From: Apostichopus japonicus
Taxonomy: Eukaryota > Echinodermata > Holothuroidea > Aspidochirotida > Stichopodidae
Direction: 5' to 3'
Assembly (NCBI RefSeq): GCF_037975245.1
Contig: NC_092570.1
Location: 17,585,918 to 17,649,917, forward strand
Length of the DNA stretch: 64,000 nucleotides
A model generated the notes under the pieces. It was not told the origin of the DNA and made no database searches. It was given only the letters and a program-made list of their open reading frames with translations. Positions 1 through 64,000 of this stretch are shown one piece after another. Position numbers and translations under genes: made by a program. Positions within the stretch are counted from its first letter, which is position 1. Every line of letters starts with the position of its first letter.

Positions 1-300
1 TCAGCAGTTTCTACACAATCTGATAAAACTTTACACTTGAATATCTCTTTAACCGAAAAAGATATTTGAACAGTTTTTTCACCATTGTGTTTCTTTTATT
101 GTCCTCTTTCATATAACATAAACATGTATGACAACTGAACCAATCCTTTAAAGCCTCGTGAATGTGAATACTTCGGTGTGTTACTCATTTAAAGTACTAC
201 AGGGGTATGATAATCATTTAAAGGAATACTTGGATATGTTACTCACTATATAGGAATACTTGGATGTGTAACTCATAAATATATCTTTTGCTATATATAG

Positions 301-435
301 ATGGAAAGCTGTACGATGTATACATAGCATGCAGCGAGAATGATGTCCAGTTTGTTCTGAGAACTTTTCTACCACTGCTAAAGGAGGAAGGCTACACCAC
401 TTGTTTACCAGTAATTGACTTTTTACCTGGAGATA
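301..435 (+). CDS. TIR-domain protein, penultimate coding exon (5' part of gene outside window)
   Basis: This exon encodes the first half of a Toll/IL-1 receptor (TIR) domain. The frame starts with two bases completing a codon from an upstream exon, then reads GKLYDVYIACSEND (TIR box 1) and IDFLPGD (box 2). It is flanked by an acceptor AG at 299-300 and a consensus donor GTAAGT at 436-441. It ends in phase 1, and the next exon at 1290 restores the frame exactly as AGC (Ser). TIR domains are cytosolic adaptor modules of innate immune receptors. The DGK-YDxY-type opening and the RDxxPG-like box resemble the IL-1R/Toll class rather than SARM1. The receptor or adaptor part is outside the window, so the full architecture is unknown. 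Confidence 0.8.
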
Positions 436-1289
436 GTAAGTCACAAAATACTCTTCTCAGTTATGTAGCCAAAAATGACAGGAATTACTTTGGAAAAAAT
501 ATTAGCCATCATATATATATTGAAGGCTTAAAGGACACCTACCCCCCAACCTCCACACAGGACATCTTGTAACTACTAAATAGTCAGCATGTCAGGCAAA
601 ATACCAGGTAAATTATTATTCATTTTACCTGACACCTGACATATTGCCACGAGATCTATACTCATTAGCCCAACCAATTATAACTTATTATACAACACCT
701 AATTATATTCCGGCCATTTGATTGGTCAATTGCTCGTCGATTGCATGCAAAATCCGCTCTATTGCACTCTATGAAATAGAACCATGTGTTATACTTTTTT
801 GATAGCACTTTTTTTCAATGGTAAAAGAGCAGAGAAACCTGTCTGTTCAAAACAATCTGTTGCATGAGTGCATTTTACATCCAATTATATCCAAATTTGA
901 AGGTGTTGTATAAAACAAATAAATGGTTTCCATTCGTGCACTGTAGTGCAAATATTTCATTCGTTGAAAGATGTAATTTGTTCCATTCAACTCGGCTGCG
1001 CCTCGTTGAATGGAACATCCCATCTTTCAACTCATGAAATATTTGCACTATTGCACGAATGGAAACCATTTATTATTTGTATACCAACGTCCTCCCGTTC
1101 AGGAAGGCTAGGCCTCGAAACATCTCGTGAGAAAGTGTGGTAGGATTAGCCTAACTCGAGATTAATGCATTACTCAGTAGACGACTATGTAAGAATACCT
1201 TTTGGTGTGCAATTTTCTATGTGCACATAGCTGGAAATGTTATTTTGCAACCGCAACTATGTTCTTGATCTAATTTCATTCGTCCTCAG
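436..1289 (+). other. Intron of the TIR gene with a nested fold-back element
   Basis: GT-AG intron between the two TIR exons. It contains a 12-bp inverted pair TTATACAACACC/GGTGTTGTATAA (about 685 and 898) and a long hairpin at about 906-1083, described separately. No coding sequence is seen. Confidence 0.7.
906..1083. repeat. Fold-back (hairpin) element, about 178 bp
   Basis: The left arm (GTATAAAACAAATAAATGGTT...) and the right arm (...AACCATTTATTATTTGTATA) are near-perfect reverse complements along almost their full length. They include paired blocks around AAATATTTCAT and GAAAGATG, closing on GTTCCATTCAA/TTGAATGGAAC around a GC-rich loop. Such full-length palindromes are typical of fold-back MITEs. 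No ORF is supported; the two ORFs present merely read the palindrome. Confidence 0.75.
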
Positions 1290-1801
1290 GCAGCCATGAA
1301 TCAATTTGGAACAGTGTGAAGGCCAGTAGATGTTGTCTGTTGATCGTTTCCAGGGGAATGTTGTCATGCACCGATATCATTCGGACGGAGATGCAAGCAG
1401 CGACATACATTTTCTCGGACCGTAAACACGGTGTGATTCCAGTTTTATTCGATGAAGTACCTGATGTTGTTATGAATCAGTCTCACGTGCTAAAACACTT
1501 TGTAAGCAACAATCCCAAACTGATATTAAAGAAAAAAGATTATCTTAATGTAAGAACTCTTAGAAAGTCATCTGTGTTTAAGAGAATGAGACTAGCCTTT
1601 CCATATCCTTCAGAGAAAACTTTCGCTAGAAAAGTTGAAGCTAGTCTAGTTCAACAAGAAATCCAACCAACAGTGGAAGGACCCCACATTGTGATGAATT
1701 CCCTCAAGATCGAAAACAACCCGAAAACACCCCAAATTTTGAGCCTTAATAATAATGACTGGCATGATGTTTGTTTAGATTGTGTCACTGGTTTGGATTA
1801 G
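1290..1801 (+). CDS. TIR-domain protein, terminal coding exon
   Basis: The exon follows an acceptor (pyrimidine tract, then CAG at 1287-1289) and continues the TIR frame from the exon ending at 435. It encodes SHESIWNSVKASRCCLLIVS, the conserved TIR segment of helix alphaB, strand betaC and the SR loop, followed by IIRTEMQAA and GVIPVLFDEVPDVV. A tail of about 100 residues beyond the TIR fold has no recognisable motif, and the frame closes at TAG 1799-1801. The 853-bp intron between the two exons carries a fold-back element. IL-1R, TLR and SIGIRR-like receptors fit equally well. No frameshift is seen, so the gene is likely functional. Confidence 0.8.
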
Positions 1802-2049
1802 CAGGCTCGGATCCAGAGTAGGTGTGTGATGGGTGGGGAGGGTGGGGGCAAGGGTGTGCACCCTTCTTATTTCCATCCTCAGAGTTTAATTGTAACTAGA
1901 CCTATTTTAATACAACATTTGCCTCAAAATGCATTCGTTAATGTTTAAGATTTAAACTATTTCCCGAGGCTGCAGGTGCTCCAAACGCCTGTTCATGGGA
2001 ATCACCGTTCAAAGATTCTTTATAGAATCTTGGATCCGCTCCTGATTCT
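1802..2049. other. 3' flank of the TIR gene
   Basis: Probable 3' untranslated and intergenic sequence after the TIR stop codon. It has a GT/GGGTGG-rich stretch at 1820-1860. No poly(A) signal stands out and no other gene is seen. Confidence 0.4.
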
Positions 2050-3060
2050 AAGTAGCCTATTAATTCCATTGCTCGGCGGATATGTATGCAGATGATGCAA
2101 CATTTCATATGAAAGGCAAGTATAAAGAGGATTTAAATACCAACTGAAGGAGATTCTTCAGGTGAAAGATTTTGGGCATAAAAGTCGACAATGAATGATC
2201 TTGGAATGTACAAATCGATTCCCTTTGCAAGCTCATTTGCAGTATAGTTTGGCTTTACTTCGAGGTATAAAACCAATCATTCATACCAATACTTGTATTC
2301 TATTTTATAATGGATATATTTACCGATATTTGAGTATTGTAGTGTAGTATGGGGTATGAGTAATGCCAGAAATATTGTCCGACTTTGTCGGCTACAGAAA
2401 GTTGCAGCAAGAATTATTCTCAATGCAACTTTTGATGATAGATCTGAAGACCTTTTTTTAAAGCTGCACCGGTCCCCACTGGAAAACGTTTAAAAAGTTA
2501 AAGAATTCACAATGGTGTAAATGGTTTTTCAATGGTCTAGCTCCACAGTACCTTGTGGACACGTTCCGTCACACGAATAATATACATACCCACTCCCTTA
2601 GGTCCATCACACGAAATAATTTATTCTTAGAGTACGTGGTAATAGTATTATCAGAAAATATTTCATATGTTGCTGCTAGGAGAGGAACGAGTGATCAAAG
2701 GAGTGTACGAATACCAACTCCTTAAATACCTTTAAACATCTTATCCAGGACTTTAACTAATTTTTATGCTCTTAATTTCATATAATTGATTGTTCCATGT
2801 TTGCATTTTATGCCGTTGTCAATTTTGAATGTATTATTTCTTTTTCATTGCAATCTTATTATTCACGTTTGTATTCTACTTAATATGAATTTCTTTAATT
2901 TGTGGTTCTATTTTTAGCGTTTGTATTTCAGGGTCTCGGAGGAGATTGGCTTTATGAGAACCGATCGATTTTACCCTTTAATGTTAAATAAATGAATGAA
3001 TGGATGAATTAATGAATGAAAATATAAATGGATAAATAAATAAGTGAATAAAATTCCTCC
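2050..3060 (+). mobile_element. Degenerate non-LTR retrotransposon, 3' part (RT domain to tail)
   Basis: A reverse-transcriptase YADD box is readable at 2085-2096 (TAT GCA GAT GAT), followed by DATFHMKG. Further on, in shifting frames, come YCSVVWGMSNARNIVRL and RLQKVAARIILNATFDDR, then APQYLVDTF and HSLRS. This order is typical of the C-terminal RT region of CR1/Jockey-type elements. Frameshifts and stops break the ORF. The element ends in an (ATGA/ATAA)n-like simple tail at about 2985-3055, as CR1/L2-like 3' ends do. The 5' part is missing, as expected from truncated target-primed insertion. It lies directly beside the Polinton insertion point. Confidence 0.6.
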
Positions 3061-3119
3061 ATTTATTCAAAGTCTGCTTTCTGTTACATAATGAAGAGGC
3101 ACAGCCAAAGGCTTGAATA

Positions 3120-3125
3120 TACATT
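3120..3125. repeat. Left target-site duplication of the Polinton
   Basis: TACATT immediately outside the left inverted repeat. The identical TACATT follows the right end at 21427-21432. A 6-bp duplication is the known hallmark of Polinton integrase. Confidence 0.93.
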
Positions 3126-3488
3126 AGTAGTGTATAGACCACAACCGGGGCACAATCGACAAGGGGGACCCCAACCGGGGCATAATGGGCATGGGGGACC
3201 GGAACTAGGGCAAAATAGACAGTGGGGACCCAGACCGGGGCAAAATGGACAGTGGGGACCCCAACCGGGGCATAATCGACAAGGGGGACCCGAACTAGGG
3301 CAAAATGGACATTGGGGACCGGAACTAGGGCAAAATGGACATTGGGGACCGGAACTAGGGCAAAATGGACATTGGGGACCGAAACTAGGGCATTTCTGGA
3401 AAATGAGAACAAAAGCGATGTGTTGTACAGTTTTTTTTTTTTTTATTCGAGTGCATCACAGCATATCTTCACATCAAACAAGAAAATA
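3126..3488 (+). repeat. Polinton left terminal inverted repeat
   Basis: Runs from AGTAGTGTATAGACC to ...CAAACAAGAAAATA. It matches the reverse complement of 21066-21426, the only visible difference being a poly(T) run near 3430-3443 that is longer than, and uninterrupted compared with, its partner. The outer two thirds consist of 30-bp tandem units. In Polintons the inverted ends serve as protein-primed replication origins and integrase recognition sites. Confidence 0.93.
3141..3392 (+). repeat. 30-bp tandem repeats inside the left inverted repeat
   Basis: Eight full units plus a partial one with consensus (C/G)NAAC(C/T)(G/A)GGGCA(T/A)AATNGACANNGGGGACC. Two sub-types (CCGGGG and CTAGGG) are interleaved, and the last complete units are nearly identical. 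The same units in the same order occur, inverted, at the right end. Confidence 0.92.
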
Positions 3489-4318
3489 TATTGAACAAAA
3501 GGATAAGTCAATAGTGGCTTTAGTGACAATAACAATAGCGACTCGTCCGTTAGGTAGGATATTGATCGATTTCTGTTTGAGACAAACAATTACTAACCCC
3601 TAAGATTATCGTCCGTTAGCTATTTTCGCGCTCAGTACACAATGAAACTCAATGTTCTCCTTTGGGGTCTTAACCTTTCCTTTAGGATTTCATTCGGAAA
3701 CAAACGGTGCATAGACAGTTTTATATATTAAAGAAAAATAAAGTATATACGTAAAAGGTTTACAACCATTTCAGTGCTTTACAGCAACACTTTTCACATA
3801 TTTTTTAACTCAAAACACGTTTGCAATTAACAGTTCACCCTTATTTGTAAATAAAAATTTACAAAAAAAAAAATATCACATATTTTTAAACTCAAAACAC
3901 GTTTGCAATTAACAGTTCACCCTTATTTGTAAATCAAAATTTACAAAAATATTTTAGCTGCAACATTTAACAAATATCATCATATGAACAGAAGAAAGCT
4001 CTTCGTTTAAAATTAATTTTGGTTCACAAACATAGTACAAGTTAAATAGATAAAAAATAAATAAATAAAAAAAATCACAACCATTGTACAAGTTTAAAAA
4101 ATAATAATAATGCTAATGTAAAAGTTAAAATAGAAAAATTCTTTCAATCTAACTAATAAAATGTACTTTACCGAAGATTGGTAGTTTCCAACTGGGAGTA
4201 GAAAATGAAAAACACAGCGAGCATACTAGGTATCATGTCTGATTTTAAGTTCACGAGTCCATGACGACAAATGAAGGTAAAGTATTACACTTTGTCCCGA
4301 CAAACACCTATTTTCCGT
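3489..4318. other. AT-rich non-coding DNA inside the left end of the Polinton
   Basis: No ORF with coding character is seen. The stretch contains an 82-bp direct duplication (annotated separately) and A-rich runs. It may hold the 3' end of the antisense transcription unit starting near 5000. Confidence 0.5.
3795..3956 (+). repeat. 82-bp tandem duplication
   Basis: Two adjacent copies starting CACATATTTTT and sharing ACTCAAAACACGTTTGCAAT and CAGTTCACCCTTATTTGTAA. They differ mainly in A-run length. Confidence 0.85.
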
Positions 4319-4561
4319 CTAGGTTTCGTCTATGATCCGCACATTCATATCTCCTGGAAGGTAGGTAGTTCCTCCATCACAGTAATCAATGGTACAGTTG
4401 AACCCTCTTTCATATCGCAAGAAAACATTGGTAGCGTGTTTTGGTACTTCTGATTTGAATAATATCTTCATAACGTGCTCCTTGAAAAGTGTTAGCCATT
4501 CGAACGGTAAATTCACTCCACCACGAAAAAGAGTCATTTTAGAGAATGCCCCACACGTCAT
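4319..4561 (-). CDS. Small Polinton accessory ORF, possible remnant PC4-like domain
   Basis: An 80-residue antisense ORF starting MTCGAFSKMTLFRGG. The central stretch FRGGVNLPFEWLTLFKEH loosely follows the PC4 signature 'KxGIxLTxxxWxxL', which the two plus-strand PC4 proteins of this element show clearly, so a degenerate third copy is possible. A 28-codon ORF (4564-4646 region, antisense) ends in a TGA that overlaps this ATG as ATGA. That could mean translational coupling, a spliced 5' exon or a frameshifted longer gene. No promoter of its own is visible, and it may share the transcript of the antisense gene upstream. The assignment is weak; the coding call itself is moderate. Confidence 0.4.
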   Translation of the reverse strand: MTCGAFSKMTLFRGGVNLPFEWLTLFKEHVMKILFKSEVPKHATNVFLRYERGFNCTIDYCDGGTTYLPGDMNVRIIDET

Positions 4562-4666
4562 GGAAATGAAGGCGTAACTGCTAGAACAAGTCCGTGGTCA
4601 TCCTTCATCACAGGAACCGATGCTATATTTGAGTCCTCTTTCATATTGGATTTTTTTTTATTTTTT

Positions 4667-4672
4667 TTTATT
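4667..4672 (-). terminator. Candidate poly(A) signal AATAAA (antisense)
   Basis: Reads AATAAA on the minus strand about 43 bases after the stop of the acidic antisense ORF, within an A-rich run. This is a plausible 3' end for that gene, though the composition makes chance occurrence easy. Confidence 0.35.
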
Positions 4673-4714
4673 GCGTTTCGCGTGTTTCACGCGTCGTACG
4701 TTGAAAACACATGA

Positions 4715-4960
4715 TCACGAAAATAAGTCATTATTGAGGATGTTCCATAATTCTTCGATGCTAGGTATGGACAGGAAATCCTCCGAAATAGATACCATGA
4801 AATCACTGTCCAGTACCGTAAGTGATAACGCCTCCTCGAACAAATCCAGCAACATTAAATCTTCCGATTCAGATGGGACCGTCGACAAAGTGTGCGGTAT
4901 CTCTTCATCATCATCTCTGATGATAATAGGAAAGTAATTGTACAATTTTGTTTGAGGCAT
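4715..4960 (-). CDS. Acidic accessory protein, activation-domain-like
   Basis: An 81-residue antisense ORF starting MPQTKLYNYFPIII. It is strongly acidic with interspersed bulky hydrophobics (DDDEE near the start, then EDLMLLDLFEEAL and SIEELWNILNNDLF). That pattern resembles transcriptional activation domains rather than any enzyme. A minus-strand TATA-like TTTAAAAAGGG lies at 4997-5007, about 40 bases before the ATG, and an AATAAA follows the stop. The gene is divergent from the C2HC/acidic gene at 5433. I recognise no family. The activator role is inference from composition; an early regulatory function would suit its position in the left arm. Confidence 0.5.
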   Translation of the reverse strand: MPQTKLYNYFPIIIRDDDEEIPHTLSTVPSESEDLMLLDLFEEALSLTVLDSDFMVSISEDFLSIPSIEELWNILNNDLFS

Positions 4961-4996
4961 GGTGATTGCAGAATGGATGAGATCTCGAAATGCTGT

Positions 4997-5007
4997 CCCT
5001 TTTTAAA
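4997..5007 (-). promoter_or_regulatory. TATA-like element for the antisense acidic gene
   Basis: Reads TTTAAAAAGGG on the minus strand, about 40 bases upstream of the ATG at 4960. It forms a divergent promoter pair with the TATA box at 5371. Confidence 0.45.
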
Positions 5008-5105
5008 GTGTTCGACGTGAGTTTTGGTAAACAATTAACAAAACATAAAGAAGAATAAAATGAAGTCTACGTAAAGATGTAAGGTTACGTAAGAGCATAT
5101 TATCT

Positions 5106-5252
5106 AAAACTGTAGGAGCCAAAAATAGAAATCACCCGGAGAAGTTTTCTTTATTGTCATAGAAAATAATTTGGCGGTATTTTTTACTAAAACTGTATAG
5201 GAGCCAAGTTTTCCTTTATTGTCATAGAAAACAATTTGGCGGTATTTTTTAA
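5106..5252 (+). repeat. Direct repeat in the divergent promoter region
   Basis: Two copies, offset about 83 bp, share AAAACTGTA(TA)GGAGCCAA, then TTTATTGTCATAGAAAA and AATTTGGCGGTATTTTTTA. The second copy lacks about 19 bp. The repeat lies between two opposed promoters, so a regulatory role is plausible. The 98-codon antisense ORF over it is probably not a gene. Confidence 0.75.
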
Positions 5253-5370
5253 CGGTTTTAGAGCATGTGGCGGGAACATTTGGGGAGGGGTGTATTCGAT
5301 GTATGCGTACATAACTCCCTATACCTGTGTTGTAATCTAACACATTAACACATACACAGATATGGAATCC

Positions 5371-5378
5371 TATATAAG
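5371..5378 (+). promoter_or_regulatory. TATA box of the C2HC/acidic gene
   Basis: TATATAAG, 62 bases upstream of the ATG at 5433, which leaves room for a start site near 5400 and a short leader. Confidence 0.6.
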
Positions 5379-5432
5379 CGAGTGCTTCTCCGGACATCAT
5401 CTCATTTTATAAGTTTATACTATCGAAACAAG

Positions 5433-5711
5433 ATGACTAGCCGTGTCTTTTGTGAATTCTGTTTGGAACGGTTTGACACACCGACCACTTTCATCTTACA
5501 TTTTAACCAGGTGGAATGCATTTGCATTCCACCATGGGTATTTTTTGAGGTGGATGATGAAGTTGATAAGGAACTTTTGATGAGGGAGAAGAAAGAGGAA
5601 GAAGAAGAAGAAGAAGAAGAAGAAGAAGAAGATCATGAAGAGGAGTTTAAAGCAGTGGCAGAAATACCAATCCTCGTTTATGAAGATATATCTTCAGACG
5701 AGGAATTATAA
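5433..5711 (+). CDS. Small C2HC-type zinc-binding, glutamate-rich protein
   Basis: A 92-residue protein. Cys7, Cys10, His23 and Cys29 are spaced C-x2-C-x12-H-x5-C, a plausible single zinc finger. An uninterrupted glutamate tract and further acidic residues follow, ending EDISSDEEL. The ATG at 5433 is preferred over the longer upstream reading because the TATA box at 5371 places transcription start just before it. A finger plus an acidic tail suggests a nucleic-acid or chromatin regulator made early from the element, but no family is recognised. The (GAA)n stretch encoding the tract is repetitive and its length may vary between copies. Confidence 0.6.
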   Translation: MTSRVFCEFCLERFDTPTTFILHFNQVECICIPPWVFFEVDDEVDKELLMREKKEEEEEEEEEEEEDHEEEFKAVAEIPILVYEDISSDEEL

Positions 5712-6630
5712 GAGATGAAGCTGAATTATTATTATTATTTTTTTTTTTGTCATCGGCTCTGAATAGGGCCACCATATATTCCAGAAAGAGCAGACTTTTT
5801 CCTCTCTTAAAACATGCAATGTGTCGATTCATTTATGTTTATTATATGTATCGTTTTTTACTGATAGGCTCCCAAGACTAAGTTGTAAGATTTAGGCTTT
5901 GTTTAAGTACTTTTAGGCCTACATTTTATTTAGCGCTAACACTTCTCCGCGAATCAACCTCTCGTAATTGTATCGACGAGTTTTCCTTCATCCCACTTTA
6001 ACTGACATGTCTTGATACTTTTCCTTCTGTTTTTTCCCTCTTAAACTATGGTTTCTTCTAATCGCTTTTGTGGTTTTTCATTGCTTTTTGATATTTTTCC
6101 GTTTCGATTTACTCACTGTCATTTTACGCTTATCTTACTAACTTACGCTAAAAACCGTGACTTCCTTTTTAGAAAGATGTTGCGGGCAGGAATACGTAAA
6201 GTAAAGAAGTGTTAAGCGTGTTTTGCAAATAACAACTTTTACAGTTGATTTGGCTGCTTGACTGTAGATAGATTTGTCTGTGCCACATTTCAAAAACAGG
6301 TTGATGACGATTTTATTCAACATTCTTCACGTTCAATAAGGTCGATGTTTCGTAAAAAGTTTCATTGCCGAACGAAAATCCTTCCGCGTATGTGTCTCAA
6401 ATTATATTGACGAAATGCACAGATGTCAGAAAAATGAAAACGTGAGCCGATAACACAACCAAAAATTAACCAAGACGATATCCAAAGCAAATTACAATGG
6501 CTTGAGCTGGATTCTAACAGTTATATATGTGTATATGCCGTACGGTGTACCATGCATATATAGAGAACTGTACATAAAAGCACAGCACACTGTGCAGTAA
6601 ATTGTGGTCCATGTAGAAAATCAATGAGGA
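5712..6630. other. AT-rich gene-poor stretch of the Polinton left arm
   Basis: Only short ORFs without coding character are present. It includes T-rich runs (5730-5750) and an AT-rich stretch near 6510-6565. It may contain 3' ends of flanking genes or non-coding control DNA. Confidence 0.45.
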
Positions 6631-6924
6631 TTAGTCTAAAGTTCTATCGATGGTTTCTAACAGTGGTCGAATATCGACCGTCCGACCAGTTTCTATGTAT
6701 GTGATGAAGTCAGTCATATACTGAGAGTGAGATGATGTGTCAAAGGTCAAAAAGTTTGAGAGAGAGGACGCTATTACGGAGCAGACTATATAAAGGCACC
6801 GATTTGATACGACAGATTCATTCTGTGTCAAAGACTGGTACATGATCACACACGGGTAATGATGGCTTTGAGAACCTTCGACTACTTCTCTGTCAGCCCA
6901 TGATATCCTCTGCATTGCAGGCAA
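6631..6924 (-). CDS. Possible small antisense accessory ORF
   Basis: A 97-codon antisense ORF starting MPAMQRISWADREVVEG and ending LLETIDRTLD. Residue composition is protein-like and it fills an otherwise empty interval. No antisense TATA box is visible upstream, and a plus-strand TATATAAAGG (6788-6797) lies inside it. It could be a shadow of an unrecognised plus-strand transcript. No family is recognised. Confidence 0.25.
   Translation of the reverse strand: MPAMQRISWADREVVEGSQSHHYPCVIMYQSLTQNESVVSNRCLYIVCSVIASSLSNFLTFDTSSHSQYMTDFITYIETGRTVDIRPLLETIDRTLD
6788..6797 (+). promoter_or_regulatory. Orphan TATA box
   Basis: TATATAAAGG on the plus strand, matching the style of the other promoters of the element. 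The next ATGs downstream give only very short ORFs (ending at 6857, 6891 and 6947). The box may drive a non-coding or spliced transcript across the 7.1-7.4 kb repeats. Confidence 0.35.
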
Positions 6925-7116
6925 AGTGCGTCATGGCTGGGAAGTAACCATGTCGATTGCGTTTTTGGCTGGTGCATTACACGAGCAGGCTTGATTAGCC
7001 CCCAATACTGGAGGGCCTTTCGCCTGTGTCACATACACGACATAACACTTGTTACACATAGGTCTGGATGCATTTACTGGATTTCTTTCTCATCTACAAA
7101 CTCGTCACTTTGTGTG

Positions 7117-7401
7117 GGAACCTGTTCCGTGGATTACTACGATATATATTTTTGTATCGGGAACCAGAGCGGTGGATTCATACGATATTGTTTAGTCGTA
7201 ACCCGTCCCGTGGATTAATACGATATACAGTTTTGTGACGGAACCAGATCCGTGGATTCATACGATATTGTTGTTTCGTAACCCGTCCCGTGGATTAATA
7301 CGATATACAGTTTTGTGACGGAACCAGATCCGTGGATTCATACGATATACAGTTTTGTGACGGAACCAGATCCGTGGATTCATACGATATTGTTGTGTCG
7401 T
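7117..7401 (+). repeat. Array of about 40-bp direct repeats upstream of accessory promoters
   Basis: Alternating units beginning CCGTGGATT(A/C)(A/C)TACGATAT, separated by either ACAGTTTTGTGACGGAACCAGAT or TGTTGT(T)TCGTAACCCGTC. At least seven units are visible. The array sits about 100 bp ahead of the TATA box at 7500. An enhancer-like or initiator-binding array is the simplest reading. Confidence 0.8.
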
Positions 7402-7499
7402 CTGATGGAAGACGGTTAGAGGGTAAGTCAAATCACTTTATTGTTTTTGTTTACCTTAGGTACTTTGACCTCACACGTCACGTGGTTTCGCTCTGTGTC

Positions 7500-7534
7500 T
7501 ATATAATGCATTCACATCATGCTCATCGTTCAGT
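7500..7534 (+). promoter_or_regulatory. TATA box and initiator of the 120-residue ORF
   Basis: TATATAA at 7500-7506 with a TCAGT initiator-like motif at 7530-7534. The 30-bp spacing is that of a standard RNA polymerase II core promoter. The ATG follows at 7564. Confidence 0.65.
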
Positions 7535-7563
7535 CTTTCCCAGACACTGAGTAGAACAACATC

Positions 7564-7926
7564 ATGAAACCGCCTCAAGGATTTGTATACTACCTAAAAC
7601 ACGGTGTTCTGAAGATTTTGAAAAATGAAAGATATCATTTTTTGCTACACAAAGCAAAGAGTGATGAAGTCGGCTTATCACACACACACCACGCAGAAGT
7701 GAATGGATCAAGACAATTTTTGGAAGAGGTTGAAATGCATCTTCAAAGTCTGACAAATGCACTTCATGAGCTAGCGTTCGTCGATGAGGCAGCATTTGCG
7801 TTTCGAGCTTTCCGAACGACAGAGGCGACATCCCGTGCCAAAATCGTGTTTTCATTGTACACAACGGACTTACTAGCAGTGATTGAGTTTTTCACTCGAT
7901 ACATTGACGATTTGTGTGAGGCATGA
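7564..7926 (+). CDS. Polinton accessory protein of unknown function (120 aa)
   Basis: The ORF has its own TATA/initiator promoter directly upstream, which argues for a real gene. The protein starts MKPPQGFVYYLKHGVLKIL. It is probably helical (FLEEVEMHLQSLTNALHEL, then DLLAVIEFFTRYIDDL), with no membrane segment and no metal-binding motif. The next gene begins only 70 bases after the stop, with a separate TATA box between them. I do not recognise the family. Confidence 0.6.
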   Translation: MKPPQGFVYYLKHGVLKILKNERYHFLLHKAKSDEVGLSHTHHAEVNGSRQFLEEVEMHLQSLTNALHELAFVDEAAFAFRAFRTTEATSRAKIVFSLYTTDLLAVIEFFTRYIDDLCEA

Positions 7927-7930
7927 CGTG

Positions 7931-7940
7931 TATAAAAGGG
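7931..7940 (+). promoter_or_regulatory. TATA box of the 281-residue ORF
   Basis: TATAAAAGGG lies 5 bases after the preceding stop codon and 65 bases before the ATG at 7996. Confidence 0.65.
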
Positions 7941-7995
7941 TTAGAGTTGTGAATCCGTCTCTCATTTATCGGTTGCTGATCAAACGCTGTGCATC

Positions 7996-8841
7996 ATGTC
8001 TGTACTCTCTCACAACAAAGTGTCTGAAGAGATGATATTCAACGTCTTGGAGGCATCGTTCTTACACTGTTTGGAGGATGCGATCACTGCTTATCCTTAC
8101 AGGATCTGCTACGGTTGTGACATTAATCACCCCAGTCAAACGCATCACCCGTGTGTCATGGATGACATCCTTTATGATCACTCTATGTGGCAATCTATCG
8201 TAGACTGTATTGACCGTGACGTCGTCCACAGAATTTTTGACCGTATTTTAGCCATCCTTAAAGTGAAGGAAACTGCAGAATTTGAGTTTGGCAGGATGTA
8301 CCCGTTTGTCCTGGGATTATGGAAAGGCGAAAAAGGAGGTATCTCACACGTGAAAGAAAACGCTTTATTACCGAATACCATTTTCACACTGGAGACGCGT
8401 CAAGAACTCATCAGAGAGGCTCGCACAAAGTATGGGTCGGATATCGTGAGGGAAGCCGTACGGAGTCATGCGATCGAAAAGAAAAACAATGCCTTTCGAT
8501 ACCGATTGCGTTTGATCGTTCTGAAGGCCCTGGTGGGAGCATGGCATGGTATCAGTTACGAGGAAGCAAAGCTTACCCTCAACGAACTTCAAATACTACA
8601 ACGGTTCAAAGCTGAACTGAGCGAAGAAGACAAACCTTTCTTTGGTTATTTCAGGGACCATCTCGAATTTTCTGAAATCTTTGAGGATTTACCTACAAAT
8701 GGAGCTTCGAGGGATCATCTAAACAATCTTGTCCTCAGGGATGATCGCATATCGTTTTTACTGAGAAAAGCTGAAATGGATATGAATGTAAAACTGCCAC
8801 TGACCATCGAAGCGTATGGTGCATCTCTGATTTGGCTATAA
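7996..8841 (+). CDS. Polinton protein with C-x2-C...HPSQ-x2-H-x-C motif (281 aa)
   Basis: A 281-residue protein. The N-terminal third has Cys38, Cys41, His45, His51 and Cys53 in the arrangement CYGCDINHPSQ...HHPC, a probable zinc site. The rest is rich in charged and predicted helical segments (EKKNNAFRYRLRLIVLKAL). From memory, similar HPSQ-H-C motifs occur in uncharacterised proteins of animal Polintons and adintoviruses, but I cannot verify that here. It has its own TATA box, and its stop codon overlaps the TATA box of the next gene. A role in early replication or regulation is inferred only from its left-arm position. Confidence 0.7.
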   Translation: MSVLSHNKVSEEMIFNVLEASFLHCLEDAITAYPYRICYGCDINHPSQTHHPCVMDDILYDHSMWQSIVDCIDRDVVHRIFDRILAILKVKETAEFEFGRMYPFVLGLWKGEKGGISHVKENALLPNTIFTLETRQELIREARTKYGSDIVREAVRSHAIEKKNNAFRYRLRLIVLKALVGAWHGISYEEAKLTLNELQILQRFKAELSEEDKPFFGYFRDHLEFSEIFEDLPTNGASRDHLNNLVLRDDRISFLLRKAEMDMNVKLPLTIEAYGASLIWL

Positions 8842-8847
8842 AAGGGG
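8837..8847 (+). promoter_or_regulatory. TATA box overlapping the preceding stop codon
   Basis: TATAAAAGGGG. The TAA stop of the 281-residue ORF (8839-8841) lies inside the box. Transcription would start near 8865-8875, leaving a leader of about 100 bases before the ATG at 8976. Confidence 0.7.
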
Positions 8848-8975
8848 CGTTTGCCTACCAGTGAGTTCATTCCTTGAATTGGACTCGACAAACTCACAAC
8901 TACCAACCATCAGTTCGTACTTCGCTTCTGACGCTAAGGTGTTATCGCTTCGTCATCGTATCCTCGAAAGGTATC

Positions 8976-9518
8976 ATGGACTCTGCATGGACATCATTGA
9001 AAGATACTGAGGGGAAGACCGTGTACTTTAACTCGGAGACAAGTGAAGCCACCTACGATCAGCCACTCCCTTCGAAACCAGTCCAGACCGTGATCAAACC
9101 TCATTTCAACCAGTCCATATCACCAAAACCTCTGAATATCAAAGGACATACTCAAAGGAAACGGCACGTTTCAAACGATACTGACATAAGGATCCCCATC
9201 GGAGATGACCGCTTTGTGACTGTCAACGTCTTTAATGGAAAACTGTACATTCATGTTAGAGAATTTTTCTACAACCAAGCAGGAAGAATGTTACCGACGT
9301 CAAGAGGCATTGCTCTCACACCCCCGCAATGGTCAACCTTAATTGAAAAGCTGCCTCTCATCGAAGATGCCTTGCACCGCAAAGAGGAAGCACAAGCTGA
9401 GGCGTCTCATGGATTACCCAAAAGACGAGGCGTCACCCATTTGAAACTGAAGCTGTCAGATAGCGTTGATTCAACAGGGTACGACACTGCCGGTTCGACC
9501 AACTCAGTTATCGAATAA
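8976..9518 (+). CDS. WW-like plus PC4 (SUB1)-like single-stranded DNA-binding protein
   Basis: A 180-residue protein. Residues 5-30 (W5, G13, YFN at 17-19, Y27, P30) match a WW domain whose second aromatic is Tyr. Residues about 71-134 match the PC4/SUB1 fold: IPIGDDRFVTVNVFNGKLYI, then REFF, then RGIALTPPQW, then a C-terminal helix. PC4 proteins bind single-stranded or melted DNA and act in transcription and replication. The tail is basic (KRRGVTHLKLKLS). The ATG at 8976 fits the TATA box at 8837; an upstream in-frame reading from 8874 would start at or before the transcription start. Together with the WW module on the polymerase, this suggests a replication or transcription partner. Confidence 0.8.
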   Translation: MDSAWTSLKDTEGKTVYFNSETSEATYDQPLPSKPVQTVIKPHFNQSISPKPLNIKGHTQRKRHVSNDTDIRIPIGDDRFVTVNVFNGKLYIHVREFFYNQAGRMLPTSRGIALTPPQWSTLIEKLPLIEDALHRKEEAQAEASHGLPKRRGVTHLKLKLSDSVDSTGYDTAGSTNSVIE

Positions 9519-9883
9519 TGGATTGTTACATGGATGTGACGAACACATCAACGTAATTGAAGCATAATAAGTGAAGTTTAATGTGTAAAACAAAACGTTG
9601 ACACTTGACATTTTTTCCTATACGTAACAGTTAAATTTACTATTTTGGTGTGACGTTATTTAGTTGTTTAATGAACCTACATCATCTTTGTTTGAGGTGT
9701 GAGTGTCTGGTGTTGACATTTTACTGTAAATACCATTAACTTGAGATTAACGTATCATGTTCTGCTATGAATGAAAAACGATCATTTTACATTTGCACGT
9801 GAGTGAATAAACACCGTGAAGATATGCCATACAACGTTTTTGTTTCATTTATATGACGTCTCTATCACAAACAGCACATCAGT
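9519..9883. other. Intergenic spacer between the two PC4-like genes
   Basis: AT-rich, no ORF. It includes an AATAAA (9806-9811) that could end the upstream transcript, and a weak TATA-like ATTTATATGAC near 9847-9857 ahead of the next gene. Confidence 0.5.
9806..9811 (+). terminator. Candidate poly(A) signal
   Basis: AATAAA in the spacer about 290 bases after the WW/PC4 gene. Plausible but unproven. Confidence 0.3.
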
Positions 9884-10147
9884 ATGCATTCTACACCCTT
9901 TGTACTTGGTGGTCTGCGCAGGGTTAAGGTGAAAATGATTGGATCGCAAGCGTATGTGACCATTCGAGAATGCCATCCACACCCGAAAAACAGCAAACGG
10001 TTTTTATCTGGGAAGAAGGGTATTAATCTAACCGTCGAAGAGTGGTTCTCATTGATGGAACAGAGCACTATGATTTCAAAAGAAGTCAAAAGGATGTTAA
10101 CCGAAGCTTTGCAACAACGTTGTGCAAAGCTTGATCGTCTCAGATAA
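9884..10147 (+). CDS. Short PC4 (SUB1)-like protein
   Basis: An 87-residue protein that is essentially one PC4-like domain at residues 11-68: RRVKVKMIGSQAYVTIRE, then GKKGINLTVEEW, then a charged helix. The GKKGINLTVEEW stretch aligns with SRGIALTPPQW of the preceding gene, so the two are paralogous modules. It lacks the WW-like segment. Small single-stranded DNA-binding proteins are expected partners of a protein-primed polymerase, which displaces a strand. The gene lies 101 bases before the PolB ATG. Function in replication or transcription is inferred from the fold and position. Confidence 0.7.
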   Translation: MHSTPFVLGGLRRVKVKMIGSQAYVTIRECHPHPKNSKRFLSGKKGINLTVEEWFSLMEQSTMISKEVKRMLTEALQQRCAKLDRLR

Positions 10148-10192
10148 GCAGAAAGGGAAAAGGGAGAGAGGATCTGATCGTGATATCCCAGG

Positions 10193-10230
10193 CTTTAATA
10201 AGTCGCCAGGATACTGCTAAGTATCAGTTC
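10193..10230 (+). promoter_or_regulatory. Candidate promoter of the polymerase gene
   Basis: TTTAATAAG near 10194 and a TATCAGTTC initiator-like site near 10221-10229 precede the ATG at 10249. It is weaker than the other TATA boxes of the element. Confidence 0.4.
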
Positions 10231-10248
10231 GTTTCGAGACACTGAAGC

Positions 10249-13200
10249 ATGAACAACTCCGAGGCATCGAAACATTGGCAAGTGTACAGGAGTCGTTCAT
10301 GGGGAAGACCTTACTTGTTCAACCGGTTCACTGGTGAATCGCGATGGATCGAGGATATGACTACTCACCCCTTGACAGAAGAAAACACAACGGTGTCGCA
10401 TAATCATGAGGAGACCGAGCAGCCAGTCAATCAAATTCAGCAGAGTGGCTCGTCCACGGAAGATATGGTCATGATTGGTGGTGCTTCAGCACAGGCACAA
10501 ATAGTGGAGGCTGCTGACACACACAACAGTGAAGCAGAAACAGTGAATGCCGAGGATTGCTGGTTCATTCAAAGCAGGAATATCAGGCGCATCCGTCGCT
10601 TCAATGCAGAGGCAAGTGAATTTGTCGTGATCTTCAAGAAAAAAGCGGTCGAAACGTTTGTTCAACAACAGAGTACTATTTTAACGGCCTTTTACGACAT
10701 CATCGATAGCTTGATCCGTAACATCATGGACACCTTTCAAACTGGTGATCTCGTCGGGATGGAATTCGATCACGTTAATTTACACAAGACTATCTTTGTA
10801 CCGCTCATGCGCAGAGACCAGATTGATGCTGATCGTATCCTGAGTATTTTGGAACGCATTCTACAATCAAACGATGCCTTCACACTAGATGATACACTAC
10901 GTGTTAAACTAATTCGTGTGAAAGAAACCAAAGGTGGACAACCCTCCCCGCTTACACTTTCAGAATGGCGACGAAAAAAGCAGAGTATCGTTAGGATTCG
11001 CAATGACGACGACATGTGTCTCGCGCGGGCAATCGTTACAGCTATGTCTCACAGTACCAAACAACAAGGAAAGAAAACTGATTGGTCAAATATTAGGAAG
11101 GGTCGATCTAAGCAAACCAAGTTAGCCGAGCAATTGCATCTGCGAGCTGGGATTCCTTTCGGGTCTTGCGGTTTAGACGCGATACCACAGTTTGAAACCG
11201 TTTATTCCGACTACCGTATCATTGTCCTCACGACCGGACAAAAGAATCCCATTTTGTACGCTGGTCAAAACGTTCAAGGTAAACCGCTTTTCCTGTATTA
11301 TCATCACCAACATTTTGATACGATCGTCAGCGTAGCAGGGTTCCTGAATAGCAAATTCTTTTGCATCAAGTGTTTGAAAACCTATACGCATCGTAACAAA
11401 CATGCATGTACCAAACGTTGTTTAGCATGCAAAACAGAGGGTGCCGATTGTCAAACAGATGGTCAAAGATGGTATTGTGAGTCGTGTCACCATACCTTCA
11501 AAAATCAAACATGCTTGAGTAATCATCTCATTTGTCCAATCGGAAAGCGTGGTCGTCCGGAGAACAGTACCTGCATGTCGTACAAACGTTGCGGAACGTG
11601 TTTCCGTAGCTACAATCCTCGTGAAACGCACGAATGTGGCATCGAGTATTGTTCAAAGTGTCAAAAGAGGCAACCGTGTGATCACCTTTGTTACATGCAA
11701 CCTTTGTCAAACGATGACGTGGATGGCACCAAAGAGGACGACGACCAGCAGAAGAATCTAAAAAGGATGATCTTTTTTGATTTTGAGTCACGCATCGAAG
11801 CCGATGGACAACACGTGCCAAATTTGTGTGTGGCGCAAGTCGTGTGCGACCAATGCTTGACAGAGGAGGATATTAACATCCCATGTGAAGAATGTGGTCT
11901 CAAGCGACAGTGGACATTCCATAGTGTAGAGACATTTTGTCAGTGGGCATGTCAGCAACCCTATGCGCTCTTTATTGCCCACAACCTGAAAGGTTACGAT
12001 GGGCAATTCATTCTTGATCACATGAGTAAGAGTGGTATGCCACCTTCTCAACTCGTAACCATGGGTACAAAAATTGCCTATATGGAATTCGAATTGCTCA
12101 GAACGTCACACAACACGAGGAAACAGACCATCAAATTTAAAGATTCTTATAACTTTATACCCATGGCTTTAAGTCGTTTCTCTAAAACATTCGGCTTGGA
12201 GGAAACAAAAGGATACTTCCCCTATCTCTTCAACACGAGTGTTCACGAAACGTACGAGGGACCTTGGCCAGCAGCTCACTACTATCACCCAGAGGTCATG
12301 TCAGCGGAAAAACAGAAATCGTTCTACGTTTGGTATGAGACACAAAAGCACAGCACCTTCAACATGGCGGAAGAGATGGAGAAATATTGTATCGATGACG
12401 TCAATCTACTGCGAAAGGGTTGTCTCAGGTTTCGTCGTGATTTCCTGGCCATGAACCAAATGGATCCCTTTGTCAATGCCATGACAATAGCGCAAGCCTG
12501 TCAACAAGTGTTCCGACGTAAATTTTTACAGGAGGACACCATCGCGCTCGTGCCGTCCCTTGGTTACCGTCGTATGGACACACATTCCAAGAAAGCCACG
12601 CAATGGTTGGCCTGGCAAGGACATGTGACAGGTGTACGCATTCAACACGCACGTAACGGTGGGGAAACCACTGTTAAATGCTGGCAAAACAACGGTACGG
12701 TGTTGGCAGAGTATAAAGTCGACGGGTTCCAGAACGATACGGTCTATGAATTTCACGGCTGTGTGTGGCACGGATGCCCTCGATGTTATACGGACAGAAC
12801 AAAGCAAGTGCCGGGATCATCATTTACGATGGCGGATGCCTTCATCAAGACACAGACCAAGATGAATCATTTGCGCAAACAGGTCAAGAATGTCGTCAAA
12901 ATGTGGGAATGTGACTTTGACCAGCTTTTGAAAACCGATACCACCATGAAAGCATTCGTCAACACCCTGACTTTTCGAGAACCACTTCATCCTCGACGGG
13001 CATTTTTCGGTGGTAGAACTAATGCGACAGTGTTACGTTACGATGCCAAGGAAGGGGAAAAGATCAAATATATCGACGTGTGTTCGCTCTATCCGTTCGT
13101 CAATAAGTTTGGCATATTTCCCATCGGTCATCCAACGATCGTGACGGAAAATTTTGACGGCTGGGAGACCTATCACGGTTTGATGTACTGCAGAGTGGTA

Positions 13201-14370
13201 CCTCCCAGAAGACTATACCACCCAGTGCTTCCTTATCGAACCGGAAATAAGCTACTCTTTCCCCTTTGTCGAAAGTGTGCCGATGAAAAACAACAAACAG
13301 TGTGTCATCATGACGACAATGACAGAGCTTTGGAAGGGACATGGGTGACACTGGAATTGGAAAAAGCGGTGGAGAAGGACTACCGTATTGTAGAGATATT
13401 TGAGGTATGGCACTTTGATGAGTTTGCGCAATATGATACCGAAAAGAAAGAAGGTGGCCTATTTGCAGATTACATCAATACCTTCCTGAAGATGAAACAA
13501 GAAGCCGATGGTTGGCCAACCTCCTGTGACACAGAAGATAAACGGAAAGAGTATGTCGAGGCTTACGCTGCGAGAGAAGGCGTTCGACTGGAACATGTCG
13601 AGAAGAACGAAGGACGTCGGTGTCTGGCAAAGCTGATGCTCAATTCGTTTTGGGGAAAGTTCGGCCAACGTGATAATTTACCACGGAAAGAAATTTGCAA
13701 CGATATTTCCCTTCTGATGAAACTCGTTGGAGATACCTCTAAAGAGGTGACCATCAATAGGATCACAGAAGAAATCATCGAATTGACGTGGACGGATAAA
13801 GAAACTTTCGTCGAGACGGGTAGCAATAAAAATATTTTTATTGCTGCTTATACTACTGCCCAAGCACGCTTGAAGTTATACCATTATCTGGAACGCCTGG
13901 ACGAAAGAGTACTTTATTTTGACACCGATTCTATCATCTATGTGTCTCGCGAAGGGCTCTACGATCCACCGATCGGATCATTTCTTGGCGATATGACGGA
14001 CGAGTTGGCAAAACCATTTGGAGAAGGGAGTTACATTACCCGATTTGTGTCTGGCGGTCCAAAGAACTATGCTTACGAAGTGTATAGCACAAAAACGAAA
14101 CAAAAAACAACCCATTGCAAAGTGAGGGGTATTACTTTAACACCGGATGCGGCCAGAAAGGTTAACTTTGATACCATGTCTAAACTCTTGGATCATATCA
14201 CCAACGGTACGTCGAAGGAAGAGGAAAAAATTACCATCATTAAAGAGCATAACATTGTCAGGAAGGGCATCGGTAAAGTCTACACCGCCGCCACGAAGAA
14301 AACATATCGTATCGTTTACGATAAAAGAGTGATTCAACCCGACTTTAACACCGTACCATACGGATATTGA
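10249..14370 (+). CDS. polB: Protein-primed family B DNA polymerase with N-terminal WW-like module
   Basis: A 1373-residue protein, full length for Polinton PolB. A WW-like segment lies at residues 10-33 (W10, YLFN 22-25, W33). Next is a segment with DDDMCLARAI, then a cysteine/histidine-rich region (about 365-490). The 3'-5' exonuclease motifs are intact: Exo I D511/E513 in FDFES, Exo II N579...Y583-D584, Exo III Y713-x3-D717. A Vsr-like YEFHGCVWHGCP motif lies at 833-844. Polymerase motifs are intact: A D943 with SLYP, B K1128-x3-N1132-S1133, C D1225-T-D1227-S. Catalysis would therefore be replication of the linear element from its ends using a protein primer. No frameshift or stop is seen. 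Unusual: WW module fused to the polymerase. Confidence 0.97.
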   Translation: MNNSEASKHWQVYRSRSWGRPYLFNRFTGESRWIEDMTTHPLTEENTTVSHNHEETEQPVNQIQQSGSSTEDMVMIGGASAQAQIVEAADTHNSEAETVNAEDCWFIQSRNIRRIRRFNAEASEFVVIFKKKAVETFVQQQSTILTAFYDIIDSLIRNIMDTFQTGDLVGMEFDHVNLHKTIFVPLMRRDQIDADRILSILERILQSNDAFTLDDTLRVKLIRVKETKGGQPSPLTLSEWRRKKQSIVRIRNDDDMCLARAIVTAMSHSTKQQGKKTDWSNIRKGRSKQTKLAEQLHLRAGIPFGSCGLDAIPQFETVYSDYRIIVLTTGQKNPILYAGQNVQGKPLFLYYHHQHFDTIVSVAGFLNSKFFCIKCLKTYTHRNKHACTKRCLACKTEGADCQTDGQRWYCESCHHTFKNQTCLSNHLICPIGKRGRPENSTCMSYKRCGTCFRSYNPRETHECGIEYCSKCQKRQPCDHLCYMQPLSNDDVDGTKEDDDQQKNLKRMIFFDFESRIEADGQHVPNLCVAQVVCDQCLTEEDINIPCEECGLKRQWTFHSVETFCQWACQQPYALFIAHNLKGYDGQFILDHMSKSGMPPSQLVTMGTKIAYMEFELLRTSHNTRKQTIKFKDSYNFIPMALSRFSKTFGLEETKGYFPYLFNTSVHETYEGPWPAAHYYHPEVMSAEKQKSFYVWYETQKHSTFNMAEEMEKYCIDDVNLLRKGCLRFRRDFLAMNQMDPFVNAMTIAQACQQVFRRKFLQEDTIALVPSLGYRRMDTHSKKATQWLAWQGHVTGVRIQHARNGGETTVKCWQNNGTVLAEYKVDGFQNDTVYEFHGCVWHGCPRCYTDRTKQVPGSSFTMADAFIKTQTKMNHLRKQVKNVVKMWECDFDQLLKTDTTMKAFVNTLTFREPLHPRRAFFGGRTNATVLRYDAKEGEKIKYIDVCSLYPFVNKFGIFPIGHPTIVTENFDGWETYHGLMYCRVVPPRRLYHPVLPYRTGNKLLFPLCRKCADEKQQTVCHHDDNDRALEGTWVTLELEKAVEKDYRIVEIFEVWHFDEFAQYDTEKKEGGLFADYINTFLKMKQEADGWPTSCDTEDKRKEYVEAYAAREGVRLEHVEKNEGRRCLAKLMLNSFWGKFGQRDNLPRKEICNDISLLMKLVGDTSKEVTINRITEEIIELTWTDKETFVETGSNKNIFIAAYTTAQARLKLYHYLERLDERVLYFDTDSIIYVSREGLYDPPIGSFLGDMTDELAKPFGEGSYITRFVSGGPKNYAYEVYSTKTKQKTTHCKVRGITLTPDAARKVNFDTMSKLLDHITNGTSKEEEKITIIKEHNIVRKGIGKVYTAATKKTYRIVYDKRVIQPDFNTVPYGY

Positions 14371-14428
14371 AGTCTGAAACATTACAAATAAGACGGGGTG
14401 TCCAGATCTTGACACAATTACCAACGAG

Positions 14429-15106
14429 ATGTCGAAGGAAACACTCGATGTCCGATTCAAGCATCCATTTACATGTCTCGTCGCAGGACCAACAGGTAGT
14501 GGTAAAACCGTTTGGTTATCCAGACTGCTGAAACATCGACACACGTTGATTGATCCACCGCCAGAGAACATTGTATGGTTTTACGGTGAATACCAGAAAG
14601 TGTACGACGAGATTCTCAAAGATTGTCCGAGCGTCAGATTTGTTGAAGATTTACCGGATCGATTTGATGACTATATCGATCGAAGCAAACCAAATTTATT
14701 GATCATCGACGATCTCATGCACGAGACGGACGAGCGAATCGCACAATTGTTTACCAAAGGCAGTCACCATAAAAATTTATCCATCATTCTCGTCCTTCAG
14801 AATTTGTTTCATCAAGGCAAACATTCCAGAACGATCAGTCTCAACAGTCACTACGTCGTGCTCTTCAAGAATCCTAGAGATGCTTCTGTGGTGCATCACT
14901 TTGCTAGACAACTTTTACCGGGCAGTACCAGATTCTTACATGAGGTTTACGAAGAGGCTACATCACGTCCCTATGGTTACCTGGTGTTTGACTTTAAGCC
15001 AAATAGCGATGAACGCACTCGCTTCAGGACCAACGTTATGCCTGAAGAAGATGGAGATCGCATTACGGTGTATCTCCTCAAGCGCAAAAACCATCGACCT
15101 CGATGA
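14429..15106 (+). CDS. A32/FtsK-type genome-packaging ATPase
   Basis: A 225-residue P-loop ATPase. Walker A GPTGSGKT occupies residues 20-27. Walker B LLIIDD ends at D94-D95. A sensor-like strand LVLQN lies at 121-125. Length and motif order match the compact packaging ATPases of Polintons, virophages and other double jelly-roll viruses, which translocate DNA into capsids. The gene follows PolB by 58 bases, and its 3' end overlaps the next ORF by 56 bases in another frame. Intact. Confidence 0.93.
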   Translation: MSKETLDVRFKHPFTCLVAGPTGSGKTVWLSRLLKHRHTLIDPPPENIVWFYGEYQKVYDEILKDCPSVRFVEDLPDRFDDYIDRSKPNLLIIDDLMHETDERIAQLFTKGSHHKNLSIILVLQNLFHQGKHSRTISLNSHYVVLFKNPRDASVVHHFARQLLPGSTRFLHEVYEEATSRPYGYLVFDFKPNSDERTRFRTNVMPEEDGDRITVYLLKRKNHRPR

Positions 15107-15464
15107 TCGGGTCTTGCGTGTACTTTACGATACGATCGTTCGTCGGCGATTACGGTTGATACCTGATATCGCACAGGATGGACTCACAGATCGCATTTGT
15201 CTCATTGCCGAGTTTGTGGATCATCAAGACGATTATCGGAAACTCCTGAAGGAAGTCGTCATGATTGATTTTCAACATTTGGAAGCGGCGTTCTCTCTCG
15301 ACGAAAACGTGACCTTCACACACGTCGCCGTGTTCATCATGTATATGGTGGATATGCTCATTCTCAACGGTGTGATCGGACCGACCAATTACCAAAAGTG
15401 GTTTCGTGTAGATAGACCCATGATTAGACGGTTCCGTGGACGCCTCGTACCTTTCAGTTCATAA
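15051..15464 (+). CDS. Small helical protein overlapping the ATPase gene; faint Bcl-2-like pattern
   Basis: A 137-residue ORF whose only ATG before the unique region (15051) lies inside the ATPase frame, a 56-base overlap. The protein looks all-helical. The segment AFSLDENVTFTHVAVFIMYM resembles in spacing the BH1 region of Bcl-2 proteins (acidic residue, aromatic, basic residue, then alternating hydrophobics). The nearly invariant Gly of NWGR is Thr here, however, and no BH3 motif is convincing. Bcl-2-like accessory proteins are, as I recall, reported in adintoviruses, and adenovirus E1B-19K is one, so the idea is worth testing. As an expressed gene I am fairly sure; as a Bcl-2 homologue I am not. 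Confidence 0.6.
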   Translation: MEIALRCISSSAKTIDLDDRVLRVLYDTIVRRRLRLIPDIAQDGLTDRICLIAEFVDHQDDYRKLLKEVVMIDFQHLEAAFSLDENVTFTHVAVFIMYMVDMLILNGVIGPTNYQKWFRVDRPMIRRFRGRLVPFSS

Positions 15465-15504
15465 AACAACATGTCAAACACGCTACGTGTCACTTGATCG
15501 TAGG

Positions 15505-15816
15505 ATGGAGAGGATTCGGGATCAATTCCCCCTTTTAGAACGCTTAGCCCACTGTTCACCAGCAAAACGTTCAACTGTCTTGAAGAACATTGATCCAAAA
15601 CTGTTGCTTACCCTCTGTGAATGTGCGTTGAACATCTTACATGGAAACGTGCCTTTGAATAACCAACAAGTAAAACGACTCAAGCGGCACAAGCATTGTC
15701 TACGTCTACTTGCTGATCGCCAGGTGTCGAGAGGCAAAAAGAAGAAAGCGCTTCACCAACGAGGAAGTGGGGCATTTCTCCAGTCGATGTTAGAGGCCGT
15801 GCTACGTTTGCTATAA
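15505..15816 (+). CDS. Conserved small basic Polinton protein (CEC-ALN-LxGNVPL family)
   Basis: A 103-residue basic protein. The core LCECALNILHGNVPL (about residues 37-51) is followed by KRLKRHKHCLRLLADRQVS, a KKKK cluster and a glycine-containing tail with a hydrophobic helix (FLQSMLEAVLRLL). I recognise this pattern from small ORFs next to integrase and capsid genes in many animal Polintons; the function is not established. Its lysine/arginine content would suit a DNA-condensing or virion protein. ATG 15505 is chosen because earlier in-frame codons are not ATG. The stop TAA is followed after one base by the next ATG. Confidence 0.7.
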   Translation: MERIRDQFPLLERLAHCSPAKRSTVLKNIDPKLLLTLCECALNILHGNVPLNNQQVKRLKRHKHCLRLLADRQVSRGKKKKALHQRGSGAFLQSMLEAVLRLL

Positions 15817-15817
15817 G

Positions 15818-16501
15818 ATGGACTATGGAAAGAAAATGATTCTTGTGCCACAGGGAAGTACTGTCGGTAAATCCGATGAGACGGTGGAGACGTTGAAACA
15901 CATTCAGCAGCTATTGGAAGAAAAAGCATCACCGAACACTCAACAATCTAGACGTCTCGATGATGTCATTAAAGCTATTTTATCACAGACGGATTTGACG
16001 GAAGAAGAGAAAGCCAAACACTATGCGCAAGCCATACAGAGACAGCGCCTGTTTCAGAGACAAGGCAGAGAAGATGAACCATCACGTGATGTACAGACCG
16101 TTGCAAACATACCACTCTTCGAGACGATTATAGGAAGTGTCCCAAAAACATTTCAGGCAAAAGCAGAAAAGCTGGTTCGCTTCCTCACAGATCACCATAT
16201 CAAGTGGTTACCCACCGGAGAATTAATTGGGGCGGACAGTCACAGCATACCGAGTACTCATATCGTAGACTTGGTCAACGATCTCGTGCGACACAGAAAA
16301 ACCGTGAAGCCAAACGGGCGGGAAGCATTAGCACGACAGCTGAGTGATACCAATATCCCTCGTGAACTCGTCGGTAATGAAGAGCGATGGCGTACCATCA
16401 CCAACATCTCTGTGAACCCACCGTCATCCAAAGGACGTCAACGTCGAAAGAGTAGTGATGCTACACATCTGTATGGTGTACGGCAATGGCAGAAATATTA
16501 A
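15818..16501 (+). CDS. Conserved Polinton protein of unknown function (227 aa)
   Basis: A 227-residue protein that starts one base after the preceding stop. The N-terminal half is charged and probably coiled (LKHIQQLLEEKASPN, DLTEEEKAKHYAQAIQRQR). The central part reads IPLFETIIGSVPKTFQAKAEKL, followed by IKWLPTGELIG, then VDLVNDLVRHRK, NIPRELVGNEERW and a basic C-terminus. The 'KA..L...W...GE...DLVND...P..LVGN' pattern is one I know from uncharacterised ORFs of animal Polintons next to the integrase and capsid genes. A structural or packaging role is inferred only from the neighbourhood. Confidence 0.75.
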   Translation: MDYGKKMILVPQGSTVGKSDETVETLKHIQQLLEEKASPNTQQSRRLDDVIKAILSQTDLTEEEKAKHYAQAIQRQRLFQRQGREDEPSRDVQTVANIPLFETIIGSVPKTFQAKAEKLVRFLTDHHIKWLPTGELIGADSHSIPSTHIVDLVNDLVRHRKTVKPNGREALARQLSDTNIPRELVGNEERWRTITNISVNPPSSKGRQRRKSSDATHLYGVRQWQKY

Positions 16502-16623
16502 GTGTGACGTACCTTGACGGTTTCTCATATCACTTTAGAACGACATGGCATTCATGCAAAGTCGGCCTTTCGTGCAAATTCAGAGTAGACTGAAGCAAAT
16601 CCGTTGTCTCTGTGCCTGCTGCA

Positions 16624-17727
16624 ATGGTAAGATCGTCACCGGTGTCGACGGACTCGCTAGCGACCATTCTTCACGATCTCTACTACGACGCTTCGCATCC
16701 CGCTGGTTACAGAGGCGTAAATGCCCTACTTCGTCACGCCAGGAAGCGAAGACCAAACACAAAGTTACAAGAGGTCAAAGCATGGTTGAGGACACAGGAC
16801 CCTTACACGTTACACAAACCGAGCCGAAAGCGTTACAGCCGCAATCGCATCTACGTCAAAGGGATTGATGATCAGTGGCAAGCCGATCTTGTTGACGTCA
16901 GACAGCTCTCTCGTCAAAATCGTGGTTTTAAATATCTACTGACGTGCATCGACATTTTCTCTAAATATGCATGGGTCATTCCTCTCAAGGATAAGACGGG
17001 TACATCTCTGAAAAGGGCCTTCCTGGATATTTTGAAAGATGGACGTCAACCTCGAAAGTTACAAACTGATAAGGGGTCCGAATTTTTCAACCGGCAGGTC
17101 AAGAACCTTTTGATCGAAAAAGATATCCATCTCTTCGCCACACACAACGAGACCAAGGCAAGCGTCGTGGAAAGATTTAATAGGACCTTAAAGGAAAAAA
17201 TGTGGAAGTACTTTACGGCAAACCATACGATGGCTTATCTTAATGTGCTACCGAAACTGGTGAACAGCTACAACAGTGCGCATCATCGCAGTATCGGCCG
17301 ATCTCCCAACTCCGTGACCCTCAAAAATGAACTCGACGTGTGGCGCACATTGTATCCACGTCAGACTTCACAACAGCCACAGGTCTTTCGATTTGACGTC
17401 GGTGATAAAGTACGACTGAGCATGACGGTCCGTCCATTCCGTAAAGGTTACTTACCTCGATGGACGGAAGAAATTTTTACGGTGAGTGCACGACTACCGA
17501 GACGTCCACCCGTATATCGCATCAAAGATTGGGATGGTGAGGTGATCCATGGTACGTTTTACGAAACGGAAATTCAACGTGTCGACAAACATGACAAGGA
17601 CGTGTACAGAGTGGAGAGAGTGTTACGGCGTCGCAGAAAGCAAGACGGGAAGATGGAATATTTCGTCAAATGGACCGGTTATCCATCAAAGTTCAATAGT
17701 TGGACGGATCAACTCATAAATTTGTAA
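16624..17727 (+). CDS. int: Retroviral-like integrase with C-terminal chromodomain
   Basis: A 367-residue protein. The catalytic triad is D88 (in WQADLVD), D149 (LQTDKGSEF) and E183 (VVERFNRTLKEKMW), the D,D-34-E arrangement of DDE integrases. An SH3-like region (about 260-320: FDVGDKVRL, then YRIKDW, then FYETEIQ) follows. The C-terminus is a chromodomain (YRVERVLRRRR, then EYFVKWTGYPSKFNSW). It would insert the linear element by processing the AG/CT ends and making 6-bp staggered cuts, consistent with the observed TACATT duplication. The chromodomain may target modified histones. ATG 16624 is used; an earlier reading would need a GTG start. Intact. Confidence 0.95.
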   Translation: MVRSSPVSTDSLATILHDLYYDASHPAGYRGVNALLRHARKRRPNTKLQEVKAWLRTQDPYTLHKPSRKRYSRNRIYVKGIDDQWQADLVDVRQLSRQNRGFKYLLTCIDIFSKYAWVIPLKDKTGTSLKRAFLDILKDGRQPRKLQTDKGSEFFNRQVKNLLIEKDIHLFATHNETKASVVERFNRTLKEKMWKYFTANHTMAYLNVLPKLVNSYNSAHHRSIGRSPNSVTLKNELDVWRTLYPRQTSQQPQVFRFDVGDKVRLSMTVRPFRKGYLPRWTEEIFTVSARLPRRPPVYRIKDWDGEVIHGTFYETEIQRVDKHDKDVYRVERVLRRRRKQDGKMEYFVKWTGYPSKFNSWTDQLINL

Positions 17728-17788
17728 CATACTGGGTTCAGCTTCACATCGACACCGACGTTGGAAGAAAACGGATTGATGCGGCATC

Positions 17789-18574
17789 ATGGACAGTTTT
17801 TACGTCACACTACCTAGTAACAGTTCTCTGGATATTTTTCCGGATAACTCATTGGCTCACTACTTCACGCAATTGAGCAAACCGTTAACTCTCCAAGGTG
17901 CTTGGGAAGTAGCACTCTCCAGTATTTCTTACCCTCGCTCCTGGTATGATATCGAATCTCATCATGGTGCTTTTAAGTATCGCATGGGTCCAAACGAATC
18001 ATTTACCAGTGTGACCTTCAAAGACTTTCGAACGAGTGAACAGCCACATCGCGACATCATGGACTGGTTCCGCGATGCGTGTCCCAATCTAACGTTCGAT
18101 TTCCAACCAAAAACTGGTAAAATGACGGTTTCTACGGAAGTAAACGAGCCGTTTTTCGAAGTGGAAGCAACGGGAAGAGTGGCAACACTCATGGGATTCT
18201 ATCATCCCGTCAGAGAAAGTGTCCCGTATTTCGGTGGTGATCGCGAGTTCGAACTTGACGGTAACAGATACACCGGCGATCGCCCCATGGATCGAGATCC
18301 ACTTCATGAACTATTTATTTATACTAACATCATCGAAAATCAATTGGTCGGTGATACCAGTGCACCGCTGTTAAAGACGGTGGCATCCAAAGGCCGCTTT
18401 CCACAGATGCAGACATTTAAATACGATAGACTGGAATACCATTCCGTCATCTCTAGTCTCATTTCCACGATCGAAATCGATATAAGAGACGAAACCGGAG
18501 AGCGAGTACCATTTCAAACTGGACGCGTCGTCTTGACGTTACATTTCCGCCAAAAACGTTCCGTCTTATTGTGA
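17789..18574 (+). CDS. Minor capsid (penton-like, single jelly-roll) protein
   Basis: A 261-residue protein starting MDSFYVTLPSNSSLDIFPDN and continuing LQGAWEVALSSISYP. This is the characteristic N-terminus of Polinton minor capsid proteins, where the motif FYVTLPSNSS and the WEVAL strand recur. The remainder is beta-rich, ending in the strand GRVVLTLHFRQ. It would form the capsid vertices with the double jelly-roll major capsid protein encoded two genes downstream. The next ATG follows by 6 bases. Intact and of usual length. Confidence 0.88.
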   Translation: MDSFYVTLPSNSSLDIFPDNSLAHYFTQLSKPLTLQGAWEVALSSISYPRSWYDIESHHGAFKYRMGPNESFTSVTFKDFRTSEQPHRDIMDWFRDACPNLTFDFQPKTGKMTVSTEVNEPFFEVEATGRVATLMGFYHPVRESVPYFGGDREFELDGNRYTGDRPMDRDPLHELFIYTNIIENQLVGDTSAPLLKTVASKGRFPQMQTFKYDRLEYHSVISSLISTIEIDIRDETGERVPFQTGRVVLTLHFRQKRSVLL

Positions 18575-18580
18575 AGCATC

Positions 18581-18991
18581 ATGAGTCAAGGTCTTCCTGT
18601 GTTTCAAGCTCCCTACTACCAGCGTGGTCATGGACTTGGAGCTGTGTTAGGTATTCTTCGTGGAGCCATTCCGTTTCTGAAACCTGTTTTTAAATCTCTG
18701 GGTAAAAGTGCACTCAGAGCTGGTGTCAACGTGGCAACGGATGTACTAGATGGCCAAAAAGTGGGTTCGTCATTGAAAAGAAGAACCGTCGAAGAAGTGA
18801 AACGACGTGTGAATCAGAAGGGCAGCGGTAAGCGTAGACGAAGGATACCCGTCAGGAGACCCCGTGCCAAAGTCATTCCCAGATCAAGAGGCAGGAAACC
18901 GAAAGCTATAAAACGACGAAAACCTGCGAAAAAACTCATTTCGACTCGTGCCTTCAAGCGACAAAGACTTCATCGGGATATTTTCAGTTAA
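18581..18991 (+). CDS. Small basic virion-type protein (adenovirus pVI/pX-like)
   Basis: A 136-residue protein. The N-terminal part is Gly-rich and amphipathic (GHGLGAVLGILRGAIPFLKP, then GKSALRAGVNVATDVLDG). The C-terminal half is an arginine/lysine-rich tail (GKRRRRIPVRRPRAK and similar). The layout, between minor and major capsid genes, matches the pVI/pX-like small virion proteins described for Polintons: membrane-active helix plus DNA-binding tail. It begins 6 bases after the minor capsid stop and ends 6 bases before the MCP start. Similarity is by pattern; pVI versus pX cannot be decided. Confidence 0.6.
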   Translation: MSQGLPVFQAPYYQRGHGLGAVLGILRGAIPFLKPVFKSLGKSALRAGVNVATDVLDGQKVGSSLKRRTVEEVKRRVNQKGSGKRRRRIPVRRPRAKVIPRSRGRKPKAIKRRKPAKKLISTRAFKRQRLHRDIFS

Positions 18992-18997
18992 GGCAAC

Positions 18998-20335
18998 ATG
19001 ACGACCATTCATCCTCATTCGTGTGAGTGCAGCAAAAGTGAAATGGACATTTTTAGTGTCCCACCGACACAGATCGTCATCGATCGAGGTGCGTGGGAGA
19101 AAATCAACCCCATCGCCGGATTGTCTCAACCTTTTGAATTTGAGATTCCGGGCACCGGAGACCAATACCTCGATCTCGAAGAGACGCAACTTTTCGTCAG
19201 GTGTAAAATTACCAAATCCAACGGTGGTGCTCTCGTACATACTGGAGATAACGTGGACAGTGTCGGACCCGTCAATTATCCCCTCCATGCACTCTTTAAA
19301 CAGGTCGATGTTTCACTCAACGGTCAACAAATTTCGGATTCTTCGGCATGTTATCCGTACAGAGCATACATGGAAGCGTTACTCAACTATGGTCGTGAAG
19401 CCAAGACGAATCATCTGAGTACTGCCTTGTACCAGAAAGATACACCAGGACACATGGAGGACAGCAATGCAGTCAACGGCTCTAACCAAGGACTCAAAAC
19501 CAGAGCAAAACATTTCAAAGACAGTGTAGAAGTGGAACTGATGGGTCGCCTACATTGTGACATTTTCCACATGGATCGATACTTAGTGAACGGTGTTACC
19601 ATGAAGTTGAAATTAATCCCCAACAACGATGCGTTCGTGTTAATGACTACCAATGATGCTGCAGGATACAGAGTTCAGTTCACAGAAGTAGCTCTCTATA
19701 TACGTAGAGTGACACCGAGTGCTACCATGCTACTTCAACATGCGAAAGTGTTGGCGAGTGGCACTACTGCTAAATACCCCATCAACCGCGTACAAGTTCG
19801 AACCAAAGCCGTCCAGGCCGGCAGTACGAACGTCATATCCGATCACTTATGGTTAGGGCAGCTACCGAGACGACTCATCCTTGGGATCGTGAAAACAGCA
19901 GCATTCAACGGCCATTATGCTAAAAATCCATTCAACTTTCACCATTTCAAAGTTAACGAAGTCTCTCTGCGCTACGCTGGACGTATCCATCCTTCAGAGG
20001 CATTGAAATTACGCTTTAACGAGGACGGATCTGCCAATCAAACGATAAGAGCCTATGACTCGCTTTTCACGGCTCTACACAAAAAGAATTTAGATGAAGG
20101 GATAGACGTCACTCGCAACGACTACGAAAAAGGCTACACATTATATGCCTTCGATTTTACACCCGATCTCGCCGACGGTGCCCATTATAACCGTAAGGAT
20201 GAAGGTACATTGGATCTGACGCTACGCTTTGACGAAGCCTTAACCGAGAGTGTTATGCTGATTCTGTATGCCGAGTTTGACAATCTTATCGAAATCGATC
20301 AGCACGGTAACGTTTCATTCGACTTTATTCGTTGA
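18998..20335 (+). CDS. Major capsid protein (double jelly-roll)
   Basis: A 445-residue protein with the Polinton MCP signature: an N-terminal SEMDIFSVPPTQ, then PIAGLSQPFEFEIPGTGDQY, YLDLEETQLFVRCKI, PVNYPLHALFKQVDVSLNGQ and, further on, RLHCDIFHMDRYLVNGVTMK. The strong 'FxQVDVxLNG' and 'HxDRYLxNGV' blocks are typical of double jelly-roll capsids related to hexon and virophage MCPs. It would assemble the T-number icosahedral shell. The downstream protease ATG follows its stop after two bases, so the two genes are probably co-expressed. No frame damage is seen. Confidence 0.93.
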   Translation: MTTIHPHSCECSKSEMDIFSVPPTQIVIDRGAWEKINPIAGLSQPFEFEIPGTGDQYLDLEETQLFVRCKITKSNGGALVHTGDNVDSVGPVNYPLHALFKQVDVSLNGQQISDSSACYPYRAYMEALLNYGREAKTNHLSTALYQKDTPGHMEDSNAVNGSNQGLKTRAKHFKDSVEVELMGRLHCDIFHMDRYLVNGVTMKLKLIPNNDAFVLMTTNDAAGYRVQFTEVALYIRRVTPSATMLLQHAKVLASGTTAKYPINRVQVRTKAVQAGSTNVISDHLWLGQLPRRLILGIVKTAAFNGHYAKNPFNFHHFKVNEVSLRYAGRIHPSEALKLRFNEDGSANQTIRAYDSLFTALHKKNLDEGIDVTRNDYEKGYTLYAFDFTPDLADGAHYNRKDEGTLDLTLRFDEALTESVMLILYAEFDNLIEIDQHGNVSFDFIR

Positions 20336-20337
20336 AA

Positions 20338-20787
20338 ATGGACAGCACGACGCTGACGAAGATCCTCGAGAGAGATACGTTTACAGCACCTACATTCCGA
20401 GGTGTGTTTGCATCCGACAATTTGCCAACACGGCGTCCTGAACCAGGCAACTGTTACGTGTTCAACACAGATCCATCGGCTTATGAGGGTCAACACTGGA
20501 CGTGCTTGTTCGTGTCACGAGACCGCACCGTCGTAGAATATTTCGATTCTTTTGGCCGACCACCCACGACGATACCAGGCATCGCACGGTTTCTTCGAAA
20601 CGAAGTTGTTCGTTACAACACACGCCAGTTACAATCGCTGAGCTCTCATGTGTGTGGACATTACTGTTTGTATTATCTCTTGCATCGGTGCCGTGGACAA
20701 CGTATGGCGGATATCGTTGGAAGGTTTACCGATGACGTTCACCGTAATGACCAAGATGTATATTATTTCATCAATCCATATCTTTAA
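20338..20787 (+). CDS. Adenain-like cysteine protease
   Basis: A 149-residue protease of the adenovirus/Ulp1 clan. The catalytic triad is readable: H53 in GQHWTCLFV, D70 in VEYFDSFGRPP and C106 in SHVCGHYCLYYL, with Q97 or Q99 as oxyanion glutamine. It would process capsid and core precursors during virion maturation. The true ATG is 20338; the reading 6 bases upstream would need a TTG. It starts two bases after the MCP stop and is the last gene before the right inverted repeat. Length and spacing fit Polinton PRO. Confidence 0.93.
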   Translation: MDSTTLTKILERDTFTAPTFRGVFASDNLPTRRPEPGNCYVFNTDPSAYEGQHWTCLFVSRDRTVVEYFDSFGRPPTTIPGIARFLRNEVVRYNTRQLQSLSSHVCGHYCLYYLLHRCRGQRMADIVGRFTDDVHRNDQDVYYFINPYL

Positions 20788-21065
20788 CGATTGATCATTT
20801 CAATGTTCACTATTTCATGTGTTTACCAAGTTGTTGTTCTAAACATAATCATGCATGATTTACTGTGTTTTCCAATTTTTGTTTTGTTGTTCAAATGTTC
20901 CATACTTTAAAATAATAATGATATTAAAATGTGCTAGTATCCGAAATGAATTTCGTCGGAACGGGTTTACCGACCGTCTCCTCACCGTTATGGTAAAACG
21001 ATAACCAAAGTAGTGATGTACTATCGATATCATTTTTGTTTTTACATGTATGACTTAAGCACCTG
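20788..21065. other. Non-coding spacer before the right inverted repeat
   Basis: AT-rich, no ORF. It contains the small palindrome CGAAATGAATTTCG near 20941 and a GC-richer stretch (GGAACGGGTTTACCGACCGTC). It may carry the 3' end of the late transcript. Confidence 0.5.
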
Positions 21066-21426
21066 TATTTTCTTGTTTGATGTGAAGATATGCTGTGATG
21101 CACTCGAATAAAAAAACAAAACTGTACAACACATCGCTTTTGTTCTCATTTTCCAGAAATGCCCTAGTTTCGGTCCCCAATGTCCATTTTGCCCTAGTTC
21201 CGGTCCCCAATGTCCATTTTGCCCTAGTTCCGGTCCCCAATGTCCATTTTGCCCTAGTTCGGGTCCCCCTTGTCGATTATGCCCCGGTTGGGGTCCCCAC
21301 TGTCCATTTTGCCCCGGTCTGGGTCCCCACTGTCTATTTTGCCCTAGTTCCGGTCCCCCATGCCCATTATGCCCCGGTTGGGGTCCCCCTTGTCGATTGT
21401 GCCCCGGTTGTGGTCTATACACTACT
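21066..21426 (-). repeat. Polinton right terminal inverted repeat
   Basis: Reverse complement of 3126-3488, identical in every tandem unit and in their order, differing at the interrupted poly(A/T) run near 21111-21120. It ends CTATACACTACT, giving the CT-3' terminus. Confidence 0.93.
21162..21412 (-). repeat. 30-bp tandem repeats inside the right inverted repeat
   Basis: The same eight-plus units as the left end in inverted orientation, with CCGGGG and CTAGGG sub-types in the same order. Confidence 0.9.
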
Positions 21427-21432
21427 TACATT
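21427..21432. repeat. Right target-site duplication of the Polinton
   Basis: TACATT, identical to 3120-3125. Confidence 0.93.
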
Positions 21433-21639
21433 CAAATACAAATCACTTCAAACACACAAAAAAAGATGTAACAACAGCTATCAAAATAAGTCAACACAAC
21501 TAGAGAAAGCATTATGAATTTGCGTAAAATTAACTTTGTTTTTATTCGTCTTTGTTGTCTTGACGTAAATTTACTTTGCAACGTTCATTGCATATTAAAA
21601 TGTATAAATGATCTCCTCGATACAAATATTCTTGTATTG

Positions 21640-22300
21640 GCGACTAGTTAGGTAAATATAATTATTCATATGTAGAATTGGAAAGTAATATGGATGGATA
21701 CATCCATTCCAAAAGCCCAAACAGATATCATTTTTGGTGAAGAAAAATGGCTTTCTTAAAAACCATTTTCAACTTCTAAAATAAAATTTGATGTGAACTG
21801 ACAATCGCAAAACAAGTGCTCAAGACTTTCAACCTGTGTAGTACAGAAGGCATTCTGGCTATTCTTGGTTCATAGTACACAAACGTTTATTAGTCGCAAT
21901 TATTCTATGTAAAAAACGGAATTGAAAATAACGTAGTTTTACATCTGAAAGAGTATAACTCGGCATTTTAAATAAAACCTTGCCAGTCCTCCGTAAATAC
22001 AATAAACTTTCTATTCTATTTTACTAATACTAATGCTGTCGGTTTCTTGGTAATACGATAAAGAATCTTAGAATAAATCAATTGGGAAATTGAAATAGCA
22101 TGCATGGCCGTTTTAAACCAATTAAGAGTTATTATATAGTCATACTTTTTAAAGCCAGTCTTTCTCCAGTCCAGGGAATACAATCAATTAAACCATAGTT
22201 GAAAGAAAATGGGAATCTATTAAATCTGAAATCGGCGCATGAACCTATTATACGACATTGGATTACCATACTGATCAAACAAGTCGCTGACATATAATAC
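21640..22300 (-). mobile_element. Degenerate L1/Tx1-like retrotransposon fragment (antisense)
   Basis: On the minus strand, in shifting frames, the sequence reads KMPSYTLSDVKLRYFQFRFL, then HRIIATNKRL, and later a zinc-knuckle-like stretch with VESLEHLFCDCQF. That is the usual order after the RT domain of L1-type elements. Many stops and frameshifts are present. Boundaries are approximate. Confidence 0.5.
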
Positions 22301-24589
22301 ATGCCTCTTAAACTGGTTATTATATAACCACCGTATTATCTACACGAATAGGTGAATTATTCCAGATGAATTGATTACCAAAATTCTCGGTTGGACTTTT
22401 AAAGGAACTCCAAGGATATGCAACTTGATTAACAAACGCATTATTAATATTTCGAATATCTTCCTTAGCACAATTACACTGATAAAAAGAACTTTTGGGT
22501 AGCATATAGCTCTCATTAATGACAGAACCAGAAGGGGGGGGGGGGGGGTATATCGCTTTTTCGGATAAGAAGCATGTTTAGTTTCCTTATCCAGGATGAC
22601 CGAAACCGACAAGACGTAATAAGACTGTTAGAATCCTCCCAACGGCTTTCCATATTACGACTGTGGAGTTCAGTCACGTTCAGTCAGGCAATGGGTGGCC
22701 AGTGTAACAGCAAATTTGTAGCACCCCTACCCCCCCCCCCCCCGCCCTGTAGATAATCTTCAGCCGGATATTATGTTCCAGGAAAACATGTCAAGTAAGG
22801 CAGGTGATGAAGGGAGGGGGAGGTAGGAGATGAGTGGTGATGAAAGTGTCACCTGCATGAGCCAGTGTGAAAATCATTTCCCTAAATGTTATGGTGGGAT
22901 AGGACCCCCCCCCCACCCCAACTCAGAGATCCTCATCTCAGTATACCTTGTGCGCCAAAGACAGTCACAAAACTGTCGATACGTCTCTAATACCTTTGTG
23001 CTTAGAAAGGTGGTACCTCAAGGTACAAGGGAAGAAGAAGAAAAAACCTGCCAACAAAACAATAAATTCCTTGAGCCAGATATTTTCATTTATTTTCATT
23101 TACATTAAAATTTAAATTGAACTTTTCATTATGTAACTATTTCATACTTTGTGTTCATGAAGAAATACTTCGGAGTAAATTTGGAATTTCAAGCAAAACA
23201 AGGAAACGTAAAGAGATCTCAACGAAAGCACAATTAAACTTTTTTGGCTGAATATTTGAAACCCAAACTGGCCCTCTACTAGAAAATAAAACTTTATTAA
23301 AATATTCTCGTACCTTGTTTTGTACAACCCAACCCCTCTCTCAGTCACCATCTAAAATTGAAGCTTCTCCTTCATTCTTTTTGTTCATGCATGTTGTCAA
23401 AAACTTGGTTCTAGAAAATGGCTCTAGTATTTTACTTTTACCTCACCAATTTATACCACCATCATAATAATAATCTATTACAAAACAAGTCATATTTGTT
23501 TAATACATTTCAAGAATTGATACCTCCATTCACCTTTTGAAATGTGTAAAACACTAAGCTGCCACATAATTTAATTACCAGAATATTTACATGGACAATG
23601 CAACATTCCAAAATGCATTAAAATGGCCGATTTGTACATAGCAAAAGCATAGTATGAGATCCATCACCCCCTCCCCTGACATTCCTTACCCCACCCCACC
23701 CTGACATTCTTTACCCCCTCCCAAAGTACCCAGTCCTTATCTTGCAATGAATCTGTAATCTCTCTTTGTATTGATAACACAAAGATAACTAGTCAGCTTA
23801 CAGTGTTACCAACAAACGCTTTTTCTTTGAGGCTCACAAAGCACATTGCTCAGAAATAAAAAAAGCTTCGAACATCTCCTGTTGTAAAATGTTCTGCCAC
23901 TATCCTACCGGCAAACAACAGCGATAACCATGACATATATAAGGAAATGGAAACCAGTTTTACATTAAGTAGCAAAGCCTAAAGAGAACCAAATGTTTCA
24001 GAAGTTATGACGAAAATTCACAATGGTCCAACGTTTGAAATGAAGTTAGTTATTTTCCAATGAAGTGATAACATCTCGACATTTTGTGTGAGGATATCGA
24101 GTACATAACATTTGTCAGACGACTTTGTGACTTACCGTTATAGATAATCACTAGTTTTCAAGCTCGTCAAGCCACCCAGATTTCATGCGATATTTATATG
24201 AATTTACTAAATATTCTGTCAAAGCACAGACTGAACAAATGAACAGAGCTTTCCAGCATTGATTCTGGTTTATAATAACTTTCAACAGGATTAGACACAA
24301 AGCTTTGCTGAGTAATGCACTTTGTTCATTAGCTCGACTAGTCATTATTCAATTTCACAAAATGAAAAAGGACCATGTCTCAATTTTGATATGAAATGAT
24401 GGAAATGAAATCAAAACTTGACATAGTGTACAAAGTGTTTATAAAAAGCAATACTAAATAACTATTCCACAAAGAGCAGCTATGTTGATGTGGATCTACA
24501 AAACAGAAAATCTTAGAAAATAAATAGAAGAAACCAGAAAAGGTTTAGTGGTTCCGATGCCTTAACATATTCATACTGCAGTAAGCCGT
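22301..24589. other. Gene-free stretch
   Basis: AT-rich intergenic DNA with homopolymer runs (poly-G near 22536-22547, poly-C near 22729-22743) and C-rich low-complexity text near 23665-23725 (two related CCCTGACATTC(C/T)TTACCCC units). No supported gene. Confidence 0.4.
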
Positions 24590-25800
24590 ACATGTTAATA
24601 TTCATGAACTTGTGCACAGCAAAATGAAGAGGGACTATGTACTGACTAATGAAGCAATATATAAAAAGAAGGTACGAGTAATCAGTTATCACGTTGACAA
24701 AGCCTATTTAGTGACATCAAATAAAAATGGATGCATGCATGAATATTTATGAGGTCAAACCTTATGATCACATAAGCATGTAATGTATCTATATACTGTA
24801 CTAATATTGTATTATCCAAGTACATAAAGCTAATATATAAAGCTGTATAAAGCTAATTAGACAGATATCTGTTTAAGAATTTTGTGTTCACTTGTTAATA
24901 TTTATGATATGCACATAAAAAACAACACAGTTGATTGTATGAATGTAGTGTGACAAAATCAAAATCATGGAATATTTGGTTCTTGTCTCTTGTTTCAAAG
25001 CCATTTCTTGCAATTTGATGAATATAAATGACATCAAGATGGAAATATCATGTATTTGCTTATTTTGTATCACCATCACCATACTAGCATGAAACAAAAT
25101 TTTAAGCCCTGCCCATTTTCATAAATATTCATGACATGGGCACCAAAAACAATCTACTCATCACAGGGCATCTGCCTACTAAGTATGACATTGATTCAAC
25201 TGGTGTTTGTGCAGATATCCTGTTTTACAAGCTGTTCTTGACAATTTCTAATAAAGCCCCACTCATAATGAGGTAAAAATGAGGTAAAAATTGTTGTTGC
25301 AAAGAACATGTACATGCAGTTACATCATCATACCAATTATAATGTACATGGGACGTACAGTTGCAGAGATATTGACATTTTTAGAATTGTATGGGAAGCC
25401 CTTGACCACTCATTAATATTCATGAGATGGGAACAAAAAACAATAGGGCACATCGACTCATAATATGTCATCTACCTACCAAGTGTGACATTGAAGCAAC
25501 TTGTCTTTGTGGAGATATCATGTTTATGAGCTGGTTTTGAAGATTTCCCATTATGCCCCATCCACTCATGAATATTTATGAGGTAAACTTGTTGTTGCAA
25601 AAAACATGTACTTACTATGTAGATACACCACCATACCCAGTATGAGCTAAATCAGACATACCTTTGAGAGATACTGACATTTTCAGAATTTTACTTTAAG
25701 CCCCGCCTACTAATTAATATGCAAGATAGCCCTACCAAAACCAATAGGGATCATCTACTGACCATAACTAAAATATATACCAAGTATGACATTAATCACA
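24590..25800. repeat. Diverged tandem/interspersed repeat with ATTCATGAAT-type palindromes
   Basis: A unit of about 295 bp recurs with starts near 25105, 25396 and 25700. Each has GCCC...CTCATTAATATTCATGA followed by ACAATAGGG...CATCTACCTACCAAGTATGACATTGA. A second half-unit (near 25256 and 25554) reads GCCCCA...CATGAATATTTATGAGGTAAA...TTGTTGTTGCAAA. Related fragments (CATGAATATTTATGAGGTC) occur from about 24590. Copies are diverged, so the array is old. No ORF. Confidence 0.6.
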
Positions 25801-27572
25801 TATTTCCTTCTTGACTGCATAGGTACCCATGGATGGCAAAAGCATCCAAACCAAAAAGTAACAACAACTTGCAGTAGATAAAATAAATTATAATAATTTA
25901 AAAGAAACTTATGATTAAATGATGAACAGTGTGAAAGAAATGCTGAGGGATTCAAATATATATATTATTTCATCGTCATCATAATCATCATCACAGAGCA
26001 AAGTCATATTGCTATCAAATCATTATCAACATTTTCAAAGTACCTTTTGTACAACAATTCTTAACTTAGTCATACATACCACATACATTTACAACACACC
26101 TTAGACAGTATAAACAGTAAACTAAACCGGATATATTTGTCTTTTGTAGCTAAACGTGCATCTTTCAAGCTAAACAAAACTTTGTGGCTAAATATTTGTC
26201 AAATATTTGTCTCTTGCATTGTTTAATTTATGTATTCTCTCATCTCCCCCCCCCCCATGCACAACCCCAACCCCACCCATATCCACGCTCTTTGTGACTT
26301 AAATCATCAGTGATCACCAATTGTTATATCTTCATATGAATCTCAAAGTATCACCAACACAATCACCAAATAAAAATCCAGGGTATTATATTTCCTTTAA
26401 AAGTTGAAAATTTGTGCATTTCTCAAAGTAACCAAACTTCACGATGCCCAACACAATTTGTGACACAGAACTGGTATATATGATTTCTGCAGATAAACTA
26501 TAATTTATCGACCTCTGAAAAAAATATTTGGGCACATGTCAATTCATTTTGTTGATTTCCTCTGTTCAAAATTGCTTTCCAGTTTTAGCAAGATTAAGCC
26601 TTAAGCACCAGCAATCATTTTTTCCTTGCAAGAGAATCTAGGATAGGCGGTTCTATGCTTCATCCCTTTCTTGGCAGATGGTCCTTAAAACTTTGAAAAT
26701 TACTCTTATTTATTCCAGCTCCACTCATGATAGGTTTACATCATTTGATGACCTAAAACATTTAGACTGTGGTTTATAACAACAGAGGGCATAAAGCCTG
26801 AAATTCATTGAATATTCATAGATTTTGAAGTATGATTTTTTAGCCATTTTTCGGTACAGCTTCATGAGTGATGCTAAGAAAGAAGACCTTTCTGAGGCTG
26901 ACCTACTGTATGAGTAATATATTGAATGCTTCTTTTATTAAATCTGTTTAGTATGACAAAGACTGACCATAACTTGCTACGGTACAAAGATCAGACATTG
27001 AAGAATTGCAAACCACAGATAAATCTTGCAAAAGTCAAATTTAAATGACAAAGGTCCAAGCCTCTTTCAATTTTGAATTTCTTCTCCTCCTCCTCCTTTT
27101 CCAAAGATAAAACAGGCCAATATCAGCATTGATTTTACCTTCATCCTCCTGCCCTATTTACTCTGAAAACACATATTAAATATTTGATAACAACTTTCTA
27201 ATATTAATTGTCACTTATCACATTTGGTTTTTCTTTCCAAACTGCAATCTCCAAGATATTACGGTAATAGACAAAGCTGGAAGCACTGCTCATTTCTTTT
27301 TCCATTTTCTCACAATTCAGTACATTTTTTTCTTTAGAAGTCACACAGCCACATGGATTTTGCAGAACAAAAATATAATCGCTACATAACATAGCTGTTG
27401 CCCGCTTTTAGGAAGTAATCCTACCGTGTAACTGACACAGGTGTTCGCACAGAAATTACACAGCCTAGGTTTTTATACAGGGGGTTATCTATTGAGTTGT
27501 CTCATCTCATCAAATGTTTCTGGAACTGCTCCGGATATAAACACCTCAGTATAACATGGAATTCGTTGCTCT
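25801..27572. other. 3' intergenic region of the WDFY gene
   Basis: AT-rich, no supported coding exon. It should contain the 3' untranslated sequence of the antisense WDFY gene, directly below 27573; the poly(A) site was not pinned down. Confidence 0.4.
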
Positions 27573-27602
27573 TCAAGCCAACAGCGATGCAACATCCCAC
27601 AA
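27573..27602 (-). CDS. WDFY2: WDFY exon 11 (stop codon)
   Basis: A ten-codon terminal exon after the pyrimidine-rich acceptor TTCTCTTTCGTAG, encoding LWDVASLLA and TGA at 27575-27573. It supplies the LWD that closes the final blade, matching the family C-terminus. Confidence 0.85.
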   Translation of the reverse strand: MWDVASLLA

Positions 27603-29547
27603 CTACGAAAGAGAACAGAACGTAAAAACGAAAAGTTGAATTTGCTGCTACATAATCTCTCCATACCATATGGAATGTCTCTGTCAAGCAGTGAAAAGTT
27701 CTCTTATTTCTGTAGCAAAGTGAAGCTAAAAAGGGGGGGCATCACTTCATGGCATAAAAATTCATTGACACCCCCCTACCTCACTCAGCCAGAAAGCATG
27801 AATACTATGCAAAAATAAATACTCTAAAAACTGTCCAACAATACTTAATGAAAATGTTGCACACTTTTTTGAATTATGAACATTTGTAACATATGTGACA
27901 ATTTAGGAATCACTAAACAATTCCTTTGGTTAAGTTTTACCAAAGTTGACAATTGGTTGAGAGGGTTACTCTAGCCAATATCCTACCTTTCCCAATTAGT
28001 TTTATGTTATTTATTAACTAGTATATCATCTTGATTTTGACTCAATGGTAAACAATTTAGGAAGTGCAATAACACCCTTCCTCCTTCAATATGCAGCCAA
28101 CGTTGACCTTACTTTTATCACCCTATCTGTTCCGCAAGTCACCAGTTGACCTTTGACCTCGTCTACATGTAGAGATACAACGCTCTGCTTTACATCGTGG
28201 AATGTAGCCATTGGTGCTTTCCTGCAATGAAATGAGAGACGGGAATATTTGGCAACTTAAAGAGAATACAAAAACTACACAGAACAGGCACGAGAAAATC
28301 ACAATATTCACCGAAACATACAAAGCAAAATGTGAAATTTGGAGACATTCAAATGCATAGCAAATATTAAATACTTATTGGCTGTCACATTGTTGATACT
28401 ATTCTTGTTACGATCTCTAGCATACTTTTAAACCCAATTGAAGTTTATCCTCACTTTTCGCTGCAGTGGACATTTCAGTGAAATGGTGGTCATCTTTATT
28501 AGATACCTGCTAAATTTTGATTATATGGTACGTCACATATAAGGATCCTGCATATGCTGCGAATAGCATCGTTGGGATCTATCAATTCACAATCATTGTT
28601 CACTACTTGACATAATTAACAGAAGTTATCTCGTAAGAATTGGACTCAATTTGCATAAATTTAGATAAGAACACAAACAACTGCTTTAAAGGAGAAGCCA
28701 ACTCAGCGATCATCATCTTTGGAATGTGATGAACATCTCCCCAGAGCAGCTAGGAAAATTGTTATTCCAGTTCTGAAGTTATCGTGGTTTTAATGACAAG
28801 ACAAAGACTTCAGCACAAGTCTTAAACAATATGATTCTGAGACACATTTGCATAAATATTTAACGTGTTTCTTTATTTATATTAGTTTTCAATTTTCACT
28901 GTAAGTTATGGGGTTTGCCAATGGCAACTTTTGAAGATTGTAAATATAAAATATACTGTCACCATTTTTGTTAAAGATACTGTTTACTTTCATCACGAAA
29001 ATATGAAAGACTGTCGTCCATGGGCCAAAAATCACAGCCTGCTAATGAGACATTCAAAACAATGCAATCTTCCAAATGGAGCATGATGTTTCTCAGACTT
29101 TTCAGTGTCAATCACATGAAGAAGACCGGTTTGGGTTACTTTTCCTTTATTAAAGATTACACATGACACAATATCTTACTCTTCATCTGTAATTTCTTGC
29201 GAACAGCTCTCACATACTCTGACCTCAAATTCGAACCCCATGGCCGGCAGGGTGGATCTGAAGCAGCTGCATTTATCGCAGAGAGCTTTTCCGCATCTCC
29301 GACAGTGATGCTGAAATTAAGATGTCAGGAAGAGTGAGACTGACCAGAGGAATTATAATCCATGAGAAGACGGTTTTTTTGACATATTTTAAACCAAATT
29401 TAAAATGTTGCAATAATTACTTAAGTATTACTTATTTTATATTTATATTTATACTTATTATATAATATATATTATACTATACACATACTATATACACTAC
29501 AATATGTACATACTAAATATACACTACTATTTATATTTAATTATATT

Positions 29548-29589
<42 letters not shown>

Positions 29590-32500
29590 CATATATATAT
29601 ATATATATAAAATATACCATATTATATACTATATTATATACTTATTATAACTTAACAAAGTAAATGTGACCAGACCCCTATTCGAGTCCAAAAAATGTCT
29701 CTGCTTCATTTCTGTAACCAGAATTTGAGCTGATCAGCAACCTCAAATAACCATACATTGATACAGTAACTATACAGTACAGAGTAGTGTAGTACCAGAT
29801 AACCTTACTCCTACTTGTCCTCGTAAGAGAACACCTTACTGTACTCGTTCTTGGACTGATGACTGTGTGTCCATCGCTCGTACCCAGTACGTCTTACCAG
29901 TAATAATATTCTACTCAACCAGCGCGTTGGTCGTACTTACAGTACGGGTAACGCTCGCACCTTCCAAAAGACTGCACAGAAACTTTTGAAAATTCGTTCA
30001 ATTTCAAAACTTGTTTTGTAACGTCCCGTTAGTACACATGTCCTATATCACCATTCGACTGCCGAGATGTGATGAGATGGCATGTCACCTTTAAAAGACT
30101 CTTCTCGTGGAAAATAAGAAGGATCTGGGTAAAGCTAGAATTATACAAACCTGCCGAACTCCGATAGTCTTAGCATTCCACATTTCTTTGAAGTTCCAGA
30201 AGAAGGGTTCATTGCACTTTTGACAAATGTCACTTTCTTGCCATTCTGGCGTCTATAGAGTGAATAAAAATATGTAACGTCAGAACTACCGTAGTCGTAA
30301 CTTGAGAGTTGTGACAACACAAGACCTTCACCCACACTCACATCCAGTCATACTCAAACTGTTTTCATCAAGTTTAGTTTCTATATGAAATTGACTGTAA
30401 TTACACTCATAATTTTTCTCAAACAAGGCCATTAACTAACGCATGATATGGCAGGTGGCAACCACTTTTTACATAGTAAATGTACATAGTGTGCTAAACT
30501 AGGCAGTCCAGCCGCTTTCTTTGATAAGCATATACTATTTTAATAGGACTTTGTAATGGACTAAACATGCTACTGAAAATGTAACCAGTACTGAACTGTT
30601 TCAAAGGTTTTGTAATGCACAAACACATTCCTCCTAAACACACTCTCATTCCCTAAGACAATCATCAAAGACCAAAAAAAAAAAAAAAAATTAAAACATC
30701 AAAATTGATCAAAATCAATGCAAAGAACTGCTTTAAAACAAGTAAGTAGTTATATATTATCTGAGAGGTACATACCTCCTGCCTTTTGTTTTCCATATTC
30801 CAAACCACTAATCGACTGTCCTCTCCACTGGACAGAAGCTGATTACTTTGGTTGCAGAAAAACAAGGCTTCAACTTTACTTCTACATGAAGAGAAGGAAA
30901 CAGGGAACGAGAAAAAAAAGGTTTAAAATATCCTCTTGACTCTATGCCTTATTGGGATAAGGGTAGGGGGGGGGGGGGGGGTTAAGAAGGGAGTTAGTGA
31001 ATTGACCAACAGTAACCAAGCTTCTCCTTTTAATGGCTATGGATTAATGTTACATGTGTGAATAGGGATTGGGGTGGGGATAGGGGGTATTAACTATGAA
31101 ACACATATCCAGTTTAGTATTATTCAAATATCCTGAAAGGTTTAAGTTAAACTATTAGCGATCGAAATGTGTGAACTCCAAGTCTATTACTTACGAATGT
31201 CCTTGCAGTTCAAACGCTGTGCCTTTGTTACCGCCGATATCCCAGACGATGATTGATTGGTCAAAACTTCCAGAGAACAGAAGCTTTTTGTTTTTGTCCC
31301 AACACAAACTTCTTACACTTCCTGTAGTTAACACAAATCAATCGAAATTATATAAAATTTCTGCTAAATCAAAACTTATATTTTTAGAAGAAGTACATTC
31401 CAGTATTTCACAACGATACCTCCAAACAAACCTCCAAAGATACATAAAGCACTTAAGACAATTTATCATGAAAAGAAAGATCTGTATTTACTGTGTACAA
31501 ACTCTTTGTTTACTGTTTACATAATATCTCAGTTTATCAGTCTCACAAAACACTTGTATTTGTCTTTCATGTTTCTTAACCTGACTTAAGTCTTAAACAA
31601 TGAGTACACATTGATACATAACTGAATGCCATGACTGACTAAGTTGCAAATGTTTACAGGTATTTATTTCATCCCTATTCTACAGTTAGTACAGTATCAC
31701 GCACCTTGGGCGAGAAAGGTTAGTTTCTTAACACCTACAGGAGAGTGTAAGTGCCACGCAGCTTGCACTGATCAGACGTGACTGAGTGTGACCTGGTGTG
31801 TTACTCAATACATGTACTACTCAATAGTTGAATCACTCTTTGATACATAGATGACATTATAAGCATCCTTACAGGTTTGGGCAGTACAGTTATCACTAAA
31901 ACTGAGTATAATAAAAAATATAAAAAGGAAAAAATAAAAAAAATCATAATAATACAAAAACTGAAATAACATATCATATAAAAAAGAGAAGGAGCTGACA
32001 AGCTTTCTTTTATCCTAGCAGGATCTTCTTCAAAAGGTTGACTGTGAAGAAGATCTTGCAGCAGGTCCCTCAAAACTTTATATATATTTGTTACCTACAG
32101 TACGACAGTTTCTGCAGTAGATAAGCATTAAGGTAACACATGGTTAGAGTAAAATGCAGTATAAAATTACAGATCAACCTTCTCCTGGTAGGTATGTAAA
32201 AGATGGACGATACAAACCTGAGTGTCCGTTTAGCGTCGTGACCAGTTGATGGCCGTTATCTGCGACTCTGATGATGGTGATGGTTCCTGAATAATCTCCA
32301 ACAAACGTGTGTTTCGATTCATCGTCAAATCTGATTGGTTGGTTAAAGGGTCATTTTGAATGATGCTTTGGATAATGGAATATTTAACTTGAAAGACCAT
32401 AGTCCAGGCAAGACATTGATCCACAAACTAGGACTTCTACTAATATTCACTGGTTTCTGTCTCTATTTTGTTAAAAACGTTAGCAACCAATTTTCAGGAA

Positions 32501-35500
32501 CATTAACCATTTGCATGGAGTGATTCATGGCTAAGTTATTTACCATGCGTCCCTTCCAATTAGTTATGGCACTGTGCAAAAGACTTACTCGTGCAGCATT
32601 ATATTAGCCTAGGCCTACACTACACATCAGTAATGATGAAATAGGTGCCACTACTTAGTGATTATATTAGCCTAGGCCTACATAACATATCAGTAATGAT
32701 GAAATGGGTGCCACTACTTAGTGATTATATTACTGTATCCTAGGCCTACACTACACATCAATAATGATCAATTGGGTGCCACTTCTTAGGAAGTGGTTAG
32801 ATGCTGGGTTAGACTTTTCTTTGTCAGATGGAGAAGTTATTCAGTGGTCTCTGGAGCAGGAAATGGTGCAACTATGCCTCGCTGTTCTTGGAATACTCCT
32901 TGAAGAGAGAGGGCTCGATACAAGCCAACATTCATCCACGTTCATGTAGGGTTTGAAATGACCTGTTATTGGCTTTCTAACCCATGTGAAATACTGATAC
33001 TAAAATGAAACTAAAAGTAAATCAATTCACAATGTCCGGCAAACTTTTTTATATTTGTAATTTTTTTTGTAACATGCACAGAATGATACGCACGGTGTAC
33101 AACCAGCCTAAATCTCGCTACGTACAGCTGTTCACAACAGTATTGAGGCACACAGACACCTGTTTCTTGTGAAAATTCTAGGCAGGCCTAGCATAGCGTT
33201 CCTATACTACCATTGCTGGTCCACTTCAACAAGAAATAATTCATCTGGTATATCGCATAGCAAAACGCTATACAAAAAGAGAATAATTGATTTATGCACA
33301 TGAAAAGAGAGGTAGAGGTAGTTCTTCTTTTAACACTGATGAATACATTATTCCTTATTATCATAGTATATAAAATTCATGAACCTGGAAACTGCTATAT
33401 AGACAAAATATGGACACTATATGCTTCAATACACAATAGTGTTTACCATATAGATATTTATTGTAGCTGTAGTATATGCTGTACCACTGAAAAGACACCA
33501 AGATTACACAACTATCACTCTTCACATACTTTGTGAGGCAAAGGATACTGTAAACATGTTCCCCATGCGTTTAACTTGTAACCACCGAGACGCCTTCCTA
33601 TTTCGCTGTCGTGCCACTGGAGGAACTTGTCTCTGCCAACACTGAGAACCATCTCTGATGTGAGGGAAAAGATAACTGCAGCAACTCTGCTCTCGTGAGC
33701 TGTTAACATGAAAAGAAGTAACTAGTAAACATTCTCTAATCTCTACAGGGTTGCAGGTTCTTCTGTCAAGCAACCAGCCAAATCCGGTGAAAAAAGGTCG
33801 AAAACAAATTGTCAATGTTAGTTTATGACAATTGACCATGTATACATGGGCTAGGAATTCTGTGGGTTTGAAATTTGTTATAATTGTGGGAGGAAGGGGG
33901 GGGAGGGGTCTATTAGATGAATACCTCCACCCATCCCATCCCAAATTTTTGATCTGCACCCCAATCTAAAGCCTCTATCTAAAGTTTGCTAACCAACACG
34001 AAGTCATTTGTGATTCCTTAAGCCGGATCTCGAAAGAGATACTTTGAACAGACTTTGTTAATGAAATGGAGGTAAACGACAAATATACATTACTTAGCTG
34101 AACTCATCAAGCTCAAAGGTAGCTGTTTCTATTTAAGTCAAGTAAAATGTTTTTATTTAAAGCAACAGTAGTATGAGAAACAGTACAGTATTTAGAGGAT
34201 TTCAAACTGAACAAACTCAGAACATTTGTGGAATTCATTTCTAGTAAAAACAATTTGATAAAATATTATCAGTAAACATGTCATGACTAGGGACACTCAT
34301 TTCCAAAAGTAAAGTGACTTGACAAAGTTTGTGGAAGGTTCCTTTTCCCCATATAGATAAAACAGTGACTGAAAATCACTGGTAATGAATATATTAACCA
34401 AAACAAATTTATCAGTAACTGCTGTATGCACAGTTAATGGATTAATTGTCCCCCAAGTCCAGTAATTTGCTAGAAGTGACCCAACTCTCCCCTCCTATAC
34501 TAGATTGGGTTTACATGATGATCGTGGTTGGAAAACCCTTGCAAACCACCTGACCCATGTAGGTTTAATAGTATTTCATAATTATTTTCTTCATCTACCT
34601 TTTACAACTTGCGATAAGTCACATTCCTCCCAGTCATTTAAGGCGTGGCAGCATGTGTCATCTCACATGCCCTCACGCACGCATGCGCTAGCTCTTCAAA
34701 ACACAAGGCCTGACCCTGACTTTACGAGTAACGAGAGTATAATTAAGAGCATTATTTCAAAATCACAGAGGAACAGATCAATATCCTGTTAGCTTCGTCG
34801 GCAGTCATCAACAAGTTCGTCCGGATAGGATCTTGGATATTTATTCATTGTGTTTGTGTAGATAGTTGTTCTTTCCAAAGGTCTATCATTTTCCCAAACA
34901 GGATCTTACTATTACTTTGGATTCAACATTTATGCATTGTCACTTGAAGGAAAGAACAATATATGCCAATAAGTCACAGTGCTCCTACTGTACAGTATAG
35001 CACCAACGACTTTGCTAAACAACACAGGAAGAATTCATGTTACACCAGCAGTGAAATTTGTTGAGAGTATTGATGCACAACAAACAGAAGGCTGTTTTGG
35101 GTTCTATTCTGAACTGTTTTTCCCCATAACTTTAAAGAGGAAGGGGCAACAAGTATGAATGGGTTTTGCAAGTGGTTCTAAGCCATTGTTCATGTTACTT
35201 ACTACCTTTTCCTTTTTCTTTTGTTTTTTGGGGATGGACAAGGGGGGGGGTGGGGATGGGGGATTGAAGGACTGGGGATAGATGAGTTGTTTGAGACAAG
35301 TGGGTAGGTAGCTATATTCATTTTACGGAGGCTCCTCCTTACTTACCCCCTGTGCCCTATGCCTGGTGGAATAACATATTGGAACTGAACATTTGTTTAC
35401 TGTATGTACAGTATGCAAAGATGCAAAGGGCATCATCTCTTTGATACCTTCTTTAAGTAAGAGTGGTCGTATTTACTGAGGTCAAGGATAACGTTTTAAT

Positions 35501-38500
35501 TTATTTAGTTATTTTTATTTATTTATTAAATTTTTATATAATTTATACAGTATATATTTTTGTGTATTCCTGTGCTGGTTTTTTTTTTTTTATGGTTGGG
35601 CTTTCCATAGGGCATGTAGCCTTCTTAACCCTTTAACATGTTATGTTATGTTACTAAGGCTCAACAGCTTATCAGTTACCAGGAACTTTTCTGTCAAGGT
35701 TTTGAGTGACAGTTTATATGGTCTCTATGGTGACACAACTATGCTACATGTTAACATGGTCACAAAGTTTCAAATATTTAAGGATTGCCTGAATGTTTTG
35801 GAATATATTTTGATGGTCAGAACTTTGTGACAATCTATGCATTCACAAGATTTAAAAGTGACTTAAACCAAGCAAGGCATTCTTCCCTGTTTCTTTGGGA
35901 CCATTGAGAGATGCTTCTTTCATTTTCAATGTATTGTTCACGTAAGGGACCACCAGTCCAGCCTCTCTTTGTCTTGGTTTTTGTTTTCATTCTGGTCAGC
36001 TTGTGGGAAGAAGGCTGACAGACTTGCGGGAAGCTAACGGGATGAACCAAAAGGAACCTTTCCACTATCTGGCAGAATTCTATGCTAATGTATGATACGT
36101 TTGACAATATTTACAAGCAGGTTTGAAATACAGCATACTGTCCCACACGATGAATGATACCAAAACTAAATTATCAGCAGTGGTCACATGATACGTTATT
36201 TGTCAGTCAGAGCTAAGAAAGAAAATGAAAAACTTGAGGGGGGTTGCAGACATTAAACTTCTCTCTTTAAGTGTTGAGGAAGTTGGTCTCAACTTGAGTA
36301 ATTTCCAACAATTATTACTTCCCCAAAAAGTGATGATTTCCTCCTTGTTGCAAAATTTTTATACAAAACCTACAACTTTGGTGTATCATTATTGATACTA
36401 AACTGCAAATTTGGCAAAACAATTTGCAAAAATACAAAAACAACAAACTAATCATCCACATTACAAGTGTTTACAAGAATTATTTAGAATTCCCCTTGGT
36501 ATGATGAGTAAAACTAAATCTTTCTCAGCCAGAGCATGAGTACTTCAGTTTGCAATTGTGTCAACTAAATTTCCAAATCCACTAAGTTTGAATACAAATC
36601 CATGGGGTGAGTATGGACACAGATCAATGGGTGAGTATAGATACAGATCCATGAAGGTGAGTATGGACACAGATCCATGGGATGAGTATGGACACAGATC
36701 CATGGGGTTAGTATGGATACAGATCCATGGGGTGAGTATGGATACAGATCCATGGGGGTTAGTATGGATACAAATCCATGGGGTGAGTATGGATACAGAT
36801 TCATTGGGGTGAGTACGGACACAGATCCATGAAGGTGAGTATGGACACAGATCAATGGGGTGAGTATGGACACAGATCCATGGAGGTTAGTATGGATACA
36901 GATCCATGGGGTGAGTATGGACACAGATCCATGAAGGTGAGTATGGACACAGATCCATGGGGGTTAGTATGGATACAGATCCATGAAGGTGAGTATGGAT
37001 ACAAATCCATGAGGTGAGTATGGATACAGATTCACTGGGGTGAGCATGGACACAGATCCATGAAGGTGAGTATGGATACAGATCCATGGTTACTATGGAT
37101 ACAGATCGATGGGATGAGAATGAATACAGATCCATGGGATGAGTATGGACACAGATCCATGGGTGAATATGGATACAGCTCCATGGAGGTGAGTATGGAT
37201 ACAGATCCATGGGGTGAGTATGGATACAGATCCATGGGGTGAGTATGGATACAGATCCATGGGATGAGTATGGACACAGATCCATGGGGGTTAGTATGGA
37301 TACAGATCCATGAAGGTGAGTATGGATACAAATCCATGGGGTGAATATGGACACAGATCCATGGGGTGAGTATGGACACAGATCCATGGGGGTGAGTATC
37401 GATACAGATCCATGAAGGTGAGTATGGACACAGATCCATGGTTACTATGGATACAGATCGATGGGATGAGAATGAATACAGATCCATAGGGGTGAGTATG
37501 GATACAGACAGATCCATGGAGGTGAGTATGGATACAGACAGATCCATGGAGGTATGGATACATATCCATCAGGGTGAGTATGGATACAGATCCATGGGGG
37601 TGAATATGGACAAATATCCATGGGTGAATATGGATACAGCTCCATGGAGGTGAGTATGGACACAGATCCATGGGGTGAGTATGGATACAGATCCATGGGT
37701 TGAGTATGGATACAGATCCATGGGTTGAGTAATGGACACAGATCAATGGGGATGATTAAGGACACAGATCCGTGGGGGGTGAGTATGGATACAGATCCAT
37801 GGACGTGATTATGGATACAGATCCATGGAGGTGAGTATGGACATAGACCCGTGGGGTGAGTATGGATAGGAACTATGGGAGTATGGATACAGATCCATGG
37901 GGTGAGTATGGATGCAGATCCATGGGGTGAGTATGGATGCAGATCCATGGGGTGAGTATGGATACAGATCCATGGAGGTGAGTATGGACATAGACCCGTG
38001 GGGTGAGTATGGATAGGAACTATGGGAGTATGGACACAGATCCATGGGGTGAGTATGGATACAGATCCATGGAGGTGAGTATGGATACAGATCCATGGGG
38101 TGAGTATGGATACAGATCCATGGGGTGAGTATGGATACAGGCAACTATGCTAGAATATGAGTAGGAATACACACTCCAGATTTTCAAATTGAGTTACTAA
38201 AGTTACACTACAATCTATCTAATCATGAACTAGACTATATCTCTTTTCTACTCCAACGAGTTTAACTCAACACAACCCCTTCCATCTGCTTCTTTGCATC
38301 TTACTACCTTTACTCAGTCTAATTTTACTAATTTTGTCCATAATCTTTCTGTCCATTTGGGATAATTTCATATAATTCAGAGACATATTAGCAAATAGCC
38401 AATGAATATTCAAAAGTCAACCCTCCCATTCACCTCTACCATACTGGTCATGAAAATCACCTCCCTTCACCTGTCTGAAGTACACTACGTATTGTATTGA

Positions 38501-41178
38501 TATCTGAATGCACATAACCAAACATGGAATATTTCTAGCCTGGAAGATTCTCTGGCTCTATTTCTAGGAGTAGGTCCTCCCTAAAATGCCCTCAGTGTCT
38601 CCATAACAGGTTACTCTCCTGTCTTTTAAGTCTGCTGTTTTTCCTTCCTTTTACCCTTCCTGTTTTATTCCCTCTAAATTTATTTTCCTTCTTTTATTTC
38701 ACTGTGATATTCTCTCTCGCCTATCGACATTTTTTGTCCCCTACCATCCCCACCCCCACCCTCCCTCCTCCTACTTCTCTCTGGGGAATCCTGTCTAAGA
38801 TGTGTTTTGCTAAACTTTTTCAGGAATGTCCTCCATGATTTGTAACCATACATTTAAATGTACTTACTTTGTTTTCTCATGCATTGCTGCATTTGTCCCC
38901 ATTCTAAATGTATTAATCTCATGAACAGTTTTTCTGTTCCTCATTTTATTTGGACATCCCTTCTATGAGTTCTTTTTATGGCATGCATCCAATATAAATT
39001 GACAATGTATTGTTGCAGGGAATCTAAGCAGTTACCTAAAGTTACATGTATCAAACTATCCAATCTTGCAAGTGATTGAACTGTAGTGCAGATAGAAAAC
39101 CAATGTTACTGTATGATACCTCCCAAGTGCCATTTTGATAAGCTACTGTAACTTTGTTCATATTCCTCTCTGATCTTGTGAATAATGAAGAAAGAAAGGT
39201 TTTACAAGCTTTAAAAGTTGCTCCAACCTACACTAATTCTAAACACACTTCGGAATAGTCATACTTTTATTTTAGCAAAGAACATGTTTACACAATTTAT
39301 CTCTCACCTGAGTAGTCTCTTCTGAATGTTATTCTGTTGTAATCTTCAGAGAGATGAAACTCTGAAATTGAGCCATTATCTAAGCCGATGAACAGACGGT
39401 TGGTCTCTGTGTTAAACTCCATGGTTGAGCACCCACCTAACAGCAAAACAGAAGTTTTCAGATCAGAAAGCAAAAACATTGTGGAGTTTTGATGATTTGG
39501 TCAGTTTAAATCAGTTAAAGATACCACACTTTCTTTGGGTAACAAATGGTCTTATGCAATTAAATCACAGATTGTTTTCATGTAACTAGCCATGTTACAT
39601 AGTTTCAAATGTCATCAATGACACCACAATCCATCTTAAGCACCAAAAGAAAAACATTACAAGACTCTCACATTTAATTCATTCTTAATCATGATATAGT
39701 CAAAACTTTTCAATAATTTGTGTTCTCCAACTAACCGCACACAAAAAGAAGGGTATCAAAACAAACCTTGTTTTTTCCCCACAATGTACTTTGGTAGACC
39801 AGCTACCTACAAAATGTTCTTGCACTTTAACTCTAAACTATTCCACCGTGACTTATATCCTCATCCCCAAGCACCATTTTACGTGTTATTAATAGCACAT
39901 TCAACCGTCATATAACTATGCTGTTTCCAAGTACTCTCATGTTGCATGTACCAAAGATAATTTTCTGCTTTACTATTAACTCTGGACAAAAAATTAATTA
40001 TACAATTAAAGGTATGAAACCAAGAATAAAGGCAATGAAGAAATTGACTTTTGTGGTACACATAAATTGGAACATTTTCTGGTGTAAAGCACAAACTTTA
40101 CAGATCTATATATTGATGAGTTTGAAGGGATGTTACTTACTTGGCAACGAGTGGCATATACTGGGCCAGTACATTCCACTGTCTCGCTTTAGCCATACTC
40201 TGACAGTCCTGTAAGAGGATGAAAGGGAGGATGAAAAAAGTATTTTGAATTGTCATTATTATAACTTTGTAAAAAATAAAAAAACAGCAAAGCAAACAAA
40301 AACCTATATTTTGATGAAATAGACACTAACATGGAGTTAGAGGGTTAAGTCACAAACCTTACACATTAAATTGTTACTATGTGACCTGTAGGACAGAGTA
40401 GAGAAATCTGCAGGTCAAAACATATACTTCAGATTTTTGGAAACTACTATTTGGTGATGTCTTGTATCTAGAGGTTTGTCATTGGTCAGTCTTGAACACT
40501 GGTCAAAATTTAAGTAGATTTCTCCTACAGTAGCATAGGAAAACTGGCAATGCTGACTGCTCTTATTGACATAGTATACAAGGAAAATTTTCTTTTTGAA
40601 AAACTGATTGATACTTTGAAAAAAAAAAAGGATTGTTTGTGTAATGTTCGGTAACAGTCTTCCTTATCAACAATTAATCGAGTATGCCCATGAAATGACT
40701 GTTGATCTTATTGTGTTGCAGAGTTGGGTTACAAGACGTCAACAGGACTTGTCTGTTTACCACATCATTGAAAGGGCCAATGTGGCTACTGTAGGCTAGG
40801 CTCAGTCTTACTGTGAATTCACTTTGAAGTACTATATTGCCTGATAGTCCTATTTAGGCATAGGCTATTTAATACTGGGCGAGAAAAACTTATCATCAAA
40901 CCTTTTAATGCGATTCAACAGCCGAGGTTCCATTACAACTAGCTTATGAAATTGCTAATACAGGTTTATAGTAACAGGAACTGTATAATTATGTTGTAAT
41001 GTTAGGCTAGCCAACTAAGGTACTATAACTTAGTGGAAGTTCACCTGTCGTCACTAACACTGATAATACCATCTTCTTTGGGAATAATGACAGCTTTATT
41101 GACAACACCGCCACATCCTTCTAACTTGCTAAGTAGTGTTGGCTTTCTTGATTTTGGCCTCGCTCTATTTTCCGCCAT
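27573..41178 (-). CDS. WDFY2: WD-repeat and FYVE-domain protein (WDFY1/WDFY2 orthologue), complete, 11 coding exons
   Basis: Joining eleven antisense exons (41178-41045, 40208-40141, 39436-39308, 33699-33549, 32330-32218, 31321-31195, 30881-30776, 30252-30151, 29310-29180, 28221-28113, 27602-27573) gives exactly 1200 nt: 399 residues plus stop. Vertebrate WDFY2 has 400. All junctions are GT-AG and preserve frame. WD repeats fill exons 1-7. A FYVE zinc finger with RQHHCRRCG spans exons 8-9, and a last WD blade ending VIKLWDV spans exons 10-11, as in the family. WDFY1/2 proteins bind phosphatidylinositol 3-phosphate on early endosomes and act as scaffolds: WDFY2 for Akt and PKC-zeta, WDFY1 for TLR3/4-TRIF signalling. 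Invertebrates are expected to have one pro-orthologue, so the symbol is approximate. Confidence 0.95.
28113..28221 (-). CDS. WDFY2: WDFY exon 10
   Basis: Encodes [20 protein letters not shown] and [11 protein letters not shown], the last WD blade. Acceptor TTGCAG, donor GTAAGG. Confidence 0.92.
29180..29310 (-). CDS. WDFY2: WDFY exon 9 (second half of FYVE finger)
   Basis: Opens [14 protein letters not shown], completing the phosphoinositide-binding R(K)HHCRxCG motif, and continues [12 protein letters not shown]. The donor GTAAGA overlaps an apparent in-frame TAA that is intronic. Confidence 0.93.
29440..29650. repeat. (TA)n-rich microsatellite in WDFY intron 8
   Basis: TATATA runs and TATT/TATA variants over about 200 bp, between exons 8 and 9. 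Confidence 0.85.
30151..30252 (-). CDS. WDFY2: WDFY exon 8 (first half of FYVE finger)
   Basis: Encodes [20 protein letters not shown] followed by [14 protein letters not shown], giving the first Cys pair of the FYVE finger. Phase 0 junctions with GTTTGT donor. Confidence 0.93.
30776..30881 (-). CDS. WDFY2: WDFY exon 7
   Basis: Encodes [20 protein letters not shown] and [11 protein letters not shown]. Acceptor ATGTAG, donor GTATGT. Confidence 0.92.
31195..31321 (-). CDS. WDFY2: WDFY exon 6
   Basis: Encodes [20 protein letters not shown] and [17 protein letters not shown]. Acceptor CTACAG, donor GTAAGT. Confidence 0.93.
32218..32330 (-). CDS. WDFY2: WDFY exon 5
   Basis: Encodes [20 protein letters not shown] and LVTTLNGHS. 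Acceptor AATCAG, donor GTTTGT. Confidence 0.92.
32602..32790 (+). repeat. Three tandem copies of an approximately 65-75-bp unit in WDFY intron 4
   Basis: Each copy contains CTAGGCCTACA(C/T)...CACATCAGTAATGATGAAAT, then GGGTGCCACTACTTAGTG. Differences are few. Confidence 0.8.
33549..33699 (-). CDS. WDFY2: WDFY exon 4
   Basis: Encodes [13 protein letters not shown], then [14 protein letters not shown] and GRRLGGYK. Acceptor ...TTAACAG before 33699; the donor after 33549 is GTATCC, weaker than the others, but the frame to exon 5 is kept. Confidence 0.9.
36596..38145 (+). repeat. 24/25-bp minisatellite, about 60 units, in WDFY intron 3
   Basis: Unit GTGAGTATGGATACAGATCCATGG(G), with T/C and A/G variants. 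Higher-order structure is visible: a block with GATCCATGGTTACTATGGAT appears near 37083 and 37436, and a block with GACATAGACCCGTGGGG near 37830 and 37987. Because most units are 24 bp, long ORFs with an eight-residue periodicity appear on both strands; these are not genes. Confidence 0.95.
39308..39436 (-). CDS. WDFY2: WDFY exon 3
   Basis: Encodes [19 protein letters not shown], a WD blade nearly identical to the vertebrate proteins. The donor after 39308 is GTGAGA. The following intron (33700-39307) holds the 24/25-bp minisatellite. Confidence 0.93.
40141..40208 (-). CDS. WDFY2: WDFY exon 2
   Basis: Encodes [20 protein letters not shown], the most conserved stretch of the first WD unit. 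Acceptor CTTACAG before 40208 and donor GTAAGT after 40141. Confidence 0.93.
41045..41178 (-). CDS. WDFY2: WDFY exon 1 (start codon)
   Basis: ATG at 41178-41176 opens MAENRA; the exon continues with [20 protein letters not shown] and SVSDD, the family's conserved first WD blade. The donor after 41045 is GTGAAC, phase 2. Confidence 0.93.
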
Positions 41179-41314
41179 AATGAAAATCAGAACTGATGCA
41201 CCAATCCATAAATGTTTCGATGAAGTACTTTATCTTTGTTGTCTGAGTTTCTAGTTATGGCATACGATTCTTACACACACATTGTGAGTTGAAACATACA
41301 GCGGCTTGTGACGA

Positions 41315-41322
41315 TGACGTCA
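41315..41322. promoter_or_regulatory. CRE/ATF palindrome upstream of WDFY
   Basis: TGACGTCA, 137 bp upstream of the WDFY start codon. A perfect cAMP-response-type site in a plausible promoter position. Confidence 0.4.
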
Positions 41323-41524
41323 TTCAAAACATTGGCGAATAGTGCAACGTATTTAGCCATATTTTTAATATATATCTAATATACCCTGTAATAATAACAA
41401 CATTCCATCAATACAATTTTAACATACAATTCTATAATTTTATAAGTTTGATGTTAACTATAAATGTTTTTTATGAGTTATATTATAATTAATTTTCGCA
41501 AATAATTCTGAGTGTTAAATTGAT

Positions 41525-41534
41525 ACCGGAAGTG
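41525..41534 (+). promoter_or_regulatory. ETS-type site upstream of WDFY
   Basis: ACCGGAAGTG, the consensus for GABP/ETS factors common in housekeeping promoters, about 350 bp upstream of the start codon. Confidence 0.3.
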
Positions 41535-43429
41535 AAAAAAGGATGACCCGAAACCATTTTAACCGTACCGATATATGCTATATATGCACTGCCTGTCCAA
41601 AACTGATAAACCTAGTCAGGTACAGTGAATTATGAACTTCACGGAATAAAGCTATCGCTATGCGTAATGTGTAGGTGGCTAAGTAACAAGAGTTCAGTTG
41701 ACTTTTAAGTTGCCTAATATTTGGTGAGTCACAAACCTGATCTTTCATAGAGTAAGTTGCATTAGACGTTTAATCAGGAGGTGAAGAAACTAGCGAAGGA
41801 ATGAGTTGTTTTGCAATTAGAATATAGTTGGTATGTATTTTTATTCCTTTGCTACTCCACCTTGTTATGCCATAATGGAAGTCATAAGAATAAGTTAGGC
41901 CTATAGTATACAGTTAGGCCTGTCGTATTCAATCTAGGCTAGGCCTATGGCTAAAAGGGTCTCCTTGGCCACGGTATTCGAGTATAGTGCATACGTACTC
42001 ACGCCATGTCAGTACTACTACAAGCCTATAGATTAATGTAGAGCTAGACCAAACTTTACTTTTATGATGATTGCCCAAAGTGAAATACCATATAGATTTA
42101 CAATGATTGTTATTAGTTAAGCTACGCACAAGTTGGTTATTATTATTTACCTAAATATTTTTATAATCACCTACAAGTACAAAGGCTAGGCCTAATGTAG
42201 TAATGGTAAGCCTAGCCTAGCCCTACTTCTCACACACAGTATAACGGCAAAGGCCTAACTTTTGCTAAAAAGCTTGCATCAAACTGTTTTCACTTGCAAG
42301 CAGCATGGTTGAGTTTTTTACAGTGTTACATACAAAAATACAGCCTGCAGGTCTAGGAAATAGTACGTAACGTGTAATAACGCACAGAGTTAACAAGTCA
42401 AACCCCAAAATGAGATCTAGTTGTATATTGCCCAATTCTCCATATGACTTCCTTAACTTCTCAAGTTTTAGGGACGGAAATTTGTATATCTATCTATTTT
42501 TGTGTCAGACAGGTTGACAATTTTTTATATATATAATCCCATCCCTCTCCACTTAACCATAAGATGAACTTGGTATTAACGCAGTGCTATGATAGGCTAA
42601 TATTTACAGCAAGTTGAATTCAGATCCGAAGAGTATTTAAGCTGACAATTGTGATTAATAGGAATAGAAATAAGAGGACAGTCATATTACACACAGGTCT
42701 TCTAACCGAAAGGAAAGATTACAAAGTTTGTATTTATTGAAGATAATATTTGCCAACATATTTTCAGATAATTGTAGCTTTCCTAGTTTGAGTTTAAGGT
42801 CCCAACTGTTTTGCTGCTAGGGTCAGGGTTATTTGAAGTCGGCAGAGATGAAATTGTGGGAAAATTAAAAGCTCTACAAGCTTATTTCAAGAATGTTGTA
42901 AACTTGGAGGTGTGTGCATGCATCCTAGATTAGCTTTTATGACGTACAGCAATTGTTCAGTATTTTTTGGAGGTCGTAGGCCATTTGAGGAGGTTGGTAG
43001 AGCTCAAAGCCAGAAAACCCTTTGAAGTGGATATTTCTCTAGAGTACTCACATTATCAGAATAAAGTAGCCATGGCAGCAACTCATAGCATGCTGAGCCA
43101 TGCTCATGAATACTATACAGCACTTGTGAACTGCCAATTTTTTTTGTTACACAGCCTCTACCAAGCTAATGTTCATAGTTAATCTGAAGGTCATTTTGTT
43201 ATAAATTTATACAGATTTGTTTAATTGAAAGTGATGTGACAAAGATACACTTTTTAACACTGCTGTAAGAAACAGTTCTCATTCATGCTGACATATCTTG
43301 ATTCTTTTGTTTACCTTTTCTCTCAATTGAGAGCTGTTCTGACATAATTCAGTGCTACCTAGGGTTTTGATCATATGCTGCTCCCACTGTATACACACAC
43401 ATATCTTGACAATAAGGTATGTAACCCTG
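41535..43429. other. Gene-free stretch right of the WDFY promoter
   Basis: AT-rich DNA with several TAGGCCTA words. A 71-codon plus-strand ORF at 42967-43182 has no recognisable motif and no splice support. I see no gene. Confidence 0.4.
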
Positions 43430-43700
43430 GCAAGGCATTTAAAGGGAGTGAAGACTCCCGCTCAAAGAAACGTCTGATGCCGGTAATCTGACCTAGTTTC
43501 GAATGAGGTGTAACAGAAGTGTTAGACACCACCATCTAACCCAGAAAATACACACACAGCTTGCTACCATCGGTAATTAGACACTAGTGTACAGTCAATA
43601 CATGCAGCTACGGGCAATACCCACAACACAGTGTACACAGCAGCGATGGACATCTCAGGTCCAGATAAAAGATAACAAGGTATCATGTTTCATTACTGTC
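43430..43700 (+). repeat. Possible interspersed repeat (SINE-like)
   Basis: A locally GC-richer block: AAAGGGAGTGAAGACTCCCG, then GATGCCGGTAATCTGACC and TAGACACCACCATCTAACCC. It differs from the surrounding AT-rich DNA and looks like a dispersed element. Only one copy is in this window, so this rests on appearance. Confidence 0.3.
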
Positions 43701-46700
43701 TGCATTTTGTAGTGACAAGAAAAAACTTCACTTGCAAGCAACGGGAAGTTAACTTTTTTCAGAGGGCGGCAAGCGGTTTGGGGCGACTTCTAGTTTTACC
43801 CATGTTCCAGCATTACTTTATGCACAGATGATGTGGTCCCAGCATCTTATTAATCTCATTTGTTGATGTTTAGGTACAGTAATGATTACCTTAAAAAACA
43901 TAAGGTTCAAAATATAGGACACAACAAAGAGGGACTAATTATATAGAAATATTTTAGTTAAATTTCACTATTTAATTCCTGTTCATGCTATAACCATAAA
44001 TCTGTGTTAATCACCCACTTCCTGTTTGTGATTTCCAAAGTTCAACACCTACACTGTATACATCATGCATTGTCTTCATTAACGATAACATCTTTTTTGA
44101 GTTTTACCAATATTGTAGCCAAGCCTATCAAAGTACATTTAAACATAAAGATTTCATTGTTGTAATTGATCTAGAAAACCTGTTATGATTGTCTTGTGTT
44201 TGCTCAGAATATCCAATTATACAAAATAACATTAAGGGAGTGTTTATTGTGAACATGTTTGAATAGCTTCCTGCACTCCTTGATAAAAAAAATATTGTTT
44301 TGAAATAATTAACTTTCACTTTACTAAACGAAACTTGGAGAGATTAGCCATTCTCTGGGGTGCCTCGCTTTGTATGCAAGTTATCTGAGGCCTGTAGTGT
44401 CTAGATTTAGTAACGTTGGCAAAGTATGCTTAGCTAATGAGCCAAATGGAACATGTAATGAACATTGTAAATTTTCATTGGTTACAGTAATCTTTTTTCA
44501 TAGTAAATGAAAAAGTAAGAATGATATGGTATAAAGATTTGGCTGTCAGTGTAGTGTGGTAAATATGGTCACCAGAATATTGTATTATTGAGTGAAGTGC
44601 ACAAATTTCAGAACCGTTGAAACTTGCACAAACCAAACAAATGTGGGTATGAATGCCTTATGCATCCTGCACAACAGAGCTAACACACAAGTATTTAGTG
44701 AGATTCAAGTAAACCTACAGTGGAACCTTTTTCTAAGCTTTAATTAGACTTTAGGGGTGAATGATTCTGTTGTGGTAACCTTGAACTACAAAGTGAACTC
44801 CATACAGTATGAACTTCACAAAAATAAGGAACTAAAATGCCGTAAATAATATCGGAAAGCATTTATTGGCAAGAAATCACAAAGCCTCTCAGCTTTCTGT
44901 TTTTTTATTGTGAACAGCAGATTCAGTAGCCTGTAACTTTGATAGCTTCAAGTTATTAAGTTGTGGAAATTCACCCCCAAAAATTTTCTATATCTACAGT
45001 TTCCAGTAAATTTGGTTTTACCCCTACGATTAGTTTGGACTCCTCCACTCATTTTAAAGCGGCCCAACTATCATCAGTTGGGCGCTGTTTAGCTGCTGCC
45101 ATGTGGAGGGATTGTCTCTATGTTTGACAGGTTATCGTTGACCAGGGTAATATTGTGATGCGCCTTGAGCACCATTATGGGTGGATAGGTCTGCGCCTAA
45201 AAATCCTTGATATTAGTAAAGTAAGGTTAGGATTATTGTAGAAATACTGCACTTTAATTCAGACTCTTCTGTTGAACAGAGTTTATATACAATTAACTTG
45301 AATAATCTACTGTATTTGCATTGTATAACTACTGTACATGTATGGTAAGCGATGCTACCAAAAATAATTTTACTCTTTATTGGGTTGCGGGTTTTCGCCT
45401 GGTTTTATAAAAAAAAAAAAAAGGAAAATTTTTAAGGAATAGGGTTTTTTCGCCCAACAGCATCAAAACCCAAACAGGATGCACACTTGGTTAACCCGAT
45501 CATGAAGGTAGTTTATGTGGCGATTTGCTAGAAAATTTTACCCGTCTTTTAGGCAAACTCATGCAAATGTAATGAATTATTTTAATATTTATCTACCAGT
45601 TGCCTGGACATATTAGCTGTGTCTCACTTCCTTTGTAGGCTTTGCATAAAGGATGTTGTCTACCAATTTTCATTTTCACACAATGACTTCTTAGGAAATG
45701 ACATCACAGGATGTCTTGTGAGTATTAAAAGAGAAAATTATAAATTCTATCCCCTTGCAAGTGGTATATGCTGTCATTGTGGTTAGTATATTGTGTGCAA
45801 TCATTTCCCATGAATATGAATGATTTCTGTCTATTGTTATTAGATGGTCCATCTTCTTCGACGGTGTTGCTAAATAAGTTAACAGGAAGTGTAAATTAAG
45901 CATGGAAAGTGAAACTTATCTATCTGAATGCATACATGTGTAAATGGTAAGTGCACATTGCTTCATAACAGCAGCTTGGTGTGTGTGAACCTTTGAATGT
46001 CAAACACTGCTTTTTCCCTACAGTGTGTATATGTATGTACTGTAAAATACATAGTGTGTTGCATGCGTACAGTATGGCGATTGTAGAAGGATGTCGCACA
46101 GACATACACATACACATATACATACATACACACATTCATACTGTAGACCTGAGGGTATTGTCTCAATGGTTTAATTAGTAATACAGTAATGATAATAAAT
46201 AATGAATCCAAAAATTTAATACAATGTAAAAAGTTTCGGAGCAACTATGTCAATATATACATTTCCATTTCCCCATTGAACGTCATTAATTGATTAACTC
46301 CCATACCCATTGTTACAGCTCTCTGCAGCGTTTTACCTGGACACAAGTCTTTAATATAAATTATAAACCTATGAATTGCTTCTCCCTTTCATAACTCCCT
46401 GCTACAGTACAGGTATGTGCTTTTTTTACTCATTTTCACACATTCAGATTTCCAATCTAGCTGTCTGTTCATTTAAATATGTCCTTCTAAAGTCTATTTT
46501 GTTTTAAGTTAGCCCAGATGAAGACGATCCTGTTATGATTGAAACGTTGTCGTCGGGCCCTCTGGTCGTCGGGCCCTCTGGTCGTCTGGCCCTGTGACAT
46601 TTATACATCATTACAGAGCACAATAACATTAATATTCACATGTTGGAAATAATACAGGAGCATGCTAGAATCTATTTCACTCTCAAATTTTCTATGATCA

Positions 46701-47444
46701 TGAGTAACATTTTAACATATACTTATCTATTAAAGCATAGTTTTTTATGATAATTTGACTTAAATTTGAAATATTTTTGTCTGTTTTCTGACAACCATGA
46801 TCATATGTCTCTTGTGTTTGATTCTTACTGCTTGAACACTGTCGTATAACTGGTTATAGCTTTTACTGTGCATTTAGTCAACAACATGAAGTTTCCTTTG
46901 TATGCACTGATGCACGCACCTGTAGGACGAAACGGTATTAACTTATTTATATTGAAACAAGAAGTGATGGGTTAACTGGTTTCAACCAGGGGTCTAAAGT
47001 TCTATTGACTGATAACTTTAAAAGTTCAACAACATATGGCAATAGTAAAGTTTTTCAATATTTAAGTTGGCATTTATTGCTTGCTCGGTAACGGTACCAA
47101 TCATGTGACTATCCAATATTCAGGAGTTTGAATCTCTTGTTAAACATGGGTGTAGTTCTACAAAATTTATGGTTTCGTTTCTGGGTTTAAAGTTTTGGTT
47201 TCTTAGGGTTCAATAGCAAATTTCGATGCCTTACAAGAGCACTTGCTTATTATCCTTATTGATGATTTTTGCATGTATTCTACATGTAACAAAAATATGT
47301 CTTCAATTCTGCCCTTTTCCTGGGAATGTTTGTACCTTTACTTACCCCCTTCTTATCATGCTGAAACTTTTAAGCTAATACAGAGGACCGTTTCTTTTTG
47401 TCCCTCAGTAGTGGCAGGAACTTTTCATTCTGGTCAAAGTAGGA
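43701..47444. other. Gene-free stretch with retroelement-tail-like pieces
   Basis: No exon supported. Around 45150-45235 the text TGATGCGCCTTGAGCACC...CTGCGCCTAAAAATCCTTGATATTAGTAAAG resembles a SINE/LINE 3' tail. Near 46513-46590, GATGAAGACGATCCTGTTATGATTGAAACGTTG followed by repeated GTCGTCGGGCCCTCTG resembles the end of an invertebrate LINE. Confidence 0.35.
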
Positions 47445-48800
47445 GCTCCCTGATCACAGTTTACAAAGGCACAGTTTCCTATGTAGCTCCCTGATTACAC
47501 ATATTACAAAGAAACAGTTTCGCTTAGTACCTCCCTGATTACTCAGTATACGAAGCAACAGTTTCCCTTAGTAGCTCCCTGATTACACAGTATACAAAGG
47601 AACATTTCCCCTTAGTAGCTCCCTGATTACACATATTACAAAGGTACAGTTTCCCTTAGTAGCTCCCTGATTACACAGTATACAAAGCAACAGTTTCGCT
47701 TAGTAGCTCCCTGATTACACAGTGTACAAAGGAACAGTTTCGCTTAGTAGCTCCCTGATTACACAGTATACAAAGGAACAGTTTCGCTTAGTAGCTCCCT
47801 GATTGCACATATTACAAAGGAACAGTTTCCCTTAGTAGCTCCCTGATTACACAGTATACAAAGGAACAGTTTCCATTAGTAGCTCCCTGATTACTCAGTA
47901 TACAAAGCAACAGTTTCCCTTAGTAGCTCCCTGATTACTCAGTATACAAAGGAACAGTTTCCCTTAGTACCTCCCTGATTACACATATTACAAAGGAACA
48001 GTTTCCCTTAGTAGCTCCCTGATTACTCAGTATACAAAGAAACAGTTTCCCTTAGTAGCTCCCTGATTACTCAGTATACAAAGGAACAGTTTCCCTTAGT
48101 AGCCCCCTGATTACACAGTATACAAAGGAACACTTTACCTTAGTAGCTGCCTGATTACACAGTATACAAAGGAACAGTTTCCCTTAGTAGCTCCCTGATT
48201 ACACAGTATACAAAGGAACATTTCCCCTTTGTACCTCCCTGATTACTCAGTATACAAAGAAACAGTTTCCCTTAGTAGCTCCCTGATTACTCAGTATACA
48301 AAGGAACAGTTTCCCTTAGTAGCTCCCTGATTACACAGTATACAAAGGAACACTTTACCTTAGTAGCTGCCTGATTACACAGTATACAAAGGAACAGTTT
48401 CCCTTAGTAGCTCCCTGATTACACAGTATACAAAGGAACATTTCCCCTTTGTACCTCCCTGATTACACAGTATACAAAGGAACAGTTTCCCTTAGTAGCT
48501 CCCTGATTACACAGTATACAAAGGAACACTTTACCTTAGTAGCTCCCTGATTACACAGTATACAAAGGAACATTTCCCCTTTGTACCTCCCTGATTACAC
48601 AGTATACAAAGGTACAGTTTCCCTTAGTAGTGCCCTGATTACACAGTTTACAAAGCAACAGTTTCCCTTAGTAGCGCCCTGATTACACAGTATACAAAGG
48701 AACAGTTTCCCTTTGTACCTCCCTGATTACACAGTATACAAAGGTACAGTTTTCCTTTGTACAGTAGCTCCTTGATTACAGTATACAACGGAACAGTTTC
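47445..48800 (+). repeat. 44-bp minisatellite, about 30 units
   Basis: Unit TAGTAGCTCCCTGATTACAC plus AGTATACAAAGGAACAGTTTCCCT. Variants (CTTTACC, CTGCCTG, TTTGTACCTCC) recur in blocks at about 48120, 48350 and 48530, showing multi-unit duplication. Confidence 0.95.
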
Positions 48801-51800
48801 TCTTCGATATTATGTGTGAGTGGGATGTGTTTGGTCACTGCCCTCCAAGATAGGACGATGCCATGTTTTAAGTGTGTAAATTTTTTTTCATAAATAAATG
48901 GAAACCAAAGAACTAACATGGTAACTGTTTCTACTCTCCTTATTCTTAGGCCAAAGAACTTCTTTATCTACTAATTTTTGCACACATATAAACTGGCAGT
49001 TTGTTTTCATCATAGTCACTGTGAATTGTTTGACAGGTACTGTAAGCTATGTCGTTTGAAATTTACATCGCTTCCTCAATGTCACACCTGTTTATTGAAT
49101 GACTTATAAACCATCTGTGTACAGCGTCTAGATAGAATGCCTTACATTTGGTACATTTGGTTATGATTTAGCGCTGACATCTTCCCGTGTGCAGCTCTCC
49201 TCTGATCCGAAATTGACCAGACACCAACCAGAGTTTACCAGAACCAGATACTGTACAGTAGACAAGGTATATATAGCAATAGTGTATAAGTTGTGAGCCA
49301 ACAGGTAATCAAGGAAACCAAGCCAATACTGAAACCAGTTCAGTTTTCTAAATTTCTGTTAATGTCTTGTGACATTCAAGCATTCTGCTATGGTCTGTAT
49401 GTTCCCACACAGTGTCGCTTAACTGTTTGACCAAAAATCAACAAGACTCTAATATGGTGTGCCAAAATCAGTTTATTCAATACAAGATTATTTCACATTG
49501 TACAGTATATGGTCATCACATGATACCACAGCATGTTTACAATATATATAAATGTATTTATAACTGATAGGAACAAGGATCCATTGAACCCATGACACAG
49601 TAGTTCCTTGTTAATACTATTGTCTAAAACCACAGTTATTGATTCAGAACAACACAGGCATATTTCAGTCAATTGTGTGTGCTAATGTACTGCAATTAGA
49701 GATATAGGGAAGTATCAAACCTAGCAACTCATTGCTTGCATGTTAACTTCCCCTAGTATCGGAAAGGAAAAATAACCGCTAACCGACTACCGTTTCTCAT
49801 GAAAATTTCACAATTCTGGCTGCCCTACAGGGAGGTGAACATATTGTTGTAGTGCTTTATCTCTGCTTTTTCTCTGCTTGTGCATGGTATTGTACAGTTT
49901 GCAAATTATTGCATATATATGTACTGTAGTTCAGCCTGGGTATATTTATATGGCCAAAAAACCCGAAAGTGTGCATTAAGTGCTATTTAAGCCTGACACA
50001 GATACATCTGCTGTATAGATTTCCTTAATTGATGCGTATGCTGGCGTAATAAGTCAGTGAATTGGGGAACTCAAGAGAAGCAGGTGAGACCGCAGAGAGT
50101 AATTCAACACCGTACGGGAGTAAAGGCTAGATCTTCTGTACATAGTGCATATACAGTATACTGTACTGTATGTACCTAGAGTATTCGGTGGCTCAGTGTT
50201 GATCGGTAATGGTATTGCAATGAACTCCGGTTCTAGATCTTTAAAAAGTGATTCAGCTCGAATATTGTCGAGAGAGGTGTGAGTTGAAGTGCATAGGTGA
50301 TTAATTTACCAATGGAGTTTGTCCCTTCAGTTTTATTTTGGGAGGGGGCGGGAAAGAAATAAAGAGAGAAAAATTAGATAGTTAAAAGCTAGCTTTACAA
50401 TTACGCTTTTACAATTACGAAAAAAAAAGGCATTACAATTACGGTTACCTATTATTTACTTATTGATTGTTTCGGCATAACAGGTAGAGACATTTGTTTT
50501 CTTGTTAAGTCCTTGGTGCTAAATATAACTGGGAGACATAAATCTAACATATTCTACAGCTATATATTTAAAGTATTTATATTAAATATTCCTTAAAATG
50601 ACCATTAGTAAGATGTGACAAACCCAATGAGGTTTTCTAACGCAGATTATTAACTTTGTTCTCTGCTGCACCTGTCCCCTCTCAAATACCACATCGTACT
50701 ATTCCACGCCACGGTACGACATGATTGCAGATATACCAGTATGCGTGGGCATGTCAGAACTGTTGGTATGGCATTGGAGTATATGTATGTCATCTAATAC
50801 CGCTGACATTCCAAAATTATGATACCAATTAAATGGTACCAGTACTTATGAGATCATTATTCCAAATATAATTTACCTTTTCAGCATGCAATTTTTCTAG
50901 AAACGAATATTTACTTTCATATTGATTTATTAAATCAAGTGGCATGAACTTCCAAGAAAATGTTTTCATATATGTCAGACAAACTCCCCCCTAAAACCCA
51001 CTTTAAAGAGAATTCTTCTCTGATTGTATTCTGATAATTATCAACAAATATCAAACATAAAAAAAAAAAAACCCAAACATCAAACTCTTATACTGTTGAC
51101 ATAATTAGTACAACTATTGTATAGTGTATTTATGCATTAAGAAATTCAAATATCAGCACTGATACTGAATCTCCAACACACTGTTGTCTAATAAAGAAGA
51201 AAACTATCCCACTCACAAAACTTGACATCTGGATTTAGTTCTAGATCTGAGAAATTTGAATGCTCATTTTCGGTATTCTGTGCGATTGATATAAAACTGG
51301 TTCATGCAAGTCATGTTTATCCCATTGTGCTCTACTTAAGCAATAGTATAATTTACATGATTTATATATAGATTACATTGAAGTTAATAAACAACTAGCA
51401 CACAGACATGGCTATATAGGGATCGCCAACAACTAACGACTGGATAGTTCAGTTGTAATATAGAGAAGAAGGCTAACAGTATGTACAGTATAATAATCAT
51501 GAGGATTACTGATCAATTCAGAATGCCATTCTGACCAAGAAAAAATCTATGCACTTGCATAGTTCAAGTTACATATTGGAGGATCACAAAGTTCCGACGA
51601 TTTATGGATCATATTTAAGTGACATTTTACCAGGAGAAATATTAGTTTCAGCCGATGAAAGAAGAACCTCATGATGGCTTTTGTGTTCAGATATGTTCTG
51701 GGATGGGAACTACTTCAAATGAAAGCTTAAAAACCCTGGATTTTAAACTTTCACTTATGTCCCTCCCCCAGGTCTCCCAGGAAATAGAACTTGTAGTAAT

Positions 51801-52265
51801 TTGTTCAGGGTACCTGCATGCCAGGAAGATTCCTGGATGTTCTGCGAAACCTGCCGTGAAAACTCTTTACGAATGTTTGTGATTCTGTTAAAATTGTTGT
51901 ACAGTAATTAAAACTGCACATTACAGTACGGAGCAGCTCTAAGTGTAAAGAACATGCTTATTGTAGTTTCGGTCGGTGTTATTCAGAGTTATAAACCTAC
52001 TGTGATTTTGTAAAAGAAATACAAGTATCATCATAGACGTACATTATTGAAAATATTGAAGTTTGAGAAACATTGATAAAAACTTCATGTCAGTGGTTGT
52101 GATCTCATTGTACTATACTTGCCATGAGATAAATCCTAGTTTTCCTGTTTGAGGTCACCAGATGGTCAAAATCTGAAGAATTGCTAACCTAGTATACAGT
52201 AGTTCCATAGGGAAAGTTTGAATGAACTTTGTGCTTATAGTACTTTACTAACTGTATGTACTGTA
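48801..52265. other. Gene-free AT-rich stretch
   Basis: No supported exon. A 75-codon ORF at 51655-51882 lacks motifs and splice context. Short TGTACTGTA/TACAGTAC words are frequent. Confidence 0.4.
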
Positions 52266-52560
52266 TGTCCACGTTGGTGAATAACAGACGTTTTTCAGTT
52301 TCTCATTGACTCAAGGGTCATTTGAGGTCACCGTAGGTCAAAGTACAGTATGCAAACTTTGTAGACACAGTAACTCCAAAAGTAGCGCATGGATGAACTT
52401 AATACTTGAGATGTGGATCCACCTTAGTGAGTATATAAAGTCTGATGTTTGTTGTAGAGGTCATAGGTCACCAAAGGGCAAAGTATGACAATTAACTTGA
52501 AAAATAAAATCTTGGATGGACTGACCGGCCTTCGTATGGGGATTCACAAGTAGTCGAGTA
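52266..52560 (+). repeat. Possible interspersed repeat with AGGTCA half-sites
   Basis: Contains GGGTCATTTGAGGTCACCGTAGGTCA near 52315-52340 and AGGTCATAGGTCA near 52459-52471, embedded in text (AACTCCAAAAGTAGCGCATGGATGAACTT) that resembles a dispersed repeat. Copy number cannot be judged from one window. Confidence 0.3.
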
Positions 52561-53589
52561 CAATGCTGTTGTTTTCTGTGACAGAGTTAACATGCATTTG
52601 AGAACAGTCTAAGTAAAAATAATAATTGTTCATTTGAAGTCGGTATTGACTGAAACCTGAAATCTTGTCTATTCTCATGGATAAGGAGCCACTAAACCAG
52701 TTATTTTTCTTCCATCATTGCTCTTTTTTTCATGGTGAAAGTAAATTTTGTTGAACATTATACAGGCTGAAGACAATGACATTTGTGCAGTGCTGGCAAA
52801 GCTCCAATACTTTAATTAAGGTATATACTGCCAATGATTAATTGTAAAGAAAGTATGCAAGAAATTAAAAGAGATAAGCATAATTAATAGATTACATCTC
52901 TATTTGCTAGTGGCTGTTTTTTCGCTTATTATAACGTTCTTGATTGGTTACTTATAGACATTGACTATTTATTGAATTAAATTTCTCCATCCTGCAGGGC
53001 TGTATGACTCTAAATATTCATTCCACACTGGTCTGTTTCATTTCCCTGGATTAGGTTGTACCTGTGTTCTATAAGTTACCCGCAATCAATTATATAGCAC
53101 ATGTACACTAAGAACCGCTTAAGTGGAAGGTGGTCTGGTTGCCATGGTGATAGTGACGTTCATTGACCTCGGGGAAATGTATTCTGGGACATGGGTTCTG
53201 GGTGGCCCCTCTTGAGCACTTGTATCCGTTTTGAAACCATCGCACGGTTGGTAAATGAGTGTAAAAGTAACCCATCTCAGAGAAGTGCGTATTCTGTGAT
53301 TAAGAATTTTATTTGACCTATAAGAAAGCTGCAGAAGTGCTATAATTTTTCCTTAATTACAGACATTGATAATATTGATAATAACTTCCTATTGGGAGTC
53401 CCATAATGAGGTGCAAGCACACATTTAATACCCAAATCTAAATTACTTAAAAAGCTAATTACAGACATTGTTTATATTGATAATAACTTCCTATTGGAAG
53501 TCCCATGTTGATCAAGGTGCATTGCACAGATTTATACCCAAATCTAAATTACCGGAAGGTTTAAAAAAAAAAAAAAATAGAATGATTTT

Positions 53590-54795
53590 GTATTCAACAA
53601 ATGCAAATCCAATACATTGGCATTGCTGATAAAACAGCATTGTAAACACTTGTTATGCTTTCTTGAAGATACAGTGGTTCACAGCGTCATGGAAACAGAA
53701 ACTTGTGTGACTTTCATGTGCAATTCCAGCTACAGCTCAATATGTAAAGAATTATTCTTGACAACTCTTTAAAAACCTTTCCTTCTTTTTGCGTCTTTGT
53801 AGAATTGTGTACTAGATTTTCAAAATGTTAAATGACAGATAATCAATAACACAGATTTTATCACAATATCACTATTATCTTTCCCCTCCCCTTTTTTCTT
53901 TCCCGGTTTCCTTTTCAACTTTCTCGAGATTCTATGCAGTGTTAATGATTGGAATGAAATTGATTGCTTCTATTTACAGGTGTCTGCTTTTCAACAAAGA
54001 CAAATCCAATACATTGGCATTGCTGATAAAAACATCAATGTAAACACTTGTTGCATTTTCTTGAAAATACAGCACTTGGTTCACATCGTCATGGAAACAT
54101 AGAAAATTGTGTGACTTTCATTTGCAATTCCAGCTACAGCTCGATATGTAAAGAATTTCTTGACAACTCTTTAGAAACCTTTCCTTCTTTTTGCGTCTTT
54201 GTAGAATTGTGTACTAGATTTTCAAAATGTTAAATGACAGATAATCAATAACACAGATTTTATCACAATATCACTATTTTCTTTCCCCTCCCCTATTTTC
54301 TTTCCCGGTTTCCTTTTCAACTTTCTCGAGATTCTATGCAGTGTTAATGATTGGAATGAAATTGATTGCTTCTATTTACAGGTGTCTGCTTTTCAACAAA
54401 GACAAATCCAATACATTGGCATTGCTGATAAAAACAGCAGTGTAAACACTTGTTGCATTTTCTTGAAAATACAGCACTTGGTTCACATCGTCATGGAAAC
54501 ATAGAAAATTGTGTGACTTTCATGTGCAATTCCAGCTACAGCTCGATATGTAAAGAATTCTTCTTGACAACTCTTTAGAAACCTTTCCTTCATTTTGCGT
54601 CTTCATAGAATTGTCTACTAGATTTTCAAAATGTTAAATGATAGATAATCAATAACACAGATTTATCACAATATCACTATTTTCCTTCCCCTATTTTCTT
54701 TCCCTGTTTCCCTTTCAACTTTCTTGAGATTCTATGCAGTGTTAATGATTGGAATGAAATTGATTGCTTCTATTTACAGGTGTCTGCTTTTCTCT
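53590..54795 (+). repeat. Triplicated 0.4 kb block carrying a splice-acceptor-like sequence
   Basis: Three tandem copies of about 395-400 bp. Each runs from CAAATCCAATACATTGGCATT through GTAGAATTGTGTACTAGATT to GCTTCTATTTACAGGTGTCTGCTTTT. Copies 2 and 3 are very similar; copy 1 is slightly diverged. After the third copy the text leaves the repeat at about 54792. Confidence 0.92.
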
Positions 54796-56869
54796 GACTA
54801 AATCCCGTCGAGGAGACAAGTTGATAGCTACAGTAGTCGGGCTGGATCTATCTGTTTCCTGCTGAAAAACCCTCCCTTTTTGTAAGTGCTATTTTATATT
54901 ATTTCGTCACTGTGCAATCAATGTATACATGTACACATTATCTCAAAAATTTGTGATCTGCGAAACTCGTGCAGTAGACTTAAATTTGAAGGTTATTAAC
55001 TTTCCATAAATATTTTGATGAGGTGAGTTTAATACAGGTTTGTTGGATATCAGTGTGTTTGTTTGTTTAAGGTTCGCACCTGCGGGACTGATTGTAATAA
55101 ACCATTGAAGTAAACCTCAGAAAAGAACAAAACCTCACCATTTTTTGAAATATTTGATAATTAAAAGTCCCATAAAAATAGAGTCACACTGTAAATTAGA
55201 CAATGCAATATCTTTGAAAGGGTGAAAGTAGAACGGGTAGAAGATAGAATAAAGTGGCCATTATTTGGTTTCTAGCATATGTTCAGGCATATACAGTACG
55301 GTTTGACCTTTAGTTTCTTTTAAGCCTTTAAAGTCAAGACCTTCCCTGAGGGACTACTTGATGATGACCATAGAAAAACATGTTTAAATTATGTTGTTAT
55401 CCTTGTTGGACAACCACCTCTGCTGTTCAGATAACATACACAAAAACAAGCCTAAGTTGCAACTTGCAGTGCACACTTCCTTAAATTTAGCTTCGCTAGT
55501 TGTATTCATAACACAGATTCTGTGTGTAAAGTTGAAATACAATACAAACATGTCATCTTGACATTGGTTGGGTGTGTCTGTGAGTTTAGAAGGTAGAACT
55601 TTTAAAAACTAAACAAAGTAAATAGATGCCTATAAATAGTATTACCTAATATGGCTAGTTTGCATTGCATTGTGGGAAATGTGTTGCCTTACAGTACTTC
55701 CTTCCCCCTTCCCGGCCACTGGAGAAAATATAGAAAGAGACGAATGAATCCTTTCCAACTTCCAAACTTTAGCTGAGCTATATTGCTGGTTACTCAAATT
55801 TGTTTGAATGATGAAGAAACGGAAAAAAAAGTATGAAAAAAAAAATAACCTCGTGAATCCAAGTTCAGAAATTGACTGTTCTGGGGACACCTGCTTGACT
55901 ATGTGGGTATAAATAATACAATAAAGAACCCCTTGGGTGGGATGAGTGTAACAAAAGGGTCATAGGTACTTCTTGCTGCTTGCAAATGTTGTTTGGATTG
56001 TGAAAGTGAGTGAAAACAGCAGTGATTGTTTGGCATCCCCCTTTAGGAGAAAAGGTTAAGGAGAAGTTTACTTATATGTTCTTGTGTACATATGAAAGAG
56101 TGTAGGTTTCTGTGAGTTGCTCTCAAATGAAAAGAACCATAGAGACTTACTTGTTGGGGTGGACGTTTAAAGTAAGCATAATATTCTCCGTTTGAATGAA
56201 ATTTGGGAAAGTATGTGAAATTGGGGATTTTTAAATAGGCATTTGGATTGGCTTGAAGTTCAACATCTCAGTTGAGACAGGTAAGTATCATAATTTGGCA
56301 AATATTCAAATGAATTTCATTCCTTCACCTGTTAAAGTGAGAAAAAAATGTGTCAAAGGTCAGAAATACTCCCAGGCCATATCAGAATTGCTCCAGAGAT
56401 GTCCAACATTTTTGATTCTAGGATGCCCCTTTTGGCTCCTGCAGATAGGAAACCTCAAGTGTGATGCACTGTACAATATAAACGCAATGGGTGGTACACA
56501 TTAAATCAAATAACTGTGCTGTATGTAAAAGTTACTTCACACCTGACTTACCTGTCCCCTCTCCCTCCCCTCCAAACTGCATTCTCCCATCTACCAATCA
56601 TGCAACATACAGTATTAATTGGTAACATTTAGCACTGCTCTCAACCTCTCATACTGCCCTACTTCCAGGTGTCACTGCCCATTCCCCATTCTTTAGAGAA
56701 AAAAAAAATTGTTCTGAAATCGATCACCTAGCTTTCTGTTGATCTTTACATAGTAAGTACTCTTAAATCAAGTCAGTTTTCACAAGCAACATTGTTTTTT
56801 TTTCTTTCTGGTTTAGTTAGACTCCAGCATGTATTTTGTCCATATATAAATGCCTGTTTTAATATTCAG
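54796..56869. other. Non-coding stretch with a possible non-coding exon
   Basis: After the third TTTACAG acceptor (54773-54779) a segment runs to a GTAAGT donor near 54881-54890. It has stops in all frames, so it could be a 5' untranslated or lncRNA exon. The rest holds no supported exon. Confidence 0.3.
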
Positions 56870-57082
56870 GTATACATGCAAGCATCAAGAATTTACTGTA
56901 GACTCCCAAAGCTACTGTTTCCTCCCAGCCTGTATGTGTTTAACACAAGGAGCCCGTTGATACAGTCACTCATTAGGAGTAGCATACTGAACGACGACGA
57001 CGGCAACGACATCTATCAGCAGTTTGCCCCAAGGCTACCATGTCACTCTAATGAACACATCATGACAAGCGCCTGTCAGTAA
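56870..57082 (+). CDS. Candidate terminal coding exon, gene not recognised
   Basis: A pyrimidine-rich acceptor (TGTTTTAATATTCAG, ending 56869) precedes an open frame of about 70 codons closed by TAA. It encodes RLPKLLFPPSLYVFNTRSP, then LIQSLIRSSILNDDDGND and a tail CHSNEHIMTSACQ. Codon use and composition look more coding than any other ORF right of WDFY. The aromatic/Pro-rich start and acidic loop do not remind me of a specific family. Upstream exons were not found. It could also be a fortuitous ORF. Confidence 0.4.
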   Translation, partial: VYMQASRIYCRLPKLLFPPSLYVFNTRSPLIQSLIRSSILNDDDGNDIYQQFAPRLPCHSNEHIMTSACQ

Positions 57083-57724
57083 AGTAATGGACCTTTTTCT
57101 CGTTACTGTAGAGTTTACATATTAAAGACCAAACGGCATACACATAATTTCTGACACGGGGGAAAAGGAAAGCTTGTAACGGTAATATAGACACTGTGAT
57201 GGCTGTAGAATCAAGTATCCATACAAGCAAGTTTTGATGACAGGAAGAAACAACTACAGTATGTCAGTCTGCTTTAAAAAAAAGAATAATTTCGACATGA
57301 ATCAGAAAACTCATTTTGAGAATAGTCAGCGCTACCTACAGTGTATAGTGTCTGACAATCTGTACAGTCGATACCTACAGTATTGAGTAAATTATGAATT
57401 ATGCTACTGTTATACAAAATGTATAGAAGATAACATAACTTTTGCTTTGAGCCTACAGCCTACCGTCAAAGATTGATCGTTACATTTTTGGATAATTAGT
57501 TTACGATCGTCTAGCGGTTTATCTGTTCACTAGTTCCAATAGAATTTATCTGCAGCTTTCGTTTTGATTTTCAAGGAAGCTTCCGTTTCTTACAACCAAT
57601 TAAATTATTTCTTTTTGTGGGTTGCTAGTTGCATTAATTAAAGTTTACATCAAGTCACTGTACTGAGTGGTATTGGTGGACCTGACTGTAACCAATGACA
57701 CGTGCAGTGAGTAATCATTACTTG

Positions 57725-57800
57725 GCAGGGTAGTGTACTGTGATTGAACACACAATAGGGCAGTGTACTGTAATTGAACACACAATAGGGCAGTGTACTG
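57725..57800 (+). repeat. 30-bp tandem repeat, about 2.5 units
   Basis: AGGGCAGTGTACTGTAATTG plus AACACACAAT, repeated at 57747 and 57777 with a diverged first unit. Confidence 0.75.
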
Positions 57801-57817
57801 TACAGCACTGTATGTGA

Positions 57818-58690
57818 CAGAAGCTCAACCACTGTGTGTGTGACAGAAACTCAACCACTGTGTGTGTGACAGAAACTCAACCACTGTGTGTGACAGAAGC
57901 TTAGCACTGTGTGACAGAAGCTGAACCACTGTGACAAGCTCACCACTGTGTGTGACAGAAACTCAACCACTGTGTGTGACAGACTATCAGCACTGTGTGA
58001 CAGAAGCTCGACCGGATGTGTGACAAGCTCAGCATTGTGTGACAGCTCAGCCAGGTGTGTGACAGCTCGGCCCTGTATGACATAAGCTCAACAGAAGCTG
58101 TGTGGCAGAAGCTCAAACCAATGTGTGTGACAGAAGCTCAACCACTGTGTGACAGAAGCTCAGCACCGTGTGTGACAGAAGCTCAGCACTGTGTGTGACA
58201 GAAACTCAACCACTGTGTGTGACAGACTATCAGCACTGTGTAACAGAAGCTCGACCGGATGTGTGACAGAAGCTCAGCATTGTGTGACAGCTCAGCCAGG
58301 TGTGTGACAGCTTGGCCCTGTATGACATAAGCTCAACAGAAGCTGTGTGGCAGAAGCTCAAACCAATGTGTGTGACAGAAGCTCAACCACTGTGTGACAC
58401 AAGCTCAGCACTGTGTGTGACAGAAGCTCAGCACTGTGTGTGACAGAATCTCAGCACTGTGTGTGACAGAAGCTCAGGCACTGCATGACAGCTCAGCCAG
58501 GTGTGTGACAGCTCGGCCTTGTGTGTGACAAGCTCAGCACTATGTGTGACAAAAGCTCAAACACTGTGACAAACGCTCAACCACTGTGTGACAGATGCTC
58601 AAACACTGTGTGACAGAAGCTCAGCACCTCATGTGACAGAAGCTCAGCACTGTGTGTGATACAAGCTCAGCACTGTGTGTGACAGAAGTG
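57818..58690 (+). repeat. Minisatellite of about 24 bp with higher-order units
   Basis: Unit CACTGTGTGTGACAGAAGCTCA(AC), with length variants. A compound block (GACAGACTATCAGCACTGTG, then CTCGACCGGATGTG, then CTGTATGACATAAGCTCAACA) occurs twice, starting near 57979 and 58219, a period of about 240 bp. Confidence 0.93.
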
Positions 58691-58827
58691 ACAAGAACAT
58701 ACAATCCAAAACAAGATATGGTTCATGACAACAACCTGCCTTAATAGCAAGTCAATTCAAGCAAGTCTCGTCTTGTCTGTTTTACTCCCTCGAGCGCTGT
58801 GTTTAATCCTAGTAGCAAGAATCCTCT

Positions 58828-59157
58828 TTATTTGGTCTGGTTGCTCTCCCTCTCCAACTCTGGTCTTTCTTCATTAAATTCAACATATTTTGGCCAGAAT
58901 ACGGACCTCAATAGCCTACGGACATCGCCATTGTCTGCGTCATTGTTATTGTCAGTGGTAGAGGCCTTCAAAACTTGAACATCGGACAACAGTTCCTCTG
59001 TTTTAGGTGAAATACGGTTCTTTCGATTGTAAGCATTCGCACAGAACAGAACAGTACCTTTCAATGAAGTAGATAAAATTTTGAGAAACAAATTCAGTTT
59101 TGTTCCAAAAAACAACAACAAAAAACAGAAATTTGAACTTTGTCTCCTGGCAACCAT
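58828..59157 (-). CDS. Possible short antisense ORF or exon (109 codons)
   Basis: ATG at 59157 in a fair context (AAGATGG). A hydrophobic leader-like stretch (FCFLLLFFGTKLNLFLKIL) is followed by a polar part ending DNGDVRRLLRSVFWPKYVEF and a charged tail. Composition is protein-like, but there is no recognised domain and no supporting splice or promoter signal. It might be a first exon or chance. Confidence 0.25.
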   Translation of the reverse strand: MVARRQSSNFCFLLLFFGTKLNLFLKILSTSLKGTVLFCANAYNRKNRISPKTEELLSDVQVLKASTTDNNNDADNGDVRRLLRSVFWPKYVEFNEERPELERESNQTK

Positions 59158-61199
59158 CTTGATAAGTTTTCAATTGATAGCATCTAGATTTGTTGACTTA
59201 AAAAGGGTTTCATGAATTTTTTGTGTGTAAAAGAAGCAAACATAGATTTCAAAATTAATCAATGTGACTAAAATTTCAGTGTACGTATAAAATTTCCATT
59301 AAATCCTGCAAACAAGTTAAATTTTGTGGAATAGTTTATGATTACTTAACTTCTCTAATCAATTTAATCAGCTCATGTTTATTGATAAGTGTACACACAA
59401 AATCCAACCGAAATAGATCTACCCATTGTATGTGCACAGTAACATCTGTATTAATCATGTAATCACCATTTGCTTTAACTGTTTATAATTCTATCAATTG
59501 TTCTAATGATTTTGATTGATTGCAATCCTTTAAAGAACTGAATTTGACGTAAATCTATCATCTTGGTCGATAAAATGCTTACTTTAAGACAGTGGCAGAT
59601 GATAAGAGTCACCCTCAGGACAAAATGGGGCTTGGATGGAGGGGTCAACTCAGCTCGGAAAGTTTTAATGGAAATGTAGGGGGTCTTGGGAAGGGTTAGG
59701 TTCTAGGCCTATTATAACAAGATTAAAAAGCTACATGCAGCAGCATAAGTTGGAAGATTCATTTCGTTTATTTATTTCGTTCATTTATTTGTTTTTTCAC
59801 AACATATATACGACAAAAGTAGCAAATACAGAGAGTTATGGAATGTGAAAGGAAAGTGTATCAAGAAACCCTTGTGGGCTTATCTATGATTCAGTCACTT
59901 CAAGTCACACCTGTCACATGTCTGACACTTCAACTCCTCCATTTCCAATAACTTGTTTGTCAAGATAGAAATTAGTGATGGCTTCATTTTGGCCAAGACC
60001 CATCGTACCACCACCACAAGGACCATCTAGCATTTGAAATAGATGCACCATGCTGCAGTGACAGCTTTGAACATGTAATACATCAATGGCATAACACAAA
60101 TGATGTGGGAGATGTCCATACATCCATGTCCATAGGTCCACATTCATGTCCATATGTCCACATCATTGTCCATATGTCCACATCATTGTCCATATCATTG
60201 TCCATATGTCCACATCATAGTCCATAGGTCCACATCCATATGTCCACATCCTTGTCCATACATGCCCACATCTCGGTCAGCTTGTCCACGACTTTGTCTT
60301 TATGCTCAGCGCAGAAGTTTCAGTTGATGTTTCTATTTGGTCTAAGCAGAATTTGTAAGTTCATATCGTGAACGGTAGGACTTGTCAAACCTTCCATTCC
60401 TGCAGCTACTTTAAGCTATATGCTGTCATCAATAATCAATAATTACTGCATAAATACATCAAATTTACAGTTACTGTACATTATCAATTCATTTTGGCTG
60501 TAGTGCTACTTTTGGCAGGCTGAAAAAAAACATAGAGGAAGTGTTTTGATTATAACTCCTGTACTAGTATATCACATACTAGTTTATTTATGTTGTGTAT
60601 TTGATACAGGAGGGATTTTTTTCACATGGGGTGATCTCAAGTGGTGACCAGGGTGCCAGGTACTTGTCCAAGTAGAGTACAGTAGCAACTCCCTGATAAT
60701 AACTTAATGAGTTAGTGCACATATGCTGTATATGAACAGTATTGCAATTAATCATGATAGTTCTCTCACTGTCTGTACTCTTCACTGATTCACAGTTGAC
60801 ATTTTAAATTGGTTGAAAATGGGTGTGGGAGGGTTATATTCATTTGCATAGTACAATGTCACACCGAGCAACTGGATTGTCAAACAAGGTTATCGTTTTT
60901 GACGTCACACAGCAACGGTATCTCGAGACAAAGTCCGTAACAGGATGTTGTTCTATTTTGAAGGATTGATAACTTGTCCATGACTAATGTGGTGGGAAAG
61001 TAAATGACCATGCTGTATGTGAACTGCTCAGATAGAATTTGCTCGTACAGTCGTTGAACCTAGTCGGTAGTGTACTAGGTTACTGATTGTTACCTACTAA
61101 TTAGTTGGTGGTTCCCCTTATTTATTTACCAGAAGTGTTAACTATAATACTTCTTCTCTAGCTCTCACCCCCTGATCATGCTCTGGTTGTCGGAGTCCT
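59158..61199. other. Gene-free stretch
   Basis: AT-rich intergenic DNA with a short tandem repeat at 60128-60270 (below). No supported gene. Confidence 0.4.
60128..60270 (+). repeat. Short tandem repeat of about 20 bp
   Basis: Repeats of GTCCATATGTCCACATCATT with variants such as GTCCATAGGTCCACATCC. Confidence 0.85.
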
Positions 61200-61244
61200 G
61201 AGTGTTGGGAGATTCTATATGGTATTCTTCTTATACCCAACCCC

Positions 61245-61562
61245 TTTCCTTCTCCTTCCCTATCCCTCCCCTATCCCTTCACTATCCCTCCCTCCCCTGC
61301 CTTATCCCTCCCCTATCCCTCCCCTGTCCCTCCCTTATCCCTCCCCTCCCCTATTCCTCTCTCCCTCCTCTATCCCTCCCTTCCTATCCCTCCCCTCCCA
61401 TATCCCTCCCCGCCCCGCCCCACCCCTATCCCTCCCCTCCCATATCCCTTCCCTATCCCCATCCCTCCCCTATTCCTCCCCTCCCCCTTCCCTTCCCTCC
61501 CCTATCCCTACCTCCCCTATCCCTCCCCTCCCCTATCCCTCCCCTCCCCTATCCCTCCCCAG
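61245..61562 (+). repeat. Polypyrimidine (CCCTCCCCTATC)n tract
   Basis: About 320 bp almost purely C/T with sparse A, built from CCCTCCCCTATCCCTCCC variants. The complementary strand has dense GGG/GGGG runs and could form G-quadruplexes. The proline-rich ORFs over it are artefacts of composition. Confidence 0.95.
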
Positions 61563-63615
61563 TTTGTGTCTGTTGACATGTGAGTAAACCACGATCAAGG
61601 TTTTGTGGGTGAATCAAATGTTGCTAATATGATAGATACTGTAAGCGCAATAATTATTTATTGTGATCACTAAATGTCTATACACTCATGGACATTATAC
61701 AGACACTTCAAATACTCCATACTCACAGTAGCACAAAACCGACACACTAGCTATATATAGCTTCTTCAATGCGAAGGTCAGCCAGTAGTAATATATTAAC
61801 TGTGTGTAATTTCAGTTTATGGTGAGGATCGCTATGTACATGACTTAGCTATGCCATGGCTGTATAAACTCATCCTTTGCTTTGATAACTCTCATAACAA
61901 TGACAGGAAATTCTCTAAAGGATGTGACTTGGTTAGGGTCACTCTTACTATGAACACTTGTACAGTACACCTCACGTTGTTAATTATAACAGATGGCTGC
62001 ATACATAATAGAGAGATGATCTTTAATACAAGATCTCTGAATCAGGACTGTATGTATGTATGTATAGTAATATACACATAATCCCTGTCCACACAGACTT
62101 GCAGAGATGTTATGTGTGACAGCAATCTGTTTTACCTCCATGGTGACAGTATATCTCTTGTCCACATAAACCTATACATAGATCGTATGGCTATAAGTGT
62201 ACTGAGCACTAGAATCCTTTTTGTCAAATTGCACACAGTCCATGCAGAACGGCTCCTTTGTGCACATAGACATAATCTTTGGTTGTTTTTTGGTCATATT
62301 AATTGTCAGGTAATTAGTGATAATAATTAGTTTATGTCTTGGCAAGTCCAAAGGCCCAATACTTAATGCTACACTGATAGCAAATCTACTTTTGTATGTC
62401 ATTTCAAAGTAAACTTCCCTTTTTCACTTAATATGACCTTTGGTTCCGGGGGGGGGGGGGGGTCTGAGAGACTCAAGTTCACACCATGGGGCGTGTTCCC
62501 AGAGTCTTTTGAAATATGATAGATTTTCACTAATTTACCTTTGATTCCGGGGGCCTGCCTGTGAGACACAAGGATTCACCCTGAGGTATCTGCCCACCAA
62601 GTTTAAAGACAAACAGCCCAGCAGTTTAGGAGGAGTTTTTTGCACGAAATTTTACACACACCCACCCACCCACACACGGACTACTTTTGACTCTTCCCTC
62701 ACTCATGGACTTTCGGTAACCCTGGGGTACCCCACCATGAACAACCCCCCTGAGAGTAGCTACTCAGGAAAATTATACACCATGGCAACCATTGCTATGG
62801 CAACTGACATAGCTGTATATGAACCAACTGGCAAAGGAATTACAATATCTCATCTTCCCTATGGGAGTGATGAGATTATAAGTAATTGCTAACATGAAGC
62901 TTAACAAAAATATGAGTTTCAACTGTACTGTGCGCCATGTACAGAAACGTTCCGAAGTAACCTAAGTTCGTAGAACCCAGTCAGGGCTCAAGTACTTTGG
63001 ATTCTAAAGGTGTGTGCAATCAGTGTTGTCTCCATTCATACACTGCACTAGTTATGAAAGTACACAAGTTTATCTATATTGTACATACTGTACCTAAATG
63101 TACTGTACTGTATACACCATTCATGCATGCATGCTTTAATCACCATCTTACGTTAACATGTGTATTCCTGTAACTACTTGTGCCACTGATTTTCTCTGTT
63201 ATGTCTGAGCCTTATAGTGATCACTAATTAGTATAATAACATATTCACGACAAGGAGTTTAATTCGTTCGAAAAACAATCTGCTCTGTAAATATATACTG
63301 TACATCTGTTATAAAATCATTCGATGGAAGTAATTTCTACCGTTCCCCGGTCGTGTTGTTTCGTCGTGGTTTGTGTGTATAAAAAATATATCATACTGCC
63401 ATTCTATAATTACATTATTTTTGCCCCAGTTGAAATACGATGTTTTTCTGGTCTCCCCTTTTTTTCAACTAGCTTTGTTGAACCTTTAAAGGGTTTCATT
63501 GTCATTATTACACATACTGTATATGTTAAAATTTTGTACTACTGTGCAAATGAAACAAATTAGAAAAAGAGGGGAATTACTTTCCATGTTACTACTGAAG
63601 AAAGATTATTTATCG
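61563..63615. other. Gene-free stretch
   Basis: AT-rich DNA with a 16-bp poly-G run near 62446-62461. A possible dispersed repeat lies at about 62420-62740, where two diverged halves share ACCTTTG(G/A)TTCCGGGGG...GAGA. No supported gene. Confidence 0.4.
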
Positions 63616-63899
63616 TTAAAGGAATAGTCCAGGTCAAAATTGATTTTTGATATGTTAAAGAGGAACATTATCTAGGCATTCTGGTGAAATTTACAGTCAA
63701 TTCCTATTTACCATTTTTGAGATATTGACAGTTGAAGTTATCTGACATTCTACCAAAAGTGAACTTGAAGCAAACAGGTGTGATGTCATAGTTGCACACT
63801 AACAAATAATGTTTTTGAATGCAAATTTCACCAGAATGCTTAGATTATGTTCCTCTATAACATATCAAAACAAAATTTTGAACTGGACTATTCTTTTAA
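63616..63899. mobile_element. MITE-like element with inverted repeats of about 80 bp
   Basis: The left arm (TTAAAGGAATAGTCCAGGTC ... GATATGTTAAAGAGGAACAT ... GCATTCTGGTGAAATTT) is mirrored by the right arm (AAATTTCACCAGAATGC ... ATGTTCCTCTATAACATATC ... GGACTATTCTTTTAA). Total about 284 bp, with about 120 bp of unique centre and no ORF. TTAA occurs at both outer ends, compatible with a piggyBac-type target, though other families are possible. Confidence 0.8.
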
Positions 63900-64000
63900 A
63901 AGCATTGCAACTTTCAACTGTAGAAACTCTGAAAGCTGTCTTGATTATGTAAAGCTTCCTTCCACTTCCCTGCCTCTCCCCCCCCGATCTTTTCCCCTCC

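What the first reader, a model, noticed from the sequence alone, without database searches (positions are those of the whole stretch)
3126..21426. Structurally complete, apparently intact Polinton (possible endogenous adintovirus)
Both termini, target duplication and every hallmark gene are present with catalytic residues visible: PolB exonuclease and polymerase motifs, ATPase Walker A/B, integrase DDE, protease His-Asp-Cys. Most genomic Polintons are damaged. This one could still replicate and form particles.
Basis: partly seen in the sequence, partly recalled or inferred. Interest (0 to 1): 0.9.

Follow-up and report, generated by a model that had tools for sequence, protein, structure and literature searches.

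The report
Intact sea-cucumber Polinton with palindromic satellites
A complete virus-like Polinton sits in a sea cucumber chromosome, and the same genome holds short, often nearly mirror-image elements with related ends that seem to be parasites of it.

Summary
Window 3126-21426 (18,301 bp) is a complete Polinton/Maverick: TIRs of 363/361 bp identical outside one poly-T, a 6-bp target duplication, and 14 open same-strand frames including PolB, packaging ATPase, integrase, protease and a capsid protein modelled with a double jelly-roll. Host: Apostichopus japonicus or a near relative. The other full-length copy found (C16) has a broken PolB; two further same-family PolB copies are broken and partial. 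Intact Polintons are already known (134 in vertebrates). Replication or particles were not tested; the penton is by homology only.

What is new lies outside the window. Ten more elements of 7.2-10.6 kb have related TIRs and exact 6-bp duplications, no window gene but the last 31 protease codons (and one weak 32-residue match), and a zinc-finger gene (full-length in nine, split in one). Eight are largely palindromic, five as single arms of 2.9-4.2 kb, 98.9-99.97% alike. Best reading: trans-mobilised satellites born by snap-back in protein-primed replication, as in palindromic adenovirus defectives (recalled). My paper searches found no Polinton with PC4; this one has two PC4 proteins, one fused to a WW domain.

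The parts
3120..3125 (.). target-site duplication, left copy (TACATT)
3126..3488 (+). left terminal inverted repeat (363 bp) with 30-bp tandem repeats
5433..5711 (+). small ORF, 92 aa, acidic, CxxC...H pattern by eye (possible early gene; no Pfam match above cut-off)
7109..7390 (+). about seven ~40-bp repeats upstream of the first long gene; enhancer or promoter-like by position (inference)
7564..7926 (+). ORF of 120 aa, unknown
7996..8841 (+). 281-aa protein, unknown; short similarity (55 residues) to a second Polinton lineage
8976..9518 (+). WW domain + PC4 (transcriptional coactivator p15) protein, 180 aa
9884..10147 (+). second PC4-domain protein, 87 aa
10249..14370 (+). family B DNA polymerase (protein-primed type inferred), 1373 aa; weak WW-like N-terminus below Pfam's cut-off
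14429..15106 (+). packaging ATPase, 225 aa
15051..15464 (+). ORF (start uncertain; frame open from 14703), unknown
15505..15816 (+). 103-aa protein conserved in other Polinton lineages of this genome
15818..16501 (+). 227-aa protein conserved in other Polinton lineages of this genome
16612..17727 (+). retroviral-type DDE integrase with C-terminal chromodomain (first ATG 16624)
17789..18574 (+). putative penton / minor capsid protein, 261 aa (by position and 32-35% identity to a second lineage; fold not confirmed)
18581..18991 (+). small basic core-type protein, 136 aa
18998..20335 (+). major capsid protein, 445 aa, double jelly-roll fold
20338..20787 (+). adenain/S273R-type cysteine protease, 149 aa
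21066..21426 (-). right terminal inverted repeat (361 bp)
21427..21432 (.). target-site duplication, right copy (TACATT)

Best explanation
The window holds a recently inserted, coding-intact Polinton (Maverick; endogenous adintovirus-type element) of the sea cucumber Apostichopus japonicus or a near relative. Shown: termini, target duplication, open genes, capsid fold, a second full-length copy with broken PolB, purifying selection on PolB between the two. Inferred from established Polinton biology: its PolB copies the DNA from protein-primed TIR origins, the integrase inserts it with a 6-bp duplication, and capsid, ATPase and protease could package it. Related TIRs are used by at least ten short elements that lack the replication, integration and capsid genes; eight are largely inverted duplications around a shared centre. 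I think these are trans-mobilised satellites: an internally deleted Polinton that gained a zinc-finger gene folded back on itself during strand-displacement replication, giving a palindrome with an origin at each end that the helper copies and integrates. The WW-PC4 proteins most likely act in Pol II transcription or as single-strand binding proteins during replication (inferred).
For: Polinton. PolB between window and C16 copy: dN 0.0132, dS 0.0832, ratio 0.16. Satellites: facing TIR matches bounding elements of 7,161-10,595 bp; exact 6-bp duplications in 12 of 12 elements checked, a different 6-mer at each; no window gene but the last 31 protease codons in 18 of 20 halves, plus a weak 32-residue match to the 92-aa ORF in 13 of 20; arm identity 99.5-99.97% in 7 of 10, higher there than to the same-side half of any other element; arms pair by element in a tree for 7 of 8 and 6 of 10; the 298-bp centre of one found in 7 of 7 others tested; zinc-finger gene full-length in nine of ten, split in C7b. 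An arm carries the Polinton left end, a promoter-like stretch and the protease 3' end.
Against: No expression, extrachromosomal DNA or particle evidence. Post-insertion gene conversion could also make arms alike. C2, C7b and C16c do not show higher within- than between-element identity; C2, C3b, C7b and C16c did not pair, and C19a did not (82 differing columns; its left arm is interrupted, so probably an alignment shift). The zinc-finger ORF shows no purifying selection among type-A copies (pooled pN/pS 1.7). The C16 copy's own TIRs are only 87-88% alike in their best alignments, so it is not clearly young. Penton not verified by fold. The assembly's read type is unknown.
Confidence: 0.8

Rival explanations
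1. The short elements are ordinary internal-deletion derivatives with long TIRs whose arms were later made alike by gene conversion at each locus, not by snap-back replication.
For: Long TIRs occur in Polintons (46-1,447 bp in vertebrates, PMC8097293 passage). A second satellite type on C22 has TIRs of about 2.3 kb around a unique 1.4-kb middle, so arm length varies. Three of ten elements have arms no more alike than between elements.
Against: In eight elements the zinc-finger gene and protease tail lie in both arms, and one centre is found in 7 of 7 others tested, so duplication of a whole half preceded the spread. Element-private variants sit in both arms more often than arms differ (44 against 7 in seven elements; 35 against 10 in seven elements without C19a). 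These facts do not exclude later conversion.
Confidence: 0.25
2. The palindromes are assembly artefacts from fold-back chimeric reads.
For: Inverted artefacts occur in long-read data (recalled); read type of this assembly is unknown.
Against: Twelve of twelve elements have exact 6-bp duplications, different at each site; arms are not exactly identical and the centres share one sequence. The zinc-finger protein is also in another A. japonicus record set (99% over 91%), which speaks for the gene, not for the palindrome.
Confidence: 0.06
3. The window copy is an inert fossil that only looks intact because it is young.
For: TIRs are identical outside a poly-T, so there has been little time for decay. 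No activity data exist.
Against: Purifying selection between this copy and C16 in PolB (ratio 0.16) shows that recent ancestors were functional, but does not separate the two readings for this copy itself.
Confidence: 0.4

Closest known systems
Vertebrate intact Mavericks (Barreat and Katzourakis 2021, PMC8097293; abstract and passages seen)
   Same: Conserved intronless ORFs, TIRs, 6-bp target duplications, AGT-repeat ends, similar size (mean 16,862 bp), core genes under purifying selection (in cyprinids).
   Different: Host is an echinoderm; carries two PC4 proteins ('PC4' does not occur in that paper's text; WW was not looked for there); accompanied by palindromic non-autonomous relatives.
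Adintoviruses (Starrett et al. 2021; seen only as a reference in another paper; content recalled)
   Same: PolB, integrase, hexon-like capsid, packaging ATPase and adenain-type protease together.
   Different: Defining features could not be checked against the paper; no free virus known here.
Palindromic defective adenovirus genomes and symmetric recombinants (SYREC; recalled; listings showed none by title)
   Same: Two copies of one viral end around an inverted duplication; depends on helper protein-primed replication.
   Different: Here the molecules are in the host chromosomes at separate sites with target duplications and carry a zinc-finger gene.
Non-autonomous DNA transposons such as MITEs
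   Same: Share termini with an autonomous partner and lack its enzymes.
   Different: Long (6-10.6 kb), mostly palindromic, with an open zinc-finger frame, and the partner is a virus-like element.

Membership tests
Polinton / Maverick | Terminal inverted repeats with AGT-repeat ends | tested here: met
   motif from PMC8097293
Polinton / Maverick | 6-bp target-site duplication | tested here: met
Polinton / Maverick | protein-primed family B polymerase | tested here: met
   family B by Pfam and motifs; protein priming itself inferred from the family
Polinton / Maverick | retroviral-type DDE integrase | tested here: met
   rve 8.1e-13, chromodomain 1.8e-9
Polinton / Maverick | packaging ATPase and cysteine protease | tested here: met
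Polinton / Maverick | double jelly-roll major capsid protein | tested here: met
Polinton / Maverick | penton (single jelly-roll) protein | tested here: inconclusive
   single-sequence model pLDDT 35; profile found no PDB relative; homologue beside integrase and capsid in the second lineage
Adintovirus | free virions / infection | not testable with these tools
   no reads or material; defining paper not held
Non-autonomous satellite of this Polinton (short elements) | shares helper termini and target duplication length | tested here: met
Non-autonomous satellite of this Polinton (short elements) | lacks replication and capsid genes | tested here: met
   (16 window frames against 20 halves)
Non-autonomous satellite of this Polinton (short elements) | depends on helper enzymes in trans / interferes with helper | not testable with these tools
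   inferred only

The most novel reading that the evidence does not exclude
Sea cucumbers carry a germline-transmitted satellite system of Polinton viruses: gene-poor palindromes, each half an origin plus a zinc-finger gene, that are copied by the helper's protein-primed polymerase, re-made as near-perfect palindromes at each round, possibly packaged, and inserted by the helper's integrase. The zinc-finger protein may tune the helper's promoters, whose sequence the satellites carry.
Probability: 0.35. Interest if true: 0.8.

Novelty: new variant of a known kind. Interest (0 to 1): 0.55.

Why it matters
A coding-intact Polinton is a new member of a known group. The palindromic companions matter more: they are what snap-back errors of protein-primed, strand-displacement replication should leave behind, so they are indirect evidence that Polintons of an animal replicate as linear DNA with terminal origins, a step that to my knowledge (recalled) has not been watched directly. 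They also suggest that Polinton viruses have satellites, as phages, adenoviruses and giant viruses do, in an animal where DNA, small RNA and virus particles can be sampled.

Tried and rejected
Scan of viral contigs with the capsid protein and with a 35-member alignment: 88 and 52 pattern matches, none a relative by tblastn. PHROGs (8 proteins): matches only for the polymerase and, very weakly, the ATPase. Rfam at gathering cut-offs: no match in the window. Penton fold from one sequence: pLDDT 35, not used; penton profile against PDB: only unrelated weak rows. Zinc-finger ORF as a selected gene: not supported within type A, weak between types (dN/dS 0.62 over 161 codons). Zinc-finger ORF inside a full-length Polinton: no tblastn match in the window or in the pieces of the C16 copy. 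Terminal repeats of the second lineage were not resolved at both ends, so whether it too has satellites is open. WW at the PolB N-terminus is below Pfam's cut-off (E 0.035) and is only a lead. Papers: 'polinton' with 'PC4' 0 papers; with 'Apostichopus japonicus' 0; with 'coactivator' 3, unrelated by title and start of abstract in the listing; with 'nonautonomous' 16 (15 listed), of which two were searched for passages and the passages shown mention no such elements; two of 'polinton'/'non-autonomous'/'palindrom' 362 papers, 20 listed, none like this by title. General Polinton listings. A four-term search with 'WW domain' listed 20 of 923 papers, none with 'polinton'; there was no search for WW with Polinton alone. 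The library holds open-licence PMC papers only.

Full report

HOST AND OTHER COPIES. The best capsid match in the protein search is an Apostichopus japonicus protein (442 of 445 identical to the window's); that database protein equals the C16 copy's capsid protein in every residue. The database PC4 protein of A. japonicus differs by one residue from the window's and by two from C16's. The window is G000:C10:17585918-17649917 of a 671.6-Mb assembly in 35 contigs. PolB search gave 36 matches, 34 of 52 candidates scored. Same-family copies: the window (open, 1,374 codons); C16, 97-98%, one stop and one frame break; C17:17174283-17177809 and C14:16258185-16262916, 69-90% piece by piece, partial and broken. 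In the C16 copy (15629973-15648754, 18,782 bp, duplication ACGGCC) the 13 other tested frames are open and 95.7-100% identical in protein, counting the part of the 281-aa frame (258 residues) that lay on the fetched piece. Its own TIRs are only 87-88% alike in their best alignments. PolB differs more (2.7%) than its neighbours (0.2-2.1%), with 69 of 112 differences in nucleotides 1801-3300, which suggests past recombination between copies. PolB dN/dS between the two is 0.16. Further lineages at 41-48% identity are present; two PolB copies of one, on C23 and C21, are open and 99.82% alike over 3,879 nt. That lineage also has PC4-like stretches and a 55-residue stretch like the 281-aa protein, near integrase, penton and capsid genes.

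PC4 AND WW. The 180-aa protein pairs a WW domain most like those of PRPF40A and TCERG1 chains (phmmer E 1.3e-5 to 6e-3) with PC4 (E 3e-11 to the best PC4 chain). Only three homologues were found by the word-limited search of 5.8 billion proteins (70 candidates): two from sea cucumbers and one unnamed. The Holothuria one (P0123) reads by eye as a piece of the 281-aa protein joined to PC4, so the gene order seems shared. I infer a role in Pol II transcription, or as a single-strand binding protein during strand displacement.

SATELLITES. A DNA search with the left TIR gave 60 matches. I grouped those that face each other into twelve elements: the window, C16 and ten shorter ones; the remaining short matches (on C7, C11, C12, C15, C16, C17, C20) were not examined. 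All twelve have exact 6-bp duplications, each a different 6-mer. The ten are 7,161-10,595 bp. Half against half, five align as single inverted arms of 2,908-4,215 bp at 98.9-99.97% (C3a, C3b, C7a, C16a, C16b); C19a, C2 and C19b align in several blocks; C7b and C16c keep only partial arms. Of 16 window frames tested, only the protease's last 31 codons (18 of 20 halves) and a weak 32-residue match to the 92-aa ORF (13 of 20 halves) were found; the latter is not part of a long open frame in the five halves inspected. The C7a right arm reads, from the outside: Polinton left end (like 3126-4017, 77%), protease 3' end (20691-20870, 97%), zinc-finger ORF, 142-bp repeats, a stretch like 6920-7189 (75%), a stretch like 5340-5918 (61%). 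The 298-bp centre of C3a was found in 7 of 7 other elements tested, whole or split between the two fetched halves, in C19a in part; C7b and C16c were not tested.

HOW THE ARMS EVOLVE. In 7 of 10 elements the arms are more alike within the element than to the same-side half of any other element; C2, C7b and C16c are not. Columns private to an element and present in both arms, against columns where its arms differ: 44 against 7 for seven elements; C2 was in the same run with 2 against 224, an alignment shift from its duplicated end, and arms paired in the tree for 6 of 10 (not C2, C3b, C7b, C16c). In a second run with C2 re-anchored and shorter arms, C7b and C16c left out: 36 against 92 for eight elements, 82 of the 92 in C19a, whose left arm is interrupted; without C19a 35 against 10; arms pair for 7 of 8. 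Mutations thus seem to be copied from arm to arm. Hairpin or snap-back replication before integration explains this and the common centre; locus-by-locus gene conversion remains possible.

THE ZINC-FINGER GENE. The 162-aa ORF has one C2H2 finger (E 7.7e-6). Its protein homologues (3) are all from A. japonicus. A genome search gave 57 matches: full-length 162-aa copies (17) in nine of the ten short elements, split copies in C7b and in the left arm of C19a, one 92% copy on C12, and a second, longer type at 83-84% with open frames of 212-213 codons at five places, with more diverged copies elsewhere. The only one of the second type examined, C22:14898602-14904707 (6,106 bp, duplication TGTTTA), has TIRs of about 2.3 kb at over 99.5% without a blastn match to the window's left end, around a 1.4-kb middle with a 204-aa zinc-finger ORF and the protease 3' part. 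So two satellite types with different ends share the same cargo, on the evidence of one type-B element. Type-A copies show no purifying selection; between types dN/dS is 0.62.

JUDGEMENT. The Polinton itself is a new member of a known kind: 134 intact Mavericks were reported for vertebrates (PMC8097293, abstract and passages). The satellites and the PC4/WW module make it a new variant. In my searches no open-licence paper joins Polinton with PC4 or with A. japonicus, and the listings for non-autonomous or palindromic Polintons showed none like these by title or in the passages seen; subscription papers and Repbase reports were not searched. The likeness to palindromic adenovirus defectives is recalled, not tested.

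Noticed in passing
window 1316-1801: 161-aa ORF upstream of the element with a weak match, below cut-off, to a Toll/interleukin receptor (TIR) domain (E 0.009), possibly part of a host gene.
   Followed up: partly
window 36585-38140, 47440-48804, 53593-54792, 57803-58688, 61254-61560: Long tandem arrays (units 25, 44, 402, about 23/245 and 5-16 bp) in the host flank.
   Followed up: no
G000:C23:4383066 and C21:15230472 (L005, L006, L056, L058): A second Polinton lineage, two copies with PolB 99.8% identical and open, with PC4-like stretches near the integrase and capsid genes.
   Followed up: partly
G000:C14:8587964/8594164, C10:16665434/16674889: Pairs of distant PolB matches (32-33%) in opposite orientation about 6-10 kb apart with open frames of 977-1480 codons.
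   Followed up: no
G000:C17:12576539-12677473: Several same-direction fragments of the window's TIR within about 100 kb.
   Followed up: no
G000:C2:13095031-13105625: Short element whose left end is duplicated in tandem (TIR again at 13096875).
   Followed up: partly
G000:C7:21063082-21071220 and left arm of C19:27861461-27870435: Zinc-finger copies split by intervening sequence.
   Followed up: partly
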